From the NCBI GenBank assembly GCA_002256345.1, contig NKIY01000001.1:822194-886193 (forward strand): 64,000 bases of DNA, read 5' to 3'. The notes below the pieces were generated by a model. The model had not been told where the DNA came from. It was given only the letters and a program-made list of their open reading frames with translations, and searched no databases. The translations under genes and the position numbers were made by a program. This DNA is from Bradyrhizobiaceae bacterium PARB1. GTDB taxonomy: Bacteria; Pseudomonadota; Alphaproteobacteria; Rhizobiales; Xanthobacteraceae. Shown here piece by piece: positions 1 to 64,000 of the stretch. The stretch's first letter is position 1, and every line of letters begins with the position of its first letter.

Positions 1-61
1 TTGAGAGGCGCTCCAGGGCGACCTGACGGATCGTCCAGCTGTTTACTCCACCATTTAGCAT
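1..61 (-). CDS. 5' end of an unidentified gene, cut by the window edge
   Basis: On the minus strand an AGGAG ribosome site is followed, 7 bases later, by ATG at position 61 and an open frame to the window edge that begins MLNGGVNSWTIRQVALERLS. Only 20 residues are visible, too few to name a family. It is divergent from the CoA-transferase gene and shares its 106-base intergenic region, which holds a palindrome, so a local regulator is possible but not shown. Confidence 0.35.
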   Translation of the reverse strand, partial: MLNGGVNSWTIRQVALERLS

Positions 62-125
62 GTGTGTCTCCTTCGCTTCTTCGCTTCATAGATCAAACCC
101 CTTGCCGTCGTCGAGTGGACCATAG

Positions 126-145
126 TACATACTGTCCGTATAGTA
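126..145. promoter_or_regulatory. Inverted repeat ATAC-N5-GTAT, possible operator
   Basis: ATACTGTCCGTAT (129-141) is a short inverted repeat 26 bases before the CoA-transferase start and between two divergent genes. ATAC/GTAT half-sites of this kind are common for TetR-type repressors. The assignment to any repressor is inference. Confidence 0.35.
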
Positions 146-167
146 GGTAAGTTGCAGGGAAACGATC

Positions 168-1391
168 ATGCAAGAACGGTCTGGCGCGCTCGCAGGTATC
201 ACGGTGATTGAGCTTGGTATGGTGATGCAAGTGCCGCTTGCCGGGCAGATGCTGGCGGACTTCGGCGCGACAGTCATCAAGGTCGAGCGACCTGGATCGG
301 GCGACATTCTGCGAACTCTCGATCCTGTCGCGAACGAGCAGGGCGTGATGAGCTGCTATTACGCCGCGCTCTGCCGGAACAAATACACGGTGTGCATCGA
401 CATCAAACAGCCCGACGGACAGGCTGCGTTGTTGAAGTTGATCGATCAGGCAGATGTGTTGATCCATAACTTCCGGCCGGGGGTGATGGAGCGGCTCGGT
501 CTCGGTTACGATGAGTTGGCCAAGCGCAATCCGAAGCTGATATTTGCTGGTGGATATGCGTTCGGCCAGCAAGGGCCGATGTCGAAGCTGCCTGGGCAGG
601 ACATGCTGGCACAGGCCTTCAGCGGCTTCACCATGAGTGGCCGCGATCCTGACGAGCAACCGAAACTCAATAATACGCCTTTGATGGACTATTCGGCAGC
701 GCTTTCCCTGACCCAAGGGATTCTGGCGGCGGTGATCGAGCGTGGGCGTTCCGGCATGGGGCAGGCGGTATCGACGTCGTTGCTCGAGGTTGCTGTCGGA
801 ATGCAGACTCTAGAAATCGCCAGTCAGACAATGCATGGCACGGACACAAGCTGGCTCCGGCAATCGATGGTGTTTCGCGCGAAGGACGGCTGGATCGTCG
901 TGCTGACGCTATTTCGCGACAATCCTCTTCGGTTGCTGTGCGACGCGTTCGGTGTTCCGGATATGAGCGAGAGCGAGCAATTCCGAACCGTCGAGTTGCA
1001 GATCGCCAGCAAGGCGCGCATCCACGAGAGGTTTGCGCCGCTCTTTGCGCAGGAGAGCCTGGCGGAGGTAACCAAGCGCCTCGCACGCGTAGACATTCTG
1101 TATTCGCCGATCAATCGGCTTCCCGACACTCTCAGTCATCCGCAAATGGAGGCGAATGGTTCGATCTGGTCAATCGACGTTCCGGGTCACGGAGAACTGA
1201 AAGTCGCAGGCAGTGCCGTCAAACTCTCGCGGACGCCTGCAACCTATCGCCGTGCCCCGGCATGGATGGGGGCGGACAACGAAGAAGTGCTTCGGTCATT
1301 CGGCTTCAGTGAAGACGAAATCAACGCATTGAAAAAGTCAGAAGCGCTCAAGAGCGATCCGCGCTCGGATAGCGTTGGCGCGACCAAATAG
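168..1391 (+). CDS. CaiB/BaiF (family III) CoA transferase
   Basis: A 407-residue protein of the normal length for family III CoA transferases, which move CoA between carboxylic acids through an aspartyl-CoA anhydride. Visible family features are the N-terminal GITVIELG strand, DFGATVIKVE (31-40), NFRPG (101-105), and the MDYSAAL segment whose Asp174 matches the catalytic aspartate. An AGGGAAA site precedes the ATG. It is the first gene of a co-directional run with a GH88-like hydrolase and a Liv-type importer, so the substrate is probably something brought in by that importer. The acid itself cannot be told from sequence; formyl-CoA, carnitine and succinyl-CoA transferases share the fold. 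Confidence 0.9.
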   Translation: MQERSGALAGITVIELGMVMQVPLAGQMLADFGATVIKVERPGSGDILRTLDPVANEQGVMSCYYAALCRNKYTVCIDIKQPDGQAALLKLIDQADVLIHNFRPGVMERLGLGYDELAKRNPKLIFAGGYAFGQQGPMSKLPGQDMLAQAFSGFTMSGRDPDEQPKLNNTPLMDYSAALSLTQGILAAVIERGRSGMGQAVSTSLLEVAVGMQTLEIASQTMHGTDTSWLRQSMVFRAKDGWIVVLTLFRDNPLRLLCDAFGVPDMSESEQFRTVELQIASKARIHERFAPLFAQESLAEVTKRLARVDILYSPINRLPDTLSHPQMEANGSIWSIDVPGHGELKVAGSAVKLSRTPATYRRAPAWMGADNEEVLRSFGFSEDEINALKKSEALKSDPRSDSVGATK

Positions 1392-1401
1392 GGAGTTCTC
1401 C

Positions 1402-2559
1402 ATGAGCACATCAGCGCACAATTCAGTCTCACCGTCCTGGGACGCAGCGATCGAACGGATGCTTGGACGTATCGATCAGACGCTCGCAATGAATCTCGAC
1501 GGGTTTCCAAATATCGGCAATCCGGAAACTGGCGTTTGGACGACATCGCCAGACGGATTCTGGACCGGTGGCTTTTGGGTGGGCATGCTGTGGTTGGCGG
1601 GCAAATACACTGGTGACGCCCGCTACGGCGCCGCGGCCGAAGCCTGGCTTCGGCGCCTGGAAAGCCGGGTCGAAAGCCGTACCGTGTTCCGCGGCCTGTT
1701 ATTTTATCCGGCTGCGGTCATGGGGGCTGAAACCGCTGCGCATGGCCATAGTCGCGAGATCGCAGTGGACGCGGCCGTTTCACTCGGACAACAATTCATT
1801 GATAGCGTGGGCATCATTCCTCTCGGAAACGAGGCGGAGGAGGCACACAGCGTTGGCGACTACGACGCCAATATCGATGGCCTCATCGCGTCGCCATTGA
1901 TGTTCTGGGCGGCTCGCGCCGGTTCTCGTGACGACCTGTATGCGAAGGCGTTGTCTCATGCACTGAAGAGCGCCGAGTTTTTCGTGCAAGCGGACGCCTC
2001 AGTGATCCAGTCTGCGACGTTCGATCCCGGGACAGGGCGAGTATCGCGTCGCTACACCCACAAAGGAATTGCGGAAGACTCGATTTGGACGCGCGCACAG
2101 GCGTGGGCAATGCTCGGCTATACGCTGTCCGCGAAGAACGCCCCCAATGAGCAAAAACTGCTCGACTACGCATCGGCGACGGCTGAATGGTGGATGAAGA
2201 ACGTTCCAGCCGATTACGTCGCATACTGGGATTTTTCAGCTCCGGTAACTCCAGCAACCTGGCGCGATACGTCGGGGACCGCGATCGCCGCTTCGGCTCT
2301 CTTGGGGCTGGGCCAGCTTGTTCGTGGGGAGGACGGACTCCGCTTCCGAAATCACGCCGAGAGCACGGTGCGCGCGCTCGTGGACAGACATCTCACACCT
2401 GTCGGCAACACGGATCGCCGTCCTCAGGGAATCCTCGGCGATGGCTGTTTCGACGTCCGCCACAACAACGCCCTCGCGAATGAACTGATCTGGGGTGACT
2501 ACTTCCTTTTCGAAAGCCTTGGTCGTCTCGCGGGACGACTAGACGGAATCGGCGCCTGA
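1402..2559 (+). CDS. Glycoside hydrolase family 88-like (unsaturated glucuronyl/rhamnogalacturonyl hydrolase type)
   Basis: About 385 residues from ATG 1402, chosen because GGGAG lies just upstream; an in-frame TTG at 1375 would overlap the preceding gene. The TGGFWVGMLW motif (55-64), YDANIDGL (154-161), a later RAQAW and DTSGTAIAAS match the (alpha/alpha)6 barrel of GH88/GH105 enzymes, which hydrate the enol ether of unsaturated uronyl oligosaccharides using aspartates in segments like DANIDGL. No signal peptide, so cytoplasmic. Pairing with a CoA transferase and an amino-acid-type importer is unusual for this family, whose usual neighbours are sugar transporters and lyases; the true substrate may differ. 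Confidence 0.75.
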   Translation: MSTSAHNSVSPSWDAAIERMLGRIDQTLAMNLDGFPNIGNPETGVWTTSPDGFWTGGFWVGMLWLAGKYTGDARYGAAAEAWLRRLESRVESRTVFRGLLFYPAAVMGAETAAHGHSREIAVDAAVSLGQQFIDSVGIIPLGNEAEEAHSVGDYDANIDGLIASPLMFWAARAGSRDDLYAKALSHALKSAEFFVQADASVIQSATFDPGTGRVSRRYTHKGIAEDSIWTRAQAWAMLGYTLSAKNAPNEQKLLDYASATAEWWMKNVPADYVAYWDFSAPVTPATWRDTSGTAIAASALLGLGQLVRGEDGLRFRNHAESTVRALVDRHLTPVGNTDRRPQGILGDGCFDVRHNNALANELIWGDYFLFESLGRLAGRLDGIGA

Positions 2560-2625
2560 GCCGATCGCGACGGCTCTGGCCGTACAGACTTAATCACACT
2601 CAGCAAGAATGAGGGGAAACGACCA

Positions 2626-3843
2626 ATGTTGAAGCAATCTTACGTCAAGAAACTCATGTGTACGCTCGCAGTAACGATGATGCCAATCACATCATACGCG
2701 CAGACTGCGGTGAAAGTGGGCGTACTGAATGACAAGTCCGGCCTTTACGCAGATCTGAGCGGCGAGGGCTCGATCGTCGCTGCCCAGATGGCAGTCGAAG
2801 ACTTCAAGGCTGCCGAGAAAGGACTGAACGTTCAGATCGTGTCGGCGGATCACCAGAATAAGCCGGATGTCGGTACGTCGATTGCACGGAAATGGTACGA
2901 TCAGGACGGTGTCGATATGATCATCGACGTGCCGACGTCCTCCGTGGCCCTGGCGCTCAGCTTGCTGACGCGCGACAAGAACAAGGTCTTCATCAATTCT
3001 GGCGGCGGCTCGTCCGATCTCACGGGAACGGCTTGCACGCCCAATACCATCCATTGGACTTACGATACTTGGGCTACGGGGAACGGGACCGGAAGCGCGA
3101 TGGTCAAGCGCGGCGGCGATACCTGGTATTTCATCACGGCAGACTATGCATTCGGCCATGCCCTCCAGCGGGACACCGCAGCCACTGTCGAAAAGACCGG
3201 CGGCAAGGTGCTGGGCCAGGCACGCCATCCGTTGTCGACGTCGGATTTCTCCTCGTTCCTACTCCAGGCGCAAAGTTCGAAAGCTAAAGTCATTGGTCTC
3301 GCGAATGCCGGCGCCGACACGGTCAATTCGATCAAGCAGGCAGCCGAGTTCGGCATCACGCAAGGCGGCCAGAAGCTGGCGGGACTGCTGGTCTTCATCA
3401 ATGACGTTCACGCCCTTGGGCTCAATGTTACGCAGGGACTGGTTCTTACCGAGTCCTTCTATTGGGATTTGAACGACGACACGCGGGCGTTCTCGAAGCG
3501 CTTCGCTGCCCGGTTCAAGGGCAAGATGCCGACCATGGCGCAGGCCGGCGTCTATTCCGGAATGATCCATTATCTCAAGGCCGTCGAAGCCAACAAGGAT
3601 ACGAAGGACGGCGCAGGGATCGTGAAAAAGATGAAAGAAATGCCGACCGACGATCCGGTGTTCGGCAAAGGCAGCGTTCGCGTCGATGGCCGTAAGATCC
3701 ATCCGATGTATCTGTTCGAGGTCAAGAAGCCGGAAGAATCGAAGGGCGAGTGGGACCTCTACAAGCTGCTGGCGACGATTCCCGCGGAGCAGGCCTTCCG
3801 TCCGCTCGATCAGGGCGGCTGCCCGCTGGTCACCCAAAAGTAA
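2626..3843 (+). CDS. Branched-chain amino acid type ABC transporter, periplasmic binding protein
   Basis: A 405-residue LivK/Peripla_BP_6-type protein. A signal peptide of about 25 residues ends at SYAQT. The mature part starts VKVGVLNDKSGLYADLSG, the usual opening of amide/aromatic acid binding proteins, and contains VNSIKQAAEFGI and a YSGMIHYLKAV helix. It delivers a small carboxylate or amino acid to the LivGFHM-type genes just downstream. Many rhizobial members bind aromatic acids rather than leucine, and the CoA transferase upstream would fit that, but the ligand is not readable. A strong hairpin follows and probably sets a higher level for this subunit. Confidence 0.92.
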   Translation: MLKQSYVKKLMCTLAVTMMPITSYAQTAVKVGVLNDKSGLYADLSGEGSIVAAQMAVEDFKAAEKGLNVQIVSADHQNKPDVGTSIARKWYDQDGVDMIIDVPTSSVALALSLLTRDKNKVFINSGGGSSDLTGTACTPNTIHWTYDTWATGNGTGSAMVKRGGDTWYFITADYAFGHALQRDTAATVEKTGGKVLGQARHPLSTSDFSSFLLQAQSSKAKVIGLANAGADTVNSIKQAAEFGITQGGQKLAGLLVFINDVHALGLNVTQGLVLTESFYWDLNDDTRAFSKRFAARFKGKMPTMAQAGVYSGMIHYLKAVEANKDTKDGAGIVKKMKEMPTDDPVFGKGSVRVDGRKIHPMYLFEVKKPEESKGEWDLYKLLATIPAEQAFRPLDQGGCPLVTQK

Positions 3844-3860
3844 GTCATCTGATGATGAAA

Positions 3861-3897
3861 AAGAGCGGACATCGGCATGTATCCGATGTCCGCTCTT
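3861..3897 (+). terminator. 15-bp perfect hairpin between binding-protein and ATPase genes
   Basis: AAGAGCGGACATCGG (3861-3875), 7-base loop, exact reverse complement at 3883-3897. No T-tract follows, so it is more likely a partial terminator or an mRNA-stabilising hairpin behind the binding-protein gene than a full stop. Confidence 0.75.
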
Positions 3898-3944
3898 GAT
3901 CCACAACGTCCCATCGACATGTCCGCGACGTTCTCCGAGCGATC

Positions 3945-4721
3945 GTGGTGCTGGAGTGTGTTTGCTTGACTGACGATCTCATCCTCGAAACCCACGGACT
4001 GACCAAGCAATTTGCGGGATTCTACGCCGTTCGCGACGTCAATCTGCAGGTTCGCAAGGGTACCATTCACGCGCTGATCGGGCCAAACGGTGCAGGCAAG
4101 ACGACGTGCTTCAACCTGCTCACCAAGTTTCTGCAGCCCTCCGAGGGCCAGATTCTCTACAAGGGCAAGGACATCAGCGCGATGGCGCCGGCAGACGTCG
4201 CCCGTCTCGGCCTCGTCCGCTCGTTCCAGATCTCGGCGGTATTTCCACATCTGACCGCGCTGGAGAATGTCCGCGTCGCGCTGCAGCGTCAGCACGGTGC
4301 GTCCTTCGATTTCTGGCGCTCCAAGAGCGTGCTCGACAAATACAATCAGCGCGCCGCCGAACTGCTCGAAGATGTCGGCCTGTCCGAATTCGCCAACACC
4401 CCGGCGGTCGAGATGGCCTATGGCCGCAAGCGCGCGCTGGAGATCGCCACCACGCTGGCGCTCGATCCGGAAATGATGCTGCTGGACGAGCCGATGGCCG
4501 GCATGGGCCACGAGGACATCGACAAGATCGCCGCTTTGATCAAACGCATCTCGGCGAAATACACCATCCTGATGGTCGAACATAATCTCAGCGTCGTCTC
4601 GACGCTGTCGGACACCATCACCGTTTTGACGCGCGGCAAGATTTTGGCGGAAGGCAATTATGCCGATCTCACCAAGGACGAACGCGTGAAGGAAGCTTAC
4701 CTGGGAGCCGGACATGGCTGA
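3945..4721 (+). CDS. livG: ABC transporter ATP-binding protein, LivG type
   Basis: One of the two ATPases of the importer. Walker A GPNGAGKTT at 46-54, Walker B MMLLDEPMAG, and the LivG-like SAVFPHLTALENVRVALQ segment. The signature region reads MAYGRKRALEIA instead of the usual LSYGQQR, a small departure. The longest frame starts at GTG 3945, but a GGAG at 3953-3956 makes TTG 3966 the better start. It ends with an 8-base overlap into the second ATPase gene, so the two are translationally coupled. Confidence 0.9.
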   Translation: MVLECVCLTDDLILETHGLTKQFAGFYAVRDVNLQVRKGTIHALIGPNGAGKTTCFNLLTKFLQPSEGQILYKGKDISAMAPADVARLGLVRSFQISAVFPHLTALENVRVALQRQHGASFDFWRSKSVLDKYNQRAAELLEDVGLSEFANTPAVEMAYGRKRALEIATTLALDPEMMLLDEPMAGMGHEDIDKIAALIKRISAKYTILMVEHNLSVVSTLSDTITVLTRGKILAEGNYADLTKDERVKEAYLGAGHG

Positions 4722-5460
4722 TACACTCACGGCCGCTCCGGCTTCTTCGTCTGCCAATGCAAAGACCGTTCTGGAAGTCCGCGACCTGCAGGCGTGGTAC
4801 GGCGAATCGCACATTCTTCACGGCATCAATTTCGACGTGAAGCAGGGCGAGGTGGTGACGCTGCTGGGCCGCAACGGCGCCGGCAAGACCACGACGCTGA
4901 AGTCCATCATGGGCATCATCGGCAAGCGCACCGGCTCGGTGAAGTTCGAAGGCAACGAGATCATCAAGACCGCCTCGGACAAGATCGCCCGCCAGGGCAT
5001 CGCCTTCTGCCCGGAAGAGCGCGGCATCTTCTCCAGCCTCGACGTGCGCGAGAACCTCTTGCTGCCGCCGACCATCCGTCCGGGTGGTCTCTCGGTCGAG
5101 CAGATCTTTGAACTGTTTCCGAATCTGAAGGAGCGTCTCAACAGCCAGGGCACCAAGCTCTCGGGTGGTGAGCAGCAGATGCTGGCCATCGGCCGCATCC
5201 TGCGCACCGGCGCGCGCTTCCTGATGCTGGACGAGCCGACCGAAGGTCTGGCGCCCGTCATCATCCAGCAGATCGGCCACACCATCGCGCGGCTGAAGTC
5301 GGAAGGCTTCACCATCCTGCTCGTCGAGCAGAATTTCCGTTTCGCCTCCACCGTCGCCGATCGCTTCTACATCGTCGATCACGGCCAGGTCGTGGACGGA
5401 TTCGCGAGTTCGGAGCTGTCCTCGAATATGGACAAGCTACACACCTATCTCGGCGTTTAG
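4714..5460 (+). CDS. livF: ABC transporter ATP-binding protein, LivF type
   Basis: A 248-residue second ATPase. Walker A GRNGAGKTT (52-60), signature LSGGEQQML, Walker B FLMLDEPTEGLAP and the H-loop region ILLVEQNF are all present. The first 20 residues (Ala/Ser-rich) are an extension in front of the normal VLEVRDLQAWYGESHIL start. It pairs with the LivG-type subunit whose stop overlaps its ATG, and is followed 12 bases later by the first permease gene. Confidence 0.93.
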   Translation: MADTLTAAPASSSANAKTVLEVRDLQAWYGESHILHGINFDVKQGEVVTLLGRNGAGKTTTLKSIMGIIGKRTGSVKFEGNEIIKTASDKIARQGIAFCPEERGIFSSLDVRENLLLPPTIRPGGLSVEQIFELFPNLKERLNSQGTKLSGGEQQMLAIGRILRTGARFLMLDEPTEGLAPVIIQQIGHTIARLKSEGFTILLVEQNFRFASTVADRFYIVDHGQVVDGFASSELSSNMDKLHTYLGV

Positions 5461-5472
5461 GACGGGAATATC

Positions 5473-6348
5473 ATGACATTCAATCTCCAGGCCCTGTCCG
5501 CCCAATTGCTGGTCGGGCTCATCAATGGCTCCTTCTATGCCTTGCTGAGTCTCGGTCTCGCGGTGATTTTCGGCATGCTCAACATCATCAATTTCGCTCA
5601 TGGCGCGCTCTATATGATGGGCGCCTTCGTGGCGTATTTCCTCCTCAATCTGGCAGGCATCGGCTACTGGCCTGCGCTGATCTTGGCGCCGATCATCGTC
5701 GGCGTCTTCGGCATGATCCTGGAGCGGACCATGCTGCAATGGATCGCGTCGCTGGATCACCTGTATGGCCTGCTGTTAACCTTCGGTCTGGCGCTGATCA
5801 TTCAGGGCGTATTCCAAAACTATTTTGGTTCGTCGGGCCTGCCTTACGCGATCCCCGACGCGCTCAGAGGCGGCGTCAATCTCGGCTTTATGTTCCTGCC
5901 GATCTATCGTGGCTGGGTCGTCATCTTCTCGCTGGTCATCTGTATCGCCACCTGGTTCCTGATCGAGCGTACGCGCCTCGGCGCCTATCTTCGCGCAGCG
6001 ACCGAGAACCCGACGCTGGTGCGCGCCTTCGGCATCAACGTGCCTTTGATGATCACGCTGACCTACGGCCTCGGCGTCGGTCTGGCGGCGCTGGCCGGCG
6101 TGCTGTCGGCACCGATCAACCAGGTTCGCCCGCTGATGGGCGCGGACCTCATCATCGTCGTGTTCGCGGTCGTCGTCATCGGCGGCATGGGCTCGATCAT
6201 GGGATCGATCATCACCGGTTTCACCCTCGGCATCATCGAGGGCCTGACCAAGTATTTTTACCCCGAGGCCTCCAACACCGTCGTCTTCGTGCTGATGGTC
6301 TTGGTGCTCCTCGTGAAACCCTCGGGCCTGACGGGACGGACCACCTGA
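5473..6348 (+). CDS. livH: ABC transporter permease, LivH type
   Basis: A 291-residue inner-membrane protein with about eight hydrophobic segments. The opening LVGLINGSFYALLSLGLAVIF and GMLNIINFAHGALYMMGA are diagnostic of LivH permeases, and the VIGGMGSIMGSIITGF segment near the C terminus is the coupling region for the ATPases. It forms the translocation channel with the LivM-type protein, whose gene follows after one base. Confidence 0.93.
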   Translation: MTFNLQALSAQLLVGLINGSFYALLSLGLAVIFGMLNIINFAHGALYMMGAFVAYFLLNLAGIGYWPALILAPIIVGVFGMILERTMLQWIASLDHLYGLLLTFGLALIIQGVFQNYFGSSGLPYAIPDALRGGVNLGFMFLPIYRGWVVIFSLVICIATWFLIERTRLGAYLRAATENPTLVRAFGINVPLMITLTYGLGVGLAALAGVLSAPINQVRPLMGADLIIVVFAVVVIGGMGSIMGSIITGFTLGIIEGLTKYFYPEASNTVVFVLMVLVLLVKPSGLTGRTT

Positions 6349-6349
6349 T

Positions 6350-7372
6350 ATGACCACCATCACTGACAATTCGATCCCCACCACGCCGACCCGTGGCACC
6401 AAGGACGAGATGATCGCTTTCGTGATCATGACCGTCCTGCTGGCAGCCGTGCCGTTCTCCGGGCTGTATCCGTTCTTCGTGATGCAGGCGCTGTGCTTCG
6501 CGCTGTTCGCCTGCGCCTTCAACCTGCTGATCGGTTACGGCGGCCTGCTGTCCTTCGGCCACGCGATGTTCATGGGCACCGCGGGCTATGTCACCGCGCA
6601 TATGGCCAAGGTCGGCACCATCGGCTTCAAGGTCCCGCTGATCGGCGAGTTCATGATCAATATGGGCCCGCTGTCGCCGGAACTGTCGATCGTGTTCGGT
6701 CTGGTGGCTGCCTTCGTGCTCGCCGTCGTCACCGGCCTGATCGCGATCCGCCGTCAGGGCATCTACTTCGCCATGATCACGCTGGCGCTGTCGCAGCTGA
6801 TCTTCTTCCTCTATCTGCAGACGCCGTTCACCCATGGTGAAGACGGCATCCAGGGCATTCCGCAGGGCATGCTGTTCGGCCTGTTCGACCTGTCGAAGCC
6901 GACCACGCTGTATTACGTAATCCTGGTCGGCTTCCTGATCGGCTTCCTGATCATCTTCCGCACCACCAATTCGCCGTTCGGCGAGGTGCTGAAGGCGATC
7001 CGCGAAAACGAGCCGCGCGCCATCTCGCTCGGCTACAAGACCGATCATTACAAGCTGATGGCCTTCATCCTGTCGGGCGTGCTGGCCGGTTTTGCAGGTT
7101 CGCTAAAGGTGTTCGTGGCGCAGAACGCCTCGCTCACCGACGTGCACTGGACCATGTCGGGTGAAGTCGTGCTGATCACGCTGGTGGGCGGTCTTGCGAC
7201 GCTTTACGGCCCGGTGGTCGGCGCCTTCGTGATCATCGCTATGCAGCAATATCTGGCCGGCTTTGGCCAGTGGGTGACGGTGATCCAGGGCGTGATCTTC
7301 GTGGTCTGCGTGCTGACCTTTCGCCGCGGCGTTATCGGCGAGATCGCGCATCTGTCCAGACGTTCGCTGTGA
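6350..7372 (+). CDS. livM: ABC transporter permease, LivM type
   Basis: A 340-residue multi-spanning permease. NLLIGYGGLLSFGHAMFMG, AIRENEPRAISLGYKTDHYKL and the VGGLATLYGPVVGAF block are typical LivM features. It closes the co-directional run 168-7372. The downstream stretch carries remnants on the opposite strand, so the operon end is also the edge of the ordinary part of the window. Confidence 0.93.
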   Translation: MTTITDNSIPTTPTRGTKDEMIAFVIMTVLLAAVPFSGLYPFFVMQALCFALFACAFNLLIGYGGLLSFGHAMFMGTAGYVTAHMAKVGTIGFKVPLIGEFMINMGPLSPELSIVFGLVAAFVLAVVTGLIAIRRQGIYFAMITLALSQLIFFLYLQTPFTHGEDGIQGIPQGMLFGLFDLSKPTTLYYVILVGFLIGFLIIFRTTNSPFGEVLKAIRENEPRAISLGYKTDHYKLMAFILSGVLAGFAGSLKVFVAQNASLTDVHWTMSGEVVLITLVGGLATLYGPVVGAFVIIAMQQYLAGFGQWVTVIQGVIFVVCVLTFRRGVIGEIAHLSRRSL

Positions 7373-7429
7373 GGTCCGCGGAAGTCCAGCGTGCGGGCCT
7401 GAAATTCCCCTACGATATAATACAATCTT

Positions 7430-7807
7430 CCAGATACCGACCCACATCACCGCCCCACGCGTCACTCGATAGCCATCGTATTGCAGACCCCGGGATCGCC
7501 GAACACGGTATTGAGAGCGGCGGTCCAGGGCGGCTTCCGCCGCGAGCAGGACGACGCATCGGAGATATGGGCGACGGATCTTCGTCATGCCGCCGATCAT
7601 GGCGGCCGCCACGAACGCGGAGACGAGAATGGCGGCCCGATAGCATGCTTCGAGGTCGCCATGCTCGAGGTCCACGCCTATCGAGATGCTGGCGCCGCTC
7701 GCGAAGGAGATGAAAAAGCCGCCCAACTCCTTGAAGCTGACCGCGTTCACCAACCCGGCGAAGCAGGTCATGAGCAATCCCGAGCACGCGACAAAGCTCC
7801 GGTTCAT
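7430..7807 (-). pseudogene. Truncated, frameshifted DUF1275 (YoaK-like) membrane protein
   Basis: From ATG 7807 the minus strand encodes about 70 residues (VNAVSFKELGGFFISFASG, YRAAILVSAFVAAAMIGG) that match the start of DUF1275 membrane proteins. After AAEAAL the homology continues only by changing frame (NTVFGDPG in one frame, then YRVTRGAVMWVG, resembling the family's TYVTGALVxLG, in another), and the second half of the protein is missing. The open frame itself runs into the livM 3' end without family similarity. I read it as a decayed fragment. Confidence 0.6.
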
Positions 7808-8061
7808 TGTCGTTACCTTTCGAATGCGATGGTGAGGGATCGGCGGAGAAGAGCCCTGCTGTCGCCGACTCTGACGTCCCGGCATGTCTACCCGCCCGGT
7901 CGGTTCGCTATCCGTCTCCGTGGCGACAAGGCCCTGCGACGCGGACGCTCGCGCGACGCCGCCGAAGGTTGGCCCCCTCGACGGATGGGTGCTACCTTCC
8001 GAGGCATGCGGCCGCCTGCCTTTTTGCGTCATGGGCCGCGACGAAGGAGAGGTGAACCGAA

Positions 8062-8166
8062 GTGGAAAGAAGGCACGGAGCAATCGGAGCGGTCTTGATC
8101 GCCTGGACTCTCGCCGTCATCGGCGTCGCGACGATCGGAGCGGTTGCCGTCTTTCTTCTCGGATAG
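8062..8166 (+). CDS. Small single-helix membrane protein (34 aa)
   Basis: GTG 8062 preceded by AAGGAGAGG opens a 34-residue frame: a basic start (MERRHGAIG) followed by one hydrophobic helix to the C terminus (VLIAWTLAVIGVATIGAV and on). No family can be named. The good ribosome site and the hairpin shortly after its stop support a real small gene. Confidence 0.5.
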   Translation: MERRHGAIGAVLIAWTLAVIGVATIGAVAVFLLG

Positions 8167-8200
8167 CGAGGCGGAGATCCGGGTCTCCGGAAGATGCCTC

Positions 8201-8232
8201 GTCACCGATGTCGCCGCAGCGACATCGGTGAC
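8201..8232. terminator. 14-bp perfect hairpin between convergent genes
   Basis: GTCACCGATGTCGC (8201-8214), loop CGCA, exact complement 8219-8232. It sits between the 34-aa gene (stop 8166, plus) and the Rnk gene (stop 8242, minus), so it can serve both directions. Confidence 0.7.
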
Positions 8233-8241
8233 TCCGGAGCC

Positions 8242-8673
8242 TTACTTCGGAAGCACCTCGGTCACGGTCAGATCGCGCACCTCACCGGTCCGCGTCTGCC
8301 AACTGATCGACTCCCCTGCGGACATGCCGATCAACGCGACTCCGATCGGCGTCAGCACGGATATCTTCTTGAGCGTGATGTCGGCTTCGTCCGGGTAGAC
8401 GAGCGACACGGTCTGCACCTGGCCGGTCGTGTTGTCGCGGAACGCGACGCCGTCGCCCATGCGCACCACGCCGGACGTCGAGCGTTCGTCGCGGATGATC
8501 CGCGCCCTGTCGAGTTCATCCGCCAGCCAATCGGCGACGTCCGGCATTCGGGTCGTGGCGGCCTCTGCCAACGATCTCAATCGAGCATGATCGCTCGCAG
8601 TGATCGAGATCTTCGGTTTCAGGCGTCGGGAAGGAGAGGCCTTGCCCCGACCGTTATCATCGACTTGGTTCAT
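8242..8673 (-). CDS. rnk: Rnk-type nucleoside diphosphate kinase regulator (GreA/GreB C-terminal domain)
   Basis: 143 residues. The N-terminal part (KPKISITASDHARLRSLAE) forms the Rnk helices and the C-terminal FKBP-like GreA/B domain is clear: VVRMGDGVAFRDNTTGQVQT, LVYPDEADITLKKISVLTPIG, ALIGMSAGESISW. Rnk proteins bind RNA polymerase near the secondary channel and influence NDK levels. A second member lies at 9308-9742 on the other strand. Confidence 0.88.
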   Translation of the reverse strand: MNQVDDNGRGKASPSRRLKPKISITASDHARLRSLAEAATTRMPDVADWLADELDRARIIRDERSTSGVVRMGDGVAFRDNTTGQVQTVSLVYPDEADITLKKISVLTPIGVALIGMSAGESISWQTRTGEVRDLTVTEVLPK

Positions 8674-9307
8674 TTCCGTTCACCCTTCAATTCCGTTGGC
8701 TCCCGCAGAAGTCCGGTACCACCGGGCTTCGCACGGATCGCGCGCGTATCTGGATTTACATATGTGACGTTCAGAGAATTGATGTCGTGTCGCCGCGCGG
8801 CCTCGCAGGAGGCGCTTTTGACGGCGGCTAGTCCGCAGCCGCGGGGAGACCGGAGAGCCGGTCGAAGCTAGGCACGATAGACATCATTCCATGATGCTAG
8901 GCATAGTTTTCGCGATGTCAATCTCGTCGTTGAGGTCGAGAGGGACGCCGACCGAGATGTGGAGCGAATTACATGCGCGACGGAGTGTCGCGAGGGTGGA
9001 GTTGACTTCCTTCCACGCGGCGCTACGTTCGCACCATGTCGCATCTTCGCAAATATCGCTCGTTGCTTCGAGCAGGACGTCTCCAAAACCGGAGTTAGCC
9101 CGTCGCCGTCCTCGCGGACGGTCACGGGTGTGTTGCGAACGACTTCCCAGAAATAAACGGCCTTCCCAAGCCTACCGACCGCTCCGGTCGGCTTGCGCGT
9201 CGGCTTTCCGTCTTGCCGCGTCCCACGGTTCATCGCGGGGCGTCGTCTCCGCGTGCGTCGCGAAAGCTGCGATTGGAGACGACGTACGCCTGTCGATGGG
9301 ACATGGC
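8674..9307. other. Intergenic stretch, no recognised gene
   Basis: About 630 bases between the divergent Rnk-like genes. Frames are open in several registers (for instance 8959-9156 plus) but none shows a ribosome site, a plausible amino-acid composition or a family match. It may hold a decayed gene; I could not identify one. Confidence 0.4.
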
Positions 9308-9742
9308 ATGACGACGAACATGCGAGGAATGATGATCAGCCATCTGGATCCCAGGCTTCCCCCGATCGCGGTCAAGGCGTCGGAAATCGACTTGTTGTGG
9401 AACGTCGCCGAGCACGGCTCATGTGTCGAGCCGCGGGCTTCCGCATTCCTGAAGAACGAGATCGGACGAGCCGAGATACTTCTGGAGCCGCGGGTGTTGC
9501 GCGGTCTCGTCATGATGAACTGCAGGGTTTCATTCCGCGACGTCGGCTCGTCCGAGGAGATGACGGTCGAACTCGTCTTTCCCGAGGCGGCGAACGAAGC
9601 GGCGGGCAGGATCTCCGTGTTGTCTCCGCTCGGCGCGAGCCTGCTCGGAATGTCCGTGGGACAGGCCATCCAGTTCGCGGACGAACGCGGAGTGCGACGA
9701 ACCATCGTCGTTACGGCCGCCATTCCGCTTTCCCGATCGTGA
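9308..9742 (+). CDS. Second Rnk/GreA-like protein
   Basis: 144 residues from ATG 9308. The C-terminal two thirds align with the Rnk gene at 8242-8673: CRVSFRDVGSSEEMTVELVF, AAGRISVLSPLGASLLGMSV, GQAIQF. The N-terminal helix region (IAVKASEIDLLWNVAEH) is diverged. It likely binds RNA polymerase as Rnk does; a distinct role is implied by the divergence. The frame stays open far upstream but without coding character, so the internal ATG was chosen. Confidence 0.75.
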   Translation: MTTNMRGMMISHLDPRLPPIAVKASEIDLLWNVAEHGSCVEPRASAFLKNEIGRAEILLEPRVLRGLVMMNCRVSFRDVGSSEEMTVELVFPEAANEAAGRISVLSPLGASLLGMSVGQAIQFADERGVRRTIVVTAAIPLSRS

Positions 9743-9810
9743 CCGCATCCGGCGACCGGGCGGCTCGACGTCGCCGCCGGTTGCGCTGCATTTCAATGGA
9801 GTTTCTCAAG

Positions 9811-11238
9811 ATGACCGAACGACAGATACATGGACGCATCACTGGTCCGATCGTGATGATCGGCTTCGGCTCGATAGGCAAGGGCGCGTTGCCGCTCATC
9901 GAGCGCCACTTCGAATACGACAAATCGAGATTCGTGATCGTGGACCCTCAAGCGGACGACGAACTCGCGAAGAAGCACGGCGTGCGGTTCATCAGGAAGG
10001 CCGTCACGAAGGACAACTACGAAGAGGTCCTTACGCCTCTCCTGACTGAGGGCGGCGGTCAGGGTTTCTGCGTGAACCTCTCCGTCGACACCGGCTCCGT
10101 GGATCTCATGCGTCTGACGAGAAGGATCGGTGCCCTCTACATCGATACGGTCGTCGAGCCCTGGGCCGGCTTCTACTCGGACACGAAGAGCACGCCTGCG
10201 CAGCGCACCAACTATGCGCTGCGGGAGACGCTGCTTGCCGCGAAACGCGAAAGTCTCGGCGGAGTGACGGCCGTATCGACGTGCGGTGCCAATCCCGGGA
10301 TGGTATCATGGCTCGCGAAGCGAGCGATGCTCGATCTCGCACACGATCTGACGTTCGACCTGCGGCTGCCCGAAAGCCGCGAGGATTGGGCAAGGCTGGC
10401 ACGCAGGCTCGGCGTCAAGGGAATCCAGATAGCCGAACGGGACACCCAACGCTCAAACAAGCCGAAACCCGCGAACGTCTTCGTCAACACCTGGTCCGTG
10501 GAGGGATTCGTGTCGGAGAGCCTGCAGCCCGCCGAACTGGGCTGGGGCACGCATGAGAGATGGAGGCCTCGGGAGGCCCGGACGCACGAGACCGGTTGCC
10601 GCTCGGCGATCTATCTCCTCCGCCCGGGTGCCGCGACGAAGGTACGCTCCTGGTGTCCGACACCGGGGGCCCAACACGGTCTTCTCATCACGCACAACGA
10701 GGCGATCTCGCTGTCGGACTATTTCACCGTGAGGGAGAACGGCGCGGTCGTCTACCGACCGACATGCCACTATGCCTATCATCCCGCCGACGACGCCATG
10801 CTGTCCGTAGGAGAACTGCTGGGCGCGGAGGGGCGGATGCAGGGAGCGTCGCGCATTCTGGACGAGACCGAGATTGTCGACGGTATCGACGAACTCGGCG
10901 TGCTCGTCTATGGGCACGCCAACAATGCGTATTGGTACGGGTCGCAGCTCTCGATCGACGATGCGCGCAGACTGGCGCCCTACCAGAACGCGACAGGACT
11001 TCAGGTCACTTCGGCGGTGATCGCCGGCATGGTTTGGGCGCTGGAGAATCCGACCGCCGGCATCGTCGAAGCGGACGAGATGCATTTCGACCGCTGTCTG
11101 CAGATCCAGAAGCCGTATCTGGGAAAGCTGCGGGGATACTATACCGACTGGCACCCTCTGGCTGGCCGACCCGGCATCTTCGACGACGACGTGGATACCG
11201 CGGACCCGTGGCAGTTCAGGAACGTGCTGGTCAGATGA
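9811..11238 (+). CDS. hss: Homospermidine synthase
   Basis: 475 residues from ATG 9811, which has GGAG 8 bases upstream. The NAD-binding start IVMIGFGSIGKGALPLIERH, VNLSVDTGSVDLM, YIDTVVEPWAGFY, STCGANPGMVSWLAK and the HANNAYWYGSQL segment are those of bacterial homospermidine synthase, which joins two putrescines (or spermidine plus putrescine) to sym-homospermidine in the cytoplasm. Homospermidine is a main polyamine of rhizobia. It is followed 101 bases later by hpnE. Confidence 0.95.
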   Translation: MTERQIHGRITGPIVMIGFGSIGKGALPLIERHFEYDKSRFVIVDPQADDELAKKHGVRFIRKAVTKDNYEEVLTPLLTEGGGQGFCVNLSVDTGSVDLMRLTRRIGALYIDTVVEPWAGFYSDTKSTPAQRTNYALRETLLAAKRESLGGVTAVSTCGANPGMVSWLAKRAMLDLAHDLTFDLRLPESREDWARLARRLGVKGIQIAERDTQRSNKPKPANVFVNTWSVEGFVSESLQPAELGWGTHERWRPREARTHETGCRSAIYLLRPGAATKVRSWCPTPGAQHGLLITHNEAISLSDYFTVRENGAVVYRPTCHYAYHPADDAMLSVGELLGAEGRMQGASRILDETEIVDGIDELGVLVYGHANNAYWYGSQLSIDDARRLAPYQNATGLQVTSAVIAGMVWALENPTAGIVEADEMHFDRCLQIQKPYLGKLRGYYTDWHPLAGRPGIFDDDVDTADPWQFRNVLVR

Positions 11239-11339
11239 CGATGCCTGCATCGATCCGACGGCTACGCTACGGCCGCAGTTTTCGTCCTCGAGGAAAAGCG
11301 GCCGCACGAAGGCGGCCGGGCAACCCGGAGGAATGAGAG

Positions 11340-12590
11340 GTGTCGGGGATCGCCCATGTGATCGGTGCAGGTTTGGCGGGGCTCGCCGCCGCCCTGCGTC
11401 TGTCGGAGAACGACTACGCGGTGCATGTCCACGAAGCGACGATGCAGGCCGGCGGTCGATGCCGCTCCTATTTCGACCCGAAGCTGGAGATGGAAATCGA
11501 CAATGGAAACCATCTGATCCTGTCAGGAAACGTCGACGTTCTTGCTTACGCGCGATCCATCGGATCTCTCGACGGTCTTGTCGGCCCCGACACCGCCAGA
11601 CTGCCGTTCGTCGAGCTGGGATCGGGGAAACGCTGGACCATCGATCTTGGACGGGGGCGCCTTCCGACGTGGATCTTCGACAGACGCCGGCGCGTGCCCG
11701 ATACCCGCATCGCCGAATATCTTCGGCTTTATCCGCTCGTCGCCAACCGCGAGGACCGGCGCGTCGGGGACGTCGTGCGTTGCACTGGGCCGCTTCATGA
11801 TCGATTGCTCCACCCGTTTCTTCTCGCCGCACTCAACGTCGATCCCGAAGAGGGCTCCGCCAAACTGGCAGGAAGCATTCTGAGGGAAAGCATCGTCGCG
11901 GGAGGCGTAGCGTGCCGCCCGCTGGTTGCGCGACCCGGGCTCGGCCGCGTCCTGGTGGACCCCGCCGTCGCGACGTTGAAGCGCCGCGGAGCGGTCATCA
12001 GCTACGGGCATGCTCTGAGGGCCTGTGGTTTTCGGGACAGCCGGGTCGCAGGCCTGGTTTTCGCGGACGGGAATGTCGCCGTGGGCCGGACCGACGTCGT
12101 CGTCATGGCCACGCCGCCCTGGGTCGTCGCGCCTCTGATTCCCGATCTCCGCGCGCCCGACGAATTCCGCACGATCGTCAGCGCTCATTTCAAGATCGCT
12201 CCCACGGCCGGGCAATCACCGGTCGTCGGGGTCATCGGAGGACTGGTCGAGTGGCTGGTGACGTACGACGATCGGTTGTCGGTCACGGTCAGCAACGGCG
12301 ACCGTCTGAACGGGATGCCCCGGGATGTTCTGGCAGCCGCGCTTTGGGACGAGGTTCGGCGGATCTGCGGAATCGACGCGGCTCTCCCGCCCTGGCAGAT
12401 CGTCCGCGAACGTCGCGCGACCTTCGCGGCCGTTCCGGAGCAGAACTCTCGACGTCCCGGGACCCGCACGGCTTTCGGCAATCTCTTTCTGGCGGGAGAC
12501 TGGACGGATACGGGCCTGCCAGCCACGATCGAAGGTGCCGTCCGCTCCGGCCATCGTGCCGCCGACATGGCTCTGGGGCCGCCCGCTTAG
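11340..12590 (+). CDS. hpnE: Hydroxysqualene dehydroxylase HpnE (FAD-dependent)
   Basis: 416 residues from GTG 11340, with GGAGGAATGAGAG just before it. The FAD dinucleotide fold is at the N terminus (HVIGAGLAGLAAALRLSEND), followed by GGRCRSYFD, IDNGNHLILSGN, LLAALNVDPEEGSAKLAG, and the C-terminal NLFLAGDWTDTGLPATIEGA. HpnE reduces hydroxysqualene to squalene for hopanoid synthesis. In this group hpnE normally sits in hpnCDE beside shc; here it stands alone behind homospermidine synthase, so it may be a second copy or have changed substrate. Confidence 0.85.
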   Translation: MSGIAHVIGAGLAGLAAALRLSENDYAVHVHEATMQAGGRCRSYFDPKLEMEIDNGNHLILSGNVDVLAYARSIGSLDGLVGPDTARLPFVELGSGKRWTIDLGRGRLPTWIFDRRRRVPDTRIAEYLRLYPLVANREDRRVGDVVRCTGPLHDRLLHPFLLAALNVDPEEGSAKLAGSILRESIVAGGVACRPLVARPGLGRVLVDPAVATLKRRGAVISYGHALRACGFRDSRVAGLVFADGNVAVGRTDVVVMATPPWVVAPLIPDLRAPDEFRTIVSAHFKIAPTAGQSPVVGVIGGLVEWLVTYDDRLSVTVSNGDRLNGMPRDVLAAALWDEVRRICGIDAALPPWQIVRERRATFAAVPEQNSRRPGTRTAFGNLFLAGDWTDTGLPATIEGAVRSGHRAADMALGPPA

Positions 12591-12685
12591 AAGACGATGC
12601 CGAGATCCGCGTTCACGCAACCGTCGCCCGACCTTGTGCCGGCGGCGGCCCGGGCAGGCACCCGTGTCGCCGGTCGGCGCTGGCG

Positions 12686-14481
<1,796 letters not shown>

Positions 14482-14841
14482 ATGACAACGTCCGCCATGT
14501 CCGACTACGACGATATCCACGCGAATTCCCTACTTGCCAGCACCTTCAGCCACCCGCGGGAAGTTCTCGCCAATCCTGTTTTGGATGTCCTGCAGAAGCG
14601 ATGCATCCTCGCCACTTGGGCTTCGGACGCATTCGCTGTCGAGGGCAAGCCGTGGCTTCGCCAGATCCCCGGCTCCGACCGTCAAGTGCGCATTGGCGAC
14701 GTCCTCGCGGCTCTGCGGACCCTCGACGGAGGTGACGGCCCTCCGCCGCGCCGCGGTGGCGCGATCCATTTCACCCGGAAGCGAAAGGTCGGCCAGACGG
14801 CCTACGAACGAAAACGCCAGATGATCGCCGTCCACCCGTGA
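14482..14841 (+). CDS. Conserved hypothetical protein, FSHPREV...WASDA family
   Basis: 119 residues from ATG 14482 with AAAGGAGG upstream. The block FSHPREVLANPVLDVLQKRC, then ILATWASDAFAV, then RIGDVLAALRTLD is shared with the protein at 53062-53610 (HPRDV, KRALLSSWASDASAI, SIDEILDALCALD), so the window has two members of one family. The C terminus is basic (HFTRKRKVGQTAYERKR). Soluble, no catalytic motif seen. The function is unknown to me. Confidence 0.65.
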   Translation: MTTSAMSDYDDIHANSLLASTFSHPREVLANPVLDVLQKRCILATWASDAFAVEGKPWLRQIPGSDRQVRIGDVLAALRTLDGGDGPPPRRGGAIHFTRKRKVGQTAYERKRQMIAVHP

Positions 14842-15085
14842 CGTCTGGACAATAGGTGACCGCTCACGCGCACGGACCTTCAGCAGCGGCCTGTGCCCGG
14901 CGGCAACGCGGTCCGTTCGGATCGCGTTGCCGTTTGCTTCTGCGCGGTTTGGCTGTCTACGCATGCCGTATGGTGGGTCTCATCGCACGGGACACCGATG
15001 AGTGACACAGTTCACCGACAGCTCCGTCGGAAGCTTATGCTCGAGCGGTGGCTTCTGTGTGCCGTCCAGGCATGCCGGATGCCGG

Positions 15086-15322
15086 CTAGATTTCAGGCTG
15101 TCGGGTCGAAAACCGTCGCTCTCGGCGGGCTCGCATCCATGGCGCGATCCACCACGCGATCGGATATGCCAGGGCGAAACTGAGGACGACGACTAACGGA
15201 ATGAAATATTTCGAATGTTCGGCCAGCGGGCGCACCAACAAGACGATGATAATGCCAGCGCCGAAGAGGACGGCGTTGGTCAACCCGAAGACCAGCCACG
15301 ATAGTCGCGTTCGCGTTTCCAT
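15086..15322 (-). CDS. Small two-helix membrane protein
   Basis: 78 residues. Two hydrophobic helices (LVFGLTNAVLFGAGIIIVLL and FIPLVVVLSFALAYPIAWWI) are joined by a short polar loop and followed by a basic tail (MRARRERRF), giving an N-in, C-in arrangement. No family assigned. Confidence 0.55.
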   Translation of the reverse strand: METRTRLSWLVFGLTNAVLFGAGIIIVLLVRPLAEHSKYFIPLVVVLSFALAYPIAWWIAPWMRARRERRFSTRQPEI

Positions 15323-15523
15323 CAGATGACCATAAGCGCCGCATGTGCAGACGGACGGTCAGTTCTTGCCAAAAATCAAGCGCGCCGAAAAATCTTGGGC
15401 TTTCGTTCACCTGGCTGTAGCTCAATAGAAGTGTGGGATACGATAACGGAAGGCGCCGTCGGGCATCCAAGCGCGGCTGGAGCCTGATTCACGAATCCGC
15501 GAGATCCTGCACCTTCCGTCGTC

Positions 15524-16259
15524 TTACAGGCGTTCGGCGATCGACAGGGCGTTTCCCAGCGCCGCGCCTGCCGCGGTGTTGTCGAAAATACACCATTTGG
15601 AAACTGGGGCTCCGACCCAGTTGTTCGGCGATGCGATCGAGCGCTGCCTCGTCGTAGTCGGAGTAGTACGTCCTCGGCGCGCCGTGCAGACGGTAGTACA
15701 TCAAGCCGTCCCATCCTCCGGGCTCGCCGTCGCCGTGAAGCACGGGGTGGGCGGCCACGCGGGCCACACGCAGGCGTTTGAGTAGCCCGTCTGCATCCGG
15801 GGTGAACCAGCTTGCATGGCGGGGTTCGACGACGACAGCAGCGGCAAGAACCGAGCAAGCGTGTCCGAAGAACCCTCTCGCGATGTCGGCGTCGAAAGCC
15901 AGTTTTGGCGGTAGTTGCACAAGCACGGCCTCAAGCTTCCCAGACAGGCCTGCTACCTCTTCGGCAAAAGCCCGAAAAAGGGTTTCGGCATCGACTAGAC
16001 CCCGATCGTGCGTGATGGCCTTGGGGACCTTCACGGAAAACCTGAAATCAGGTTTTACGGTCCGTGCCCATCTCTCGTAAGTTGCCCGTCGATGAGATCG
16101 CGAAAACGAGGAGTTGATCTCCACGGCCGAAAGGCGTGATGCGTAGCGTTCCAGGTGGCTGCCCTCCGACGGGAAGGGGCCTGCGCGCGATGCCGGGACG
16201 GACCAGCCGGCCGTTCCCACATGTCGTGCCGCGCGCACCATCTTCCTCCACCCCATCAT
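15524..16259 (-). pseudogene. DUF72 (YecE-like) protein with a C-terminal frameshift
   Basis: From ATG 16259 the frame gives a clear DUF72 protein: HVGTAGWSVP, SHLERYASRLSAVEINSSFS, RFSVKVPKAITHDRGLVD, MYYRLHGAPRTYYSDYDE. At about 15,600 the family continues in another register: WCIFDNTAAGAALGNALSIA, ending at TAA 15524-15526. The original frame instead reads an arginine-rich tail to 15489. One missing or extra base therefore replaces the last 25-30 residues. It could be a sequencing error; otherwise the protein has lost a conserved C-terminal strand and helix. Confidence 0.7.
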
Positions 16260-16276
16260 TGTCCCGCCAAAAAAAC

Positions 16277-16294
16277 GGCCCGCCGAAGCGGGCC
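16277..16294 (-). terminator. Rho-independent terminator of the 16303-16905 gene
   Basis: Read on the minus strand: GGCCCGC, loop TTCG, GCGGGCC, then G and seven T. It sits 9 bases after the stop of the general-stress-like gene. Confidence 0.85.
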
Positions 16295-16302
16295 ATCGTG
16301 GC

Positions 16303-16905
16303 TCAGCGGTACAAAGTCCGTTCCTTTCGGACCTCTTCGGCGTCGTACGGCTGGCCGGCCGGATCGTACCCGGTCCATCCGTTCTTCTGCCAAGCGGCGC
16401 TGCGGTCGCGGAGGTTCACCGAGGAGGTGTCCAGCACGGCTTCCAGACGAGCCTTGTCGCCGTCCGCGACCTTGGCGGTCACTAGCGAGCCACCGCGGCG
16501 TACGCCTTCCGCATAGAGCGGAGCTTCGTCCTTCGAGACGCCGGCTTCCGTCAGCGCGCCGACGAGGCCGCCGGTTGCCGCGCCCGCGGCGGCGCCGACC
16601 GCGGTCGCCGCCAGCCAGCCGGCCGCCACGACGGGTCCGAGACCGGGGATGGCAAGCAGGCCGAGGCCGGCGAGCAGACCAGCCGCGCCGCCGATTCCGG
16701 CACCGACGCCAGCGCCGGTACCTGCCGCTTCGGCACGGTCGTCGACGCCGTCGCCGTCACGGTCCTTCTTGCCGTCGAACCAGCCGTCGGAGTTGTTCGC
16801 GACGATGCTGATGTCGGAATGGGGAACGCCGGCGGCCTCGAGCTTCGTCACGGCGGCCTGGGCGTCGGAGTAGTTGTCGTACAGACGGGAAATGGTCGTT
16901 GTCAT
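16303..16905 (-). CDS. YflT/GspM-type general stress protein with glycine-zipper core
   Basis: 200 residues. The N terminus MTTTISRLYDNYSDAQAAVTKL and PHSDISIVANN is the general stress protein 17M-like domain. It is followed by a DRDGDGVDD acidic turn and a long Gly/Ala-rich hydrophobic stretch (about 60-125) typical of glycine-zipper membrane segments, then a conserved tail with EAPLYAEGVRRGG. Probably an envelope-associated stress protein. It lies 12 bases after the PepSY-like gene in the same direction and ends at its own terminator. Confidence 0.75.
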   Translation of the reverse strand: MTTTISRLYDNYSDAQAAVTKLEAAGVPHSDISIVANNSDGWFDGKKDRDGDGVDDRAEAAGTGAGVGAGIGGAAGLLAGLGLLAIPGLGPVVAAGWLAATAVGAAAGAATGGLVGALTEAGVSKDEAPLYAEGVRRGGSLVTAKVADGDKARLEAVLDTSSVNLRDRSAAWQKNGWTGYDPAGQPYDAEEVRKERTLYR

Positions 16906-16917
16906 GTTGTTTCTCCC

Positions 16918-17235
16918 TTACTTGGCCGCGTTGACGTTGCCCTGAAAATCGACGCTGATGCCGGTAGTCATGCCACCCTTGGAGGCCTTGCCGCGCCAGA
17001 CGCCGTTATCGTCCTTTTTCAGCTCCGTCACATTGCTGTACCCGGCCTTCTCGATGGCCGACTTGGCCTGGCCTTCGGTGAACGAATTGCGACCGGCGAC
17101 CGGTGCATTGGAGTTTTTCTGCTCGGTATTGACGGCGCCGTTGTTAGGTCCGTCCTTGGCCGGCGGGTTCTGCGCGAAAGCGGCTCCGGAAACGAATAGG
17201 GCGCCGGCTACGATGAGATTGGAGATCGGTTTCAT
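16918..17235 (-). CDS. Exported PepSY-like small protein
   Basis: 105 residues from ATG 17235; the open frame extends upstream but only this start gives a signal peptide (MKPISNLIVAGALFVSGAAF, cleavage near AFA-QN). The mature domain SFTEGQAKSAIEKAGYSNV, LKKDDNGVWRGKA, ISVDFQGNV resembles PepSY-type folds. Periplasmic. First gene of a two-gene unit with the YflT-like gene. Confidence 0.7.
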   Translation of the reverse strand: MKPISNLIVAGALFVSGAAFAQNPPAKDGPNNGAVNTEQKNSNAPVAGRNSFTEGQAKSAIEKAGYSNVTELKKDDNGVWRGKASKGGMTTGISVDFQGNVNAAK

Positions 17236-17352
17236 GCAAATCCTCACAGGTTGGTGACGGGCTCTTCCAACATCTTTGAAACCGCGCGGTTCCAGTCCTT
17301 TAAGTTTGAAGCATATGATCTTTGCTAAGCGGCGAACAAACCAAAAGGCCGT

Positions 17353-17377
17353 GGAACGAGCGCGCGACGTGAACATT
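17353..17377 (+). promoter_or_regulatory. EcfG-type promoter, GGAAC-N16-CATT
   Basis: GGAAC at 17353-17357, 16 bases, CATT at 17374-17377; the predicted start of transcription is about 42 bases before ATG 17429. The shape matches the alphaproteobacterial general stress sigma (GGAAC-N16/17-CGTT, or GGAAC-N18-TT). Confidence 0.65.
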
Positions 17378-17428
17378 GCACCGTCGCCCGACACCATTGG
17401 CCGGCCTTCCGGCCTCTTAAGAGGTTCC

Positions 17429-17653
17429 ATGACCGACGATCAGACCCCTTCCGTGACCGAACAACTGTCTGACGTCACCTCGACCGTGACAGAGACCGTG
17501 AAGTCCGCCGCGAGCACCATAAAAGGCGCGATCGAGGAGGGCCGGAAGCCCGGCAACTCGCTCGACACTTTGAGCAAGATCGTGCGCCAGGCGCCCCTCG
17601 CGGCAATGGTCGTCGCATTTTTGGTCGGGCGAGCCTCGAAGAGGCGCTGGTGA
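17429..17653 (+). CDS. Small ElaB/DUF883-like membrane-anchored protein
   Basis: 74 residues from ATG 17429. A polar helical region (VTEQLSDVTSTVTETVKSAA) is followed by a C-terminal hydrophobic anchor (APLAAMVVAFLVGRA) ending in SKRRW. This layout is like ElaB/DUF883 proteins, which bind ribosomes at the inner membrane in stationary phase, but direct homology is weak. The stress-type promoter just upstream fits. Confidence 0.6.
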   Translation: MTDDQTPSVTEQLSDVTSTVTETVKSAASTIKGAIEEGRKPGNSLDTLSKIVRQAPLAAMVVAFLVGRASKRRW

Positions 17654-17975
17654 TGCTCGCTGAGCTCGACCGCACTAGGCACGCTTTCGAACGCTACCTT
17701 CATCGTGCAGAGGAGCCGGTGCGAACAAAGACGATCTCATACGTCTTTGCAATCGGGCCTCTCGCAAGCCGATTGTTTGTCGCAATCATCTCATCGGCAT
17801 CTCGCGTTGGAATTGCGCCGGCAGCAACCGTCGCATCGTTGCCCACGCGCAGGGGCGTGGCGCGCGGCGGCTCCGCCGTGTCGGCAATCGTCATTGGGTC
17901 GTCCCTCATGGGATCGGCATGGGTGTGGCGACGTAATTCACGGCTCAGCTTAGTGTGACCCTGGAGGAGTTGCGG
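17654..17975. other. Intergenic region without a supported gene
   Basis: About 320 bases before the permease gene. Opposing frames (17650-17958 plus, 17700-18008 minus) are open, but neither has a ribosome site, a convincing composition or a family match. Confidence 0.4.
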
Positions 17976-19958
17976 ATGCGTATCGATCCTCCAATTCCTA
18001 GCGAACATCTCGATACGAACCGAGAGGCCGGAGGTCTTGTTGCCGCTGTGGCAAGCGCGATCCTTGCGGCGATGATTATCACTGCACTATATTTCGGGCG
18101 GCAAATCTTCGTGCCGATGGCGTTGGCCATTCTGCTGACATTCGTGCTGGCGCCCGCGGTGCACGCCCTGCAGCATATCCGGGTTCCGCGGAGCCTCGCC
18201 GTCGTAGGCGTTGTCCTCTGCGCGTTCGCCTGCATCCTTGGTTTGGCGAGCTTGTTCGCGGCCCAATTGAGCGATCTCGCCGGCGAGCTTCCCAAGTACC
18301 AAACTACCATAAGTCAGAAGATCAACTCGCTGCGGAGCACGACGGCCGGACGAGGGACGCTTGAACGCGCATCCGACATGCTCAAAGATCTAAGCAAAGA
18401 GCTGGACAGGCCGGGGCCTGCGGTTCGCGGGTCTGCCTCAGGGCAGGTCTCCCTGACGCCGTCCGGAGCGGTGACGCCGGTGCCGGTCGAAGTCCGGCAG
18501 CCCGATCCCACCGCGCTCGAAAATCTCCGAACAGTCTTGTCGCCCCTGATCCACCCGTTGGCGACCACAGGGATCATCGTGATCTTTGTGATCTTCATTC
18601 TGATGCAAAGGGAAGACCTCCGCAACCGACTGATTCGATTGGCCGGCGCACACGACTTGCAGCGCACGACCGCCGCTCTCGACGACGCCGCCGCGCGTCT
18701 GAGCCGGCTGTTTCTCACGCAGATCGCCGTCAACGGAGCGTTTGGTACCGTGATCGGTTTGGGACTGTGGGCTATCGGCATCCCCAGCCCGGTTCTTTGG
18801 GGTATACTGGCTGCCGTACTGCGGTTCGTGCCGTACGTCGGCGCCGTGATCGCGGCGGCTTTTCCCTTGATTCTCGCCGTCGCCGTCGACCCGGGATGGT
18901 CGCTCCTGCTTTGGACGGCGGCGCTCTTTCTTCTCGTCGAGCCGCTCGTCGGGCACGTTATCGAACCGCTTGTCTACGGGCGAAGCACCGGCCTTTCGCC
19001 CGTCGCCGTCGTCGTCGCCGCTACGTTCTGGACCGCGCTATGGGGGCCGATCGGCCTTGTCCTCGCTACCCCGCTTACTGTGTGTCTCGTCGTCCTCGGC
19101 CGTCACGTAGAAAAGCTGCAATTTCTGGACGTCATGTTCGGCGACAGACCGGCCCTGACGCCGCCGGAAATCTTCTACCAACGCATGCTCGCCGGAGACC
19201 CCATAGAAGCAGCCGAAAAGGCCGAGCAATTCCTCAAGGAGCGCTCGCTGGTTTCGTATTACGATCAGGTTGCCATCCCGGGGTTGCGCCTGGCACAGAA
19301 CGACTCCGACCGCGGCGCGCTGCAGCTTGAGCGGCAGGCGAAACTGCGGGATTCCGTCCTGGAGTTTGCGTCGAACCTGGCCGAAATCGACGAAGAGGAG
19401 GAGGACGACGTCCCGACGTTGGACGCCGAGGCCGCGACCGCGGTGGATCGAAGTCCGGACCGAGACCACGCGGAGCGCATGCCTGTTCTCAAACGGGAGG
19501 ATCTGGCGCCAGAATGGCGCGGAGACCCTGCGGTTCTATGCATGGCGGGTCGGTCCTTGATCGACGAAGCCGCGGCCGTCGCGATTGCGCACCTCCTAGA
19601 GGTGCATGGGATCGCCGCGAAGGTCGAGCCCTCGGAGTTGCTCACCAACGCCAACATCGTGCGATTGCAGCCAGATGACGTGCGGGTCGTCTGCCTCGTT
19701 CATATGGGTGAAGAAGTGGCGTCGCACACCCGCTTCGCGATCAGGCGGCTGAAGCGAAGGATGCCGAAGGCGCGGATCATGCTCTGTTGGTGGTCGGGTC
19801 GGATCGATGAAGAGACCGCGGAGCGACGTCGTCTGGAGGCGAGGGCGGACCTCGTTGTAACGTCCCCCGGTCACGCGCTTGCGAGACTGCTCGACGCAGC
19901 CGCGTCGGTCCCGATCACCACCAACTCCGAAAGCAAGCCGGCAAGGATCGCGAAGTGA
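17976..19958 (+). CDS. AI-2E/PerM family permease with a long C-terminal domain
   Basis: 660 residues from ATG 17976, which has GGAGGAG six bases upstream. Residues about 20-380 form the AI-2E transporter (PerM/YdiK-like) membrane part: YFGRQIFVPMALAILLTFV, GTVIGLGLWAIGIPSPVLWG, LPYVGAVIAAAFPLI-like and VIEPLVYGRSTGLSPVAVVV. Family members usually stop near 350-380; here about 280 more residues follow, with an acidic linker (EIDEEEEDD) and a Rossmann-like domain (VLCMAGRSLIDEAAAVAI, VCLVHMGEEV). The substrate is unknown; such permeases are often ion or organic-anion exporters. Confidence 0.85.
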   Translation: MRIDPPIPSEHLDTNREAGGLVAAVASAILAAMIITALYFGRQIFVPMALAILLTFVLAPAVHALQHIRVPRSLAVVGVVLCAFACILGLASLFAAQLSDLAGELPKYQTTISQKINSLRSTTAGRGTLERASDMLKDLSKELDRPGPAVRGSASGQVSLTPSGAVTPVPVEVRQPDPTALENLRTVLSPLIHPLATTGIIVIFVIFILMQREDLRNRLIRLAGAHDLQRTTAALDDAAARLSRLFLTQIAVNGAFGTVIGLGLWAIGIPSPVLWGILAAVLRFVPYVGAVIAAAFPLILAVAVDPGWSLLLWTAALFLLVEPLVGHVIEPLVYGRSTGLSPVAVVVAATFWTALWGPIGLVLATPLTVCLVVLGRHVEKLQFLDVMFGDRPALTPPEIFYQRMLAGDPIEAAEKAEQFLKERSLVSYYDQVAIPGLRLAQNDSDRGALQLERQAKLRDSVLEFASNLAEIDEEEEDDVPTLDAEAATAVDRSPDRDHAERMPVLKREDLAPEWRGDPAVLCMAGRSLIDEAAAVAIAHLLEVHGIAAKVEPSELLTNANIVRLQPDDVRVVCLVHMGEEVASHTRFAIRRLKRRMPKARIMLCWWSGRIDEETAERRRLEARADLVVTSPGHALARLLDAAASVPITTNSESKPARIAK

Positions 19959-20056
19959 ACGGAATCGCAGATGTAGGATGCGATAAGTGCCGCGCGATCG
20001 TTCTACTCGGTGGGGAGAGCCTCCGCATCGGACGAGGGAGGAACAGTCTCCGAAAC

Positions 20057-20098
20057 GCACCGGCGCTCCGCCGGTGCGGCGATCGGGGCTAACGCCCC
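20057..20098. terminator. Two adjacent hairpins after the permease gene
   Basis: GCACCGGCG-CTC-CGCCGGTGC (20057-20077) and GGGGC-TAAC-GCCCC (about 20085-20098), about 100 bases after the permease stop and before the convergent 75-residue gene. Likely terminators; no T-run is seen. Confidence 0.5.
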
Positions 20099-20140
20099 AT
20101 AGGACGCGTCGTGCTGAAACGCCTTTCTTGAAGGCGTAGC

Positions 20141-20368
20141 TCAGCGATCGCCGAGGTAGGTTTGGATCACCTTCAACGCCCCCTCCGGCTCATCGAACTT
20201 GTCGGCGGCGAAACTCTTCATCGGGCTCCAATGGGGCCCGTGCGTCGTGATCCCGAACTTGCCATCCTCGCCGCGGCGAACGCGCCCGATGATCTCATTT
20301 CTCTCGGTCCATACGAGCAACCAGGTCTCCGGTAATTCGTTGTGCGGATGCAGTTCGATGGTGGCCAT
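20141..20368 (-). CDS. Small conserved hypothetical protein
   Basis: 75 residues, soluble: TIELHPHNELPETWLLVWTE, RVRRGEDGKFGITTHGPHWS, ALKVIQTYLGDR. No catalytic motif or family name. The evidence for a real gene is its composition and a stress-type promoter (GGAAC-N16-GTTT on the minus strand, 20423-20399) placed 31 bases upstream. Confidence 0.6.
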   Translation of the reverse strand: MATIELHPHNELPETWLLVWTERNEIIGRVRRGEDGKFGITTHGPHWSPMKSFAADKFDEPEGALKVIQTYLGDR

Positions 20369-20398
20369 GACCCTCGTCCGAAGGAAGCGATACTCGAC

Positions 20399-20423
20399 AA
20401 ACGGGATTGTGCGTCTATGTTCC
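20399..20423 (-). promoter_or_regulatory. EcfG-type promoter, GGAAC-N16-GTTT
   Basis: Minus strand: GGAAC 20423-20419, 16 bases, GTTT 20402-20399, aimed at the 75-residue gene (ATG 20368). It is divergent from the next promoter, with only 8 bases between the two GGAAC boxes. Confidence 0.55.
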
Positions 20424-21588
20424 GGATTGTCGGAACAAGCGGCGTGTTGCGGACTTCAAAGCGCAGCAACGCGAGGAAGACGCCATTCCATCTCCAGCCA
20501 GCCGATCGATCGAGGACATCTTCGTTTTCGCCGCGAAAGCCGCGCAGCGGGCCACAAAAACCGACGGCGATGCAGATATTGCGCCCGAGATCTGGGACGA
20601 TTTCCATTCTAGCGGTTTGGCCGTAAGCCCGTTGCCGGAGGAGTTGGGCGGCGCTTCTCTTTGGGATCCGCGTCACGGCGAACGCCTTTGCGAGGTCCTG
20701 CGGGCGCTCGGCGGGGCGGACCTGTCGATCGCCCGGCTCTACGAGGGCCATCTCAACGCCATCGGCTTGGTGTGTCGCTACGGGTCGCGAGAGCAGATCG
20801 AGGACTTGGCAGCGCATGTGGCTGCCGGAGCGCTTTCGGCAGTCTGGGGAGCCGACGACGCGGAGGCACTCACGATCGTCTCCGGCGAAGGCGGCGAGGT
20901 CCTGAAAGGACGTAAGATACTCGCTTCGGGAGCGGGTTTCGTCACGCGTCCTCTAGTCACCGCTGGGGGCGCTCTTGGGCAGCAGATGTGCCTTCTGGAT
21001 CTCGAGCCCGGATATGTTCACGACATCTCAGGCTGGCGGGCGCAGGGAATGCGTGCCACGGCAACGGGGACGGTGCAATTCACCGGGCGCCGTGTCGGCG
21101 AGCGGGAAATCGTCGGCGCTCCCGGTGACTTCATGCGGCAACCGCATTTTTCCGGCGGAGCCTGGCGGTTCTGCGCGGCGCATGTCGGCGCGACGGAACG
21201 TCTGGTCGATCTGTTCAGGGACCATCTGCGGTCCTCCGGAAGGGGCGAGGATGCCTATCAGCTTGAGCGGCTTGCCGGCTGCGTGGCGGATGCGACGACC
21301 GCGCGTCTTTGGGTAGAGGAGGCTGCACGGCGGCTTGCCTCCGACATCGATGCCGAAGGCATCGTTGCTTTCGCAAACATCACCCGAATGGTCGTCGAAA
21401 GATCCGCCTTGAACGTCATCGAACGGGTCCAAAGGGGCGTCGGCCTTCGCGCTTTCGTGCGGCCGAACGACGTGGAGCGCGTATGCAGGGACTTGGCGAC
21501 CTACTTGCGACAGCCCGTGCCTGACCTGGCCATGAGCGACGGCGCGCGCGCCTTTCTCACCTCGGTGACTCCGGTAGGGGAATTCTGA
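20407..21588 (+). CDS. Acyl-CoA dehydrogenase-like protein of a PIG-L/GT2 cluster
   Basis: Acyl-CoA dehydrogenase fold: LAVSPLPEELGGASLWDP, AVWGADDAEALTIV, LKGRKILASGAGFVTRPLV, WRAQGMRATATGTVQFTGR. The usual catalytic glutamate context is not recognisable, so catalysis is uncertain. The start is unresolved: the formal TTG 20407 lies before the predicted transcript start, and no ATG or GTG follows early; AGGAAG with an ATT codon at 20485 is one option. The stop overlaps the deacetylase ATG by one base, so it is the first gene of a coupled three-gene unit. Confidence 0.75.
   Translation: MCVYVPDCRNKRRVADFKAQQREEDAIPSPASRSIEDIFVFAAKAAQRATKTDGDADIAPEIWDDFHSSGLAVSPLPEELGGASLWDPRHGERLCEVLRALGGADLSIARLYEGHLNAIGLVCRYGSREQIEDLAAHVAAGALSAVWGADDAEALTIVSGEGGEVLKGRKILASGAGFVTRPLVTAGGALGQQMCLLDLEPGYVHDISGWRAQGMRATATGTVQFTGRRVGEREIVGAPGDFMRQPHFSGGAWRFCAAHVGATERLVDLFRDHLRSSGRGEDAYQLERLAGCVADATTARLWVEEAARRLASDIDAEGIVAFANITRMVVERSALNVIERVQRGVGLRAFVRPNDVERVCRDLATYLRQPVPDLAMSDGARAFLTSVTPVGEF
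20432..20456 (+). promoter_or_regulatory. EcfG-type promoter, GGAAC-N16-ACTT
   Basis: GGAAC 20432-20436, 16 bases, ACTT 20453-20456, aimed at the acyl-CoA dehydrogenase/PIG-L/methyltransferase genes. If used, the message would begin near 20465, downstream of the formal TTG start of that gene. Confidence 0.5.
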
Positions 21589-22325
21589 TGAAAATCGCGC
21601 AATATCTGGAGGCGGCACGGAGACTACCAATCATCAGTCGGGAAGAGTTGACTGGCGACGCACCGTTCGTGATCCTATCGCCGCATCCGGACGACGAGAC
21701 GCTTGGCCTGGGTGGGCTGATAGCGCAGGCTCGCTCGGCAGGCCAGGAAGTCCATGTGGTGGTCCTGACCGACGGGGCAGGGTCACATCCCAATTCGATC
21801 GAATATCCGCCAGAGAAGCTGATCGATCTTCGCAAAGCCGAAGTCCGCGCTGCCGGAGAGATACTCGGCATGGACCAGGCTTGCGTCCACCACCTCGACC
21901 TGCCCGACACGAAAGCTCCCTCCGAAGGGCCGGCGTTCGATGAGGCGGTCAGGTTCGTGTCCGAGCTCCTCAGCAGGACAGGTGCGAAGAACCTCTTCGT
22001 TACTTGGGATCAGGACCCTCATTGCGACCACAAGGCCGCAGCCGCCCTCGCCGCCAGCGTTCTGAACGATAACCCTGTCGTCCATCTTTGGGCCTATCCC
22101 ATCTGGGGATGGCATTTGGATACGGAGGAGCATCTACCTGGAGAGCCTCGGGGGTACCGTGTGCATATCCGATCCGAGCTTACGATAAAGCAAAAGGCCA
22201 TCGCCGCCCATGCGTCGCAGATGTCCAGCCTGATCGGAGACGACCCGACGGGCTTTAGATTCACTGCCGAGACGCTCGCGCCATTCACGACCGACTATGA
22301 ATACGTTTTCGAGATCCCGGCATGA
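21588..22325 (+). CDS. PIG-L/LmbE family deacetylase
   Basis: 245 residues. The zinc-site motif FVILSPHPDDETLGLGGLIA (about 27-46) and the later DPHCDHKAAAA histidine pair are diagnostic of LmbE-type N-acetylglucosaminyl deacetylases, which remove acetyl groups from sugar amines. Cytoplasmic. Start and stop overlap both neighbours (TGATG and ATGA), so it is made in step with the dehydrogenase-like protein and the methyltransferase. It likely acts on a glycosylated product of the convergent GT2. Confidence 0.9.
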   Translation: MKIAQYLEAARRLPIISREELTGDAPFVILSPHPDDETLGLGGLIAQARSAGQEVHVVVLTDGAGSHPNSIEYPPEKLIDLRKAEVRAAGEILGMDQACVHHLDLPDTKAPSEGPAFDEAVRFVSELLSRTGAKNLFVTWDQDPHCDHKAAAALAASVLNDNPVVHLWAYPIWGWHLDTEEHLPGEPRGYRVHIRSELTIKQKAIAAHASQMSSLIGDDPTGFRFTAETLAPFTTDYEYVFEIPA

Positions 22326-22897
22326 AGCGGCACACCGAAAGCCTGCCTGCCGAATACTTCGAAGGTCGCTATCGCGAGAATATCGATCCATGGGACTTCC
22401 GTAGCAGTGCTTACGAGCGCGAAAAATACGATGCGACGCTGGCCGCGCTTGGCAGCCGGACCTATCGGCATGTCTTGGAGGTCGGGTGCTCGATCGGGGT
22501 GTTGACGGGCAAGCTGGCGAAACGAAGCGAACGATTGCTGGCGATCGACGCTTCGCAGACTGCCATTGACGTGGCGCGTGAGGGTGCGTCGTCGAACGTG
22601 ACGCTTGAGAAACGTGTTCTGCCAGGGGATTTTCCTGGAGGCCATTTCGATCTGATCGTGCTTTCGGAAGTCCTGTACTATTTCACCGAAGCCGATCTCC
22701 GCGTGGTCGCGGATCTGTGCTGCACAGCGCTGGCGCCGGGCGGCGAGATGGTGCTGTGCCACTGGCTCGGGGAGACCGACTACCCGCTCACCGGCTGCCA
22801 GGCCAGCGACATCTTTGCCGACGCCGTGGCTATGCGAGCTCCGTCTCGCCGGATCCTTCGCGATCATGTCTACCGCTTGGAAACGTTGTCGTCGTAG
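22322..22897 (+). CDS. Class I SAM methyltransferase, NodS-like
   Basis: 191 residues. SAM-binding motif I is VLEVGCSIGVLTGKLA, followed by LLAIDASQTAIDVARE, FDLIVLSEVLYYF and LAPGGEMVLCHWLG. The opening EYFEGRYRENIDPWDFRSSA is the NodS/SAM small-methyltransferase start; NodS methylates an amino-sugar nitrogen, consistent with a deacetylase just upstream (deacetylate, then N-methylate). Its last 68 bases overlap the 3' end of the convergent GT2 gene. Confidence 0.85.
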   Translation: MKRHTESLPAEYFEGRYRENIDPWDFRSSAYEREKYDATLAALGSRTYRHVLEVGCSIGVLTGKLAKRSERLLAIDASQTAIDVAREGASSNVTLEKRVLPGDFPGGHFDLIVLSEVLYYFTEADLRVVADLCCTALAPGGEMVLCHWLGETDYPLTGCQASDIFADAVAMRAPSRRILRDHVYRLETLSS

Positions 22898-23993
22898 GGC
22901 TCTCCGTTCGGAGAGCTGCGAGGACCAAACGCGCGGCGGAAATCTCACGCGGAAGTTCGGAAGGCCGCAACGTGCGTCGCTCGCTCAACGCGGAGCTCGC
23001 TACCGAAATAGCCTCCCAAGCTTCGAGGAAGGTCGCTTCCTCCGCACGGAGACGGGGAATAAGGTAGGGTGGAATAGCGACCCGGGCGGAAAAGGTGTCG
23101 GCGTCAAAGTCACCCCTCCATGCTCTGCGGAAAAACGATCTGCAAAGAGCCCGCCGGGTCAAGTGCAACGCGGGCTCCAGATCTTCGTCGCAGGGAGCAT
23201 CGAGGTCGGTCAACCGGCGTTGCATCGTATCCGCCGCGCCGCCCGTCGCGCGGCCTGAAAGGCGGCAGGATGTCTGCACGGTCACATCCAGCGAATGCCT
23301 CACCTTGAAGCCAGCTTCTTCGAGCGACGCCGTCAGGGCCGCATCTTCACCTAGCGGCCGGGCGGGAAGCCCCCCTATCGCCCGGTACGCCTCGACCGTG
23401 ACTGCGAGGCTCGCGCCCGACGATACCCGGTGGTTCGGCCATGGATCGTGAGGCCGTGGATCGCAGCGCGCCACGATCTCGGCAACCAGCCTGAGATAGG
23501 TGTCTTCGAGGCGCCCTCTCTGCAAAAAGCCGCGCCCAAGCATCACGATCTCGGAAGGGGCTGCATCGACATAGCCCGCCACGCAGTCCACGCCCTTCGC
23601 CAGTTCGCAAAGATTGGAACAGACCCATGTCGGGCTGACGCAGGAGTCGGCATCCGTGGTCATGACGACCCTTCCATTGCCGAACTTTTTGAGACGATCG
23701 ATGGCCAGATCCATGGCGCGCTTGCGTGCCCATCCGGCGTTGGACATCTCGCGCGGGAGACATTCTTCGGCGACGACGACACGCTGCGGAAGAAGTCTGG
23801 CAATGCGTTCGGCGACGGCGACCGTGTCGTCCGTACAGTTGTTGGCGAAAACCAGTATCTCGAAAGCGTCTGCGGACAACGGAGACCCGTGCAGATCCCG
23901 CTGTACAGCGAGCGCGGCGAGGCATGCGCCGATTCGCTCGGCCTCGTTGCAGGCGGGGATGGCTATGCTGGCGAACGCAGAAACAGCGGCCAT
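22830..23993 (-). CDS. Family 2 glycosyltransferase
   Basis: 387 residues from ATG 23993; the frame is open to 24131, but the stress-type promoter at 24048-24024 would start the message near 24016, so the upstream starts are unlikely. ASIAIPACNEAERIGACLAA is the nucleotide-sugar entry, MTTDADSC the DxD region and PLGEDAALTASLEEAGFKVR the acceptor-site region. No membrane helices, so a soluble GT-A enzyme. It is convergent with, and overlaps, the methyltransferase, which suggests both strands belong to one cluster. Confidence 0.85.
   Translation of the reverse strand: MAAVSAFASIAIPACNEAERIGACLAALAVQRDLHGSPLSADAFEILVFANNCTDDTVAVAERIARLLPQRVVVAEECLPREMSNAGWARKRAMDLAIDRLKKFGNGRVVMTTDADSCVSPTWVCSNLCELAKGVDCVAGYVDAAPSEIVMLGRGFLQRGRLEDTYLRLVAEIVARCDPRPHDPWPNHRVSSGASLAVTVEAYRAIGGLPARPLGEDAALTASLEEAGFKVRHSLDVTVQTSCRLSGRATGGAADTMQRRLTDLDAPCDEDLEPALHLTRRALCRSFFRRAWRGDFDADTFSARVAIPPYLIPRLRAEEATFLEAWEAISVASSALSERRTLRPSELPREISAARLVLAALRTESPTTTTFPSGRHDREGSGETELA
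22899..22916. terminator. Hairpin at the convergent methyltransferase/GT2 junction
   Basis: GCTCTCC (22899-22905), loop GTTC, GGAGAGC (22910-22916), immediately after the methyltransferase stop and inside the GT2 3' coding end. Confidence 0.5.
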
Positions 23994-24023
23994 GGCTTGG
24001 AATATCCTTTCGATCGCGCTCCT

Positions 24024-24048
24024 AATGCCCCGCAACATGGCAGGTTCC
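24024..24048 (-). promoter_or_regulatory. EcfG-type promoter, GGAAC-N16-CATT
   Basis: Minus strand: GGAAC 24048-24044, 16 bases, CATT 24027-24024, aimed at the GT2 gene with about 20 bases of leader to ATG 23993. Confidence 0.65.
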
Positions 24049-24223
24049 GGTGAACCCGGCCGCGGAACAGGCGACGTCGTCGAGCAAAGAGGCGAACCGG
24101 CCGCAATCGAACGCGCTATTCGACGGCCCATATTCGACGAACATGAAGAGTTGGTCGTCTCAAATGAGACGTTCGACGGTTTCGGCAGGTTTATAGTTCG
24201 ACGAGGAAACGCGAGGATCGTTG

Positions 24224-24448
24224 ATGTCGAAACCGATCGTGAAAAGTTGGCGTCCGGAAGACGTCGCCCTGCTCCTCAAACTTGCGGCGAGCGGAGCCAC
24301 ATTGCTACGGGCCTCTGCGGCGCTAGGTCGCCCAATCGCTTCGGTGAGGAAAAAGGCTCATCAACTCGGAATGACGTTTCCGGGTGTCCGACAAGTCCGT
24401 GCGGCGCTGCGTGACACCGGCGCCATCGAGCGACCCCGCGTTCGGTAG
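24224..24448 (+). CDS. Small SANT/Myb-like protein (family member 1)
   Basis: 74 residues from ATG 24224. W-(x)2-EDVALLLKLAASGATLLRAS, AALGRPIASVRKKAHQLGM, GVRQVRAALR. The pattern of an early tryptophan, an acidic residue, Leu-rich helix 1, GAT helix 2 and a basic recognition-like helix matches SANT/Myb or GcrA-type DNA-binding helices. It is closely related to 48587-48802 and 44276-44488. Probably binds DNA; targets unknown. Confidence 0.7.
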   Translation: MSKPIVKSWRPEDVALLLKLAASGATLLRASAALGRPIASVRKKAHQLGMTFPGVRQVRAALRDTGAIERPRVR

Positions 24449-24482
24449 CAGCGCTGGAACGTAGCACCGGGCAAGACAGCCC

Positions 24483-25193
24483 TCAGGGGTCGAGTGGTTT
24501 CCGCAGATGCAGATAGGTCGGCTGAAACTGTCCGATATCTGACAATGTCTTCCAGTTGCGGATCGTGATGCGCCCATTCTGAAGATCGGCGGTGCCATTC
24601 GCTCTCAACTCTGCCAGAGATCTGTTGACGGTGGCCAACGACAGTCCCAACGTCTCCCCTAGTTGCCTGAGGCCGATCGGTGCGCTGCAATCGTGGCTGG
24701 TCGTCAGCCTGGCAGCCTTCGACCGATAAACCAACTCGCAGAAAAGATGGGCCATGCGCGCGGTTGGACCGCGGGAGCTGTTGTTCGTGATCGCTTCGCG
24801 GAAGATCGCGGCATCGATCAAGGTCTCGCGCCAAACGGCTCCCGCGAGCGACGATCGCCTCTCGAAGGCTGCAAAGAGGGCGGCGTGAGGAATCAAGCCC
24901 ACGACGGCAGGTCCGATTGCGCACACCGCGTGGTCCATCCGGTCTACGAAGAGCGCCTGGGTATCGGGAAGGTCGCCGGCTAGATGATAGGACAGATACT
25001 GGCGCCTCCCGTCCGGCAAGAGGTGATATCGCGCGACCAAACCCTCGAGTACGAGTGCGGAAGACGTGGGTCTGTCGCCCTGCCGTACGATATCGTCGTC
25101 AGGATCCAGCACTCGCGTCATCACGGGAAGCTTACGAAGTTCTGCGACATCACGGGCAGTCAGTCGAGAATGCTCGGACAGCTTCCTGATCAT
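24483..25193 (-). CDS. Crp/Fnr-family transcription regulator
   Basis: 236 residues. The N-terminal cyclic-nucleotide-type barrel (DDDIVRQGDRPTSSALVLEG, YHLAGDLPDTQALF) lacks Fnr cysteines; the C-terminal winged helix is LRQLGETLGLSLATVNRSLA. It resembles the rhizobial Crp-like regulators often found near stress genes. It is divergent from Mn catalase across 163 bases, which makes control of the catalase plausible, though no Crp-type half-sites are evident there. Confidence 0.85.
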   Translation of the reverse strand: MIRKLSEHSRLTARDVAELRKLPVMTRVLDPDDDIVRQGDRPTSSALVLEGLVARYHLLPDGRRQYLSYHLAGDLPDTQALFVDRMDHAVCAIGPAVVGLIPHAALFAAFERRSSLAGAVWRETLIDAAIFREAITNNSSRGPTARMAHLFCELVYRSKAARLTTSHDCSAPIGLRQLGETLGLSLATVNRSLAELRANGTADLQNGRITIRNWKTLSDIGQFQPTYLHLRKPLDP

Positions 25194-25300
25194 TAGTTCT
25201 GCGGGTCGAATGGATGCCTCCCTTACTGCTTCACGCGCCGCATTTTCCTGCTGGCACGGATCCTTGGATCAAGCGGCATCCAAATATAAGTGGGCGCGCA

Positions 25301-25325
25301 GGAACAGACCACTCAGGCGCAGGTT
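25301..25325 (+). promoter_or_regulatory. EcfG-type promoter, GGAAC-N16-GGTT
   Basis: GGAAC 25301-25305, 16 bases, GGTT 25322-25325, 31 bases before the Mn catalase ATG. Confidence 0.6.
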
Positions 25326-25356
25326 CAGAAGGCATCACAACCCAGGAGGTAGCACG

Positions 25357-26271
25357 ATGTTCCTTCGTGTCGACAAACTGCAGGCCGAGCTTCCGATTCC
25401 TAAGGCTCCGAACCCGAACGCGGGAGCCGCACTCCAGGAACTTCTCGGCGGCAAGTACGGCGAGATGTCCACGCTCAACAATTACATGTTCCAGAGCTTC
25501 AACTTTCGCAGCAAATCCAAGCTTCGTCCGTTCTACAGTCTCGTCGCGGCCATCACCGCTGAAGAGCTTGGGCACGTAGAACTCGTCAGCAACGGCGTCG
25601 CCATGTTGAACAACGGTCCCGGCGATCCGACCGAAGGTGTCGATCTCAGCGGCGCGCCGTTCGAGGACATGCAGGACATTCGGTTGGCGGCTTCGTTTGT
25701 GTCGGGTGCGGGCGGTGCGATGCCGATGAACAGTAACGGCGCGTCGTGGAACATGGATTTCGTGACGTCAAGCGGCAACGTAATCATGGACCTGCTGCAT
25801 AATTTTCATCTCGAATGCGGTGCCCGGCTTCACAAGCTTCGCGTCTACGAGACGATGACGGAGCCGACCGGGCGGGAAGTTTGTGGCTATCTCCTTGTCC
25901 GCGGCAGCGTCCACGCTCACGCATATGCCTTGGCCATCAAGAAGCTGACGGGCGTCGAGATCGAGAAGATGTTGCCCGCGCCGAAGATCAATCTCGACAA
26001 CATTCCGGAATGCCAGAAGTATCTGGCCGAAGGATCCCACCGTCGGCTCTACACCTTCAGCCCCAAGGACTACGTCGAGATGGCCGGGATTTGGGGCAAC
26101 GGCGAGATGGCGCTGCCGGGAGATCCGGTCGGCGATCTGGAAGTCGTCGAGGGGATGCCGGATGGCGCCAAGATTGCGGAGTTGGAAGGTACGCCGTCTG
26201 CCTTCGCTCCGGACTATGCGCCCGAAGAATTCTACGAAATCGCTTCGAAACTCTACAAGAAATCTCGTTGA
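25357..26271 (+). CDS. Manganese (non-haem) catalase
   Basis: 304 residues from ATG 25357 with AGGAGG upstream. The ferritin-like four-helix core carries the dimanganese ligands: an early Glu region (LLGGKYGEMSTLNNYMF), ITAEELGHVELV (Glu and His), FHLECGARLHKLRVYE and the VHAHAYALAI helix. It disproportionates hydrogen peroxide without haem. It has a stress-type promoter, and the same-strand genes that follow (H1-like, Mfd-like) suggest an oxidative-damage unit. Confidence 0.93.
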   Translation: MFLRVDKLQAELPIPKAPNPNAGAALQELLGGKYGEMSTLNNYMFQSFNFRSKSKLRPFYSLVAAITAEELGHVELVSNGVAMLNNGPGDPTEGVDLSGAPFEDMQDIRLAASFVSGAGGAMPMNSNGASWNMDFVTSSGNVIMDLLHNFHLECGARLHKLRVYETMTEPTGREVCGYLLVRGSVHAHAYALAIKKLTGVEIEKMLPAPKINLDNIPECQKYLAEGSHRRLYTFSPKDYVEMAGIWGNGEMALPGDPVGDLEVVEGMPDGAKIAELEGTPSAFAPDYAPEEFYEIASKLYKKSR

Positions 26272-26330
26272 TGGGTTGATGACATGGGCGGGGATGATGT
26301 CCCCGACCCTCTCTCGATTGGAGGTCTGGC

Positions 26331-26651
26331 GTGGCTAGAAGGACGAGTCTGGTTGGCAAGGCATTGCAAGGCCTCAAGGCTGCGGCAACAGGAGGAAGGG
26401 CAGCGACCGAACCTTCGGGAGCATCGGAGAAAGCCGTCGGGATTCCGGAAATCGCGGTGTTCTCCGAACTGCCGTTTGCCCAAGTCGGCGTGATCGGTGG
26501 AAAAGCGAACATCGTAGCCAATTCATCCGCCGCCCCCCGGAAAGCCAAGAAGAAGATAGCGCCGAAAAAGTCTTCCGCGCCGCCCAAAGCCAAGAAGGGC
26601 AGGAAGAAAACCGCCGTGAAGAAGGCCGTGAAACGGAAGAAGGCCACGTGA
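26331..26651 (+). CDS. Histone H1-like basic protein
   Basis: 106 residues from GTG 26331. The first 65 residues are mixed (LVGKALQGLKAAATGGRA, IAVFSELPFAQVGVIGGKAN); the last 40 are Lys/Ala/Pro-rich with KAKKKIAPKK and KKAVKRKK repeats like bacterial H1/HU-type tails. Probably a DNA-compacting protein. Its stop overlaps the start of the Mfd-like gene by four bases, so the two are coupled. Confidence 0.65.
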   Translation: MARRTSLVGKALQGLKAAATGGRAATEPSGASEKAVGIPEIAVFSELPFAQVGVIGGKANIVANSSAAPRKAKKKIAPKKSSAPPKAKKGRKKTAVKKAVKRKKAT

Positions 26652-29600
26652 GTTCCACACGCTCCGCGCGATCTAGATCGAAAAAGTCTTCTCCAGGGGA
26701 AGATGGACGATTTCCATCCAGATCAACGCCTCCGCTGCCATCGTCCGATTCCCCTCTGGGAATGACGGCACTCTATCTGCTCGACGTTTGGCGCACCGCG
26801 GGCCGCGCCGGGGTTATCTTCATCTGTCAAGACGAGCGCCGCGCGGAGCAATTGGGCGCTGTCGTTCACGAGTTCGAACCTAGCGCCGAGGTCATGGTAC
26901 TGCCGAGCCTCGGACCGTCGGCTTTCGATGATCTTGAACCGTCGCCTGAGATCGCCGGGCGGCGAAGTTCGGTCCTGCGGCGTCTGGCACAGGCTCAGGG
27001 CGCACTAGTCATCACAACCGTTCATGCTCTCGCAAGACGGGTGCCAAAGCCGGAGAACATGTTGACTTCCGCGCTGCACGTGTCGAACGGTGGGCCGTTC
27101 GTCGAGGACAAGGTGCGCAGCTTTCTGACCGGCAGCAAGTATCTGATCGATGAGCGGATCGAAGCGCCTGGCTCCGCGATATTTTTGGGCAACGCCGTCG
27201 AAATCTTCCCGGCAGGCGCGCTGGGTCCGGTGCGCATCGGCTACGACTCAGGCAGGGTCACCGACATTCACTTTTACGATCTGACGGATCAGAGAGATCT
27301 GGATGCGCTCGACGCGGTCGTAATCGACGTCGTCGATGAAACCAGTGCATGCGCGGCTGACGAACCCCAGGTCTCGGAAAAGCCTCGGATCGCGTCGACG
27401 GTTTTCGACTACTGCCCGTCTTGCGCACTTGTCGTTGATCACGGCGTGGAATCGATCGCAAAACGGTGGCTGAGCCGGGTCGGCGGCAACGAGGCGTCGT
27501 CCGTCATGTCCCTCGACAAATGGGAACAACGTCTTTCGCATCGCGACATCGTTATCCTGCCGGAGACATCTTCCGGGCCAGAGCCGCGAACGTTCTTCAA
27601 AGACGCTGCACCCACGAGATCCTTCCGAAGCTTCCTCAAGGAGCAGCACGATAGTGGTCGTCGGGTGATCTTCACGGCAGCATCGAAGCGAGATCTGCGG
27701 GCAATGGACCGACGGGCGGGGTTGACCAGCACCCTGTGCCCGGACTGGAAACAAGCGTCCGCGCAGGCGAAGCCCGAAGATCCCGCAGCGATGATCGCCG
27801 ACCTCGATAGCGGCTTCGGTGGGCCTGGAAGCGTGGTCGTCGTGGCGGCCGCCGATGTTCTCGGGAGCCGGGCGACGCATCAAGACATCATGAGGGTCGG
27901 TCGCCGACGGAGCATCGGCGATCGGGGACTGTCGCTAGGTGATGTCGTCATCCATATGGACCGCGGCATGGCCATTCTGCGGGACCTCGTTCCGTTGTCG
28001 GCGGCAGGCGTTCCGGACACGGAGATGGTTCGACTGCAATTCGCAGACGATGACCAGGTCTTGCTGCCATTATCGGACTTACGGTCGATCTGGCGTTATT
28101 CTTCGGATCCCGGTGGTGTTTCGCTCGACAAAGCTGATGGCTCGTCATGGCTGCAACGCCGATCGCAAGCCGAAAATGACATAGCGGCGACAGCCAGACA
28201 CATCACTGATCGCATGTCCGAACGTCGGCAGCGTCGCGTTGATCCTATCGTGCCGAAAGTCGCGGACTATGAGACTTTCGCGTCCGCCTTTACTTACATC
28301 CCTACGGTAGATCAGGCTTCGGCCATCACAGATGTCCTGAACGACCTAGCCGCCGACAGCCCGATGGACCGTCTGGTGTGTGGCGACGTCGGCTATGGCA
28401 AGACAGAGGTCGCGCTGCGAGCGGCCGCGGCGGCGGTGTTTGCGGGAAAGCAGGTAGCGTTGGCCGTCCCGACGACGGTGTTGGCGCGACAACATTTCGA
28501 GACCTTCCGCCGTCGCTTCGAGCCGTTCGGAGTGGAGGTGGGATTGCTGTCCCGCTTTACGACGGCCTCCGAAGCTCGGGCCATCAAGGCGAAGTTAGCG
28601 GATGGCTCGATGTCCGTCGTGATCGGAACTCATGCAGTGGCCGCCAAGGGCGTCAAATTCGACGATCTGGGCCTGCTGGTCGTCGACGAGGAGCAGCATT
28701 TCGGAAAGGCGCAAAAATCCAAACTCGAGGCTTTGGCTGAAGGTTTGAATTTGCTGACCATGACGGCCACTCCGATTCCGAGAACCTTAAATGAAGTGAG
28801 CGCAGGATTGCGGGCGCTCAGCATCATTGCGACCCCGCCCGTCAGACGCGTCGCGGTCGTGACTGTGGTCGAACCGTTTCATGAAGCCACCGTCGCCGCG
28901 GCGCTCCGCCGCGAACATCGGCGCCGTGGCCAATCCTTTGTTGTATGCCCGCGGATCGAGGACATTGCGCCGATGGCGCGGCGTCTCAAGGACACGGTGC
29001 CCGAATTGAAGGCCGTCGCGTTGCACGGCAAGATGCCGGCTGCCGATATCGATGCTGCGATGATGAGTTTTGCCGCAGGCGAGGCCGACATACTGCTCGC
29101 GACGAACATCATCGAAAGCGGCTTGGATCTCCCGCGCGCCAACACCATCGTCGTGTGGCGTCCGGACAAATTCGGCTTGGCGCAGCTGCATCAGTTGCGA
29201 GGCCGGGTGGGCCGCCGGAGTACGAGATCGTTCGCCCTCTTTCTCACCGACCCCGAAGGCAAGCCTTCGGGCGCGGCGGCCAAACGGTTGAACACGTTGA
29301 AGATGTTGCACGACCAAGGCGCCGGTTTTCTGGTGAGTGCGGGTGACATGGATATGCGGGGAGGTGGCGACTTCCTTTCGGACGAGCAGAGCGGACATAT
29401 TCAGCTTCTCGGGACCGAGTTGTCTCGTCATCTGTTGGATCGAGAGATGAGGCGGGCTGGTCCACCGCCGGTGGTCGAACGGCATCCGAAGGTCAATCTC
29501 GACATTCCGGCTTTCTTGCCGAGCTCTTACGTCAAGGATGCGGGCATCCGTTTGGAGCTTTATGCCCGCATCTTCCGCGCCGATGATGACGGTCAGTTGG

Positions 29601-29968
29601 AAGAATTGGAAGACGAGCTCGATGAGCGCTTCGGGGATATTCCGATGGAGGCTGAGAATCTCTTCGGACTGGCGCGCTTCGAGCTCGCTTGCATCCGTCT
29701 CGGGATATCGAGCGTCGATGCCGGCCCCAAATCTTTGGCGGCGATATTCGATGACCGACGACGTGCCGACCTCAACAAGTCTGTGGATGGCGACGCTGCA
29801 CTCGAATGGAAGGATGGCCGTTTGGCCTATGGCCGACCGGCGCCGCCATCGGAGCGCGTGGCCGTTCTCGAAGCGTTCGTTGCAGTAGTCGAAAGGATGA
29901 CGTCCACACCTGCCGTTGACGAAATTCCGCCTTCGAGCGCAGCGCGCAAGCCATCTACGGATGCATGA
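26648..29968 (+). CDS. Mfd-like transcription-repair coupling helicase (paralogue)
   Basis: 1106 residues from GTG 26648. It keeps the Mfd layout: UvrB-like N-terminal module (DVWRTAGRAGVIFICQDE, LPSLGPSAFDDLEPS), an RNA-polymerase-binding CarD-type segment (LGDVVIHMDRGMAILRDLV), RecG-like motor with motif I CGDVGYGKTEVAL (about 577), DEEQHFGKAQ (about 680), TATPIPRTLNEVSAGLRALS (about 705), ESGLDLPRANT and QLRGRVGRR, and a TRCF C terminus. Divergence from standard Mfd (CGDVGYGKTEVAL for GDVGFGKTEVA; shortened first domain) suggests an accessory copy beside a housekeeping mfd elsewhere. Coupled to the H1-like gene. Confidence 0.88.
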   Translation: MSSTRSARSRSKKSSPGEDGRFPSRSTPPLPSSDSPLGMTALYLLDVWRTAGRAGVIFICQDERRAEQLGAVVHEFEPSAEVMVLPSLGPSAFDDLEPSPEIAGRRSSVLRRLAQAQGALVITTVHALARRVPKPENMLTSALHVSNGGPFVEDKVRSFLTGSKYLIDERIEAPGSAIFLGNAVEIFPAGALGPVRIGYDSGRVTDIHFYDLTDQRDLDALDAVVIDVVDETSACAADEPQVSEKPRIASTVFDYCPSCALVVDHGVESIAKRWLSRVGGNEASSVMSLDKWEQRLSHRDIVILPETSSGPEPRTFFKDAAPTRSFRSFLKEQHDSGRRVIFTAASKRDLRAMDRRAGLTSTLCPDWKQASAQAKPEDPAAMIADLDSGFGGPGSVVVVAAADVLGSRATHQDIMRVGRRRSIGDRGLSLGDVVIHMDRGMAILRDLVPLSAAGVPDTEMVRLQFADDDQVLLPLSDLRSIWRYSSDPGGVSLDKADGSSWLQRRSQAENDIAATARHITDRMSERRQRRVDPIVPKVADYETFASAFTYIPTVDQASAITDVLNDLAADSPMDRLVCGDVGYGKTEVALRAAAAAVFAGKQVALAVPTTVLARQHFETFRRRFEPFGVEVGLLSRFTTASEARAIKAKLADGSMSVVIGTHAVAAKGVKFDDLGLLVVDEEQHFGKAQKSKLEALAEGLNLLTMTATPIPRTLNEVSAGLRALSIIATPPVRRVAVVTVVEPFHEATVAAALRREHRRRGQSFVVCPRIEDIAPMARRLKDTVPELKAVALHGKMPAADIDAAMMSFAAGEADILLATNIIESGLDLPRANTIVVWRPDKFGLAQLHQLRGRVGRRSTRSFALFLTDPEGKPSGAAAKRLNTLKMLHDQGAGFLVSAGDMDMRGGGDFLSDEQSGHIQLLGTELSRHLLDREMRRAGPPPVVERHPKVNLDIPAFLPSSYVKDAGIRLELYARIFRADDDGQLEELEDELDERFGDIPMEAENLFGLARFELACIRLGISSVDAGPKSLAAIFDDRRRADLNKSVDGDAALEWKDGRLAYGRPAPPSERVAVLEAFVAVVERMTSTPAVDEIPPSSAARKPSTDA

Positions 29969-30098
29969 TACGGGTCGGACGATGGCTTGGTGACGTGGCG
30001 GCCGCGATGGCGATACCTCGCCGTGTCCAGGTGCTCAGAAGCCTTTACCGCGGCGTCATGTGCGTCAAGTCACCTCCCTCCGAGGCGTCGACATGTCA

Positions 30099-30123
30099 GG
30101 AACTGACCTCGTCGTCCGTCATT
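30099..30123 (+). promoter_or_regulatory. EcfG-type promoter, GGAAC-N16-CATT
   Basis: GGAAC 30099-30103, 16 bases, CATT 30120-30123, 51 bases before ATG 30175. Confidence 0.65.
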
Positions 30124-30174
30124 AGCGTCATGGAAGAGGGCGTGACCCTTGCATGAAAATTTTGGAGATTCGTG

Positions 30175-30468
30175 ATGGATTTGGAAGTCAAGGCTGCATT
30201 CAGAGATCGCCGCGCCGCGGAGATCGCACTCGAGCATCTCGTCCAAGAGATCGGCCTGGAGAGGACGGATATATTCATTGCTGCCAACGGCGCTCAAAAC
30301 ACCTCGGGTAGCAGGCAAGCAGGTGCCGATGTTCATGGCAGCCTCGCCGAATCTAGAGCCGCGGCTCCCGTGTTGGAAGGCGAGATCAACATGTCGGTCG
30401 GGTGCGACCGAGAGAAAGTCGATCGGGTCGCCCAAGCTCTGCGGGATGCCGGCGGCGAAATTCGATAG
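30175..30468 (+). CDS. Small conserved stress-associated protein
   Basis: 97 residues from ATG 30175 with TTGGAG upstream. VKAAFRDRRAAEIALEHLVQ, IGLERTDIFIAANG and LEGEINMSVGCDREKVDRVA give an alternating helix/strand pattern like YflT/DUF1269-type stress domains, in which a beta strand is followed by an AE-rich helix. No exact family assigned. The stress-type promoter upstream supports a general stress role. Confidence 0.6.
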   Translation: MDLEVKAAFRDRRAAEIALEHLVQEIGLERTDIFIAANGAQNTSGSRQAGADVHGSLAESRAAAPVLEGEINMSVGCDREKVDRVAQALRDAGGEIR

Positions 30469-30517
30469 GCAGCATTGATCGGCGGAGAAGCCCGCCTGAA
30501 CGGTGGGCATCTCTGCT

Positions 30518-30814
30518 TCAATCCCGCGGGCTGCGGTTGGCCGGTGCGAGCAAAATCCCTTCCCGCGCCGCCTTTCCGTAGACCGACGTAACTGAGCGCT
30601 TCAATTTCAACGCGATGATGCCGGTCGGAGTATTCTGCTTTATCATCGTCTTCATCGATTTCAGCTCCGCATCAGTCCAATCCTTCCGCGGGCTGGCGCT
30701 TGATTTTGGCGACGAGGACTTTCTCGCACCTGCTCTGGCAGACGTCTTTGATGCCTTCGCCGTTGCATTTGTCGCTTTCTTGGTGGATTTCGCTGCTTTG
30801 GCTTTCCTTGCCAT
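30518..30814 (-). CDS. Small SANT/Myb-like protein with a basic N-terminal tail (family member 4)
   Basis: 98 residues. A Lys/Ala/Ser-rich, H1-like tail (1-43) precedes a SANT-type segment: KDWTDAELKSMKTMIKQNTP, TGIIALKLKRSVTSVYGKAA. The helix pattern W-x2-AEL ... LKRS-x-xSVYGKA is that of short Myb-like proteins common in Bradyrhizobium. Likely a DNA-binding or nucleoid protein; more distant from the other three members. Confidence 0.65.
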   Translation of the reverse strand: MARKAKAAKSTKKATNATAKASKTSARAGARKSSSPKSSASPRKDWTDAELKSMKTMIKQNTPTGIIALKLKRSVTSVYGKAAREGILLAPANRSPRD

Positions 30815-30982
30815 CTCGGTCTCCTTCGATTTTGATATGCGATTACGGTTTCGTCTGAACGGCTACTTCACTTATCTAGTTAGTCGGGTCAGAAACTCGC
30901 CCCCATTTTCTCCACTATGCGACCTGGCTGGGCGTGGGCTCATCGGACAGAGCGTGCTGGTCCATTCAAAGATCTCGATAGC

Positions 30983-31240
30983 TCACTCGCAACCGGAACA
31001 GCTATCGCCGAGACCATCGAGGACTTCTTCGATAGCGCAAACGCGTTCACGTTTGTTTTTTCCCGAGAACTTGCGATGCTTGGCAAGGTCCTTGGCGTAG
31101 TCGACGGCGTGATGGCTGTGACGCAACCGCATGTACCCGTGATCTGGACAGGCGTAGATGGCATGAGCTTCGAGCAAAAGATCCGTGGCCCACATCTCGA
31201 GCGTCTGACTTTTGTTCGCGTTTTTCTTCTTCTTGGACAT
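30983..31240 (-). CDS. Small conserved hypothetical protein
   Basis: 85 residues: a basic start (MSKKKKNANK), then MWATDLLLEAHAIYACPDHG, YMRLRHSHHAVDYAKDLAKH and a C-terminal GDSCSGCE. Cysteines at CPDHG and CSGC could bind a metal, which is inference only. It starts 2 bases after the stop of the 104-residue gene and is probably co-transcribed with it. Confidence 0.6.
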   Translation of the reverse strand: MSKKKKNANKSQTLEMWATDLLLEAHAIYACPDHGYMRLRHSHHAVDYAKDLAKHRKFSGKNKRERVCAIEEVLDGLGDSCSGCE

Positions 31241-31241
31241 C

Positions 31242-31556
31242 TCAATCTCTTTTGCGTCGTTTCATGGGCGCGGCATTCGGTGTCGACCGGAAGATCACGT
31301 CTCCGATGACATGACGCTCTTCGGTCTCGATACTGTCCGCGATGAATGCTCGTTCGTCCCGCCAGTCTCGGCCGAGAGCATCTGCCGCAGTTGCGATCGC
31401 GCGTGCGATCTCTTCGGATTCGGCCGGGACGAGGGCGATTTGCCTGCTCGTCTGGGAGAGGTCGTCGAACGCTGGGGATAAGCGAAATATGCGATTTGTC
31501 TCCGCCACCATGACGGGCGGGGAAGCGATCTCGGTGATGTCGTCATCTTCGGACAT
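31242..31556 (-). CDS. Conserved hypothetical protein
   Basis: 104 residues from ATG 31556 with AAGGAGG upstream. Acidic N terminus (MSEDDDITEIASPPVMVAET), then SRQIALVPAESEEIARAIAT and DSIETEERHVIGDVIFRST; basic C terminus KRRKRD. Soluble, no known domain. The much longer upward frame (to 32030) overlaps the Gly/Tyr-rich gene and is not coding. Confidence 0.55.
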   Translation of the reverse strand: MSEDDDITEIASPPVMVAETNRIFRLSPAFDDLSQTSRQIALVPAESEEIARAIATAADALGRDWRDERAFIADSIETEERHVIGDVIFRSTPNAAPMKRRKRD

Positions 31557-31633
31557 CGCGCGCTGATCCAAGGAGGTCTCGAATAGTGGGGAGTAAAGAC
31601 ATACGCCCAGGCTGGGCAGGGGCTCCAACGGCG

Positions 31634-31658
31634 TGGGCCCGGACAAAGTCCGGGCCCA
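31634..31658 (-). terminator. 11-bp hairpin after the Gly/Tyr-rich gene
   Basis: TGGGCCCGGAC (31634-31644), loop AAA, GTCCGGGCCCA (31648-31658), 8 bases beyond the stop of the 31666-32040 gene. No T-run. Confidence 0.6.
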
Positions 31659-31665
31659 TTGCACA

Positions 31666-32040
31666 TCACCAATAGCTGTAGGTTCGATAGACGCGGCCGC
31701 CCCACGGTCCGCCGCCCCAGCCATATCCCGGGCCGCCCCAAGCGTAGCCAGGACTACCGTAGTAACCGTCATAATAGGCGGGGCGATAGTAGCGCGGCCC
31801 ATAGTAGCCATAGCGGGGGCCGTAATAGCGCGGGCCGTATCCGTAATAGCCAGGACCATATCCATAGGCCGGACCCGACGCGGCGGCCGCCAGGGCGCCG
31901 GCGGCCAGGCCGAAGCCAATCGCAGGACCGCCCCAGCCACCGCCCCATCCGCCATGGCGCCAGCCGCGAGCTTCTGCGGGGGCGGATAAGGCGGTAGCCC
32001 CGATGGCGGCAGCCGCGATGACCAGTGCACCTTTCTTCAT
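31666..32040 (-). CDS. Exported Gly/Tyr-rich protein
   Basis: 124 residues from ATG 32040. Signal peptide MKKGALVIAAAAIGATALSA with cleavage near APA-EA, then a low-complexity part made of Gly, Tyr, Pro and Trp repeats (GYGPRYYGPRYGYYGPRYY). Such proteins are common, fast-changing envelope components in rhizobia; function unknown. Ends before a strong hairpin. Confidence 0.75.
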   Translation of the reverse strand: MKKGALVIAAAAIGATALSAPAEARGWRHGGWGGGWGGPAIGFGLAAGALAAAASGPAYGYGPGYYGYGPRYYGPRYGYYGPRYYRPAYYDGYYGSPGYAWGGPGYGWGGGPWGGRVYRTYSYW

Positions 32041-32186
32041 TTGTTTTCTCCGTCTGTACGAGGTGCGCACTAAACAGTCGGATAAATGAAAAGTTGCGAG
32101 CTTTGGGCAAGTTAGACCGCTCTGGCCCGTCGCAGCTCACCAGCAGAGTCCGACGAGGCGGCGGCGATGTTTCAATCCGCCGCCTG

Positions 32187-32366
32187 CTATCCCAGTGCCC
32201 GTCGGCCTGCTTCGGTGACCTCGACCTCGCCGTCGCGGTCTTCGACCCATTGAAGCTCACGCAATCGCTGTATTTTGGTCTCGCTCACGCGAAGGAACCG
32301 GTGTCGCCTTGCGGCGATGTCTCTCAAGGCCCATCGCAAAGCGATCTCATCGAGAATTTCGTCCAT
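32187..32366 (-). CDS. Small hypothetical protein, winged-helix-like
   Basis: About 59 residues from ATG 32366 (an alternative start is 32378). MDEILDEIALRWALRDIAAR, FLRVSETKIQRLRELQWVED, EVEVTEAGRRALG. The ending VEVTEAGRRAL is the usual wing and last helix of winged-helix domains, so it may be a small DNA-binding protein. It lies just downstream of tspO in the same direction. Confidence 0.5.
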   Translation of the reverse strand: MDEILDEIALRWALRDIAARRHRFLRVSETKIQRLRELQWVEDRDGEVEVTEAGRRALG

Positions 32367-32385
32367 GGCGCGCTCCAACGCGGTT

Positions 32386-32865
32386 TCAGTTCAGCGTCCA
32401 GATCCTGAAGTTCAACGCGGCCGCGAACAGGATCCATAGCAAATAGGGCACCAATAGCGCTCCCGAAATCCCGTCGACCTCGAACGCCATGAAGACGGTG
32501 AAGGTCAACGCGACCGCCAAGAGCGAAATGATGACCAGCCCGCCGGTGATGTCGTGCCGACCGAAGAACACGGGCGACCAGATCGTGTTAAGGAAGAGCT
32601 GAGCTGCGAAGCCGATCAATGCGGCCGTCCTGGCCGGAGACGGCTCGGCCTGCCAGAGCAGCCATGCAGCGATGGCCATGAGAAGATAGAGAATGGGCCA
32701 GACGATCGGAAAGGCGACTCGCGGCGGCGTCGATGACGGCTTCGCAAGGCTGGCGTACCAAGTCGGGATTTCGGGCGTCGTGATTCTCGCCCCTAGCGCC
32801 GCCGCGGCGAAGCACAACCCAAGCGCCACGACGAGGATCACAAACGAATTCGTACTGAAAGGCAT
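32386..32865 (-). CDS. tspO: TspO/MBR family membrane protein
   Basis: 159 residues with five helices. TWYASLAKPSSTPPRVAFPI (the P-W-Y ... KPS ... P family signature), VWPILYLLMAIAAWLLW, LFLNTIWSPVFFGRHDI and LVPYLLWILFAAALNFRIW are TspO features. TspO binds tetrapyrroles and takes part in porphyrin and stress signalling. Confidence 0.93.
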   Translation of the reverse strand: MPFSTNSFVILVVALGLCFAAAALGARITTPEIPTWYASLAKPSSTPPRVAFPIVWPILYLLMAIAAWLLWQAEPSPARTAALIGFAAQLFLNTIWSPVFFGRHDITGGLVIISLLAVALTFTVFMAFEVDGISGALLVPYLLWILFAAALNFRIWTLN

Positions 32866-33095
32866 TGCGGGACCGGAACTTTGGCATGACGACGATGCGC
32901 CAGGCTTGCGTGAACGAGGCCCGACGCGCCGGGGAATGCTGGAGGGAGGCGCGCCGGGCTTGCCGGCGGAGGATGGGATCGCGCCAGGCAGTCCATGAAA
33001 TCACCGACCTCGACGAATGGCTAGTGGCCGTGTCTTTGTGTTCCACCGTGAAGGCTGATACTGGGCTGTCTTTCGTCAATGATTTTCATGCCGCC

Positions 33096-33287
33096 ATGCC
33101 GTTCCAGGTCCATGCAACCGATGTCGCCTGCTGTTTCCGCCTGCGACGGGACACGTTGGAGGGCGCGCAGAAGAAGGCTCGCGAACTCGTCGAGGCCAAT
33201 TATTGGGACGTTCAAATCGAATATCCGGATGGCCGTCGGGTGAAGGTCGAGTTTGGGAAGCAGGCGTCGAGGTCTGACGGCATGTAG
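33096..33287 (+). CDS. Small conserved hypothetical protein
   Basis: 63 residues from ATG 33096: MPFQVHATDVACCFRLRRDT, LEGAQKKARELVEANYWDVQ, IEYPDGRRVKVEF. It looks like a compact beta-alpha-beta domain. The frame is open back to 32865 but the upstream part is arginine-rich and non-coding in character. I recall similar short proteins as common in Bradyrhizobium, without function. Confidence 0.6.
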   Translation: MPFQVHATDVACCFRLRRDTLEGAQKKARELVEANYWDVQIEYPDGRRVKVEFGKQASRSDGM

Positions 33288-33671
33288 TTGTAGGGAACGG
33301 TTGCGCGGCCGTCGGCACATAGCACCGCAGGCGTCTGGTCAAAAAATTTCCGCCCGTTGATGGGCCGTTCTCAAGCGATCGAGCTTCAATCTTTCCCTTC
33401 GCCGCCAGCATCACTGACGTCGGTAGGCGGCTGCGCCAAGCACGCATCAGGGCAGCAATCCCCATATCAAACGTCTGGGTAGCTTTGCATGCGCTGGCAC
33501 GCTCTTTTGCTGACAAAACCGTGATCCTGCCTGCGAGCACCGCGTGCAAGGCGCTCGACTGGTGCTTCGCGGCAGTGTGGCTGCCTCGGAGCATCAGGAG
33601 TCATCTTCGCGAGATCGGCTTCGCATGTAGGCCACGAAATTTTCGGTGAACTGGATGTCCGGGCGGCGGCG
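33288..33671. other. Intergenic stretch, no recognised gene
   Basis: About 380 bases. A minus-strand frame (33076-33594) is open but overlaps the 63-residue gene and lacks a ribosome site or family match. Nothing else recognised. Confidence 0.4.
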
Positions 33672-33869
33672 ATGGACCTTTTGCCGATTGTGCTGGTTTA
33701 TAGGAGCCGCCTGCATCGCGGGCGATCAAACCGGTTGCCGGAAAGTCCACGTCATGGCGCATGTCGCAAAGCCGAGCCTGGACCGTCGATCCTCAAGCTT
33801 CTCGTTGCGAGTCTGGGTCTTACAGGGTCAGTTCTGGCAGTCGTCTGGTTCTTTTTCTTTCGTACCTGA
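33672..33869 (+). pseudogene. Remnant of a small single-helix membrane protein
   Basis: The last 30 residues (GPSILKLLVASLGLTGSVLA, then VVWFFFFRT, stop) resemble the 50-residue protein at 52577-52729 (GPSVLTLLIVSVAIALVAMA, VIWIVFFKT, stop). The upstream part of the frame has no similarity and no good start near the helix, so I read it as a copy with a damaged 5' end; a real gene with a distant start cannot be ruled out. Confidence 0.4.
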
Positions 33870-33980
33870 TCGGCTCGGCGGACCGCCGATTAAGGGCGAC
33901 GTTTGACCGAAGGTGCGGCTCCCCGCAGACACCATTCGCTCTGCATATTGTCGAGCAAGGGGAAGCTAAGCGGCCTCGCC

Positions 33981-34766
33981 CTAGTCCTTCGCCGATCCCG
34001 GCTCCGCCATCTTGCGATGCTGCCCGGCAAGGACACCAGCCGGAATGACGTTGGCGGCGGCGGATTGGACTTTGTTTTTCAGCCCGCTGACGACGTCGCC
34101 AGCGCCGCTCATCATGGCCTTAAAGCCGTCTTCGGCAACCTTTGCAGGATCGTCCTTCTCGGTCGTGCCGACATCGGTATCCATCATGTCGGCACGACGG
34201 AAGAATTCGGTGTCGGTCGCGCCCGGCATCAGGCAGGTCACCGTGATCCCGGTGTCTTTCAGCTCCTCCCGTAGCGCAAACGAGAAGGAATTGAGGAATG
34301 CCTTGCTGCCATTGTAGACCGCCTGAAAGCTGCCCGGAATGAAACCCGCGATTGAACCGGTAATCAATATTTTCCCAGCGTTACGCCGCCGCATGTCATT
34401 GCCGATTTTATGGATAAGATAGGTGGTGCCGGTGATGTTGGTATCGATGACATGACGGGCCTTGGCAAAATCCTGGTCGAGAAACGCGCGCCCGAGGCCG
34501 CGGCCCGCATTGGCCAGAAGCGCATCGACCTGACGACCTTTGATCGCCTCATATAATTGATCAACGCCCTCCAGCGTTGCGAGGTCGGCAGTGAGCGCTT
34601 CAACGTAGGCGCCGCTGCTGCGGACTTGCGCCGCTGCATCCTCAATTGCCGGCTCATCGGCGACAACGAGCAGATCGAAGCCTTCCTTGGCGCAGCATTT
34701 TGCCAACTCTAGACCGATGCCGGTTGAGGCGCCGGTGACGATGGCGAATGGTCGGTTGGCGGACAT
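33981..34766 (-). CDS. SDR-family oxidoreductase
   Basis: 261 residues. NAD(P) site FAIVTGASTGIGLELAKCCA (TGxxxGIG), ADLA and NAGRG motifs, catalytic Ser in ITGSIAGFIPG and Tyr-x3-Lys as YNGSKAF. It belongs to the YqjQ/DltE-like classical SDRs. The C-terminal 40 residues (MMSGAGDVVSGLKNKVQSAA and on) form an extension. Its promoter is of the stress type and back-to-back with that of the Zn-ADH gene. Confidence 0.9.
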   Translation of the reverse strand: MSANRPFAIVTGASTGIGLELAKCCAKEGFDLLVVADEPAIEDAAAQVRSSGAYVEALTADLATLEGVDQLYEAIKGRQVDALLANAGRGLGRAFLDQDFAKARHVIDTNITGTTYLIHKIGNDMRRRNAGKILITGSIAGFIPGSFQAVYNGSKAFLNSFSFALREELKDTGITVTCLMPGATDTEFFRRADMMDTDVGTTEKDDPAKVAEDGFKAMMSGAGDVVSGLKNKVQSAAANVIPAGVLAGQHRKMAEPGSAKD

Positions 34767-34795
34767 AGCAGGCTCCCGTGAGATGGCGTGCTGCC

Positions 34796-34820
34796 AACCT
34801 GCTGATGTCGGTCATGTTCC
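34796..34820 (-). promoter_or_regulatory. EcfG-type promoter, GGAAC-N16-GGTT
   Basis: Minus strand: GGAAC 34820-34816, 16 bases, GGTT 34799-34796, 29 bases before the SDR ATG (34766). Confidence 0.65.
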
Positions 34821-34827
34821 TGCGGGA

Positions 34828-34852
34828 GGAACGGTGCCGTCTTTGGTTGCTT
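34828..34852 (+). promoter_or_regulatory. EcfG-type promoter, GGAAC-N16-GCTT
   Basis: GGAAC 34828-34832, 16 bases, GCTT 34849-34852, 27 bases before the Zn-ADH ATG. With the preceding entry it forms a divergent pair. Confidence 0.6.
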
Positions 34853-34879
34853 GTGATCGCAGATCGATGGAGAATCCCC

Positions 34880-36049
34880 ATGAAAGCGCTGACGTGGCAC
34901 GGCAAGAACGACATTCGTTGCGAGAGCGTACCGGATCCAAAAATCCAGCATGGTCAGGACGCCATTATCAAGGTGACGGCCTGTGCGATCTGTGGATCCG
35001 ATCTCCACATTTTCGACGGTGTCATTCCTTCGATGGAGCATGGCGACATTCTCGGCCACGAAACCATGGGCGAGGTCGTCGAGGTGGGCGCGGACAACAA
35101 GAAACTGAAGGTCGGGGATCGGGTGGTGGTGCCCTTCACGATATCCTGCGGCGAGTGCTTCTTCTGCAAACGCGGTTTCTTCTCAGGCTGCGAGCGATCC
35201 AATCCCAATGCCGACAAGGCGTCCAAGCTTTGGGGCCATTCCCCGGCCGGGTTGTTCGGCTACTCCCATCTCCTCGGCGGCTACTCCGGCGGCCAGGCCG
35301 AATATCTCCGCGTCCCCTACGCCGACGTCGGCCCGATCAAGGTGCCGGACCATCTCACCGACGATCAGGTCCTGTTCCTCTCGGACATCTTCCCCACGGG
35401 CTACATGGCTGCAGATTTCTGCAATCTGAAAGGCGGCGAGACCGTCGCCATCTGGGGATGCGGACCTGTCGGCCAGTTCGCGATCCGTAGCGCCTTCATG
35501 CTCGGCGCGGAGCGCGTCATTGCAATCGACACGGTTCCCGAGCGGATGGAGATGGCGCGCGAGGCTGGCGCCGTGATCGTCGATTTCCGGAACGAGGACG
35601 TTTACGACCGGATCCAGGATCTGACGGGCGGGCGGGGCGCGGACGCCTGTATCGACGCCGTCGGAACCGAGCCGGAGACAATGTCCGGCTTCGACGCTGT
35701 CATCGACCGCGTCAAGGTCGCGACCTTCATGGGGACCGACCGCCCCCACGTGTTGCGACAGGCCATCCATTGTTGCCGCAACTTCGGCACGGTTTCGATC
35801 GTGGGCGTCTACGGAGGATTCGTCGACAAGATCCCGATGGGCTCCGCGATCAATCGCGGCCTGACCTTCCGCATGGCTCAGACGCCCGTACAGCACTATC
35901 TGCCGATCCTGCTGGAGCGTATCGAGAAGGGCGAAATCGACCCATCCTTCGTCATCACGCACAGCGCCAAACTTGAGGACGGGCCGGAGCTTTACAAGAC
36001 GTTCCGCGCCAAAAAGGACGGATGCATCAAGGTCGTGATGAAGCCCTGA
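34880..36049 (+). CDS. Zinc-dependent alcohol dehydrogenase (MDR family)
   Basis: 389 residues from ATG 34880. Catalytic zinc ligands [12 protein letters not shown] and [12 protein letters not shown]; the structural-zinc cysteines are partly present ([17 protein letters not shown]). NAD site [16 protein letters not shown]. This is the longer glutathione-independent formaldehyde-dehydrogenase-like subgroup (insert [20 protein letters not shown]). Likely oxidises a small alcohol or aldehyde in stress. Followed 4 bases later by a SemiSWEET gene. Confidence 0.92.
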
Positions 36050-36053
36050 CCAA

Positions 36054-36332
36054 ATGGTGACATTAGAGGGAATTTTGCCGTGGATCGGTTCGCTCGCCGC
36101 ATTCATGACTTCCCTGTCTTATGTGCCCCAAGTCCGTAATGCGTTGCCGCGCGGATCGACGGAGGATCTGTCTCTCAAGACCTTGATTATCCTCACGGCG
36201 GGCCTCGGCACCTGGATCGTCCACGGGGCGCTGAAGGAGGACTGGGTGATCCTCGCAGGCAATGGCGTCGGTGCGGCGCTTTCCGCCTTTGTGCTCGGCT
36301 GTAAGCTGCGCGACATGCGATCGACGACTTGA
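36054..36332 (+). CDS. SemiSWEET/PQ-loop transporter
   Basis: 92 residues, three helices. The PQ motif is in SLSYVPQVRNALPRGSTEDL, then SLKTLIILTAGLGTWIVHGA and NGVGAALSAFVLGCKL. SemiSWEETs dimerise to pass sugars across the inner membrane. It probably shares the stress-type message of the Zn-ADH gene. A second copy is at 46151-46459. Confidence 0.85.
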   Translation: MVTLEGILPWIGSLAAFMTSLSYVPQVRNALPRGSTEDLSLKTLIILTAGLGTWIVHGALKEDWVILAGNGVGAALSAFVLGCKLRDMRSTT

Positions 36333-36517
36333 AGGAGCGGCGCCAACCGTGCGGCCCTTCGCATAAGGTTCGTTGGTGCCGAGGGATAATTGGTCAAGAA
36401 CGATACCGGACGCCCCGCAGGCGCCAATTCTCACGCAAACCCGAGATTGCACGGTTAGGGTATCCGGCATCGATCGCAATTCGGATGCGTCTTCGACGTC
36501 TCGCGGGCGTGCGTTGT

Positions 36518-37504
36518 TTACCTGACTTTGGTTGGTTGCCGTAACCGCTCCCAGACAGGTGTCACGATGTATTTCGCCGCGGGTATCAGGGCGGCGCCGA
36601 GCAAAAGTCCGAAGATGCCCGATCCCGCCGCGCTCACGATCCAAACGATTGTCGCATCGAGCGCCGGAAAAGCCTGAGCGGCGGGCTCAGCAACCGATGC
36701 AATCAGATGTTCGATGCCTGCCAGACCGTAGCCGGCCAACGCGTGAACGATTATGCCGCCGCCGACCCAGATCATGGCGGCCGTACCAACGACACTAAGC
36801 GCTTTTAGAAAATACGGCATGCCGCGTACTAATCCGCGGCCGATACAGGCCTTCGTGCGTCCAACACTCGAGGTGAGATCACCCTTCGCCATCGCCAAGC
36901 CGACATCGTCGGCCTTCACGATGAGCGCGACGCCGCCGTAGACCAGAACCGTGATACCGGTTGCGACGATCGCGAGAACCATTGCTCTCACGAAGAACGG
37001 TCCAGGAGGCACGGCCGCAAGGGTTATAGCCATGATTTCCGCAGAGAGGATGAAATCGGTCTTGATGGCGCCGGAGACCTTGTCTTGCTCCATCGTCGTC
37101 GGGTCAACGGCCAATGTGCGAGGGCCGTCGGTATCGGCGGCATGCCCAGGAAGCGCGGCCTCGGCAACCTTCTCAGCACCCTCGTAACAGAGGTACGCGC
37201 CGCCGATCATGAGCAATGGCGTGACAGCCCAAGGTGCCAAAAAGTCCAGCAGTAGCGCTGCCGGCAGAAGGAACAGTAGCTTGTTCCTGAGCGACCCCAC
37301 AGCAATCTTCCGGACGATCGGCAGTTCACGCGACGGGTCGAAGCCGACCACATAGCGCGGCGTCACCGCGGCGTCGTCGATGACGACACCGGCCGCCTTC
37401 GCGCCGGCGCGCGCGGCTTGTCCGGCGATGTCATCCACGGAAGCAGCGGCCACTTTCGCGATACCTGCGACATCATCCAGTAACGCGATCAGTCCGACGC
37501 TCAT
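36518..37504 (-). CDS. DUF808 (YedI-like) membrane protein
   Basis: 328 residues from ATG 37504, chosen because MSVGLIALLDDVAGIAKVAA is the family start; the upstream frame is not coding-like. DDIAGQAARAGAKAAGVVID, AGALLL-type helices, FLAPWAVTPLLMIGGAYLCY and KTDFILSAEIMAITLA match YedI, an inner-membrane protein of unknown function. About eight helices. Confidence 0.9.
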   Translation of the reverse strand: MSVGLIALLDDVAGIAKVAAASVDDIAGQAARAGAKAAGVVIDDAAVTPRYVVGFDPSRELPIVRKIAVGSLRNKLLFLLPAALLLDFLAPWAVTPLLMIGGAYLCYEGAEKVAEAALPGHAADTDGPRTLAVDPTTMEQDKVSGAIKTDFILSAEIMAITLAAVPPGPFFVRAMVLAIVATGITVLVYGGVALIVKADDVGLAMAKGDLTSSVGRTKACIGRGLVRGMPYFLKALSVVGTAAMIWVGGGIIVHALAGYGLAGIEHLIASVAEPAAQAFPALDATIVWIVSAAGSGIFGLLLGAALIPAAKYIVTPVWERLRQPTKVR

Positions 37505-37662
37505 GATGTTTCCAAGCTGCAAAGCTCTCCATGCGACACAGAACGCCCTGCGGGGCGGCGGGGCCATCCTCTCTCAGGTATGAACTCTTACGGACGCTCT
37601 TTAAAATTCGACCCACGGCGCCGACGGAATATCGCACGAACCCCGAATTCACACCTGGTTCA

Positions 37663-38430
37663 TTACTGCGGCGGTTGCCCGTTTGATGCGGAAACGCCTC
37701 CGTCGACCGCAACATTGGCGCCTGTCATGAAGCTGGCGTCTTCGCTGGCGAGGAACACAATCACCGCCGCAATCTCCTCGGGCTCGCAAACGCGGCCCAG
37801 CGGAATCCGCTCTGCAAATTCCGCCAACAGCTTTTCGTCGTCCATCATGTCGGCGGTCATGCCTGTGCGGGTGAGGGTAGGGCATATGGCATTGACGCGG
37901 ACCCCCTTCTTGCCGAGATCCATCGCAAGCGCGCGTGTCAGGTTGACGACCGCGCCTTTGGCGGCGTTGTAGGGGCTCATGCCCCAGTCGCCGCCGGTGC
38001 CGGACACCGATGCCGTGTTCACGATGGAGCCCCTGGTCTTCGTCAGATGCGGGATGGCAGCCCGGCAGCCGAAGAATACGCCGTCGACATCGGTCGCCAT
38101 CACCTTCCGCCACTGGTCGTCGGTTATCTCGTCGGGGGCGCCGCCAGCGTGGACGCCGGCATTGTTGACCATCACGTTCAGTCCGCCGAAACGCGCGACA
38201 ACTTCGGACACCATCGCCGTGACCGCCGCAGAGTCCGACACATCGACGACGTGATGGGTGGTCCGGTCAGACGGCAGGTCTTTCGTTACGGCTTCCAGTG
38301 ATGGCTTGTCGCGGTCGACCAGCGCAACTTGGGCGCCTTCGGCGGAAAAACGCCGCGCTGTCGCTGCGCCGATGCCCGACGCGGCGCCGGTTACGATCAC
38401 TATCTTGTCCTTGAACCGGTCCGTCGACAT
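37663..38430 (-). CDS. SDR-family oxidoreductase (FabG-like)
   Basis: 255 residues from ATG 38430; an open frame continues upstream without similarity. NAD(P) site VIVTGAASGIGAATARRFSA, NNAGVHAGG, catalytic Ser in NTASVSGTGG, Tyr-x3-Lys as YNAAKGAV, C-terminal ASFMTGANVAVDGGVSA. Substrate unknown. Confidence 0.92.
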   Translation of the reverse strand: MSTDRFKDKIVIVTGAASGIGAATARRFSAEGAQVALVDRDKPSLEAVTKDLPSDRTTHHVVDVSDSAAVTAMVSEVVARFGGLNVMVNNAGVHAGGAPDEITDDQWRKVMATDVDGVFFGCRAAIPHLTKTRGSIVNTASVSGTGGDWGMSPYNAAKGAVVNLTRALAMDLGKKGVRVNAICPTLTRTGMTADMMDDEKLLAEFAERIPLGRVCEPEEIAAVIVFLASEDASFMTGANVAVDGGVSASNGQPPQ

Positions 38431-38497
38431 CGGGCTCTCCGCGTTGATTGTCGAAGGACAACAGCGAGGCCACGGAATGGGTCCGGACGGTGACCGG

Positions 38498-39187
38498 TCA
38501 GTTTCCGAGCGATCCAATCCATTCGGAGACGACGACCGCGATGTCGGCCACGACCTCGCGATCGGTCCGACCGCTGCGGGCCGGAACGTGAAAGCCGTGA
38601 TCGGCGCCATCGACGCGATGCGCGGTGGCCAGTGATCGCCGCCGCTTCACGACGCCGCGCAGCAGCGCAGGCTCCGCGAGCTTGTCCTGGGTGCCGTGGA
38701 CGAACAGCATCGGGATTTGGACGTCTTTCAGGTGCTGGGCACGCGCGGTCGATGGTTTGCCCGCAGGATGCAGCGGGAAGCCGAGGAAAACGAGGCCGAC
38801 GACGCCAGCCAGCGGTTTCTCCGCCTGCGCCTGAGATGTCATGCGGCCGCCGAAGGATTTGCCGCCGGCGACGAGCGGCAGACCACGGCATCGCCGGCGG
38901 GCCTCGGCAACCGCCGCCCGGATCGCCGCATGCGCGATAACAGGACTATCCGGCCGTCGACTTCCTCGCTGCATGAATGGAAACTGGAACCGCAGCGTGG
39001 CGACGCCATGTCGGTATAGATCGGCCGCCACATCCGCCATGAACGGGTGAGCCATGCCGGCGCCGGCGCCATGGGCAAGGACGAAGCATGCCCGCGCCTT
39101 TCGCGGCTTCATGAGCAGCGCCGACAGCGCCGGCATATAGCCGCTTTTGAGCGCCACCGGCGTTTCGGCTGGAGGCCGTACCGTCAT
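38498..39187 (-). CDS. KANL3/Tex30-like alpha/beta hydrolase
   Basis: 229 residues from ATG 39187. ACFVLAHGAGAGMAHPFMAD is the oxyanion region, AGGKSFGGRMTSQAQAE holds the nucleophile Ser, FVHGTQDKLAEP the acid, and VDGADHGFHVP the histidine. The reaction is not known for this group. It overlaps the DUF763 stop by 4 bases, so it is translated after DUF763. A broken copy of this gene is at about 62.8-63.1 kb. Confidence 0.88.
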   Translation of the reverse strand: MTVRPPAETPVALKSGYMPALSALLMKPRKARACFVLAHGAGAGMAHPFMADVAADLYRHGVATLRFQFPFMQRGSRRPDSPVIAHAAIRAAVAEARRRCRGLPLVAGGKSFGGRMTSQAQAEKPLAGVVGLVFLGFPLHPAGKPSTARAQHLKDVQIPMLFVHGTQDKLAEPALLRGVVKRRRSLATAHRVDGADHGFHVPARSGRTDREVVADIAVVVSEWIGSLGN

Positions 39188-40428
39188 TTCGCCGCCGCCA
39201 GTGGATCGCGCCGATCCTCTTCCCAACCGAACACTGAGCGCCCGCCGAGGGACGCGGAAGCCTCGAGTTCGCCATCGACAAACTCCTTAAGCGATGGACC
39301 GGACGCCATCCGCTCGAGCTGCCGTGCCTGGTCGTCGAGCCGCTTCAGGGTGTCCAGTTCCTCTTCGCGGCCGAGCCGCGCTTTCTGCACGGCCGACTTC
39401 AATACGCGGATGGTCTCGTCATAGACCTTGATGGGCACCGGGTAGGGATGGCGGTCCTTGCCGCCATGAGCGAGCGAAAAGCGGGCGGGATCGCGGAAGC
39501 GATAGGGGGCGCCGTGGACGATTTCCGCGACCATCGCGAGGGAGCGCACAGTGCGCGCGCCGACGCCCGGTGTCAGCAGCAAGTCCGGAAAGTCGATCGG
39601 GCCGCGCTCGGCCGCCGCGGCAAGGGTACCGTGTAGGCGCCGCGTGAAGACGTCGCTCGAGCGGACATCGTGATGCGCTGGCATGATCAGATGCGGCAGC
39701 AGCGGCTGCGCGGCCTGGCCGCCCGTCAACGCGGTGAATTCGTCGACGATGCCGTCCGCGCCGAGTGCCGTCAGCAGGTCCAGTTGCGCGCTCCGCGACG
39801 GTGCGGCGCGCTGGTCGGTCAGATTAACGACTTCGCCATGCGGCGGCCCGTCGATGGCGCTGTGCGGCGCATCGACGAAGCTCTTCACGGTTTCGGAGTG
39901 CCAGTGATATCGGCGCGCCTGCTTGCTGTCCCCGTTCATGCCCTGCTGGACGACGGTCCAGCGGCCATCGTTGGTGACGAAGAAGCCGTGCAGATAAAGG
40001 TCGAAGCCATCCTGGACGGCGGCGCTGTCGACTTTGGCGACCAGACGGCTGGCGCGCGTGAGGGCGACGGCATCGAAGCCTACGCGGTCGCCGAGCGCGC
40101 GGAGTTCATCCGGCGTCTTGCGGGAATGCTGGCCACGGCCGCCGCAGACATGGATGCCGAGTTCGTCCTGCAGCGGCCCCAGACTTCGCTTGAGGGCGCC
40201 GATGACGCTAGTGGTGATACCGGACGAATGCCAGTCCATCCCCATCACCGCGCCGAACGATTGAAACCAGAAGGGATGCGACAAGCGGCGAAGGAATTCG
40301 TCTCGGCCGTAATGGTGCACGATTGCCTGGGTCACGATCGCGCCGAGCGACGACATGCGGGTCGCCAGCCACGCCGGCACACGGCCGCCGTGAAGGGGAA
40401 GATCAGCGCTACCCGTTCGTTTCGCCAT
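39184..40428 (-). CDS. DUF763 protein
   Basis: 414 residues. RTGSADLPLHGGRVPAWLAT, then VHHYGRDEFLRRLSHPFWFQ, FGAVMGMDWHSSGITTSVIG, HVCGGRGQHSRKTPDEL, WTVVQQGMNGDSKQARRYHW, LLLTPGVGARTVRSLAMVAE and ARFSLAHGGKDRHPYPVPIK are the conserved blocks of this archaeal/bacterial family. The TPGVGARTVRSLA segment is a helix-hairpin-helix-like DNA-binding motif, hence a nucleic acid role is plausible. Coupled with the hydrolase downstream. Confidence 0.9.
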   Translation of the reverse strand: MAKRTGSADLPLHGGRVPAWLATRMSSLGAIVTQAIVHHYGRDEFLRRLSHPFWFQSFGAVMGMDWHSSGITTSVIGALKRSLGPLQDELGIHVCGGRGQHSRKTPDELRALGDRVGFDAVALTRASRLVAKVDSAAVQDGFDLYLHGFFVTNDGRWTVVQQGMNGDSKQARRYHWHSETVKSFVDAPHSAIDGPPHGEVVNLTDQRAAPSRSAQLDLLTALGADGIVDEFTALTGGQAAQPLLPHLIMPAHHDVRSSDVFTRRLHGTLAAAAERGPIDFPDLLLTPGVGARTVRSLAMVAEIVHGAPYRFRDPARFSLAHGGKDRHPYPVPIKVYDETIRVLKSAVQKARLGREEELDTLKRLDDQARQLERMASGPSLKEFVDGELEASASLGGRSVFGWEEDRRDPLAAAK

Positions 40429-40503
40429 CAGCCGTCAATATCCGATTCTGCGCCCTCGCACGCCGCCTCCGCAGCCCCGCTCGATCGCGTCAAACCCGTT
40501 TCG

Positions 40504-41121
40504 TCAGCGATGCTCCTTCGCGTGATCTAGGGCGGCGCGCAACTTGTCACGTTGTCTTTCCCAGCGCTGCTGTTCCGCATCCGCACGCTTGTCGAGCTTC
40601 TCGCGTTCCGCTTGTAAGGCGGCGTCCTGTGCGTCGTGCTCCTGCTCTGCCGCGTCGAGTGCTTGTTGCGCTTTGGCGATACGTGCCGATCGTCGTTCCC
40701 GCTGCTTCGCCTCGGCTATGTCCGCTCGGCGCTGCGCGTGTTCGCGCTTCCGCTGCTGCTGGTCGAACGCTGCCGCCGCCTTGCGCGCCGCGGCCCCATC
40801 GGGCTTAACCGTTTTGCCTTCAGACCGCCGCGCCGGCTCCTTTCGCTGCCTTGTCCGAGCAGGCCCTTCAACCAGATCCTTCGGCAGGTCGCTCGTCACC
40901 CTGAACGAGCCATCTGTACCAACCGGCCTTCGTAGCACCGTGCCGGGATGCTCAAGCGTCGCCGCGACGACCCCGGCATCTTCGACCTCCCTGGCGAAAC
41001 CCTGATGAAATAGGTTGCTGTCGGCGCCCCAAATCTGCAGGGCGGCCTTCATAGATGGAGCGGCGACGGCGAGGTCGTAGAAGCCGATGGAGGTCTGGTA
41101 GGTCTTAAGCTTTCTGGCCAT
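40504..41121 (-). CDS. Conserved hypothetical, long charged coiled coil
   Basis: 205 residues from ATG 41121. A folded N-terminal part (KLKTYQTSIGFYDLAVAAPS, ALQIWGADSNLFHQGFARE, VLRRPVGTDGSF) is followed from about 95 by a charged helix (QQQRKREHAQRRADIAEAKQ and on) of about 100 residues. Similar rhizobial proteins are labelled TolA-like because of the helix, but no membrane segment is present. Function unknown. Confidence 0.65.
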   Translation of the reverse strand: MARKLKTYQTSIGFYDLAVAAPSMKAALQIWGADSNLFHQGFAREVEDAGVVAATLEHPGTVLRRPVGTDGSFRVTSDLPKDLVEGPARTRQRKEPARRSEGKTVKPDGAAARKAAAAFDQQQRKREHAQRRADIAEAKQRERRSARIAKAQQALDAAEQEHDAQDAALQAEREKLDKRADAEQQRWERQRDKLRAALDHAKEHR

Positions 41122-41233
41122 CAGTCGCGGACCGGGCGCATCAGGGGCCATCCGGATCTACGCAAGGACAATTGCTCCTAAAAGGCTCAACCTGCGGCAG
41201 TAGAGAGCAGCGCGGCGGATGCTTCCCAAGCGC

Positions 41234-41266
41234 GGAAAAGACCTCGACGAAACCGAGGTCTTTTCC
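41234..41266. terminator. 13-bp perfect terminator hairpin with T-rich arms
   Basis: GGAAAAGACCTCG (41234-41246), 7-base loop, CGAGGTCTTTTCC (41254-41266), 21 bases beyond the DUF4142 stop. Built-in A/T arms allow termination in both directions. Confidence 0.85.
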
Positions 41267-41287
41267 TTCCGAGGTCGGCTGTCGAAG

Positions 41288-41827
41288 TTACTTCTTCTTG
41301 TTCAGATTTTGCGCCATTTCGAGGTGATGCTGCAAGTGCGGGAGCGTCTTCCCGGCCCAATCCTTAAGCTTCGGATCTTCTCCGCCTTTCGCGTAGCGTT
41401 CGAATAGCGACACTGCGTCCTTGTGTGCGCTGACTTGCATCGACGCATAGTCGGACGTGAAGTCTTCCGGCTTCGCGTCCTTGAGCTTGTCGACCATCTT
41501 TTGGTGGGTATCGTCCAGTGCGGACGGGATTTCCGCTTTCACGCTGCCGCCGACGAGCGCTTTGAGCTCTTCTGACGTCTTGGTGTGGTCGGTGATCATC
41601 TGCCCGGCGAACGTCTTCGCGTCGGCGTCTCCACGCTCCTGCGCCAGCTTGCTGGTCGCGATTTCGGTCATGTCGCTCATCGCGGCTTCCTTGACGAAAT
41701 CGGCGGTGGTAGGCGCGACGCCGAGGACCGAATTCACGCCGGTTTTCTCTCCCAGGGATTGCGCCGAGGCGTTGGTGGCAAGGGCAAGAGACAGGATGGC
41801 GGCAGCGGCGAGGAATGACTTCTTCAT
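41288..41827 (-). CDS. DUF4142 exported ferritin-like protein
   Basis: 179 residues. Signal peptide MKKSFLAAAAILSLALATNA-SAQ. TTADFVKEAAMSDMTEIATS, QERGDADAKTFAGQMITDHT, DYASMQVSAHKDAVSLFERY and LPHLQHHLEMAQNLNKK are the DUF4142 four-helix blocks. Periplasmic; several members are stress-induced, metal binding is not established. The EcfG-type promoter is 46 bases upstream and a strong terminator follows. Confidence 0.92.
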   Translation of the reverse strand: MKKSFLAAAAILSLALATNASAQSLGEKTGVNSVLGVAPTTADFVKEAAMSDMTEIATSKLAQERGDADAKTFAGQMITDHTKTSEELKALVGGSVKAEIPSALDDTHQKMVDKLKDAKPEDFTSDYASMQVSAHKDAVSLFERYAKGGEDPKLKDWAGKTLPHLQHHLEMAQNLNKKK

Positions 41828-41872
41828 CGTGTGACCTTCATGGGTGAATCAGCGGAAGCGCTGCAACCCGAA

Positions 41873-41897
41873 AATGTCCGAACTCGGTCCATGTTCC
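41873..41897 (-). promoter_or_regulatory. EcfG-type promoter, GGAAC-N16-CATT
   Basis: Minus strand: GGAAC 41897-41893, 16 bases, CATT 41876-41873, aimed at DUF4142 (ATG 41827). Confidence 0.65.
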
Positions 41898-41997
41898 ACG
41901 GGCGGGCCTGCGCTTGAGAGGAATGCTGCATCTGGGCTTGCGGTCACCTCCGGTCCGCGTCACGACTGCAGGGTCGAGGCACGTTGCGAGGACTCAC

Positions 41998-43035
41998 ATG
42001 CGAGCGTTGGAGCTTTCCCATCCTTGGGGCACCGAGAACCTGAAGATGGTCGAACAAGCCGATCCCACGCCCGGCAAAGGCGAGGTCGTTGTGAAAATGC
42101 GCACGATCTCCCTCAATTTCCGTGATACGGCCATCATCGCGAAAGGCGGTTATTCGGCTGGCGCCGCAGATGCGCCGCCCATTATTCCATTTTCTGACGG
42201 TTGCGGCATCGTCGCGGCGATTGGCGAAGGCGTGCGCCGCGTCGCCGTGGGCGACCGCGTCTCGACCTTGTTCTTTCCTAACTGGCAGGCCGGCCCGCCG
42301 ACGCCGGACAAGCGCGACGGACCGCTGGGGTCGCCCGGCGCACCCGGAGCGGCGAGGGAACTCGCTCTGTTTCCGGAAACGGCGGTTTCGAAAGTGCCCG
42401 ACTATCTGACCGATGAGGAAGTGGCGACGCTTCCGTGTGCCGCACTGACAGCATGGCGGGCGATGTTCGTCGATGCGCGCCTTGAGCCCGGCGACACCGT
42501 GGTGCTGCAGGGGACCGGCGGCGTTTCGATCTTCGGTCTGCAATTCGCGAAGGCGGCCGGGCTGAGGACGATCATCACATCGTCCTCCGATGAGAAGCTC
42601 GCACGGGCCACGGTACTCGGAGCGACCCACACGGTGAACTATAAGGACGTTCCCGATTGGCACCGTCCGGTTCGCAAACTGACCGGCGGTCGCGGTGCCG
42701 ACTTCATCATGGAAGTCGGAGGAGCGGGTACGTTGATCGAAAGCCTGAAGTCCGTCCGCATGGCGGGACATATCGCGGTGATAGGCGTGCTGACCGATGC
42801 TAGTGCCCCACCGGCGAAACTCTCCGCTTCGGTGATGATCGCGACCGCTGCGAAGGTGCAGGGCTTGTCGGTTGGTTCCCGGGAGATGTTCGAGGCGATG
42901 TGTCGCGCGCTGACCCTGCATCGCATCCGGCCGGTGGTCGACCGTGTGCTCCCATGGACCGATGCTCGGCTCGCCGTCGAGGAAATGGCGCGCGGCAGCC
43001 ATTTCGGCAAGATCGTGCTGACCTTCGATAGCTGA
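41998..43035 (+). CDS. MDR-family NAD(P)-dependent oxidoreductase, quinone-reductase-like
   Basis: 345 residues from ATG 41998. SLNFRDTAIIAKGGY, PFSDGCGIVAAIGEGVRRVA, VLQGTGGVSIFGLQFAKAAG, ITSSSDEKLARATVLGATHT and TGGRGADFIMEVGG are typical of the zinc-free MDR oxidoreductases annotated NAD(P)-dependent alcohol dehydrogenases. No catalytic zinc cysteines. Substrate unknown; no clear promoter element seen. Confidence 0.9.
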   Translation: MRALELSHPWGTENLKMVEQADPTPGKGEVVVKMRTISLNFRDTAIIAKGGYSAGAADAPPIIPFSDGCGIVAAIGEGVRRVAVGDRVSTLFFPNWQAGPPTPDKRDGPLGSPGAPGAARELALFPETAVSKVPDYLTDEEVATLPCAALTAWRAMFVDARLEPGDTVVLQGTGGVSIFGLQFAKAAGLRTIITSSSDEKLARATVLGATHTVNYKDVPDWHRPVRKLTGGRGADFIMEVGGAGTLIESLKSVRMAGHIAVIGVLTDASAPPAKLSASVMIATAAKVQGLSVGSREMFEAMCRALTLHRIRPVVDRVLPWTDARLAVEEMARGSHFGKIVLTFDS

Positions 43036-43079
43036 CGTTGCTCAAGCATTCACCTCGGCACTACAGGTCGGAACGCGCA

Positions 43080-43277
43080 TCAACGGAGCCGCTCTTTCTC
43101 GTCGGGAGTAGTTTCGGGACGCCATTCCCAACCGCCAGCTTTATATTCATAGAACCCAACGAGCTGTCCTTCAGTGTCGCTTCCAGGCGCTATGACCGGC
43201 ACACTGTTGCTAGGCGCGCTTAGTTGCTTGCCAGCCTTCGGCCCATTAACGCAGCGGCCAGCGTAGTTCTCTGCCAT
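43080..43277 (-). CDS. Small conserved hypothetical protein
   Basis: 65 residues from ATG 43277, overlapping the terminal TGA of the broken ligase by ATGA. AENYAGRCVNGPKAGKQLSA, VPVIAPGSDTEGQLVGFYEY, KAGGWEWRP. The pattern (ligand-like loop then FYEYKAGGWEW strand) looks like a small beta-barrel; no family name. Confidence 0.5.
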   Translation of the reverse strand: MAENYAGRCVNGPKAGKQLSAPSNSVPVIAPGSDTEGQLVGFYEYKAGGWEWRPETTPDEKERLR

Positions 43278-43539
43278 CACAATTCCCGGCTTTTAGCCCA
43301 CCAAGCGTCGGTCGCGATCTTCTTGAAGCGATCGGTCCAGTCGGGGCCATTCCGCGTGCAGACCTTGATGGCTTCGTTGATGATGTGGACCTGCACCCGA
43401 TAGCCTCGAACTTGATCTCATGCACCCAGCGGTCGCCCGCAGGGACACGGCCGATAGAGGGCGCCAGCGCAGGCTTCACGAAGCCCGGATACTTCGCGCG
43501 GAGGCCGCCATCCGGCGCCTTGATCTTGGCGTAGGGCAT
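43277..43539 (-). pseudogene. LigD-type ATP-dependent DNA ligase remnant
   Basis: From ATG 43539 the frame reads MPYAKIKAPDGGLRAKYPGF, KPALAPSIGRVPAGDRWVHE, IKFE, which is the start of a rhizobial ligase adenylation domain. The expected IKFDGYRVQVHI follows only after losing one base: GAGGCTATC stands where GATGGCTATC is expected, and the next register reads GYRVQVHI ... KVCTRNGPDWTDRFKKIATD and stops at 43277. Everything after about residue 90, including most of the catalytic domain, is gone. Confidence 0.75.
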
Positions 43540-43766
43540 ATGTGCCTCACGCTTCGACGGAATGGTATCGGTGGTTTCCGCCCGATGAAGTGTAGATCGA
43601 GCGCCAGCCGGTGAGCGGATTGTAGGTGATCGACAACGGTTGAGTCGGTGATCTTGTCCGACTTGATCAGCGCGGCGCCTAGGTGTCCGACGATATCGAG
43701 CAATGCATCCGGACCAAGCCGGGCGGCGTCGATCTGGGGCGCGATGGAGGGGCTGAGATCGGTCAT
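43476..43766 (-). CDS. Small hypothetical protein
   Basis: 96 residues in the longest frame. The first 70 look real (LSPSIAPQIDAARLGPDALL, DIVGHLGAALIKSDKITDST, DHLQSAHRLALDLHFIG); the arginine-rich end overlaps the ligase remnant by 64 bases and is probably read-through after a frameshift. It starts by ATGA overlap with the 43763-44113 gene. No family assigned. Confidence 0.45.
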   Translation of the reverse strand: MTDLSPSIAPQIDAARLGPDALLDIVGHLGAALIKSDKITDSTVVDHLQSAHRLALDLHFIGRKPPIPFRRSVRHICPTPRSRRRMAASARSIRAS

Positions 43767-44113
43767 CGCTTCAGCTTCAGCGGCAACTGGCGCTCCGGAT
43801 GTACATGGCGATGGACCAGATCCTCCAGCCAGGCCGGCACGTCTTCATAGGCGAGATCGCATCGTTCCTGGACCTCTCGGGCGATATCGGAGGTCACATC
43901 CCTCGACCAGTTCTCGGTCGTGTTGAAGGCGACGATGCAGAGAGGGTCGGAATATTCCCCGCGCATCAGGTCGGTGATGACGGTCTCCAGATCGGTGCCG
44001 TTGATGTCTGCTTCCCGCCAGACACAGCCGCCGGGACCGTGACAATCGACGACGAGGTACACAGTATCGTGGACGCCGGCCGGCACCACGGATGGGCTCC
44101 ACCCCGAACGCAT
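43763..44113 (-). CDS. Conserved hypothetical protein, stress-promoter gene
   Basis: 116 residues from ATG 44113; the frame is open to 44152 but a stress-type promoter at 44168-44144 makes the later start right. SVVPAGVHDTVYLVVDCHGP, WREADINGTDLETVITDLMR, NWSRDVTSDIAREVQERCDL. The last block looks like a helix for protein contact. A degraded copy lies at 63150-63413, so the family has duplicated here. Function unknown. Confidence 0.65.
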   Translation of the reverse strand: MRSGWSPSVVPAGVHDTVYLVVDCHGPGGCVWREADINGTDLETVITDLMRGEYSDPLCIVAFNTTENWSRDVTSDIAREVQERCDLAYEDVPAWLEDLVHRHVHPERQLPLKLKR

Positions 44114-44143
44114 GACGCAACTCCGCAACTGAACGGCGGATTC

Positions 44144-44168
44144 AAGAGACACCCCGGTGATTCGTTCC
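44144..44168 (-). promoter_or_regulatory. EcfG-type promoter, GGAAC-N16-TCTT
   Basis: Minus strand: GGAAC 44168-44164, 16 bases, TCTT 44147-44144, 31 bases before ATG 44113. Confidence 0.5.
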
Positions 44169-44177
44169 GTCGCGCGG

Positions 44178-44279
44178 CTAGAGCACCGGGGCGAGGTATC
44201 TGAGGGTGAAATACGACAGGGCGATCAGAGCCAGCGTCGCCGTCAGCGCGAACAGAACGCGCCCGAGTTCGAGCATCAT
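44178..44279 (-). CDS. Small single-helix membrane protein (33 aa)
   Basis: ATG 44279 overlaps the stop of the SANT-like gene (ATGA). MMLELGRVLFALTATLALIA, then LSYFTLRYLAPVL, stop: one hydrophobic helix. Translational coupling suggests it is made with the DNA-binding-like protein. No family. Confidence 0.5.
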   Translation of the reverse strand: MMLELGRVLFALTATLALIALSYFTLRYLAPVL

Positions 44280-44488
44280 GCGGCAGCGGCTTCCAGCTTT
44301 CGGATGGCCGCCCTAGCCTGGCGTGTGCCGATCAACGTGAAGCCGTGAACGCGACAGACCTTCTTCACCGCTTCGGCTTTGCGGTTCAAGGCTGCAGCAG
44401 CACGGTTCACAGTTGCACCTTCATCGGAGAACTTGCTCAGGCGCGCGATGTCGGCATCCGTCCAGCTACGGCTTGTCACGTGGGGCAT
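44276..44488 (-). CDS. Small SANT/Myb-like protein (family member 2)
   Basis: 70 residues. SRSWTDADIARLSKFSDEGA, TVNRAAAALNRKAEAVKKVC, GTRQARAAIRKLE. It aligns with 24224-24448 and 48587-48802 along its whole length (W-T-x-D, GAT, AALxR, GxRxxRAxxR). Likely DNA-binding. Its stop overlaps the start of the 33-residue membrane protein. Confidence 0.7.
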   Translation of the reverse strand: MPHVTSRSWTDADIARLSKFSDEGATVNRAAAALNRKAEAVKKVCRVHGFTLIGTRQARAAIRKLEAAAA

Positions 44489-44499
44489 GATCCACTCCT

Positions 44500-44684
44500 T
44501 CAGGTCGGGGGTTGCAGGTCTGGCGAGTCGCCCAGGCTGGGGCGTTAGCTTCAGCCTCGTTCTGGCGGGCCTGTTTCATCAGTCGATCGCGTTCGACGCA
44601 CGGGGGCATCCGCCGTGCTTCGGCGCGCAGCAGCGTGGCTCGATCCACAAGGACCTCTTGCGTGCTTCGATGTGCTGAAAACAT
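44500..44684 (-). pseudogene. Small conserved protein with a frameshift
   Basis: From ATG 44684: MFSAHRSTQEVLVDRATLLR, AEARRMPPCVERDRLMKQAR, QNEAEANAPAW, then the expected short ending (GDSPDLQPPT and stop at 44500) is in another register. The length from ATG to that stop is not a multiple of three, which confirms one missing base (or two extra). I recall similar rhizobial proteins ending in SPGLQPP. In the present frame it runs on to 44466 with unrelated residues. Confidence 0.5.
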
Positions 44685-44975
44685 AAGAAGGTCATGCGCG
44701 CATTCCCTTCCATGCCGGAGGAGGGCGGAAGCGCGATGAGGCGTTCTCATCACCGATATCGGCCACCCGCGCGGTGACGAATTCAGTGGGTACCAAAACG
44801 CGGCAAGAATCGAGAAATCTTTCGCAAAAAGTTTTTGGAACAAATCCGGCAACTGCACTTCCTCCGTTCGAGGTGCTCATGTTTCGTTGGTTCGTCAGTC
44901 AGTTGCGGATTCCTGCCGAGATGGTCGGCCAGATCAAAGAGGTATCGGCGCCTCTGATCGACCGACAGATCTCGC
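44685..44975. other. Region with weak, overlapping short frames
   Basis: On the plus strand MFRWFVSQLRIPAEMVGQIK starts at 44880, and a second register ends QVVRLLQEDDPDSIADDEVE and stop near 45041; together they would make a small protein with one frameshift. GGAAC at 44837 lacks the right -10 spacing. I do not call a gene. Confidence 0.3.
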
Positions 44976-45206
44976 TCAAGTGGTGCGCCTGCTGCAGGAG
45001 GACGACCCAGATTCGATCGCCGACGACGAAGTCGAGGCCTGATCTTCAACAATCTGCACCACGATCTCATCAGTCAGCATCTGACATCGCGAACATTCGA
45101 ACCAGTAGTGATCGGGGCCGGAAAGCGGCAACGACGCACGCACAAAGCTCATGCGGATATCGCAATCGGCACAGATCGGCGCGTTGAGAAGACAGCTATT
45201 CGGCAT
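44976..45206 (-). CDS. Small zinc-ribbon-like protein
   Basis: About 76 residues from ATG 45206. Two CxxC pairs (ICADCDIRM and WFECSRCQM) spaced about 20 residues suggest a small zinc ribbon, followed by EIVVQIVEDQ. The Ser-rich tail may be read-through. The long upstream part of the frame to 45320 is not needed. Partner unknown. Confidence 0.5.
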   Translation of the reverse strand: MPNSCLLNAPICADCDIRMSFVRASLPLSGPDHYWFECSRCQMLTDEIVVQIVEDQASTSSSAIESGSSSCSRRTT

Positions 45207-45316
45207 CCACACCTTCCAAGAATCGCAGAATGCATCAGGGAGGAGGCGCGGTCTGCAGATCAGATCGCGAGATTGCCAGCTTGCCTCACTGCCTGGTTGT
45301 GCCGTCCAATCGTTCG

Positions 45317-45466
45317 TCACGACCTGTGCCTGAACAAGCCTGATGCTCTGTCCGCTTCGAGCCGCCTCGATCGTGCCAATTCTGCGAGAACGTCTGGACG
45401 TGGAGAGTCGGCAAGTCGACGGGCTGCCTCATCGGCAGTTTGGAAAGGTGGTCGGATCCGCAGCAT
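45317..45466 (-). CDS. Possible 49-residue protein
   Basis: ATG 45466 opens MLRIRPPFQTADEAARRLAD, SPRPDVLAELARSRRLEADR, ending FRHRS. The content is helical and charged. No recognised family, no clear ribosome site, so only tentative. Confidence 0.25.
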   Translation of the reverse strand: MLRIRPPFQTADEAARRLADSPRPDVLAELARSRRLEADRASGLFRHRS

Positions 45467-45526
45467 CGCGCCGCGTTCGTGAACCAAACCTGGTGACTCC
45501 CGTTGAGGCCGAAACGGACCGTTCAG

Positions 45527-46144
45527 ATGCCTCTGAAAGACCAGATCAAAAACGTCGCGCGGAAGTTCATCGAGGATCGTCCGGACGCCACCACGTTGAA
45601 AAAACTGACACGGCCCAGAAAGCCTTTAGCGGTTCGTTTTGCCGACGACGGAATCGTGCCCAACAATCCGCGCCTGCCGTCGATCGTGTATCGAGGCGCG
45701 ATCGCGGTCGACCGTGACGGCTTTGATGCGGCGGCGGTCATCGACGCGCTTTTCGAACTCAACGGCTGGACCCGGTCTTGGCGCGATACGGTCTACAACT
45801 TCGTGCATTACCATTCACAGATCCATGAGGTCCTAGGCGTATCGAAAGGGTCCGCCAAGCTCGAATGCGGCGGCGTTAAGGGCCGCGTGCTGTACTTGAA
45901 GGCCGGCGATGTAATTGTTCTGCCCGCAGGCACCGGTCACCGTCTCATCGAATCTACGCGCGATTTCAAAGTGGTTGGTGCCTATCCGAAAACGGGCACC
46001 TACGACGAGGTCACCGATACCCGCGACCGCATCGAGGCGAAGAAGCGTATCAGCAAAGTCCGGAAGCCTCTCAAAGACCCTGTCTACGGCAGAATGGGGC
46101 CGCTGAGCCGCCTGTGGGGGCGGTCGCGATCGCGTGAAGGCTGA
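45527..46144 (+). CDS. YjlB-type cupin protein
   Basis: 205 residues from ATG 45527. IVPNNPRLPSIVYRGAIAV, DALFELNGWTRSWRDTVYNF, the metal-binding cupin motif HYHSQIHEVLGVSKGSAKLE, then LKAGDVIVLPAGTGHRLI and FKVVGAYPKTGTYDE. YjlB cupins are of unknown function. Followed 6 bases after its stop by a SemiSWEET gene, likely one message. Confidence 0.88.
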   Translation: MPLKDQIKNVARKFIEDRPDATTLKKLTRPRKPLAVRFADDGIVPNNPRLPSIVYRGAIAVDRDGFDAAAVIDALFELNGWTRSWRDTVYNFVHYHSQIHEVLGVSKGSAKLECGGVKGRVLYLKAGDVIVLPAGTGHRLIESTRDFKVVGAYPKTGTYDEVTDTRDRIEAKKRISKVRKPLKDPVYGRMGPLSRLWGRSRSREG

Positions 46145-46150
46145 CGCGGT

Positions 46151-46459
46151 ATGGACAGCATCACGTCATGGATCGGTTTGATCGCAGCGGCCTGTACCTC
46201 CTTGTCCTACATTCCTCAGGTCCGAAAGGCGCTGCCACGTGGATCGACGAGTGATCTGTCTCTTAAAATGCTCGCAGTGCTTACGTCCGGTCTGGCGATG
46301 TGGGTCGTATATGGAGTCCTGAAGACCGACTGGGTCATCGTCGTCGCCAACACGGTCGGCGCCGGCCTCAGCGGGGCGGTCCTGCTCTGCAAACTTCGCG
46401 ACCTGCGTTCCTCAAGCAAAGCGGCCGCCAAGCAGGTAAACGCCTCCGACCAATTGTAG
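46151..46459 (+). CDS. SemiSWEET/PQ-loop transporter (second copy)
   Basis: 102 residues, three helices. SLSYIPQVRKALPRGSTSDL with the PQ motif, then LTSGLAMWVVYGVLKTDW and GAGLSGAVLLCKLRDLRS. About half the residues match the copy at 36054-36332, which points to duplication. Each copy follows an enzyme gene closely. The C-terminal 15 residues are a charged extension. Confidence 0.85.
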   Translation: MDSITSWIGLIAAACTSLSYIPQVRKALPRGSTSDLSLKMLAVLTSGLAMWVVYGVLKTDWVIVVANTVGAGLSGAVLLCKLRDLRSSSKAAAKQVNASDQL

Positions 46460-46589
46460 TCGCGCGCTCGCTTCAAGCAGAAGCGCCACGACGAAGTTTT
46501 GGACGCTCCCGTCTGCCACCATGCCTCCGCGTTCCCAAAACAGGTAATGCGGTCCGGTGATGGATGCGTCGAAATGGTCGGCCCGAGGG

Positions 46590-47999
46590 TCAGAACTTGA
46601 CGACGGCTCTCAGGCCGACGACGGCAGCATTTCTGAGTCTGCGACCTGCGTCGGCGCTCAACGGGTCCGTTGCGCCGCCTCCTGGGCGAACGACGTACTG
46701 GAGGTTGGGTTGGAGGCTTAGACCCGGCTTGATCTCGTATTGATAAGCGGCGGTGATCATCGTCTCCGACGTCCTGCGTGGCCAAGTCGGCGAATGGATG
46801 CGTCGGAAGTCCGCATCCAGCGCCTGGGCTCTAGGCGAGACATGGGCGTAGGCGATCGCCATCCCGACCTTGTCGTTCGGCCGAGCGTCGGTCGGGCCGA
46901 TCCATTCGATCCCGCAATCGGCGTAGATATCTAGGAGGCTCCGGTCGGGCGGGCTGTAGGCTGCTCGAGCGAAAACGCCGATGCCGCGATCATCGTCTCC
47001 CGCCACCCGGTAAAGCTGCTGCTCGAAGACGCCCCAAAAGCCGTAGTTTCCGGTCAAGGTCGCCGGCGATGCGGAAGACGACGGGTCGGCCATCGACCGA
47101 CCGTCGTCGCCGTATCGAAGGTCCGCGAACGCGCCTGAGTGATGCCAACCCCCGATCTTGAAAGTACCCGCGAGATGCTCGTCGCCTTTTTTGTTGTTCC
47201 ACGCATATTGCAACTGCCCAAGCACAAGCGGCGGGTCGTTGATCCGGAAATTCAAGCCGTAGCGATTGCGTTGCTGGGCGTCGCCTGCGCCCGGGCCCGC
47301 CGCGTCGCCGTCGAATACGGCGGTTTGCAGCGACCAATCCTCGCCAAGGTTCAGGGATAGCCGTGCTCCCAGCGCCGCCAGGGGCGGAGACGGTCCTCCG
47401 CTCGGCAGAACGATTGACACTACGGCCGGCCAGCCGAGCGAAGCGTTGGTGAAGACCTCCGTGTACTTCGTGTTGAAAAATTCCGGGTCGGCGGCGAGTT
47501 GCCCGATCTTCAGGGAACCGAGCGAATCCCATTTCTGCTCGAACCAGGCTTCGTAGAGGCGGGTCGTCGGAAGGGCCTCGATGCCGCTTACCACCATGAA
47601 ATTCTGGAGGTAGCTTCGGGACAATCCGTCGCCATGAATCTGAAAAATATTTGCATGGAAGGTCAGTTGCCTCGCATCGATGAGCTTCTCCATGTCTATG
47701 TCGACGGCCAAGTTCAGACGTCCTTCGTACACCGCCCCCTGCCTCGATCCGCCACTGACGTTTCCGAGCGTTTCGCTGATATACGTCGCCGCGAACTTCA
47801 CTCCGCGGTCCATGAACGGGTTCGGGAGGATGCCAAGGGTCGTCTCTTCGATCGTGCTCTGGCCCGTGTCCGGATCCGCGGGCTTGTCGTCGTCAGTCTT
47901 TTTGTCCTCCTGGGCCCAAGCCGTCGCGACGCTTAGGTGTGCGGCGATCGCCACGGCCAGCCAGCCGACCGATATGACGAACCGTCGCCTCGCCCTCAT
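46590..47999 (-). CDS. OprB-type carbohydrate porin
   Basis: 469 residues. Signal peptide about 1-29 (AHLSVATAWA-QED). LTFHANIFQIHGDGLSRSYL, LYEAWFEQKWDSLGSLKIGQ, NTKYTEVFTNASLGWP and the terminal VVGLRAVVKF with a C-terminal Phe are outer membrane OprB features. Lets sugars through the outer membrane. Its start overlaps the end of the Fet4-like gene by 4 bases. Confidence 0.9.
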   Translation of the reverse strand: MRARRRFVISVGWLAVAIAAHLSVATAWAQEDKKTDDDKPADPDTGQSTIEETTLGILPNPFMDRGVKFAATYISETLGNVSGGSRQGAVYEGRLNLAVDIDMEKLIDARQLTFHANIFQIHGDGLSRSYLQNFMVVSGIEALPTTRLYEAWFEQKWDSLGSLKIGQLAADPEFFNTKYTEVFTNASLGWPAVVSIVLPSGGPSPPLAALGARLSLNLGEDWSLQTAVFDGDAAGPGAGDAQQRNRYGLNFRINDPPLVLGQLQYAWNNKKGDEHLAGTFKIGGWHHSGAFADLRYGDDGRSMADPSSSASPATLTGNYGFWGVFEQQLYRVAGDDDRGIGVFARAAYSPPDRSLLDIYADCGIEWIGPTDARPNDKVGMAIAYAHVSPRAQALDADFRRIHSPTWPRRTSETMITAAYQYEIKPGLSLQPNLQYVVRPGGGATDPLSADAGRRLRNAAVVGLRAVVKF

Positions 48000-48451
48000 T
48001 CCACGGCCTGGTTGGCTGCCTCACGGGCCTTCTTTCCAGCCCGTCGAACCGACTTCTCGCCGACCTTTTCGGCGGCGGCTCGCGCTTCGCATCTGGTTCT
48101 GATGTCCTCGAGTTCCTCGTCGGTCAGGTGTTCGATGCCGACGAACGAATTGTGCGCAGCACTCGTTCGGATGAGCTCATCGAGTTTGACCTGGATGGCA
48201 GCGCTGTCCCGGTTCTGAGAATTCTGGATGAGGAACACCATCAGGAAGGTCACGATGGTCGTGCCTGTGTTGATGACGAGTTGCCAAGTGTCGGAGTATT
48301 CGAAGAGCGGTCCCGTCACGGCCCAGATCACGACGACCGCGAACGCGATGGCGAACGTCGAGGCGCGCCCCGCCAGCGTGGACGTCTTGTTGGCGACGTC
48401 GCCGAACAATCGGGCAAAGCCGTGTGGCCGATCGGCCTTTTTCGTTTGCAT
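47996..48451 (-). CDS. Low-affinity iron permease (Fet4-like)
   Basis: 151 residues from ATG 48451. TSTLAGRASTFAIAFAVVVI, WAVTGPLFEYSDTWQLVINT, GTTIVTFLMVFLIQNSQNRD, AAIQVKLDELIRTSAAHNSF are the Fet4/YchE-type blocks: two helices and a cytosolic tail. Bacterial members are small and their iron role is only inferred from yeast Fet4. Coupled to OprB. Confidence 0.88.
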   Translation of the reverse strand: MQTKKADRPHGFARLFGDVANKTSTLAGRASTFAIAFAVVVIWAVTGPLFEYSDTWQLVINTGTTIVTFLMVFLIQNSQNRDSAAIQVKLDELIRTSAAHNSFVGIEHLTDEELEDIRTRCEARAAAEKVGEKSVRRAGKKAREAANQAVE

Positions 48452-48586
48452 TACGGTCCTTTCCAGGTGCGACATTCGACCACATGCGGCCATTTCCGGA
48501 AAGGTAATTTTCATTTCATGGGCGTCGTCTATCGGACGAACACATCAGCAATTTTCAGTGTACCGTCAAAGTTTTGCGGAGAGACA

Positions 48587-48802
48587 ATGCCCATCACCAG
48601 GCCCTGGACCAGCGAGGACATTGAGAAGGTCGAAAAGTTGGCGGACGAGGGAGCCACGCTGTTGCGTGCCAGCGCGGCGCTTCGCAGACCTTCGTCGGCT
48701 GTTCAGAAAAAGGCGCGCGAACTCGGCAAGCCGCTCGCGGGCGTCCGGAAAGTAAGGGCGGATCTGCGCGCCGCCGGAGTGCTGGAGGAAAAGCGCAGGT
48801 GA
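48587..48802 (+). CDS. Small SANT/Myb-like protein (family member 3)
   Basis: 71 residues from ATG 48587. TRPWTSEDIEKVEKLADEGA, TLLRASAALRRPSSAVQKKA, GVRKVRADLRAAGVLEE. Best partner is 24224-24448: RPxxVxKLAxxGATLLRASA, AALxRPxxxVxKKAxxLG. Likely DNA-binding. Target unknown. Confidence 0.72.
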   Translation: MPITRPWTSEDIEKVEKLADEGATLLRASAALRRPSSAVQKKARELGKPLAGVRKVRADLRAAGVLEEKRR

Positions 48803-48870
48803 CGGGCGAGATTTCCCGGATTGATTGCCGTCCGGCCTGATGCCAATCTTCTCGAGAGCATGAGGCGCGC

Positions 48871-49128
48871 ATGAAATCCACCATCCGCAAGCGGTCGTTG
48901 GACATCGCGGGGCACAAGACCAGCGTCAGTCTGGAGGATGAATTCTGGTCCGCGTTGAAGGAAATCGCGCGGTACGAGGGTGTTACCGTCTTCGAGCTGG
49001 CGACCAGGATCGATAAAAGACGAACCGCCGTTTCGAAGTCCAACCTTTCGTCTGCCATCCGCCTTTTCGTGCTAGATCACTACGTTCGGAGGCGATCGCC
49101 GCCCGGCGTCGCCGATCTTCCGGATTAG
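48871..49128 (+). CDS. Ribbon-helix-helix protein (RHH_4 type)
   Basis: 85 residues. KRSLDIAGHKTSVSLEDEFW is the ribbon strand and SALKEIARYEGVTVFELATR the first helix; SNLSSAIRLFVLDHYVRR the second. This RHH_4 type occurs as small regulators in rhizobia. It precedes the histidine kinase by 13 bases, so it may be part of the same message. Confidence 0.8.
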   Translation: MKSTIRKRSLDIAGHKTSVSLEDEFWSALKEIARYEGVTVFELATRIDKRRTAVSKSNLSSAIRLFVLDHYVRRRSPPGVADLPD

Positions 49129-49141
49129 AAAAAGGTGTCGC

Positions 49142-51514
49142 GTGACAGACGAACGGGCCGCCGGCTCGCTGAGAGATCGGGAGAATGAGCTCGCCGAGGT
49201 GCAGCGCATCGCGAAGGTCGGCGGCGTCCTCGTCCACCTCACCAACGGGTTCGAGAACAAGCGCTCGCCTGAATATCTCGCGATCCACGGACTGCCGCCC
49301 GAGGCGGTCAACGAGACGCACCAAGACTGGGTCAGGCGGCTTCATCCCGACGATCGGGAACGAGCCGAGCGCCAATTTCTGGATATGCTCGAAGGCAAAG
49401 CCGAGCGCTATTCCTCCGAGTACCGCATCATCCGCCCCAACGACGGCGAGGTACGCTGGATAGCGGCTGAGGGCCGCATCGAGCGCGATCGAAACGGGCG
49501 CCCCGTCCGGATGGTCGGCGCCCACATCGACGTCACGGATCGGGCTCAGGCCCGCGAAATGCTCCGGGAAAGCGAGGAGCGGTTTCGGCTCATCGCCGAC
49601 AGCGCACCGGTCCCGATGTGGGTCACCCGGATGGATCGAACCCGGAGCTTCGCCAACAAGGCCTACGTGGACTTCGTCGGTGTCCCCTACGAACAGGCAC
49701 TGGCATTCGACTGGCGGACCATCCTCCATCCCGATGACGCTCAGCGCGTGGTGAAGGAAAGCATTGCCGGGGAGGCGTCCCTGAAACCCTTCGTGCTGGA
49801 GGCGCGCTACCGCCGAGCCGATGGCGAAATCCGCTGGATCCGCTCGGAATCGCAGCCGCGCTGGGACCCAGCCGGCCGGCACATCGGCTTCATCGGCGTC
49901 GCGCATGACATCACCGTCGCAAAGCAAGCGGAGATCAATCTGCGATCGGTGAACGATGATCTCGAGCTTCTTGTCGCGCAGCGAACCGCCCAGCTCCGCA
50001 GCAGAGAATCCCAGCTTCGTGCGATTCTCGAGACCACGAACCAGCATCAGGACCTTCTCGATCTCGAGGGACAGGTCGTCTACGCCAACGCCACTGCCCT
50101 GTCTGCTGCAGCGGTCGGCCCGGAGGATGTGCTCGGTAAACGTTTTTGGGAAGCGGCTTGGTTCGACGAGGCGCCGGCGGTAGCGAAAGCGGTCGAGGAG
50201 GCGTTCCGCCAGGCGTCCAATGGTGCGACTTCGAGAATGGACCTCGAATTGAGCCTCCCTGCAGGCCGCCGGCTTTTCGAGCTCGCCTTGCGCCCCGTGA
50301 CGGACGAGACCGGCGAAATAACGGCCGTCCTGGCGGAAGCCGTGGATACGACCGAGCGGCGGACCAACGAGGAAGCGCTTCGCCAGGCGCAGAAGATGGA
50401 AGCGGTCGGACAGTTGACCGGCGGAGTCGCCCACGACTTCAACAATCTTCTCACGATCATCCGGTCGGCGACGGATTTTCTCCGTCGTCGCGACCTTCCG
50501 GAAGAGCGCCGGCGAAGATACGTCGATGCCATCTCGGACACGGCAGACCGGGCATCTAGGCTGACCGGTCAACTGCTCGCATTCGCTCGCCGACAGCCTC
50601 TGGCGCCCGTCGCCTTCGACGTCGGCGTGCAAATCGACAGCGTGGCGAGCCTGATCCGTCCGCTCGTCGGTGGCCGGGTCCAGATCGAAGTGAACGCTCC
50701 GGACAAAGGGATGCTCGCCGTCGCGGATATCGGGCAGTTCGAGACGACGTTGGTCAACTTGGCCGTCAACGCCCGCGACGCGATGAACGGCGAGGGGCGG
50801 CTCGTCATCTCCGCCGAGCCCGCTGTGGAGATCCCGGCAGTCCGATCCCATTCCGCCCGGCCTGGCGATTACGTCGCAGTCTCGGTGGCGGATAGCGGCA
50901 CAGGCATTCCGCCCGAGCACATTCAGACGATATTCGAACCGTTCTTCACGACGAAAGAGGTCGGGCGCGGCACGGGGCTGGGCCTGAGCCAAGCCTTCGG
51001 CTTCGCGAAGCAGTCGGGCGGCGACATCGTGGTGACCAGCATCGTCGGAGAAGGGTCTGTCTTCACGATCTATCTGCCTCGCAGTCGTTCCACGGCCGCA
51101 GCCGATCCCGCCCCGGCGCCGCATACGGATCTCACCAGCGGGCAAGGACACCGGATCCTAGTGGTCGAGGACAACCCGGATGTCGGCCGGTTTTCCACCG
51201 AGCTCCTGGAGGATCTCGGTCACTGGACCGAATGGGTGCGGTCTGCCGACCAGGCCCTCGCGGCGCTGTCCGAAAACGAGTTCGCCTTCGACCTGGTCTT
51301 CTCGGATGTCATCATGCCGGGGATGAACGGTGTCGAATTGGGGAACGTCATCCGCGAAAGATATCCCGGACTGCCCGTCGTGCTCACGTCCGGCTACAGC
51401 AGCGTTCTCGCTGAAAACGCGCATCGCGGATTTGAGCTCATTCAGAAGCCGTATTCGGTGGAAGCGCTGTCGAGAACGCTGCGGAAGGCGATCGGAGATC
51501 GATCGCGCAGATAG
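49142..51514 (+). CDS. Hybrid PAS sensor histidine kinase with receiver domain
   Basis: 790 residues from GTG 49142. Three PAS-like sensors in tandem (ending EYRIIRPNDGEVRWIAAEGR; YRRADGEIRWIRSESQPRW; TNQHQDLLDLEGQVVYANAT), H-box GQLTGGVAHDFNNLLTII, N-box LAVNARDAMNG, G boxes VADSGTGIPPEHIQTIFEPF and GTGLGLSQAFGFAKQSGG, then a receiver (ILVVEDNPDVGRFSTE, phospho-Asp in VFSDVIMPGMNG). Cytoplasmic, no membrane helix. Such PAS-HK-REC proteins commonly feed stress pathways; a PhyR/EcfG link is inference. Confidence 0.92.
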   Translation: MTDERAAGSLRDRENELAEVQRIAKVGGVLVHLTNGFENKRSPEYLAIHGLPPEAVNETHQDWVRRLHPDDRERAERQFLDMLEGKAERYSSEYRIIRPNDGEVRWIAAEGRIERDRNGRPVRMVGAHIDVTDRAQAREMLRESEERFRLIADSAPVPMWVTRMDRTRSFANKAYVDFVGVPYEQALAFDWRTILHPDDAQRVVKESIAGEASLKPFVLEARYRRADGEIRWIRSESQPRWDPAGRHIGFIGVAHDITVAKQAEINLRSVNDDLELLVAQRTAQLRSRESQLRAILETTNQHQDLLDLEGQVVYANATALSAAAVGPEDVLGKRFWEAAWFDEAPAVAKAVEEAFRQASNGATSRMDLELSLPAGRRLFELALRPVTDETGEITAVLAEAVDTTERRTNEEALRQAQKMEAVGQLTGGVAHDFNNLLTIIRSATDFLRRRDLPEERRRRYVDAISDTADRASRLTGQLLAFARRQPLAPVAFDVGVQIDSVASLIRPLVGGRVQIEVNAPDKGMLAVADIGQFETTLVNLAVNARDAMNGEGRLVISAEPAVEIPAVRSHSARPGDYVAVSVADSGTGIPPEHIQTIFEPFFTTKEVGRGTGLGLSQAFGFAKQSGGDIVVTSIVGEGSVFTIYLPRSRSTAAADPAPAPHTDLTSGQGHRILVVEDNPDVGRFSTELLEDLGHWTEWVRSADQALAALSENEFAFDLVFSDVIMPGMNGVELGNVIRERYPGLPVVLTSGYSSVLAENAHRGFELIQKPYSVEALSRTLRKAIGDRSRR

Positions 51515-51636
51515 GTGAGCGGCTCCGTCAACGTCCGCGTGGCGAGCTCTCCGTTGATGACTTCGAGACGCTTCCGCATGGCGTAGTCGCTTAGTACGGA
51601 TGCAGACGCCGCGCGTCGGATCCGAAAACGACGCCC

Positions 51637-51655
51637 CTCGCCGCCGATGGGCGAG
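51637..51655 (-). terminator. Hairpin after the DUF3597 gene
   Basis: CTCGCC (51637-51642), 7-base loop, GGCGAG (51650-51655), 29 bases beyond the DUF3597 stop on the minus strand. Confidence 0.45.
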
Positions 51656-51683
51656 AGGCTCGATTGGTGGTAAGGCCGAGTTC

Positions 51684-52067
51684 TCAGGTCTTGATGTCGT
51701 CCGGAAGCTTTCCGCCATTCGCGGCCAACTTGGCCATCACCTGCTTGTGCAGCCAGATGTTCATCGTAGCCGAGTCGTTCGTGTCACCCGAATAGCCGAG
51801 CTCCTTGGCGAGCTCCTTGCGTGCCGACAGGCTCGAATCGATGTCGAGGGCCTTCATGAGATCGACGATCGACGTCTTCCACTCCAGCTTCTCACCCTTC
51901 GCCGCGACGGCCTTGTCGAGGATCGGAGCGACATCGACGTTCGAGGCGCTGCCGGTTGGTGCTGTCGAAGGCGCGGTGGCAGAGGGCGACGATGCCTGAG
52001 ACGACGCCTTGTCGAGCGTTGGGAGAGCGAGGGCCCGTCTGGTGGCATGACGGCGCACCCGATCCAA
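51684..52067 (-). CDS. DUF3597 protein, N terminus replaced
   Basis: The last 85 residues are DUF3597: VDVAPILDKAVAAKGEKLEW, SIVDLMKALDIDSSLSARKE, LAKELGYSGDTNDSATMNIW, LHKQVMAKLAANGGKLPDDI. Members normally begin with a short MxIFGKIM helix; here the first 40 residues read as arginine- and alanine-rich and no such start exists upstream, next to an XthA remnant. So the 5' end seems lost and expression uncertain. Confidence 0.7.
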   Translation of the reverse strand: MDRVRRHATRRALALPTLDKASSQASSPSATAPSTAPTGSASNVDVAPILDKAVAAKGEKLEWKTSIVDLMKALDIDSSLSARKELAKELGYSGDTNDSATMNIWLHKQVMAKLAANGGKLPDDIKT

Positions 52068-52140
52068 ACCGCCACATGGTCAAGAATACGCCGTACGCGG
52101 ACTGGGTTCCGGGCCCTCGAAGCGGCCGGAGACGTGACGC

Positions 52141-52425
52141 ATGAAGATCGCGACGTTCAACATCAATAACGTCAACAAGCGTCTTCCAAACATGCTCGCT
52201 TGGTTTAAATCGTCGAAGCGGACGTAGCATGTCTGCAGGAACTCAAATCCGATCAGGCACACTTTCCCGAAGCGGCCTTGCGCAACGCCGGGCGTGCGGC
52301 CGCCTGGGTAGGACGGCGTACGTGGAACGGCGTGGCCATCCTGTCGCGTGGCCCTGAGATCCTCGTCACGCGACGAAGGTTGCCCGGCGATGCCTGCGCG
52401 AGATCGATGACGAGGACGCCGCATT
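52141..52425 (+). pseudogene. Exodeoxyribonuclease III (XthA) remnant
   Basis: ATG 52141 reads MKIATFNINNVNKRLPNMLA, WFKSSK, then a stop. One register over, EADVACLQELKSDQAHFPEA, ALRNAGRAAAWVG, TWNGVAILSRG, LPGD continue the XthA N-terminal domain up to about 52,390; after that the similarity ends. Thus one indel and a 3' deletion, leaving about 90 of 260 residues. The catalytic Glu of LQELK remains but the protein cannot work. Confidence 0.8.
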
Positions 52426-52444
52426 AAGCCCTGAGAAGTGTGTC

Positions 52445-52469
52445 GGAACGAGACAATGACTTGCGGCTT
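52445..52469 (+). promoter_or_regulatory. EcfG-type promoter, GGAAC-N16-GCTT, with long leader
   Basis: GGAAC 52445-52449, 16 bases, GCTT 52466-52469, about 100 bases before ATG 52577. The leader holds GGTCCCGCCC (52506-52515) with complement GGGCGGGACC (52537-52546). Confidence 0.5.
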
Positions 52470-52576
52470 TACCCGCGCGCCGGCGAAGCCGTCGGCCGCG
52501 GGGACGGTCCCGCCCTTACCAGCCCCTAGCCCTCGGGGCGGGACCTGAACCCGACAACCAGAGTGGGGGAGATCAC

Positions 52577-52729
52577 ATGCCGAAACGTGAAGATGGTCAG
52601 ATTGTCGAGACAGCGACCGAAGTCCGCCAAGGTGAGCGAGGACCGTCTGTCCTGACCTTACTGATCGTCAGTGTAGCGATCGCGCTGGTGGCAATGGCCG
52701 TTATCTGGATTGTTTTTTTCAAGACGTAG
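52577..52729 (+). CDS. Small single-helix membrane protein (50 aa)
   Basis: ATG 52577 with GGGGGAG upstream. A polar start MPKREDGQIVETATEVRQGE, then GPSVLTLLIVSVAIALVAMA and a final VIWIVFFKT: one helix with a basic end. A related tail lies at 33672-33869. Its stop overlaps the convergent small gene by 11 bases. No function known. Confidence 0.65.
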   Translation: MPKREDGQIVETATEVRQGERGPSVLTLLIVSVAIALVAMAVIWIVFFKT

Positions 52730-52907
52730 CGGGCACCAAGCTCGGTGCTGCGACAATATCGACGCTGATTCTGGCGCGCTCTTCGTATTCAGCTGCAGCC
52801 GCGGTGAATCTCTCTCGCGCCGCTGAGTCGATGGCGAAGTCGGCCATTTCCCGAGCGATCAGTGCAAGCTTACGCAGTTGTACGACGTCTTCCATGAATC
52901 CCCCCAT
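52719..52907 (-). CDS. Small helical protein, stress-promoter gene
   Basis: 58-62 residues; ATG 52907 (MGGFMED) or 52895 (MEDVV). VVQLRKLALIAREMADFAID, SAARERFTAAAAEYEERARI. An Ala/Glu-rich coiled helix. A stress-type promoter lies at 53004-52980 and a hairpin (52913-52939) just before the start. Confidence 0.6.
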   Translation of the reverse strand: MGGFMEDVVQLRKLALIAREMADFAIDSAARERFTAAAAEYEERARISVDIVAAPSLVPATS

Positions 52908-52912
52908 TGGAA

Positions 52913-52939
52913 AAGGCCTCGGTATCGGACCGAGGCCTT
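52913..52939 (-). terminator. 11-bp hairpin with T-run in a leader
   Basis: Minus strand: AAGGCCTCGGT (52939-52929), 5-base loop, ACCGAGGCCTT (52923-52913), then TTCC. It could end the message of the 53062 gene; for a message starting near 52972 it lies in the leader and might act as an attenuator. Confidence 0.6.
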
Positions 52940-52979
52940 GCACAAATCCAGGGGTACATCCGCCCTAGCTGCGATCGAT

Positions 52980-53004
52980 AATGCAGCCGCCCTCGTTCGG
53001 TTCC
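52980..53004 (-). promoter_or_regulatory. EcfG-type promoter, GGAAC-N16-CATT
   Basis: Minus strand: GGAAC 53004-53000, 16 bases, CATT 52983-52980, aimed at the 52719-52907 gene. Confidence 0.6.
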
Positions 53005-53061
53005 GCCAAATTCGAGACATCGTCGTTCGCGGGAGCGAAAAGGCTACGAACACTGTCGGCA

Positions 53062-53610
53062 TTATTGCCGATGTCCAAACTCGGCGGTTGGCGCGGCGCA
53101 CCGTGGCGGCGTTGATGCGGTCGTGGACCGTGCGACGAGCGCGCCGAGGGACCGTTGCTCTTCGTCGACGCGCCGCTCGATGAAGTCGCGTTCGAGCGGG
53201 GTCAGATGAGTGCGCAGAAGTCTTCGGTAACGTGCGATGTTGTTGCGATGAGCCGCTATCCGCGCGCCGTTAATGTCGAGTTGCATCAAACCTTGCGCTG
53301 GTGCCGGCGTCGATCCGCGATCGTCAAAGGTCTCCACCTGAGGACGCGAAGTCGCGTCGTCGCGGTCGAGCGCGCAAAGGGCATCAAGGATCTCATCGAT
53401 AGAAACGGGTGTTCGCAGGCCGGCTGGTGCGCGCACGGATGGGCAAGAGGCGATCGCCGAGGCGTCTGAAGCCCAGGACGAGAGCAAGGCTCGTTTTTCC
53501 TGAAGAGTGAGAGTTTGATCACGGACGACATCGCGCGGGTGGTCGTATCGTGTACCCGGGTGAAGAAAGTTCTTGAGTTCGAGGTCGATAATCGCGGTCG
53601 TCGGCCGCAT
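53062..53610 (-). CDS. Conserved hypothetical protein, second member of the HPR..WASDA family
   Basis: 182 residues from ATG 53610. The N terminus (YDHPRDVVRDQTLTLQEKRA, LLSSWASDASAIASC, SIDEILDALCALDRDD) aligns with the 14482-14841 protein; a second half absent from that one contains MQLDINGARIAAHRNNIARY and LLRTHLTPLERDFIERRVDE, a helical pair common to small rhizobial proteins. So this may be a fusion of two small proteins. Function unknown. Confidence 0.65.
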   Translation of the reverse strand: MRPTTAIIDLELKNFLHPGTRYDHPRDVVRDQTLTLQEKRALLSSWASDASAIASCPSVRAPAGLRTPVSIDEILDALCALDRDDATSRPQVETFDDRGSTPAPAQGLMQLDINGARIAAHRNNIARYRRLLRTHLTPLERDFIERRVDEEQRSLGALVARSTTASTPPRCAAPTAEFGHRQ

Positions 53611-53681
53611 GTCTGCCTCCATCTATGACGAACGGGAAATGGCCGCGCGGGCGACCCACGCGGCCAGATATGAGACGCGGC

Positions 53682-54137
53682 TCAGGCCGCTTTCGACTCG
53701 ATCTGCGTCACATCGCTGGGCAGGCTGCCATCGATCGCGATGCGGCGCGGCTTCTTCGCTTCGGGGATTTCGCGCTGCAGATCGATGACCAGCAGGCCGT
53801 TCTCGAAGCGGGCTCGCTTGACCTCCACGTGATCGGCAAGCGTGAACTGACGCTTGAAGTCCCGTGCAGAGATACCGCGGTGGAGAAAGTCGCGCTTTTC
53901 CTTATCGCTCTTACGGCTTTCGAGCGTCAACACGTTCTGCTCGACCGTGAGCTCGACCTCGTCCGGTCTGAAGCCGGCAAGCGCGACCGAGATCTGGAAG
54001 TTATTCTCGTCGAGCCGTTCGATGTTGTAGGGGGGATAGGTTTCGTCGCCCACCCGCTGCGCGGTTTCGGCGAGGTTCAAGAGGCGGTCGAAGCCTATGG
54101 CCGACCGGAAGAGGGGCGTAAAATCAACAGTGCGCAT
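53682..54137 (-). CDS. Small heat-shock protein Hsp20 (IbpA type)
   Basis: 151 residues. TVDFTPLFRSAIGFDRLLNL is the class A start, YPPYNIERLDENNFQISVAL, VTVEQ-like region ELTVEQNVLTLESRKSDKEK, FLHRGISARDFKRQFTLADH, ARFENGLLVIDLQREIPE the alpha-crystallin domain. It holds unfolding proteins in the cytosol. The leader has a ROSE-type thermosensor. Confidence 0.95.
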   Translation of the reverse strand: MRTVDFTPLFRSAIGFDRLLNLAETAQRVGDETYPPYNIERLDENNFQISVALAGFRPDEVELTVEQNVLTLESRKSDKEKRDFLHRGISARDFKRQFTLADHVEVKRARFENGLLVIDLQREIPEAKKPRRIAIDGSLPSDVTQIESKAA

Positions 54138-54195
54138 AGCCAGATCCTCCAGGGAGCAAAATGGTTACGAACAGCACCGGACACGACCGGTGCCC
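54138..54195 (-). promoter_or_regulatory. ROSE-type RNA thermometer leader of hsp20
   Basis: Minus-strand leader ends TTTTGCTCC-CT-GGAGGAT with ATG nine bases on. TTGCTCC can pair with the GGAG of the ribosome site, which is the hallmark of the ROSE element that heat opens in Bradyrhizobium hsp leaders. A stable upstream stem GCACCGG / CCGGTGC (54193-54174) matches the 5' stems of ROSE. Confidence 0.75.
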
Positions 54196-54254
54196 GTCTC
54201 AGTTTCCGGGACCCTGACGGCGTCCCGATCGCCATCATCATGGCGACGCCGTAA

Positions 54255-54284
54255 AAATTACAAAGCTCCAAAAGAGTTTCAAGA
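54255..54284 (-). promoter_or_regulatory. Possible sigma-32 promoter for hsp20
   Basis: Minus strand CTTGAAA at 54283-54277 matches the heat-shock -35 box; TTTGTAATT follows after 15 bases as a loose -10. Position fits a message starting in the ROSE leader. Confidence 0.4.
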
Positions 54285-54427
54285 GCCGGCTCAAAAAAAA
54301 CTTTCGACCTAAGTCGCGTCCGCAGTCTGGCGCGAGGCGATTGCGAGGACACACAGTGAGGCCGGCGCATTGGTCGTTTGTTAACCGCGCAACGTCAACG
54401 TCCCCGCATTGCAACGAGGAGCTGACG

Positions 54428-54636
54428 ATGCAGGATTTGGAACAAGCCATCCGCGAGCGCGCCTATCACATGTGGAACGAGGCCGGCCGACCGGATGGCA
54501 ACTCGGAGACGTTTTGGCTGAGCGCGCAACGGGCTTGCTGGAATCCTCGTTGACCCGGATCGGCACCGTGAAGCCGAGCCGCAGGACAACGAAGGCGAAG
54601 TCGGTGACCGCGCCACGTAAGCGGAATGTCGCGTGA
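54428..54636 (+). pseudogene. DUF2934 small protein with a frameshift
   Basis: ATG 54428 with GAGGAG upstream: MQDLEQAIRERAYHMWNEAG, RPDGNSETFWLSAQR is DUF2934, then the original register stops at 54552. The usual ending (LLESSLTRIGTVKPSRRTTK, stop 54636) is in another frame. So one indel near 54,530 shortens the product; it may be an error. Confidence 0.65.
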
Positions 54637-54647
54637 TTTCCGGCTTA

Positions 54648-54960
54648 GAAGATCGAATTGATCCTCGGTATCGGCTCCGCCTTGGAGCGAGGACAGCGAT
54701 ACGCCCAAGAGCCGCACGGCTTTCGGCAGCGGCGTGGCGGCTTCGAGCAAGCCGACGGAAAGCCGCCGCAGATACTCTCGGTCCCCCAAGTGCCCGGCTC
54801 ATCTCCGCGACATGATCTCGAAGTAGGCGAAATTCACCTCAACGTTACGGTCCGCCCATGATTGCGGGTCGGTTCGCAATGCCGCCAGACTCTTTTGATT
54901 GGCGGCTGCGTCGCTGCGCATCTCGGCATGAACGACAGCATGGCGGGGACCACCGCGTCG
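54648..54960 (-). pseudogene. DNA polymerase IV (DinB) 3' remnant
   Basis: Minus strand: IKRVWRHCEPTRNHGRTVTL in one frame, then NVEVNFAYFEIMSRR in a second, then YLRRLSVGLLEAATPLPKAV and RLLGVSLSSLQ in a third. Joined, these follow the DinB little-finger domain (KVWRHCE ... GRTVTLKVKFADF ... LLEGLxPxxxxxRLLGVSLSxL). At least two frameshifts and the whole catalytic part is missing. Confidence 0.75.
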
Positions 54961-55213
54961 TAGTGCTTGGCAACTTGGTTTCTCTCCGCCGCGATGACTC
55001 CCGTCCATGATGATTACGCAGCCGATGGGCGACGGGGCGAGATCCGCACCGTCTTCAGTCGCGGTCCGCAGCGCCTCCCGCATGAAACTTGATGTCGCAG
55101 TCCACCGCCATTGCTCCCTTCTCCGTCGCATGAGGGCTGAGCCCAGAACGCGTCTCCGGTCCGATCGCTGGCTCGGGAAGTTCCAACCTTCGTGGCAGCA
55201 CAACATGTCGGAG

Positions 55214-55238
55214 GGAACCAGGGTGGGAAGCATCGATT
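55214..55238 (+). promoter_or_regulatory. EcfG-type promoter, GGAAC-N16-GATT
   Basis: GGAAC 55214-55218, 16 bases, GATT 55235-55238, 28 bases before the SDR ATG. Confidence 0.55.
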
Positions 55239-55266
55239 GTGACAGGCATACGATACGGAGTTGGAT

Positions 55267-56130
55267 ATGCCCATCGACCATCCCAAGCCGCCTTTCCCGT
55301 CCCAGAAACAGTCCATCCCAGGCTCTACCGCCGCAATGCAGCCACGTCCGGATCACGGCGAGACGAGCTACAAGGGATCCGGCCGGCTGAACGGAATGAG
55401 GGCCGTCATCACGGGCGGAGACAGCGGCATCGGGCGCGCGGTCGCGATCGCATACGCCCGGGAGGGCGCGGACCTCGTCATCGCCTATCTGAGCGAAAAC
55501 GCCGACGCGGAGGACGTGAAGAAGCTCGTCGAAGCGGAAGGCCGCAAGGCGGTATTGGTTCCGGGCGACATCACCGATCCGGCCCATTGCCGGAAGATCA
55601 TCGAGACGGCCGTGGACGAGCTCGGAGGCATAGACATCCTCGTCAACAACGCCGCCCACCAGGCCACCTTCAAGGATATCGGCGACATCAGCGACGAGGA
55701 GTGGGAGCTGACGTTCAGGACCAACATCCACTCGATGTTCTATCTAAGCAAGGCAGCCGTTCCGCATATGAAGCCGGGGCGGGGCGCCATCGTCAACACG
55801 GCTTCCGTCAACTCCGACATGCCCAACCCGACCCTTCTGGCCTACGCCACCACGAAGGGCGCGATACAGAACTTCACCGGCGGTCTGGCGCAGCTGCTCG
55901 CCGAGAAGGGCATCCGCGCCAACGCGGTCGCACCGGGGCCGATCTGGACGCCTTTGATCCCTTCCACGATGCCGGATGAGGCGGTGAGGTCGTTCGGCAG
56001 TCAGACGCCGATGAAGCGCCCGGGGCAGCCGGGCGAACTTGCGACCACCTACGTGATGCTGGCAGACCCGCTATCGAGCTACGTTTCGGGTACGACCATC
56101 GCCGTTACCGGCGGCAAGCCCTTCATCTGA
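55267..56130 (+). CDS. SDR-family oxidoreductase, YghA/YhdF type
   Basis: 287 residues from ATG 55267. The long N-terminal arm with PPFPSQKQSIPG is typical of the YghA-like group, then the NADP site MRAVITGGDSGIGRAVAIAY, NNAAHQATF, catalytic Ser in NTASVNSDMP, Tyr-x3-Lys as YATTKGAI and a C-terminal SGTTIAVTGGKPF. Related proteins (YdaD, GsiB region) are general-stress genes in Bacillus; the EcfG-type promoter here agrees. Confidence 0.93.
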   Translation: MPIDHPKPPFPSQKQSIPGSTAAMQPRPDHGETSYKGSGRLNGMRAVITGGDSGIGRAVAIAYAREGADLVIAYLSENADAEDVKKLVEAEGRKAVLVPGDITDPAHCRKIIETAVDELGGIDILVNNAAHQATFKDIGDISDEEWELTFRTNIHSMFYLSKAAVPHMKPGRGAIVNTASVNSDMPNPTLLAYATTKGAIQNFTGGLAQLLAEKGIRANAVAPGPIWTPLIPSTMPDEAVRSFGSQTPMKRPGQPGELATTYVMLADPLSSYVSGTTIAVTGGKPFI

Positions 56131-56135
56131 GCCCG

Positions 56136-56471
56136 ATGGCGCTGCAACAGCTCGTCACCCGGGACAGCCGCTGCTTCGTCGTGAAGGGGTGGATTTGGCG
56201 CTTGGCGAAACCGAGCCTGTCGCAGAACGAGAAGCCCGTGCTGATATCCGAACTCATGTGCTTCCAACGCGCGGTGAAGACGGCTGAACGGAATGGAGAC
56301 GTCCAGGCGGAGACCGCCGCCCTCCGGTACGTCGAGGCCGTCAAGCATGCATTGGGCGAACGTGGTGCCGTCCGATGGACGAACGGCGATGTGCATCTTA
56401 ACCGGCACCCGTCCCATGTGGACCGGCTCGCGACCTTCGAGGCCCATGTCGGATCGCGAGGAGCGTCATGA
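56136..56471 (+). CDS. Conserved hypothetical protein
   Basis: 111 residues. [60 protein letters not shown]. Soluble; no domain named. Its stop overlaps the UvrA-like start (ATGA), and 5 bases separate it from the SDR, so the three are one unit. Confidence 0.6.
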
Positions 56472-59017
56472 AGCAGGTGGGACGCGATCGACTGGAGACA
56501 CCTCCGCAGGACGAGTTCGTTCGCATCCGTGGAGCACGCGAGCATAATCTCAAGAACGTTTCCCTGGACATTCCTCGGAATGCTCTGGTCGTGTTCACCG
56601 GCGTGTCCGGATCCGGAAAGTCGTCGCTGGCCTTCGGAACGCTTTATGCGGAGGCGCAGCGGCGATATCTCGAGTCGGTGTCGCCCTACGCGCGGCGTCT
56701 TTTCAATCAGATGTCCATTCCCGAGGTCGACGAGATCGAAGGCCTGCCGCCCGCGGTGGCGCTTCAGCAACAGCGTGGATCCCCGACCACCCGATCGTCC
56801 GTCGGAAGCGTGACCACGCTGTCGAACCTGCTGCGCATGCTCTACTCGCGCGCCGGCGACTATCCGCGTGGGCAGCGCCTTCTGTACGCGGAGTCGTTTT
56901 CGCCGAACACGCCGGAGGGCGCCTGCCCGAACTGCCAAGGCATTGGCCGCATCCACGACGTCACAGAGCGGACGATGGTCCCGGACGACAGCCTCACCAT
57001 CCGCGAGCGCGCCGTCGCGGCCTGGCCGAGCGCCTGGCAGGGGCAGAACCTGCGGGACATCCTGGTAACTCTCGGACACGACGTGGACACGCCTTGGCGC
57101 AGGCTTCCGAAGAAGACGCGCGACTGGATCCTGTTTACCGACGAGCAACCGACCGTTCCGGTCTATGCGGGGTACACCCCCGCCGAGGTGAGGCGTGCGC
57201 TGAAGCGCAAGGAAGAACCGAGCTACCAAGGCACGTTTACGGGCGCCCGCAAGTACGTGCTGCAGACGTTCGCCACCACGCAGAGCGCGATGATGAAGCG
57301 GCGCGTGGCCCGCTATCTTCTCAACAGCGATTGCCCGGTATGCCGGGGCAAACGCCTGAGGCCGGACGCGCTGTCCGTGACGTTCGCGGGCCTCGATATC
57401 GCGGAGATGTCCCGTCTTCCGTTGAAGCGGCTCGGCGAACTGATCCGGCCCTACCTCGATGGAGAGACGGTGCGCTCGGTCGACCATCCGGAGAAGGCCA
57501 TCGTGATCCGGCGCATATTGGAGGATCTGGATGCGAGGCTGGCTGTCCTGCTCGACCTCGGCCTGGGCTATCTCGCTTTAGAGCGCGGCACGCCGACGCT
57601 CTCGCCCGGAGAATTGCAGCGTCTTCGTCTCGCGACGCAGGTCCGCTCCAATCTTTTCGGCGTCGTATACGTCCTGGACGAGCCTTCCGCTGGCCTGCAT
57701 CCTGCCGACACCGAGGCCCTTTTGCGCGCCATGGACCGGCTGAAGGCCGCCGGCAACTCGCTGTTCGTCGTCGAACACGAACTGGACGTGGTCCGGCACG
57801 CCGACTGGATCGTGGACGTGGGGCCGGGCGCCGGTGTGCTCGGCGGAGAGGTGCTGTACAGCGGCAAGCCCCAAGGTCTTGCGGATATCGAGCAGTCTCA
57901 GACGCGGCGCTACCTTTTCTCTTCCGGTGCGAGGCCCGGGCACCGACAGCGTGAACCGCAAGGTTGGCTTCGATTGCGCGGCGTCACGCGAAACAACCTG
58001 AACAGTCTCGACGTCGATATTCCGATCGGGTTGTTCACGTCGGTGTCCGGCATTTCCGGCTCGGGCAAGTCCAGCCTCATCAGCCAGTTTCTGGTGGAAG
58101 CCGTGGCGGACGTTCTCGGGCAGGATCGCGGCAGTAGTGGTGTCGTCGCGGAGGAAGCCGATCTACTCGAAGACGGGATCGAAACGCTCGGCGGCAGTAT
58201 CGTCGCGGGGATGGACGAAATACAGCGGCTCGTCGTGGTCGATCAGAAGCCGATCGGACGCACGCCCCGCTCGAATCTAGCGACCTATACCGGACTTTTC
58301 GATCATGTCCGCAGGCTGTTCGCCGCCACGAAACAAGCCAAGGCCCGGCGTTACGACGCCGGCCGCTTCTCCTTCAACGTCGCAAAAGGACGGTGCGGGA
58401 CGTGCGAGGGCGAGGGCTTCGTCAGCGTGGAGCTGTTGTTCCTCCCGAGCGTGTACGCGCCCTGTCCTGCGTGCCATGGCGCCCGCTACAACGCCAAGAC
58501 GCTCGAGATCAAGGTTCGCGACAAATCTATCGCCGACGTGCTCGCTATGACGGTGGACGAAGCCTTCGCGTTCTTCGCCGATGACCCCTCGCTGCGACGT
58601 TCGCTCGGTATCGTCCGGGAGGTCGGCCTCGGATACATCCGCCTGGGGCAATCGGCGACCGAGCTGAGCGGCGGTGAGGCGCAACGCATCAAGCTTGCCG
58701 CAGAACTGCAGCGAGGCCAACGTGGCACCACCCTGTACGTGCTGGACGAGCCGACCACTGGATTGCATCCGTCCGACGTCGAGAAACTGATGCAGCAGCT
58801 TCAGGGTCTCGTCGACGCCGGCAATACGGTGGTCGTGGTCGAGCACGACATGTCTGTCATAGCCGCGAGCGACTGGGTCATCGACATGGGCCCGGGTGCA
58901 GGCGACGAAGGCGGGCGGGTGGTGGCCGCCGGGGTACCTGAGCTGGTGGCTGCGACCAAGGAAAGCCGGACCGCGAGGTTCTTGAGCACCGTGTGGGACG
59001 GACGACCGCGCGGTTAA
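56468..59017 (+). CDS. UvrA-like protein, short paralogue
   Basis: 849 residues, about 100 fewer than housekeeping UvrA. First ATPase: [20 protein letters not shown] (about 43-62), signature [14 protein letters not shown] (Pro where UvrA has Gly), [13 protein letters not shown]; second: [15 protein letters not shown] (about 525), [28 protein letters not shown]. Zinc sites CPNCQG, CPVCRG and CGTCEG...CPACHG. Missing length is mostly near the UvrB-binding region, as in UvrA2/DrrC-type proteins, linked to drug or DNA-damage tolerance. It follows a stress-type promoter unit. Confidence 0.92.
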
Positions 59018-59067
59018 AGCTCAGACCCGCGATCAGCATCGACGTGGTCGTCTGGGCACCGTGCCAA

Positions 59068-59271
59068 CTACTTGCCGTCCTCGGAAAGGTTGGCGTCTTC
59101 GCGCAACTGGTCGATGAGCTCCGATGCCTCGGCCTTCGTCAGGTCCTCCTTCGTCGGATCAGGCTTGTGAGCTTGCTCGCTGAGGGTCTTCAGGTAGGAG
59201 CCCTGAGCCCCCGTCATCGGATCGGACCCGGAAACCCAGTCCTTCGGGTCTTTCTGCGTGTTGTCGGCCAT
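59068..59271 (-). CDS. DUF3072 small protein
   Basis: 67 residues. DPKDWVSGSDPMTGAQGSYL, KTLSEQAHKPDPTKEDLTKA, EASELIDQLREDANL. DUF3072 members are small, acidic, of unknown role. A stress-type promoter lies 28 bases upstream. Confidence 0.88.
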   Translation of the reverse strand: MADNTQKDPKDWVSGSDPMTGAQGSYLKTLSEQAHKPDPTKEDLTKAEASELIDQLREDANLSEDGK

Positions 59272-59298
59272 GCTCGATAACTCCTTTTGCCTCCACCC

Positions 59299-59323
59299 AA
59301 CCGCTTCCTTGCAGAATCGTTCC
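59299..59323 (-). promoter_or_regulatory. EcfG-type promoter, GGAAC-N16-GGTT
   Basis: Minus strand: GGAAC 59323-59319, 16 bases, GGTT 59302-59299, aimed at DUF3072. Confidence 0.62.
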
Positions 59324-59358
59324 TCTTATGTTCTTCTGTCGTGCCACGGAGCATCGTG

Positions 59359-59544
59359 ATGGAAAAAGCCAAACAGCAGGAACTCATCCGGCTTTGGAAC
59401 CAGCTCAGGAAGACCCGAGGGCCGGCCGCCGAAGAAATCCGCATCCGGATACTAGAGAAGTTCAAGGAGCCGGCTATGCAGATCCCGCCTGTTGGACGGA
59501 ACGGGCACGTGAGAGGTTGGCCGTCGACGTCTTCGCTCCGATGA
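59359..59544 (+). CDS. Small hypothetical protein
   Basis: 61 residues from ATG 59359. EKAKQQELIRLWNQLRKTRG, AAEEIRIRILEKFKEP. A helical, charged start; the end (MQIPPVGRNGHVRGWPSTSS) may be out of register. Possibly a small broken gene. Confidence 0.4.
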   Translation: MEKAKQQELIRLWNQLRKTRGPAAEEIRIRILEKFKEPAMQIPPVGRNGHVRGWPSTSSLR

Positions 59545-60222
59545 AGCTGTCCGCACTGCCGGTCTATCACTATTTCGACCATTTCAGCGAGATGCTGTCT
59601 TTCGTCGAGTCGACGTTCGCCTCGGTGCTGACGGGAGAGCATCGCTCGTTCGCCTCGCGGTGCAATCGCCTCACACGAGATGCCCGGTGTCTATCGGTCC
59701 GGATGATCTACCGGCTTGGTGCATTTTCAGATCGTGGTCACCTAAGCCGACCTGGTACGGGCGTTTGCGAATCTGCATGCCAGCGGCCACGTCAGGCCGC
59801 TGCACGACGCCGGCGGGGAGTGGCATTCGCTTCTCGATCCGCAGCAGTCGACACCCGCCAGGATCGTGCAGCTCACCGGCATCATCAACGAGATGGTGCG
59901 CGATGCGCCGCGATCGCTGACAGCTTCATGGATTTCATGGGCCACGGCATATTCGCGGCCCACAACGTCAAGTTCGACTACGGCTTAATCAGCCGCAAGT
60001 TCGAACGGCTCCAGCGCCGCTTCAGGTTTCCGAAGGTGTGCACGTGCGCGGGCATGCGGAGGCGGTCTCGGGCTCACAAGTCGACGGCCTCGGCAATCTG
60101 AGCGCCGCCTTCGGCATCGAATTCAAAGATTATCACCGCGCCTTGGCGGATGCCACGCCGCCGCGCATTTGCTCAATCTGATGAACGCCAAGCGGGAGGA
60201 CGCCGAGCTCTACCGGCTGTGA
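59541..60222 (+). pseudogene. DnaQ-like 3'-5' exonuclease, multiply frameshifted
   Basis: Segments in different registers join to one protein: VYHYFDHFSEMLSFVESTFA, RLTRDARCLSVRMIYRLGAF, LHASGHVRP, EWHSLLDPQQSTPARIVQLT, GIINEMVRDAP, FMGHGIFAAHNVKFDYGLIS, FRFPKVCTCAGM, LGNLSAAFGIEFKDYHRALA, AAHLLNLMNAKREDAELYRL. That is a Fan1-like N-terminal region plus a DEDDh exonuclease. The DxE motif I is missing (deletion) and at least four frameshifts separate the pieces. Confidence 0.8.
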
Positions 60223-60274
60223 GCGCGGCGGCGTAGCGGCAAGGTCTTGGACCGGATCCGAACCGTTCTTGGCG

Positions 60275-62659
60275 TCAGGTCGTCGCGATGATCCTGACGG
60301 GCACGGACTTGCCTGCGGGAACCTTGCTCTCCTCGGCGTGATGACACAGAGGAACGAGCACGTTGCATTCGGGATAATAAGCGCCGATGCAGCCTCGGGG
60401 CACGTCGTAGGCGAAGACCCTCAATCCATGCTTTTCGCGCACGATCGCATCATCCAACTCAGTTGCGAGACCGATGACGGCGCCGTCGGACAGCCCGAAC
60501 TGCGCGATGTCGGTGGGATTCATGAACACGACGTTGCGGGTGCCGCTCACGTCCCGCAGGCGATCGTCGTACCCGTAGATCGTCGTGTTGAATTGATCGT
60601 TGGATCGCAACGTCATCAGACGGAGCAGACCAGGTTTGTCGGCGAAGCCGGTGGCCGACAGCTGCTGTGGTTTTAAGAACGTCGCACGGCCGGTCTCCGT
60701 GTCGGAGAAGTCCCGCTCTCGGGCCTTGTTCGCTCGGTAGAAGCCGCCGGGCCTCTCGAGCTTCACGTTGAAATCGGCAAACCACTGCGGGTAGGTCTCG
60801 GCGATCGCGTCCCGAACCCGGGAGTAGTCCGCGGTCCATGCGGTCCAATCGGCCTTCGGATTGGGCGTCAACGTCGCTTTCGCCAGTCCGGCCACGATCG
60901 AGATTTCCGATAGAAGCTCGACGCTGCTCGGGGCCACGTCGCCTGTGGACGGGTGGATCACGCTGGTGGAATCTTCCATCGTGACGGTCTGCGGCCCGCC
61001 GGCCTGGACGTCCCGCTCGATGCGGCTGAGGCACGGCAGCAGGTAGGTCACCTCGCCGGGAATGAGATGGCTCCGGTTGAGCTTGGTCGCGACCTGCACC
61101 GAAAGGCGCAGGCGGCGCCAGGCCTCCTCCATCCGGTCGGTGTCTGGGATCGCGCGGACGAAGTTGCCGCCGAGGCCGACGAACCCACGGATGTCGCCGC
61201 TCAAGATGCCCTCGCAGGCCTCCACGGTGTTGCGTCCTTTGTCGCGCGGGGGCTCGAAGCCGAACTGGGTTGCCAGCTTGTCCAGCGGAGCCAATTCCGG
61301 CCTCTCGGTGATGCCGACGGTCCGCTGCCCCTGCACGTTGGAGTGACCGCGCACCGGGCAGGCTCCCGCGCCGGGCTTGCCGATGTTCCCGCGCAGTAGC
61401 AGCAGATTGCAGACCATGTGGACGTTCTGGACCCCGAAGCGGTGCTGCGTCAGCCCCATGCCGTAGACAAGGATCGCCGCCTTCGCCTGCGCGTAAGTCT
61501 CCGCGGCGGCTTCGATGTCGCCGCGTGTCAGCGAGGTCTCGGCCTCGATCTCCGACCAGTCGGCTGCCCGGCAGAAGGCTGCAAACTCCTCGAACCCCGA
61601 AGTATAGTCGCGGATGAAGGCGTGATCCAGGACGAGCGGACCGCCGGCTGCCGTCGCCGCATCGTCGCGCTCGATGAGATGCTTGCATATGCCCGTCATC
61701 GCCGCAGTGTCGCTGCCGGCGCGGAGCTGGTGATACTGCGTGCTGATGCTGGTCGACGATCCCGTCGCCATCTGCAGCGGCGACTGCGGATTGGTGAATT
61801 CCTCCAGACCCCGCTCCCGCAAGGGATTGAACGTGATGATCGGCACGCCCCGCTTCGCGCACGGCTGCAGTTCGTGAAGCATCCGCGGACTGTTCGAGCC
61901 GACGTTTTGCCCGAAGAACAGGATGCAGTCGGTGTGCTCGAAGTCCTCGAGCTTGACGGTACCGACCGGCGCGCCGAGCGCCTGTTTCAATCCGACCGAC
62001 GTGGATTCATGGCACATATTCGAACTGTCGGGCAGGTTGTTGCAGCCGTACATGCGGGCGAACAATGCGTACATGTACGACGTCTCGAGCGACGCGCGTC
62101 CGGACGCGTAGAACACGACCGACTTCGGGTCGAGCGCCTTCAGTTCCCGGCCTATCTCGGCGAAGGCGTCGTCCCATTCGCAGCGGACGTACTTGTCCGA
62201 TACGGGATCGTATCGCATTGGCGAGGTCAGGCGGCCCTGACGCTCCAGGTCGAAGTCGGGCCATGTCCGCAGTTCTGTCAGCGTGTGGCCGGCGAAGAAC
62301 TCGGGTGTGCAACGATGTCGCGTGAGATCCCAGGCTGTCGCTTTGGCGCCGTTCTCGCATAATTCGGCGGGATGCGGCTCCCCCGGCTTTGCCCATGCGC
62401 AGCTCACGCACATGAATCCATCGTGCTTGTTTTGCCGGAGGAGTTGCGCGCCTAGGCCCACGGGATTTGGCTCTTCACGCATCACTATGGCGCTAAGCCC
62501 CTTCAGAGAGCCCCAGCCGCCGACCGCGCCGTCGTAGTGATGAGCTGCAGCGCTTTGCGCGGACGGAACGTCGTTTGGAGTAAAAGTCGTGAGAAAATCC
62601 CGAAACGTAATTGGCCCGCTTCGGTCAACGCGCCCAAGGCGAGTACGTTCGTTCGGCAA
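60275..62659 (-). CDS. FdhF/YdeP-family molybdopterin oxidoreductase
   Basis: 794 residues in the open frame, from TTG 62659; family members start about 30 residues later at the (Y)DGAVGGWGSLKGL block. A 4Fe-4S site is seen at FMCVSCAWAKPGEPHPAELC, then VFYASGRASLETSYMYALFA, PDSSNMCHESTSVGLKQALG, YGMGLTQHRFGVQNVHMVCN, LLRGNIGKPGAGACPVRGHS and the C-terminal MoCo domain (FNTTIYGYDDRLRDVSGTRN). YdeP-type proteins are linked to acid resistance; the substrate is not known. Confidence 0.9.
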   Translation of the reverse strand: MPNERTRLGRVDRSGPITFRDFLTTFTPNDVPSAQSAAAHHYDGAVGGWGSLKGLSAIVMREEPNPVGLGAQLLRQNKHDGFMCVSCAWAKPGEPHPAELCENGAKATAWDLTRHRCTPEFFAGHTLTELRTWPDFDLERQGRLTSPMRYDPVSDKYVRCEWDDAFAEIGRELKALDPKSVVFYASGRASLETSYMYALFARMYGCNNLPDSSNMCHESTSVGLKQALGAPVGTVKLEDFEHTDCILFFGQNVGSNSPRMLHELQPCAKRGVPIITFNPLRERGLEEFTNPQSPLQMATGSSTSISTQYHQLRAGSDTAAMTGICKHLIERDDAATAAGGPLVLDHAFIRDYTSGFEEFAAFCRAADWSEIEAETSLTRGDIEAAAETYAQAKAAILVYGMGLTQHRFGVQNVHMVCNLLLLRGNIGKPGAGACPVRGHSNVQGQRTVGITERPELAPLDKLATQFGFEPPRDKGRNTVEACEGILSGDIRGFVGLGGNFVRAIPDTDRMEEAWRRLRLSVQVATKLNRSHLIPGEVTYLLPCLSRIERDVQAGGPQTVTMEDSTSVIHPSTGDVAPSSVELLSEISIVAGLAKATLTPNPKADWTAWTADYSRVRDAIAETYPQWFADFNVKLERPGGFYRANKARERDFSDTETGRATFLKPQQLSATGFADKPGLLRLMTLRSNDQFNTTIYGYDDRLRDVSGTRNVVFMNPTDIAQFGLSDGAVIGLATELDDAIVREKHGLRVFAYDVPRGCIGAYYPECNVLVPLCHHAEESKVPAGKSVPVRIIATT

Positions 62660-62789
62660 ACTGTTTATTGCGCCAGCAAGTCGTGCGCGAGACGCGACCT
62701 CTTCTTAACAGCCGGTACGAAGCGGCCGTCCGCATAGAGCCGATCGGGCAGGCGGTTTGGGACACCTACAACTTTGCTGACGGATCCAT

Positions 62790-63140
62790 TCGGCGGTAGG
62801 AGAGCGCATTCCAAGACGGCTTTCCGGTCGTTGCGACCGCTGCGGACCGGAATGTGGAGCTGCGATCTGCGCTGTCGATCCGATGCGAACTTGCCAGTGG
62901 TCTCAGCCGGGCCACGGCACCGCCGAGTAGCGCAGCTCCGAAAGCTTGATGCGTGCGCCGCGGATGAACAATGTCGGAATGCTTGCGTCCTCCAGCCCGC
63001 GACGACGATGGCTTGCCCGTCGGTGTGCGGAAAGCCGAGAAAACGAGGCTGACGATGCCGATAAGAGCCTTCTCGATCTGCGCTTGGGAGGGCGGAAATC
63101 TGATCGAGGCGGCCATTCGCATCAATTTCTGGACGGTGCG
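62790..63140 (-). pseudogene. Degraded copy of the KANL3-like hydrolase
   Basis: In mixed registers on the minus strand: AQIEKALIGIVSLVFSAFRT, PTGKP (compare the 38498-39187 gene: AQAEKPLAGVVGLVFLGFPL), LEDASIPTLFIRGARIKLSE (compare LKDVQIPMLFVHGTQDKLAE), and HIPVRSGRNDRKAV (compare HVPARSGRTDREVV). Many indels, no nucleophile region. Confidence 0.7.
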
Positions 63141-63149
63141 TAAAAGTTG

Positions 63150-63413
63150 AACTCTGAAATGACAGGGAAATTCTGCTGGATCTGGCGGGCCACATCGGCC
63201 GGTACGTCCCGAGACCGATTTTTGATCGGGTTGCAGGCCACTAACACAGAGCGGCGACCTGTTCGCGGTGCATGAGATCGGCGATGGTGGTCTTTTAGGA
63301 GGATGCCGTCGTTTCTCGCTAACGGAACTGCTGTCGCGACGGCAATTCCGCATGGGCGTACTCAGTGTCGTGGATACCGGTCGGCATCAGGGGCGGTCTT
63401 TGTTCGAATGCAT
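63150..63413 (-). pseudogene. Degraded copy of the 43763-44113 protein
   Basis: ATG 63413 is in the same place relative to the copy (shared CATGACGCAACTC, with upstream similarity). HDTEYAHAELP, RETTASS-stop-KTTIADLMH, VACNPIKNRSRDVPADVARQ match HDTVYLVVDCH, READINGTDLETVITDLMR, IVAFNTTENWSRDVTSDIAR. Two in-frame stops and a frameshift. The GGAAC box has become GCAAC. Confidence 0.72.
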
Positions 63414-63581
63414 GACGCAACTCGGCAACCCCGGGGTTCGAGAGAAGCGCGGTGATCAGTTGCGGCGACTATGAGAGAGCGCCGCAGTATCTTACTGGCG
63501 TGCGGCGCGATCCGCGTTTCGACATCTTCGGGCAACTGAGCGAAGCTGAGGAATGTGCAGCACCTTAAGGCCGAATTGGCG

Positions 63582-63606
63582 GGAACGGGTAGCTCCCTAC
63601 TTCATT
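63582..63606 (+). promoter_or_regulatory. EcfG-type promoter, GGAAC-N16-CATT
   Basis: GGAAC 63582-63586, 16 bases, CATT 63603-63606, 26 bases before ATG 63633. Confidence 0.65.
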
Positions 63607-63632
63607 GCATTCCAATATTGATAGGAGGCATC

Positions 63633-63992
63633 ATGGACGATCATCGCATATGGGCGTTCGAGGAAGGTCTCTGGACCGGCAACGCTACGCACTATCGCGA
63701 AGCTATTGATGATGAGTGCCTCATGGTGTTGCCCGCCGCTCCATTCGTCATGACGGGCGGTCAGGCCATAGAGGCGGTGTCCAAGACGCCCCGCTGGTCG
63801 AAGATCGATTTATCCGAGCGACAGATCATGCGGCCCCAAGAAGGTTTGATCGTTGTCGCTTACAAAGCCGTCGCGGTCAAAGATCACTCTGCATACGAGG
63901 CTTACTGCACTTCGACCTATCGGCGAGTTTCGCACGAAAAATGGCGCGTCGTGCAGCATCAGCAGACGCTTCCGCCGCCTGTAAGGGCTTGA
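63633..63992 (+). CDS. SnoaL/DUF4440-like protein
   Basis: 119 residues from ATG 63633 with AGGAGG upstream. MDDHRIWAFEEGLWTGNATH, YREAIDDECLMVLPAAPFVM, QAIEAVSKTPRWSKIDLSER, LIVVAYKAVAVKD, STYRRVSHEKWRVVQHQQT. The cone-shaped alpha+beta NTF2/SnoaL fold is likely. Role unknown; the stress-type promoter is clear. Confidence 0.75.
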   Translation: MDDHRIWAFEEGLWTGNATHYREAIDDECLMVLPAAPFVMTGGQAIEAVSKTPRWSKIDLSERQIMRPQEGLIVVAYKAVAVKDHSAYEAYCTSTYRRVSHEKWRVVQHQQTLPPPVRA

Positions 63993-64000
63993 TAGGCGAT

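Follow-up and report, generated by a model that had tools for sequence, protein, structure and literature searches.

The question raised by this locus is whether the many copies of GGAAC-N16-NNTT that precede its genes serve the alphaproteobacterial general stress response (GSR) as promoters, and whether they form a physically clustered regulon. The window is the whole stretch of DNA analysed, 64 kb in length. We consider it very probable that its sites are GSR promoters and that the window covers most of an EcfG island at ~839–899 kb of contig C22.

EcfG-type sites in the window

A pattern search of the window returned all 15 GGAAC-N16-NNTT sites of the original prediction, with the coordinates and strands given there. 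The −35 element GGAAC is present in 15/15, being part of the pattern by which the sites had been sought. Thirteen of the 15 lie 26–51 nt upstream of a start codon on the correct strand, a figure that includes two revised starts, and the remaining two lie 84 and 107 nt upstream of small ORFs. The revised starts are 20485 (ATT) for the acyl-CoA dehydrogenase, settled by alignment, and 23993 for the glycosyltransferase (GT2), settled by start codon only. The predicted promoters and the genes that they precede are as follows.

16303–16905: YflT-domain gene, comes after the minus-strand gene 16918–17235
16918–17235, minus: protein of 105 aa with a weak, sub-threshold Pfam match to PepSY_2
17269–17293, minus: EcfG-type promoter, GGAAC-N16-TGTT, 33 nt upstream of gene 16918–17235; absent from the original list
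17353–17377, plus: EcfG-type promoter, CATT, 51 nt upstream of ORF 17429–17653 (74 aa)
20399–20423, minus: EcfG-type promoter, N16-GTTT or N15-CGTT, 30 nt upstream of ORF 20141–20368 (75 aa)
20432–20456, plus: EcfG-type promoter, ACTT, 28 nt upstream of the probable ATT start (20485) of an acyl-CoA dehydrogenase gene
to 22897: acyl-CoA dehydrogenase, then PIG-L and methyltransferase genes, downstream of the 20432 site
24024–24048, minus: EcfG-type promoter, CATT, 30 nt upstream of a glycosyltransferase gene when 23993 is taken as its start
25301–25325, plus: EcfG-type promoter, GGTT, 31 nt upstream of Mn catalase gene 25357–26271
25339–25363, minus: doubtful N16 match, 145 nt upstream of Crp-type regulator gene 24483–25193; overlaps the Mn catalase start
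30099–30123, plus: EcfG-type promoter, CATT, 51 nt upstream of an ORF that begins at 30175 (98-aa frame 30172–30468)
34796–34820, minus: EcfG-type promoter, GGTT, 29 nt upstream of short-chain dehydrogenase (SDR) gene 33981–34766
34828–34852, plus: EcfG-type promoter, GCTT, 27 nt upstream of Zn alcohol dehydrogenase (Zn-ADH) gene 34880–36049
41873–41897, minus: EcfG-type promoter, CATT, 45 nt upstream of DUF4142 gene 41288–41827
44144–44168, minus: EcfG-type promoter, TCTT, 30 nt upstream of ORF 43763–44113 (116 aa)
52445–52469, plus: possible EcfG-type promoter, GCTT, 107 nt upstream of ORF 52577–52729 (50 aa)
52980–53004, minus: possible EcfG-type promoter, CATT, 84 nt upstream of ORF 52721–52895
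55214–55238, plus: EcfG-type promoter, GATT, 28 nt upstream of SDR gene 55267–56130
59299–59323, minus: EcfG-type promoter, GGTT, 27 nt upstream of DUF3072 gene 59068–59271
63582–63606, plus: EcfG-type promoter, CATT, 26 nt upstream of ORF 63633–63992

The 50-aa product of ORF 52577–52729 resembles one membrane segment. ORF 63633–63992 has an AGGAGG ribosome-binding site and a weak, sub-threshold Pfam match to SnoaL.

With k as the number of bases between GGAAC and TT, the N16 spacing corresponds to k = 18 (GGAAC-N18-TT), which occurred 20 times across the window. The 22 other spacings (8–30 bases between) gave a mean of 4.14 and a maximum of 9 (Poisson P = 1.8e-8 for N16); N16 alone was in excess. 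The genome-wide total of 603 in 6.95 Mb corresponds to 5.55 expected per window (P = 1.7e-6 for 20, or 1.8e-4 after multiplication by 109 windows). The 20 matches comprise the 15 listed sites, one good additional site (17269–17293, minus) and four chance-like or doubtful matches (13092+, 25339−, 26632− and 55538−). The first 17 kb holds a single match, 13092, inside a called gene, in agreement with the earlier remark that no site precedes the Liv operon, a name taken from the original prediction and not from our annotation.

Gene-upstream N16 matches numbered 9 in 5.6 kb in the window and 57 in 101 kb of the sample, where the other spacings from 12 to 25 gave 2–14 matches each and k = 19 gave 25. 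Normalised to upstream bases or to genes, the enrichment near gene starts relative to the rest held: in the window 9 of 59 genes (15%) carried a site, and beyond the clusters 38 of 957 (4%) did (odds ratio 4.35, P = 0.001). The first gene caller was too insensitive and a retrained version was used; since calling misses small genes (52577, 52895, 63633 and others), 9/59 is an undercount. From 16303 onward, ~16 predicted promoters lie among 45 called genes.

The −10 element

CATT occurs in six and GGTT in three of the 15 listed sites, as had been tallied. TT is present in the −10 of all of them, and CATT is the commonest −10 in the window. CGTT at N16 was found in 0/15 window sites versus 17/55 gene-upstream sites in other sampled stretches (Fisher P = 0.015); one window site (20399–20423) reads CGTT at N15. 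Strict GGAAC-N16/17-CGTT was not in excess genome-wide (137 versus 139 in the reversed control) and was dropped as a genome-wide signal, the reversed control being a poor null here that runs high (901 versus 603 for the motif). A flexible −10 of EcfG promoters is noted in a portion of PMC7083833. We take the window promoters to be of the ordinary EcfG kind, with a −10 that is relaxed.

Conservation of the motif upstream of homologues

The motif recurs upstream of homologous genes although the spacer sequences differ. It was found before 49/80 Zn-ADH relatives, 26/34 DUF4142 homologues, 14/18 homologues of SDR 55267–56130 (site 55214) and 5/6 Mn catalase homologues (site 25301), three of which are same-genus and 96–100% identical. 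Among the small proteins, it precedes 4/4 homologues of gene 16918–17235 (site 17269), 5/7 of ORF 17429–17653 (site 17353), 2/2 of the ORF at 30175 (site 30099; one identical) and 3/4 of ORF 43763–44113 (site 44144). A paralogue of the last (78% identity) in the other cluster of the contig likewise bears a site. The fraction was 15/69 for SDR 33981–34766 (site 34796), 3/6 for the Crp-type regulator (doubtful site 25339) and 3/13 for DUF3072 (site 59299), the three being the nearest homologues (70–84% identity).

For site 20399, the N16 form precedes one and the N15 form both of the two homologues of ORF 20141–20368, and the −35 and TTT are retained in genome G001. The acyl-CoA dehydrogenase site (20432) forms a conserved block in the alignment with G001, with more divergent DNA around it. 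The counts for the glycosyltransferase (0/1) and acyl-CoA dehydrogenase (0/3) homologues were taken from wrong starts. The motif precedes 0/2 weak homologues of ORF 52577–52729, and no homologue of the ORFs served by sites 52980 and 63582 was present among the loci compared, so that homologue support is missing at 3/15 sites (52445, 52980 and 63582).

Clustering on the contig and in other genomes

Both a scan covering ~978 kb of the contig and a comparison with 80 other genomes supported the proposal of a physically clustered regulon. Two N16 hot spots were found, at 660–740 kb (densest at 700–740 kb) and at ~839–899 kb, and the window covers most of the latter. The largest N16 count per 64 kb was 31 against a null mean of 16.3 (0/5000 as high), and the variance/mean ratio was 3.3 versus 0.64–1.36 for 12 other spacings. 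The clustering of N16 sites is real. The two hot spots have paralogous genes in common, and 12/34 sites in the first cluster and 7/11 right of the window lie within 150 nt upstream of a called start.

The targets in the window include Mn catalase, DUF4142, DUF3072, dehydrogenases and small proteins of no known kind; right of the window, the island holds DUF2177, DUF3606, a receiver-domain protein and a PRC-barrel gene. Target kinds bearing a site are PRC-barrel, CsbD, DUF892, iron permease and DUF3606. Ku, encoded to the right of the window, lacks an exact site of its own and was rejected as a gene directly served.

Outside the clusters, the raw counts for k = 18, 12 and 24, which share codon phase, were 92, 89 and 92, and promoters are marked there by position alone, with 41/92 k = 18 sites within 150 nt upstream of a start. 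We rejected the genome-wide difference between k = 18 and k = 17 (603 versus 400) as a measure of a regulon of ~200 genes, because codon phase raises multiple-of-three spacings and k = 12, 18 and 24 are equal outside the clusters.

In the surroundings of the Zn-ADH relatives in the 80 other genomes, 407 sites were observed versus 141.0 expected, a density 2.9 times that of the same genomes overall; 21/80 loci had no excess above expectation. From these dense stretches and the similar ones here, part of the stress system appears to be grouped in islands.

At the edge of the window island, no integrase was found (the nearest match on the contig is weak, at 781 kb) and no tRNA either, the sole tRNA in the 13 stretches scanned being in stretch L031, ~27 kb past the last site. 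A mobile element at this island, sought through integrase and tRNA, was not found. An integrase match lies at 741248 of the contig, just past the 660–740 kb cluster. Presence in the genus is patchy: among 18 genomes, some of them incomplete, close Mn catalase homologues occur in 4 and DUF4142 homologues in 13.

The GSR core genes and the proposed mechanism

A Pfam profile search identified one NepR in the genome. It adjoins genes that we take to encode EcfG, PhyR and an HWE kinase, EcfG and PhyR being identified from sequence and gene order. The nepR–ecfG promoter has the same k = 18 motif with CATT, 90 nt upstream of the called nepR start, and a k = 18 site with GATT lies upstream of the HWE kinase gene. 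This core lies on the same contig at a distance of ~670 kb, and a location of ecfG and phyR near the window was rejected. Pfam Sigma70_ECF gave 16 matches in the genome, EcfG itself not among them, and two further EcfG-like proteins (34–38% identity) lie within the sampled stretches.

The PhyR–NepR–EcfG mechanism is established for the family. By analogy, a GSR histidine kinase would phosphorylate PhyR under stress, and phosphorylated PhyR would pull NepR away from EcfG. EcfG–RNA polymerase would then recognise GGAAC-N16-NNTT and begin transcription just past the TT. Many of the island genes, not all, would have their own EcfG promoter.

Alternative explanations

The matches might be due to chance, favoured by a permissive pattern, abundant intergenic DNA and starts chosen after the fact. 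The N15–18 pattern over the window indeed barely exceeds shuffles (30 matches versus a mean of 22.0, sd 5.5; 8/100 shuffles reach 30) and, too weak by itself as evidence, was replaced by the spacing contrasts; coding density is lower in the window (71% versus 83%), and two starts were revised once the sites were known. Against this, N16 alone is elevated, the excess survives per upstream base and per gene, and the motif recurs before homologues with differing spacers. Chance is refuted for the whole set and we give it hardly any probability, although the single sites 52445, 52980 and 25339 could still be chance matches. Islands rich in short genes, in which all promoter classes are dense, could explain the clustering and would be compatible with EcfG promoters. 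Genes are indeed short, and coding density low, in the cluster stretches; however, the other GGAAC–TT spacings, which served as the comparison instead of other promoter classes, are hardly elevated there, and the fraction of genes that carry a site is higher in the window than outside the clusters. This account is unlikely.

The promoters could also be real and be read mainly by another ECF sigma factor that uses a GGAAC −35, which we consider very unlikely. The Sigma70_ECF matches, the two EcfG-like proteins and the lack of CGTT in the window sites would suit such a factor, as would the overlap of Sinorhizobium meliloti RpoE6 targets with those of RpoE2 described in part of PMC6180224. By contrast, nepR–ecfG is preceded by the same motif with CATT, the target kinds and the occurrence of the motif before genes across the genome match a general stress regulon, and ECF26 prefers GGAATA/GT (PMC6180224). 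EcfG control is the best reading of the sites, judged from sequence. The original assignment to EcfG general stress promoters stood as to spacing, position, homologues, core genes and target kinds; we infer the sigma dependence and the transcription starts, and the −10 is NNTT.

Proposed islands of stress genes and comparison with known systems

The clustering may reflect stress genes that are gained and exchanged in ready-to-use form. We see an even chance that part of the alphaproteobacterial GSR regulon lies in recurring islands, on chromosomes and plasmids, of short genes each carrying its own EcfG promoter, where content turns over and paralogues are exchanged while the promoter grammar is fixed. 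With a fixed grammar, a newly gained gene would join the stress response at once. If so, GSR genes could be found and grouped by neighbourhood, deleting an entire island would make a practical test of phenotype, and one could study how stress tolerance spreads via transfer of promoter-bearing genes.

The sites resemble the EcfG (ECF15) regulons of Rhizobium etli EcfG1, S. meliloti RpoE2 and Sphingomonas and Sphingopyxis EcfG, as far as these are covered in portions of PMC3892343, PMC6599016, PMC7083833 and PMC6180224, in the GGAAC −35, the spacer of ~16, the −10 TT, sites near starts, autoregulated nepR–ecfG, and PRC-barrel and SDR-type targets. Targets of EcfG or RpoE2 in PMC6599016 and PMC6180224 include PRC-barrel genes. 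Unlike in those regulons, CGTT is not the main −10 in the window and part of the sites lie in two hot spots; the relevant portion of PMC6599016 describes EcfG sites spread throughout the genome, and those of the four papers contain no mention of clustering. Grouping of EcfG promoters into islands of changing gene content was not found in the open literature searched and seems new.

In R. etli CFN42, plasmid p42b carries, like the window, GGAAC-N18-TT before a Zn-ADH, a DUF4142 and an SDR gene. The Zn-ADH region has 11 sites in 41 kb versus 0–7 for 13 other spacings, and 8/11 lie within 150 nt upstream of an annotated start. It differs in being plasmid-borne, in having mostly different neighbours and in that the SDR adjacent to the ADH lacks its own site. 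The papers found by p42b gene tags do not concern the GSR by title; through this region, the island idea could be compared with existing R. etli transcriptomes. In the acid fitness island of E. coli, stress genes controlled by a general stress sigma factor are likewise physically clustered; that island differs in the sigma factor, in its narrower function and in its fewer separate promoters.

Spacing and clustering of the EcfG-type motif

We counted matches to the EcfG-type promoter pattern of the general stress response (GSR), GGAAC-N16-NN-TT, by the number of bases between GGAAC and TT (k=18 for this pattern). The assembly comprises 6.95 Mb in 32 contigs; the window lies at C22:822194–886193 and has a GC content of 61.7%. 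All 15 sites of the original prediction were located in the window. Spacers of 15–18 pooled showed a weak excess (30 window matches vs 22.0 in shuffles). Fixing the spacer at 16 (k=18) gave a strong excess: the window held 20 matches, while 22 other spacings (8–30) averaged 4.14 and never exceeded 9. Codon phase lifts counts at spacings divisible by three, but k=9, 12, 15, 21, 24, 27 and 30 gave 0–7 window matches, and thus the 20 are not explained by phase. The density in 60 other genome stretches (1.19 Mb) was 7.3 per 64 kb, compared with 20 in the window; these stretches contained 137 k=18 matches and 57–108 for each other spacing from 10 to 27.

About 978 kb of the window's contig, C22, was scanned, giving 133 k=18 sites. 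The highest 64-kb count was 31, whereas 5000 random placements gave a mean of 16.3 and a maximum of 26. The variance/mean ratio in 20-kb bins was 3.3 for k=18 and 0.64–1.36 for 12 other spacings. The second of two hot spots extends from the first good window site (about 839.5 kb) to 898.5 kb. Beyond C22, 14 stretches (280 kb) contained 24 k=18 sites vs 7–22 for other spacings. An integrase match lies at C22:741248, directly past the first cluster, and GC falls to 0.55 in that stretch.

Table. k=18 sites per consecutive 20 kb of C22.
Hot spot 1, 660–740 kb: 6, 4, 12, 12
Hot spot 2, 820–900 kb: 3, 9, 6, 13

Position relative to gene starts

Genes were called with a simple trained model, and small genes were missed by the caller. 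Of 59 window genes, 9 had a site within 150 nt upstream of the start; of 957 genes outside the clusters, 38 did (odds ratio 4.35, P 0.001). This enrichment, the overdispersion on C22 and the two hot spots support the proposed physical clustering of putative stress promoters. Intergenic DNA within 150 nt before starts contained 16.0 k=18 matches per 10 kb in the window vs 5.6 in the sample, where other spacings (12–25) reached 0.2–1.4, except k=19 (2.5).

Table. k=18 sites with a called start at most 150 nt downstream.
660–700 kb: 2/10
700–740 kb: 10/24
Window: 10/20
Right of window: 7/11
Elsewhere: 41/92

Called starts thus account for no greater share of the sites inside the clusters than elsewhere, and some matches there may lack promoter function. 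For DNA outside the clusters, the totals were 92 (k=18), 89 (k=12) and 92 (k=24); as k=18 does not exceed the others, promoters there are separable from coding matches by position only.

The sites had been described as always pointing at a gene start. In 13 of 15, the TT is located 26–51 nt upstream of a start codon, in two cases after starts were moved (23993 for the glycosyltransferase; the ATT at position 20485 for the acyl-CoA dehydrogenase). The dehydrogenase frame has no ATG, GTG or TTG within 60 codons past 20407. The ATT, accompanied by a GAGGA element, is retained with the promoter block in a genome of the same genus (G001), where adjoining DNA diverges more, and looks like the start codon. 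A 79% paralogue of this gene elsewhere in PARB1 is likewise preceded by a k=18 site. One overlooked site was found at 17269–17293 (minus strand), with the motif before 4/4 homologues.

Conservation in other genomes

Table. Homologues with the motif upstream.
Mn catalase: 5/6
DUF4142: 26/34
SDR3 (55267–56130): 14/18
PepSY-like (16918–17235, minus strand): 4/4
74-aa ORF: 5/7
98-aa ORF: 2/2
116-aa ORF: 3/4
SDR1 (33981–34766, minus strand): 15/69
DUF3072: 3/13
Crp: 3/6
75-aa ORF: 1/2
50-aa ORF: 0/2
Glycosyltransferase (GT2), scored with old start: 0/1
Acyl-CoA dehydrogenase, scored with old start: 0/3

The counts include near-identical homologues, which contribute little; the loci surveyed contained no homologue of the 52895 and 63633 ORFs. 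In R. etli p42b, an SDR lies 46 nt downstream of the ADH on the same strand and might therefore do without a separate promoter; such an arrangement may partly account for the low SDR1 figure. The Tardiphaga sp. RYN_492 locus has the promoter before its SDR3 homologue.

We collected 80 loci solely by similarity to the Zn-ADH (34880–36049). Within 250 nt upstream of this gene, k=18 occurred in 49/80, k=19 in 26, k=17 in 8 and other spacings in 0–4; many k=19 matches are TTT runs of k=18 sites. A second homologue survey (200 nt) found the motif in 48/83. With the ADH promoter itself excluded, the loci contained 407 k=18 matches, 261 at k=19 and 118–179 at 12 further spacings. Each genome's own k=18 density predicts 141.0 (ratio 2.89); 59 of the 80 loci exceeded their prediction, 32 of them at P<0.01 (Wilcoxon P 3e-9). 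Genomes for 12 loci were picked after the ranking was seen; the remaining 68 gave 257 vs 114.1 expected, with 47 above and 21 at P<0.01. No excess over own-genome density was found in 21/80, including three Rhodopila, three Aureimonas, two Pseudoroseomonas, two Bradyrhizobium and two Rhizobium loci. Plasmids, too, carry ADH relatives: 322 records reach E<=1e-100, and 48 of these have 80–90% identity.

Window positions 17757–52013 are collinear in G001 (identity 92–99.8%). Its YflT/PepSY-like stretch occurs twice (C1:5700899–5710733 and 5751937–5752982; 97% and 87% to the window), indicating duplication near the island. In another genome of the genus, 35 sites fall within 60 kb, against a mean of 7.7 for other spacings; this separate dense region has only a few genes in common with the window at the DNA level.

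Gene content of the islands

Site-bearing genes right of the window encode DUF2177, DUF3606, a receiver-domain protein, a PRC-barrel protein and small unknowns; Ku and DUF1810 are interspersed there without an exact site. Those in the first cluster encode two PRC-barrel proteins, CsbD, DUF892, iron permease, DUF1236 and unknowns. Many window genes lack their own exact site, among them Hsp20, TspO, DUF808, DUF763, DUF3597, OprB and the PAS kinase. Paralogues common to both clusters are PRC-barrel (88%), Ku (79%), a 116-aa family (78%), iron permease (71%) and Hsp20 (58–59%).

Further features of the window are as follows.
36075–36332 and 46151–46459: PQ-loop gene pair, 66% identical
48871–51514: RHH_4 gene, then multi-PAS HisKA kinase with receiver domain, within the island
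54131–54227, minus strand: ROSE RNA thermometer at the start of the Hsp20 gene (53682–54137)

GSR core and comparison with known promoters

The genome has a single NepR (C22:154.6 kb). Judged from sequence and gene order, the adjoining genes probably encode EcfG, PhyR and an HWE histidine kinase. Upstream of nepR, 90 nt from the start chosen by the caller (14784 in the sampled stretch L013), is the k=18 site GGAAC...CATT. A longer ORF start (14886) would place this site inside the reading frame, but the Pfam NepR match starts after 14784 in the reading direction. Another k=18 site, GGAAC...GATT, lies 54 nt before the HWE kinase gene. Matches to this kinase also occur inside the first cluster (sampled stretch L061:14798–15391) and, as a raw count, in 17/80 Zn-ADH loci. 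The Zn-ADH loci of R. altiplani, Mycoplana and R. wenxiniae encode EcfG-like proteins (42–46% identity). A GSR sigma paralogue may form part of some islands.

We found no recognisable report of EcfG promoters grouped in islands in the open-licence PMC literature, and novelty is claimed within that scope. The published promoter is GGAAC-N16-CGTT in R. etli (PMC3892343) and in Sphingopyxis, where a flexible -10 was remarked (PMC7083833), and GGAAC-N17-20-GTT in Sphingomonas, with NNTT examples (PMC6599016). The commonest -10 among the window sites is CATT, as before nepR.
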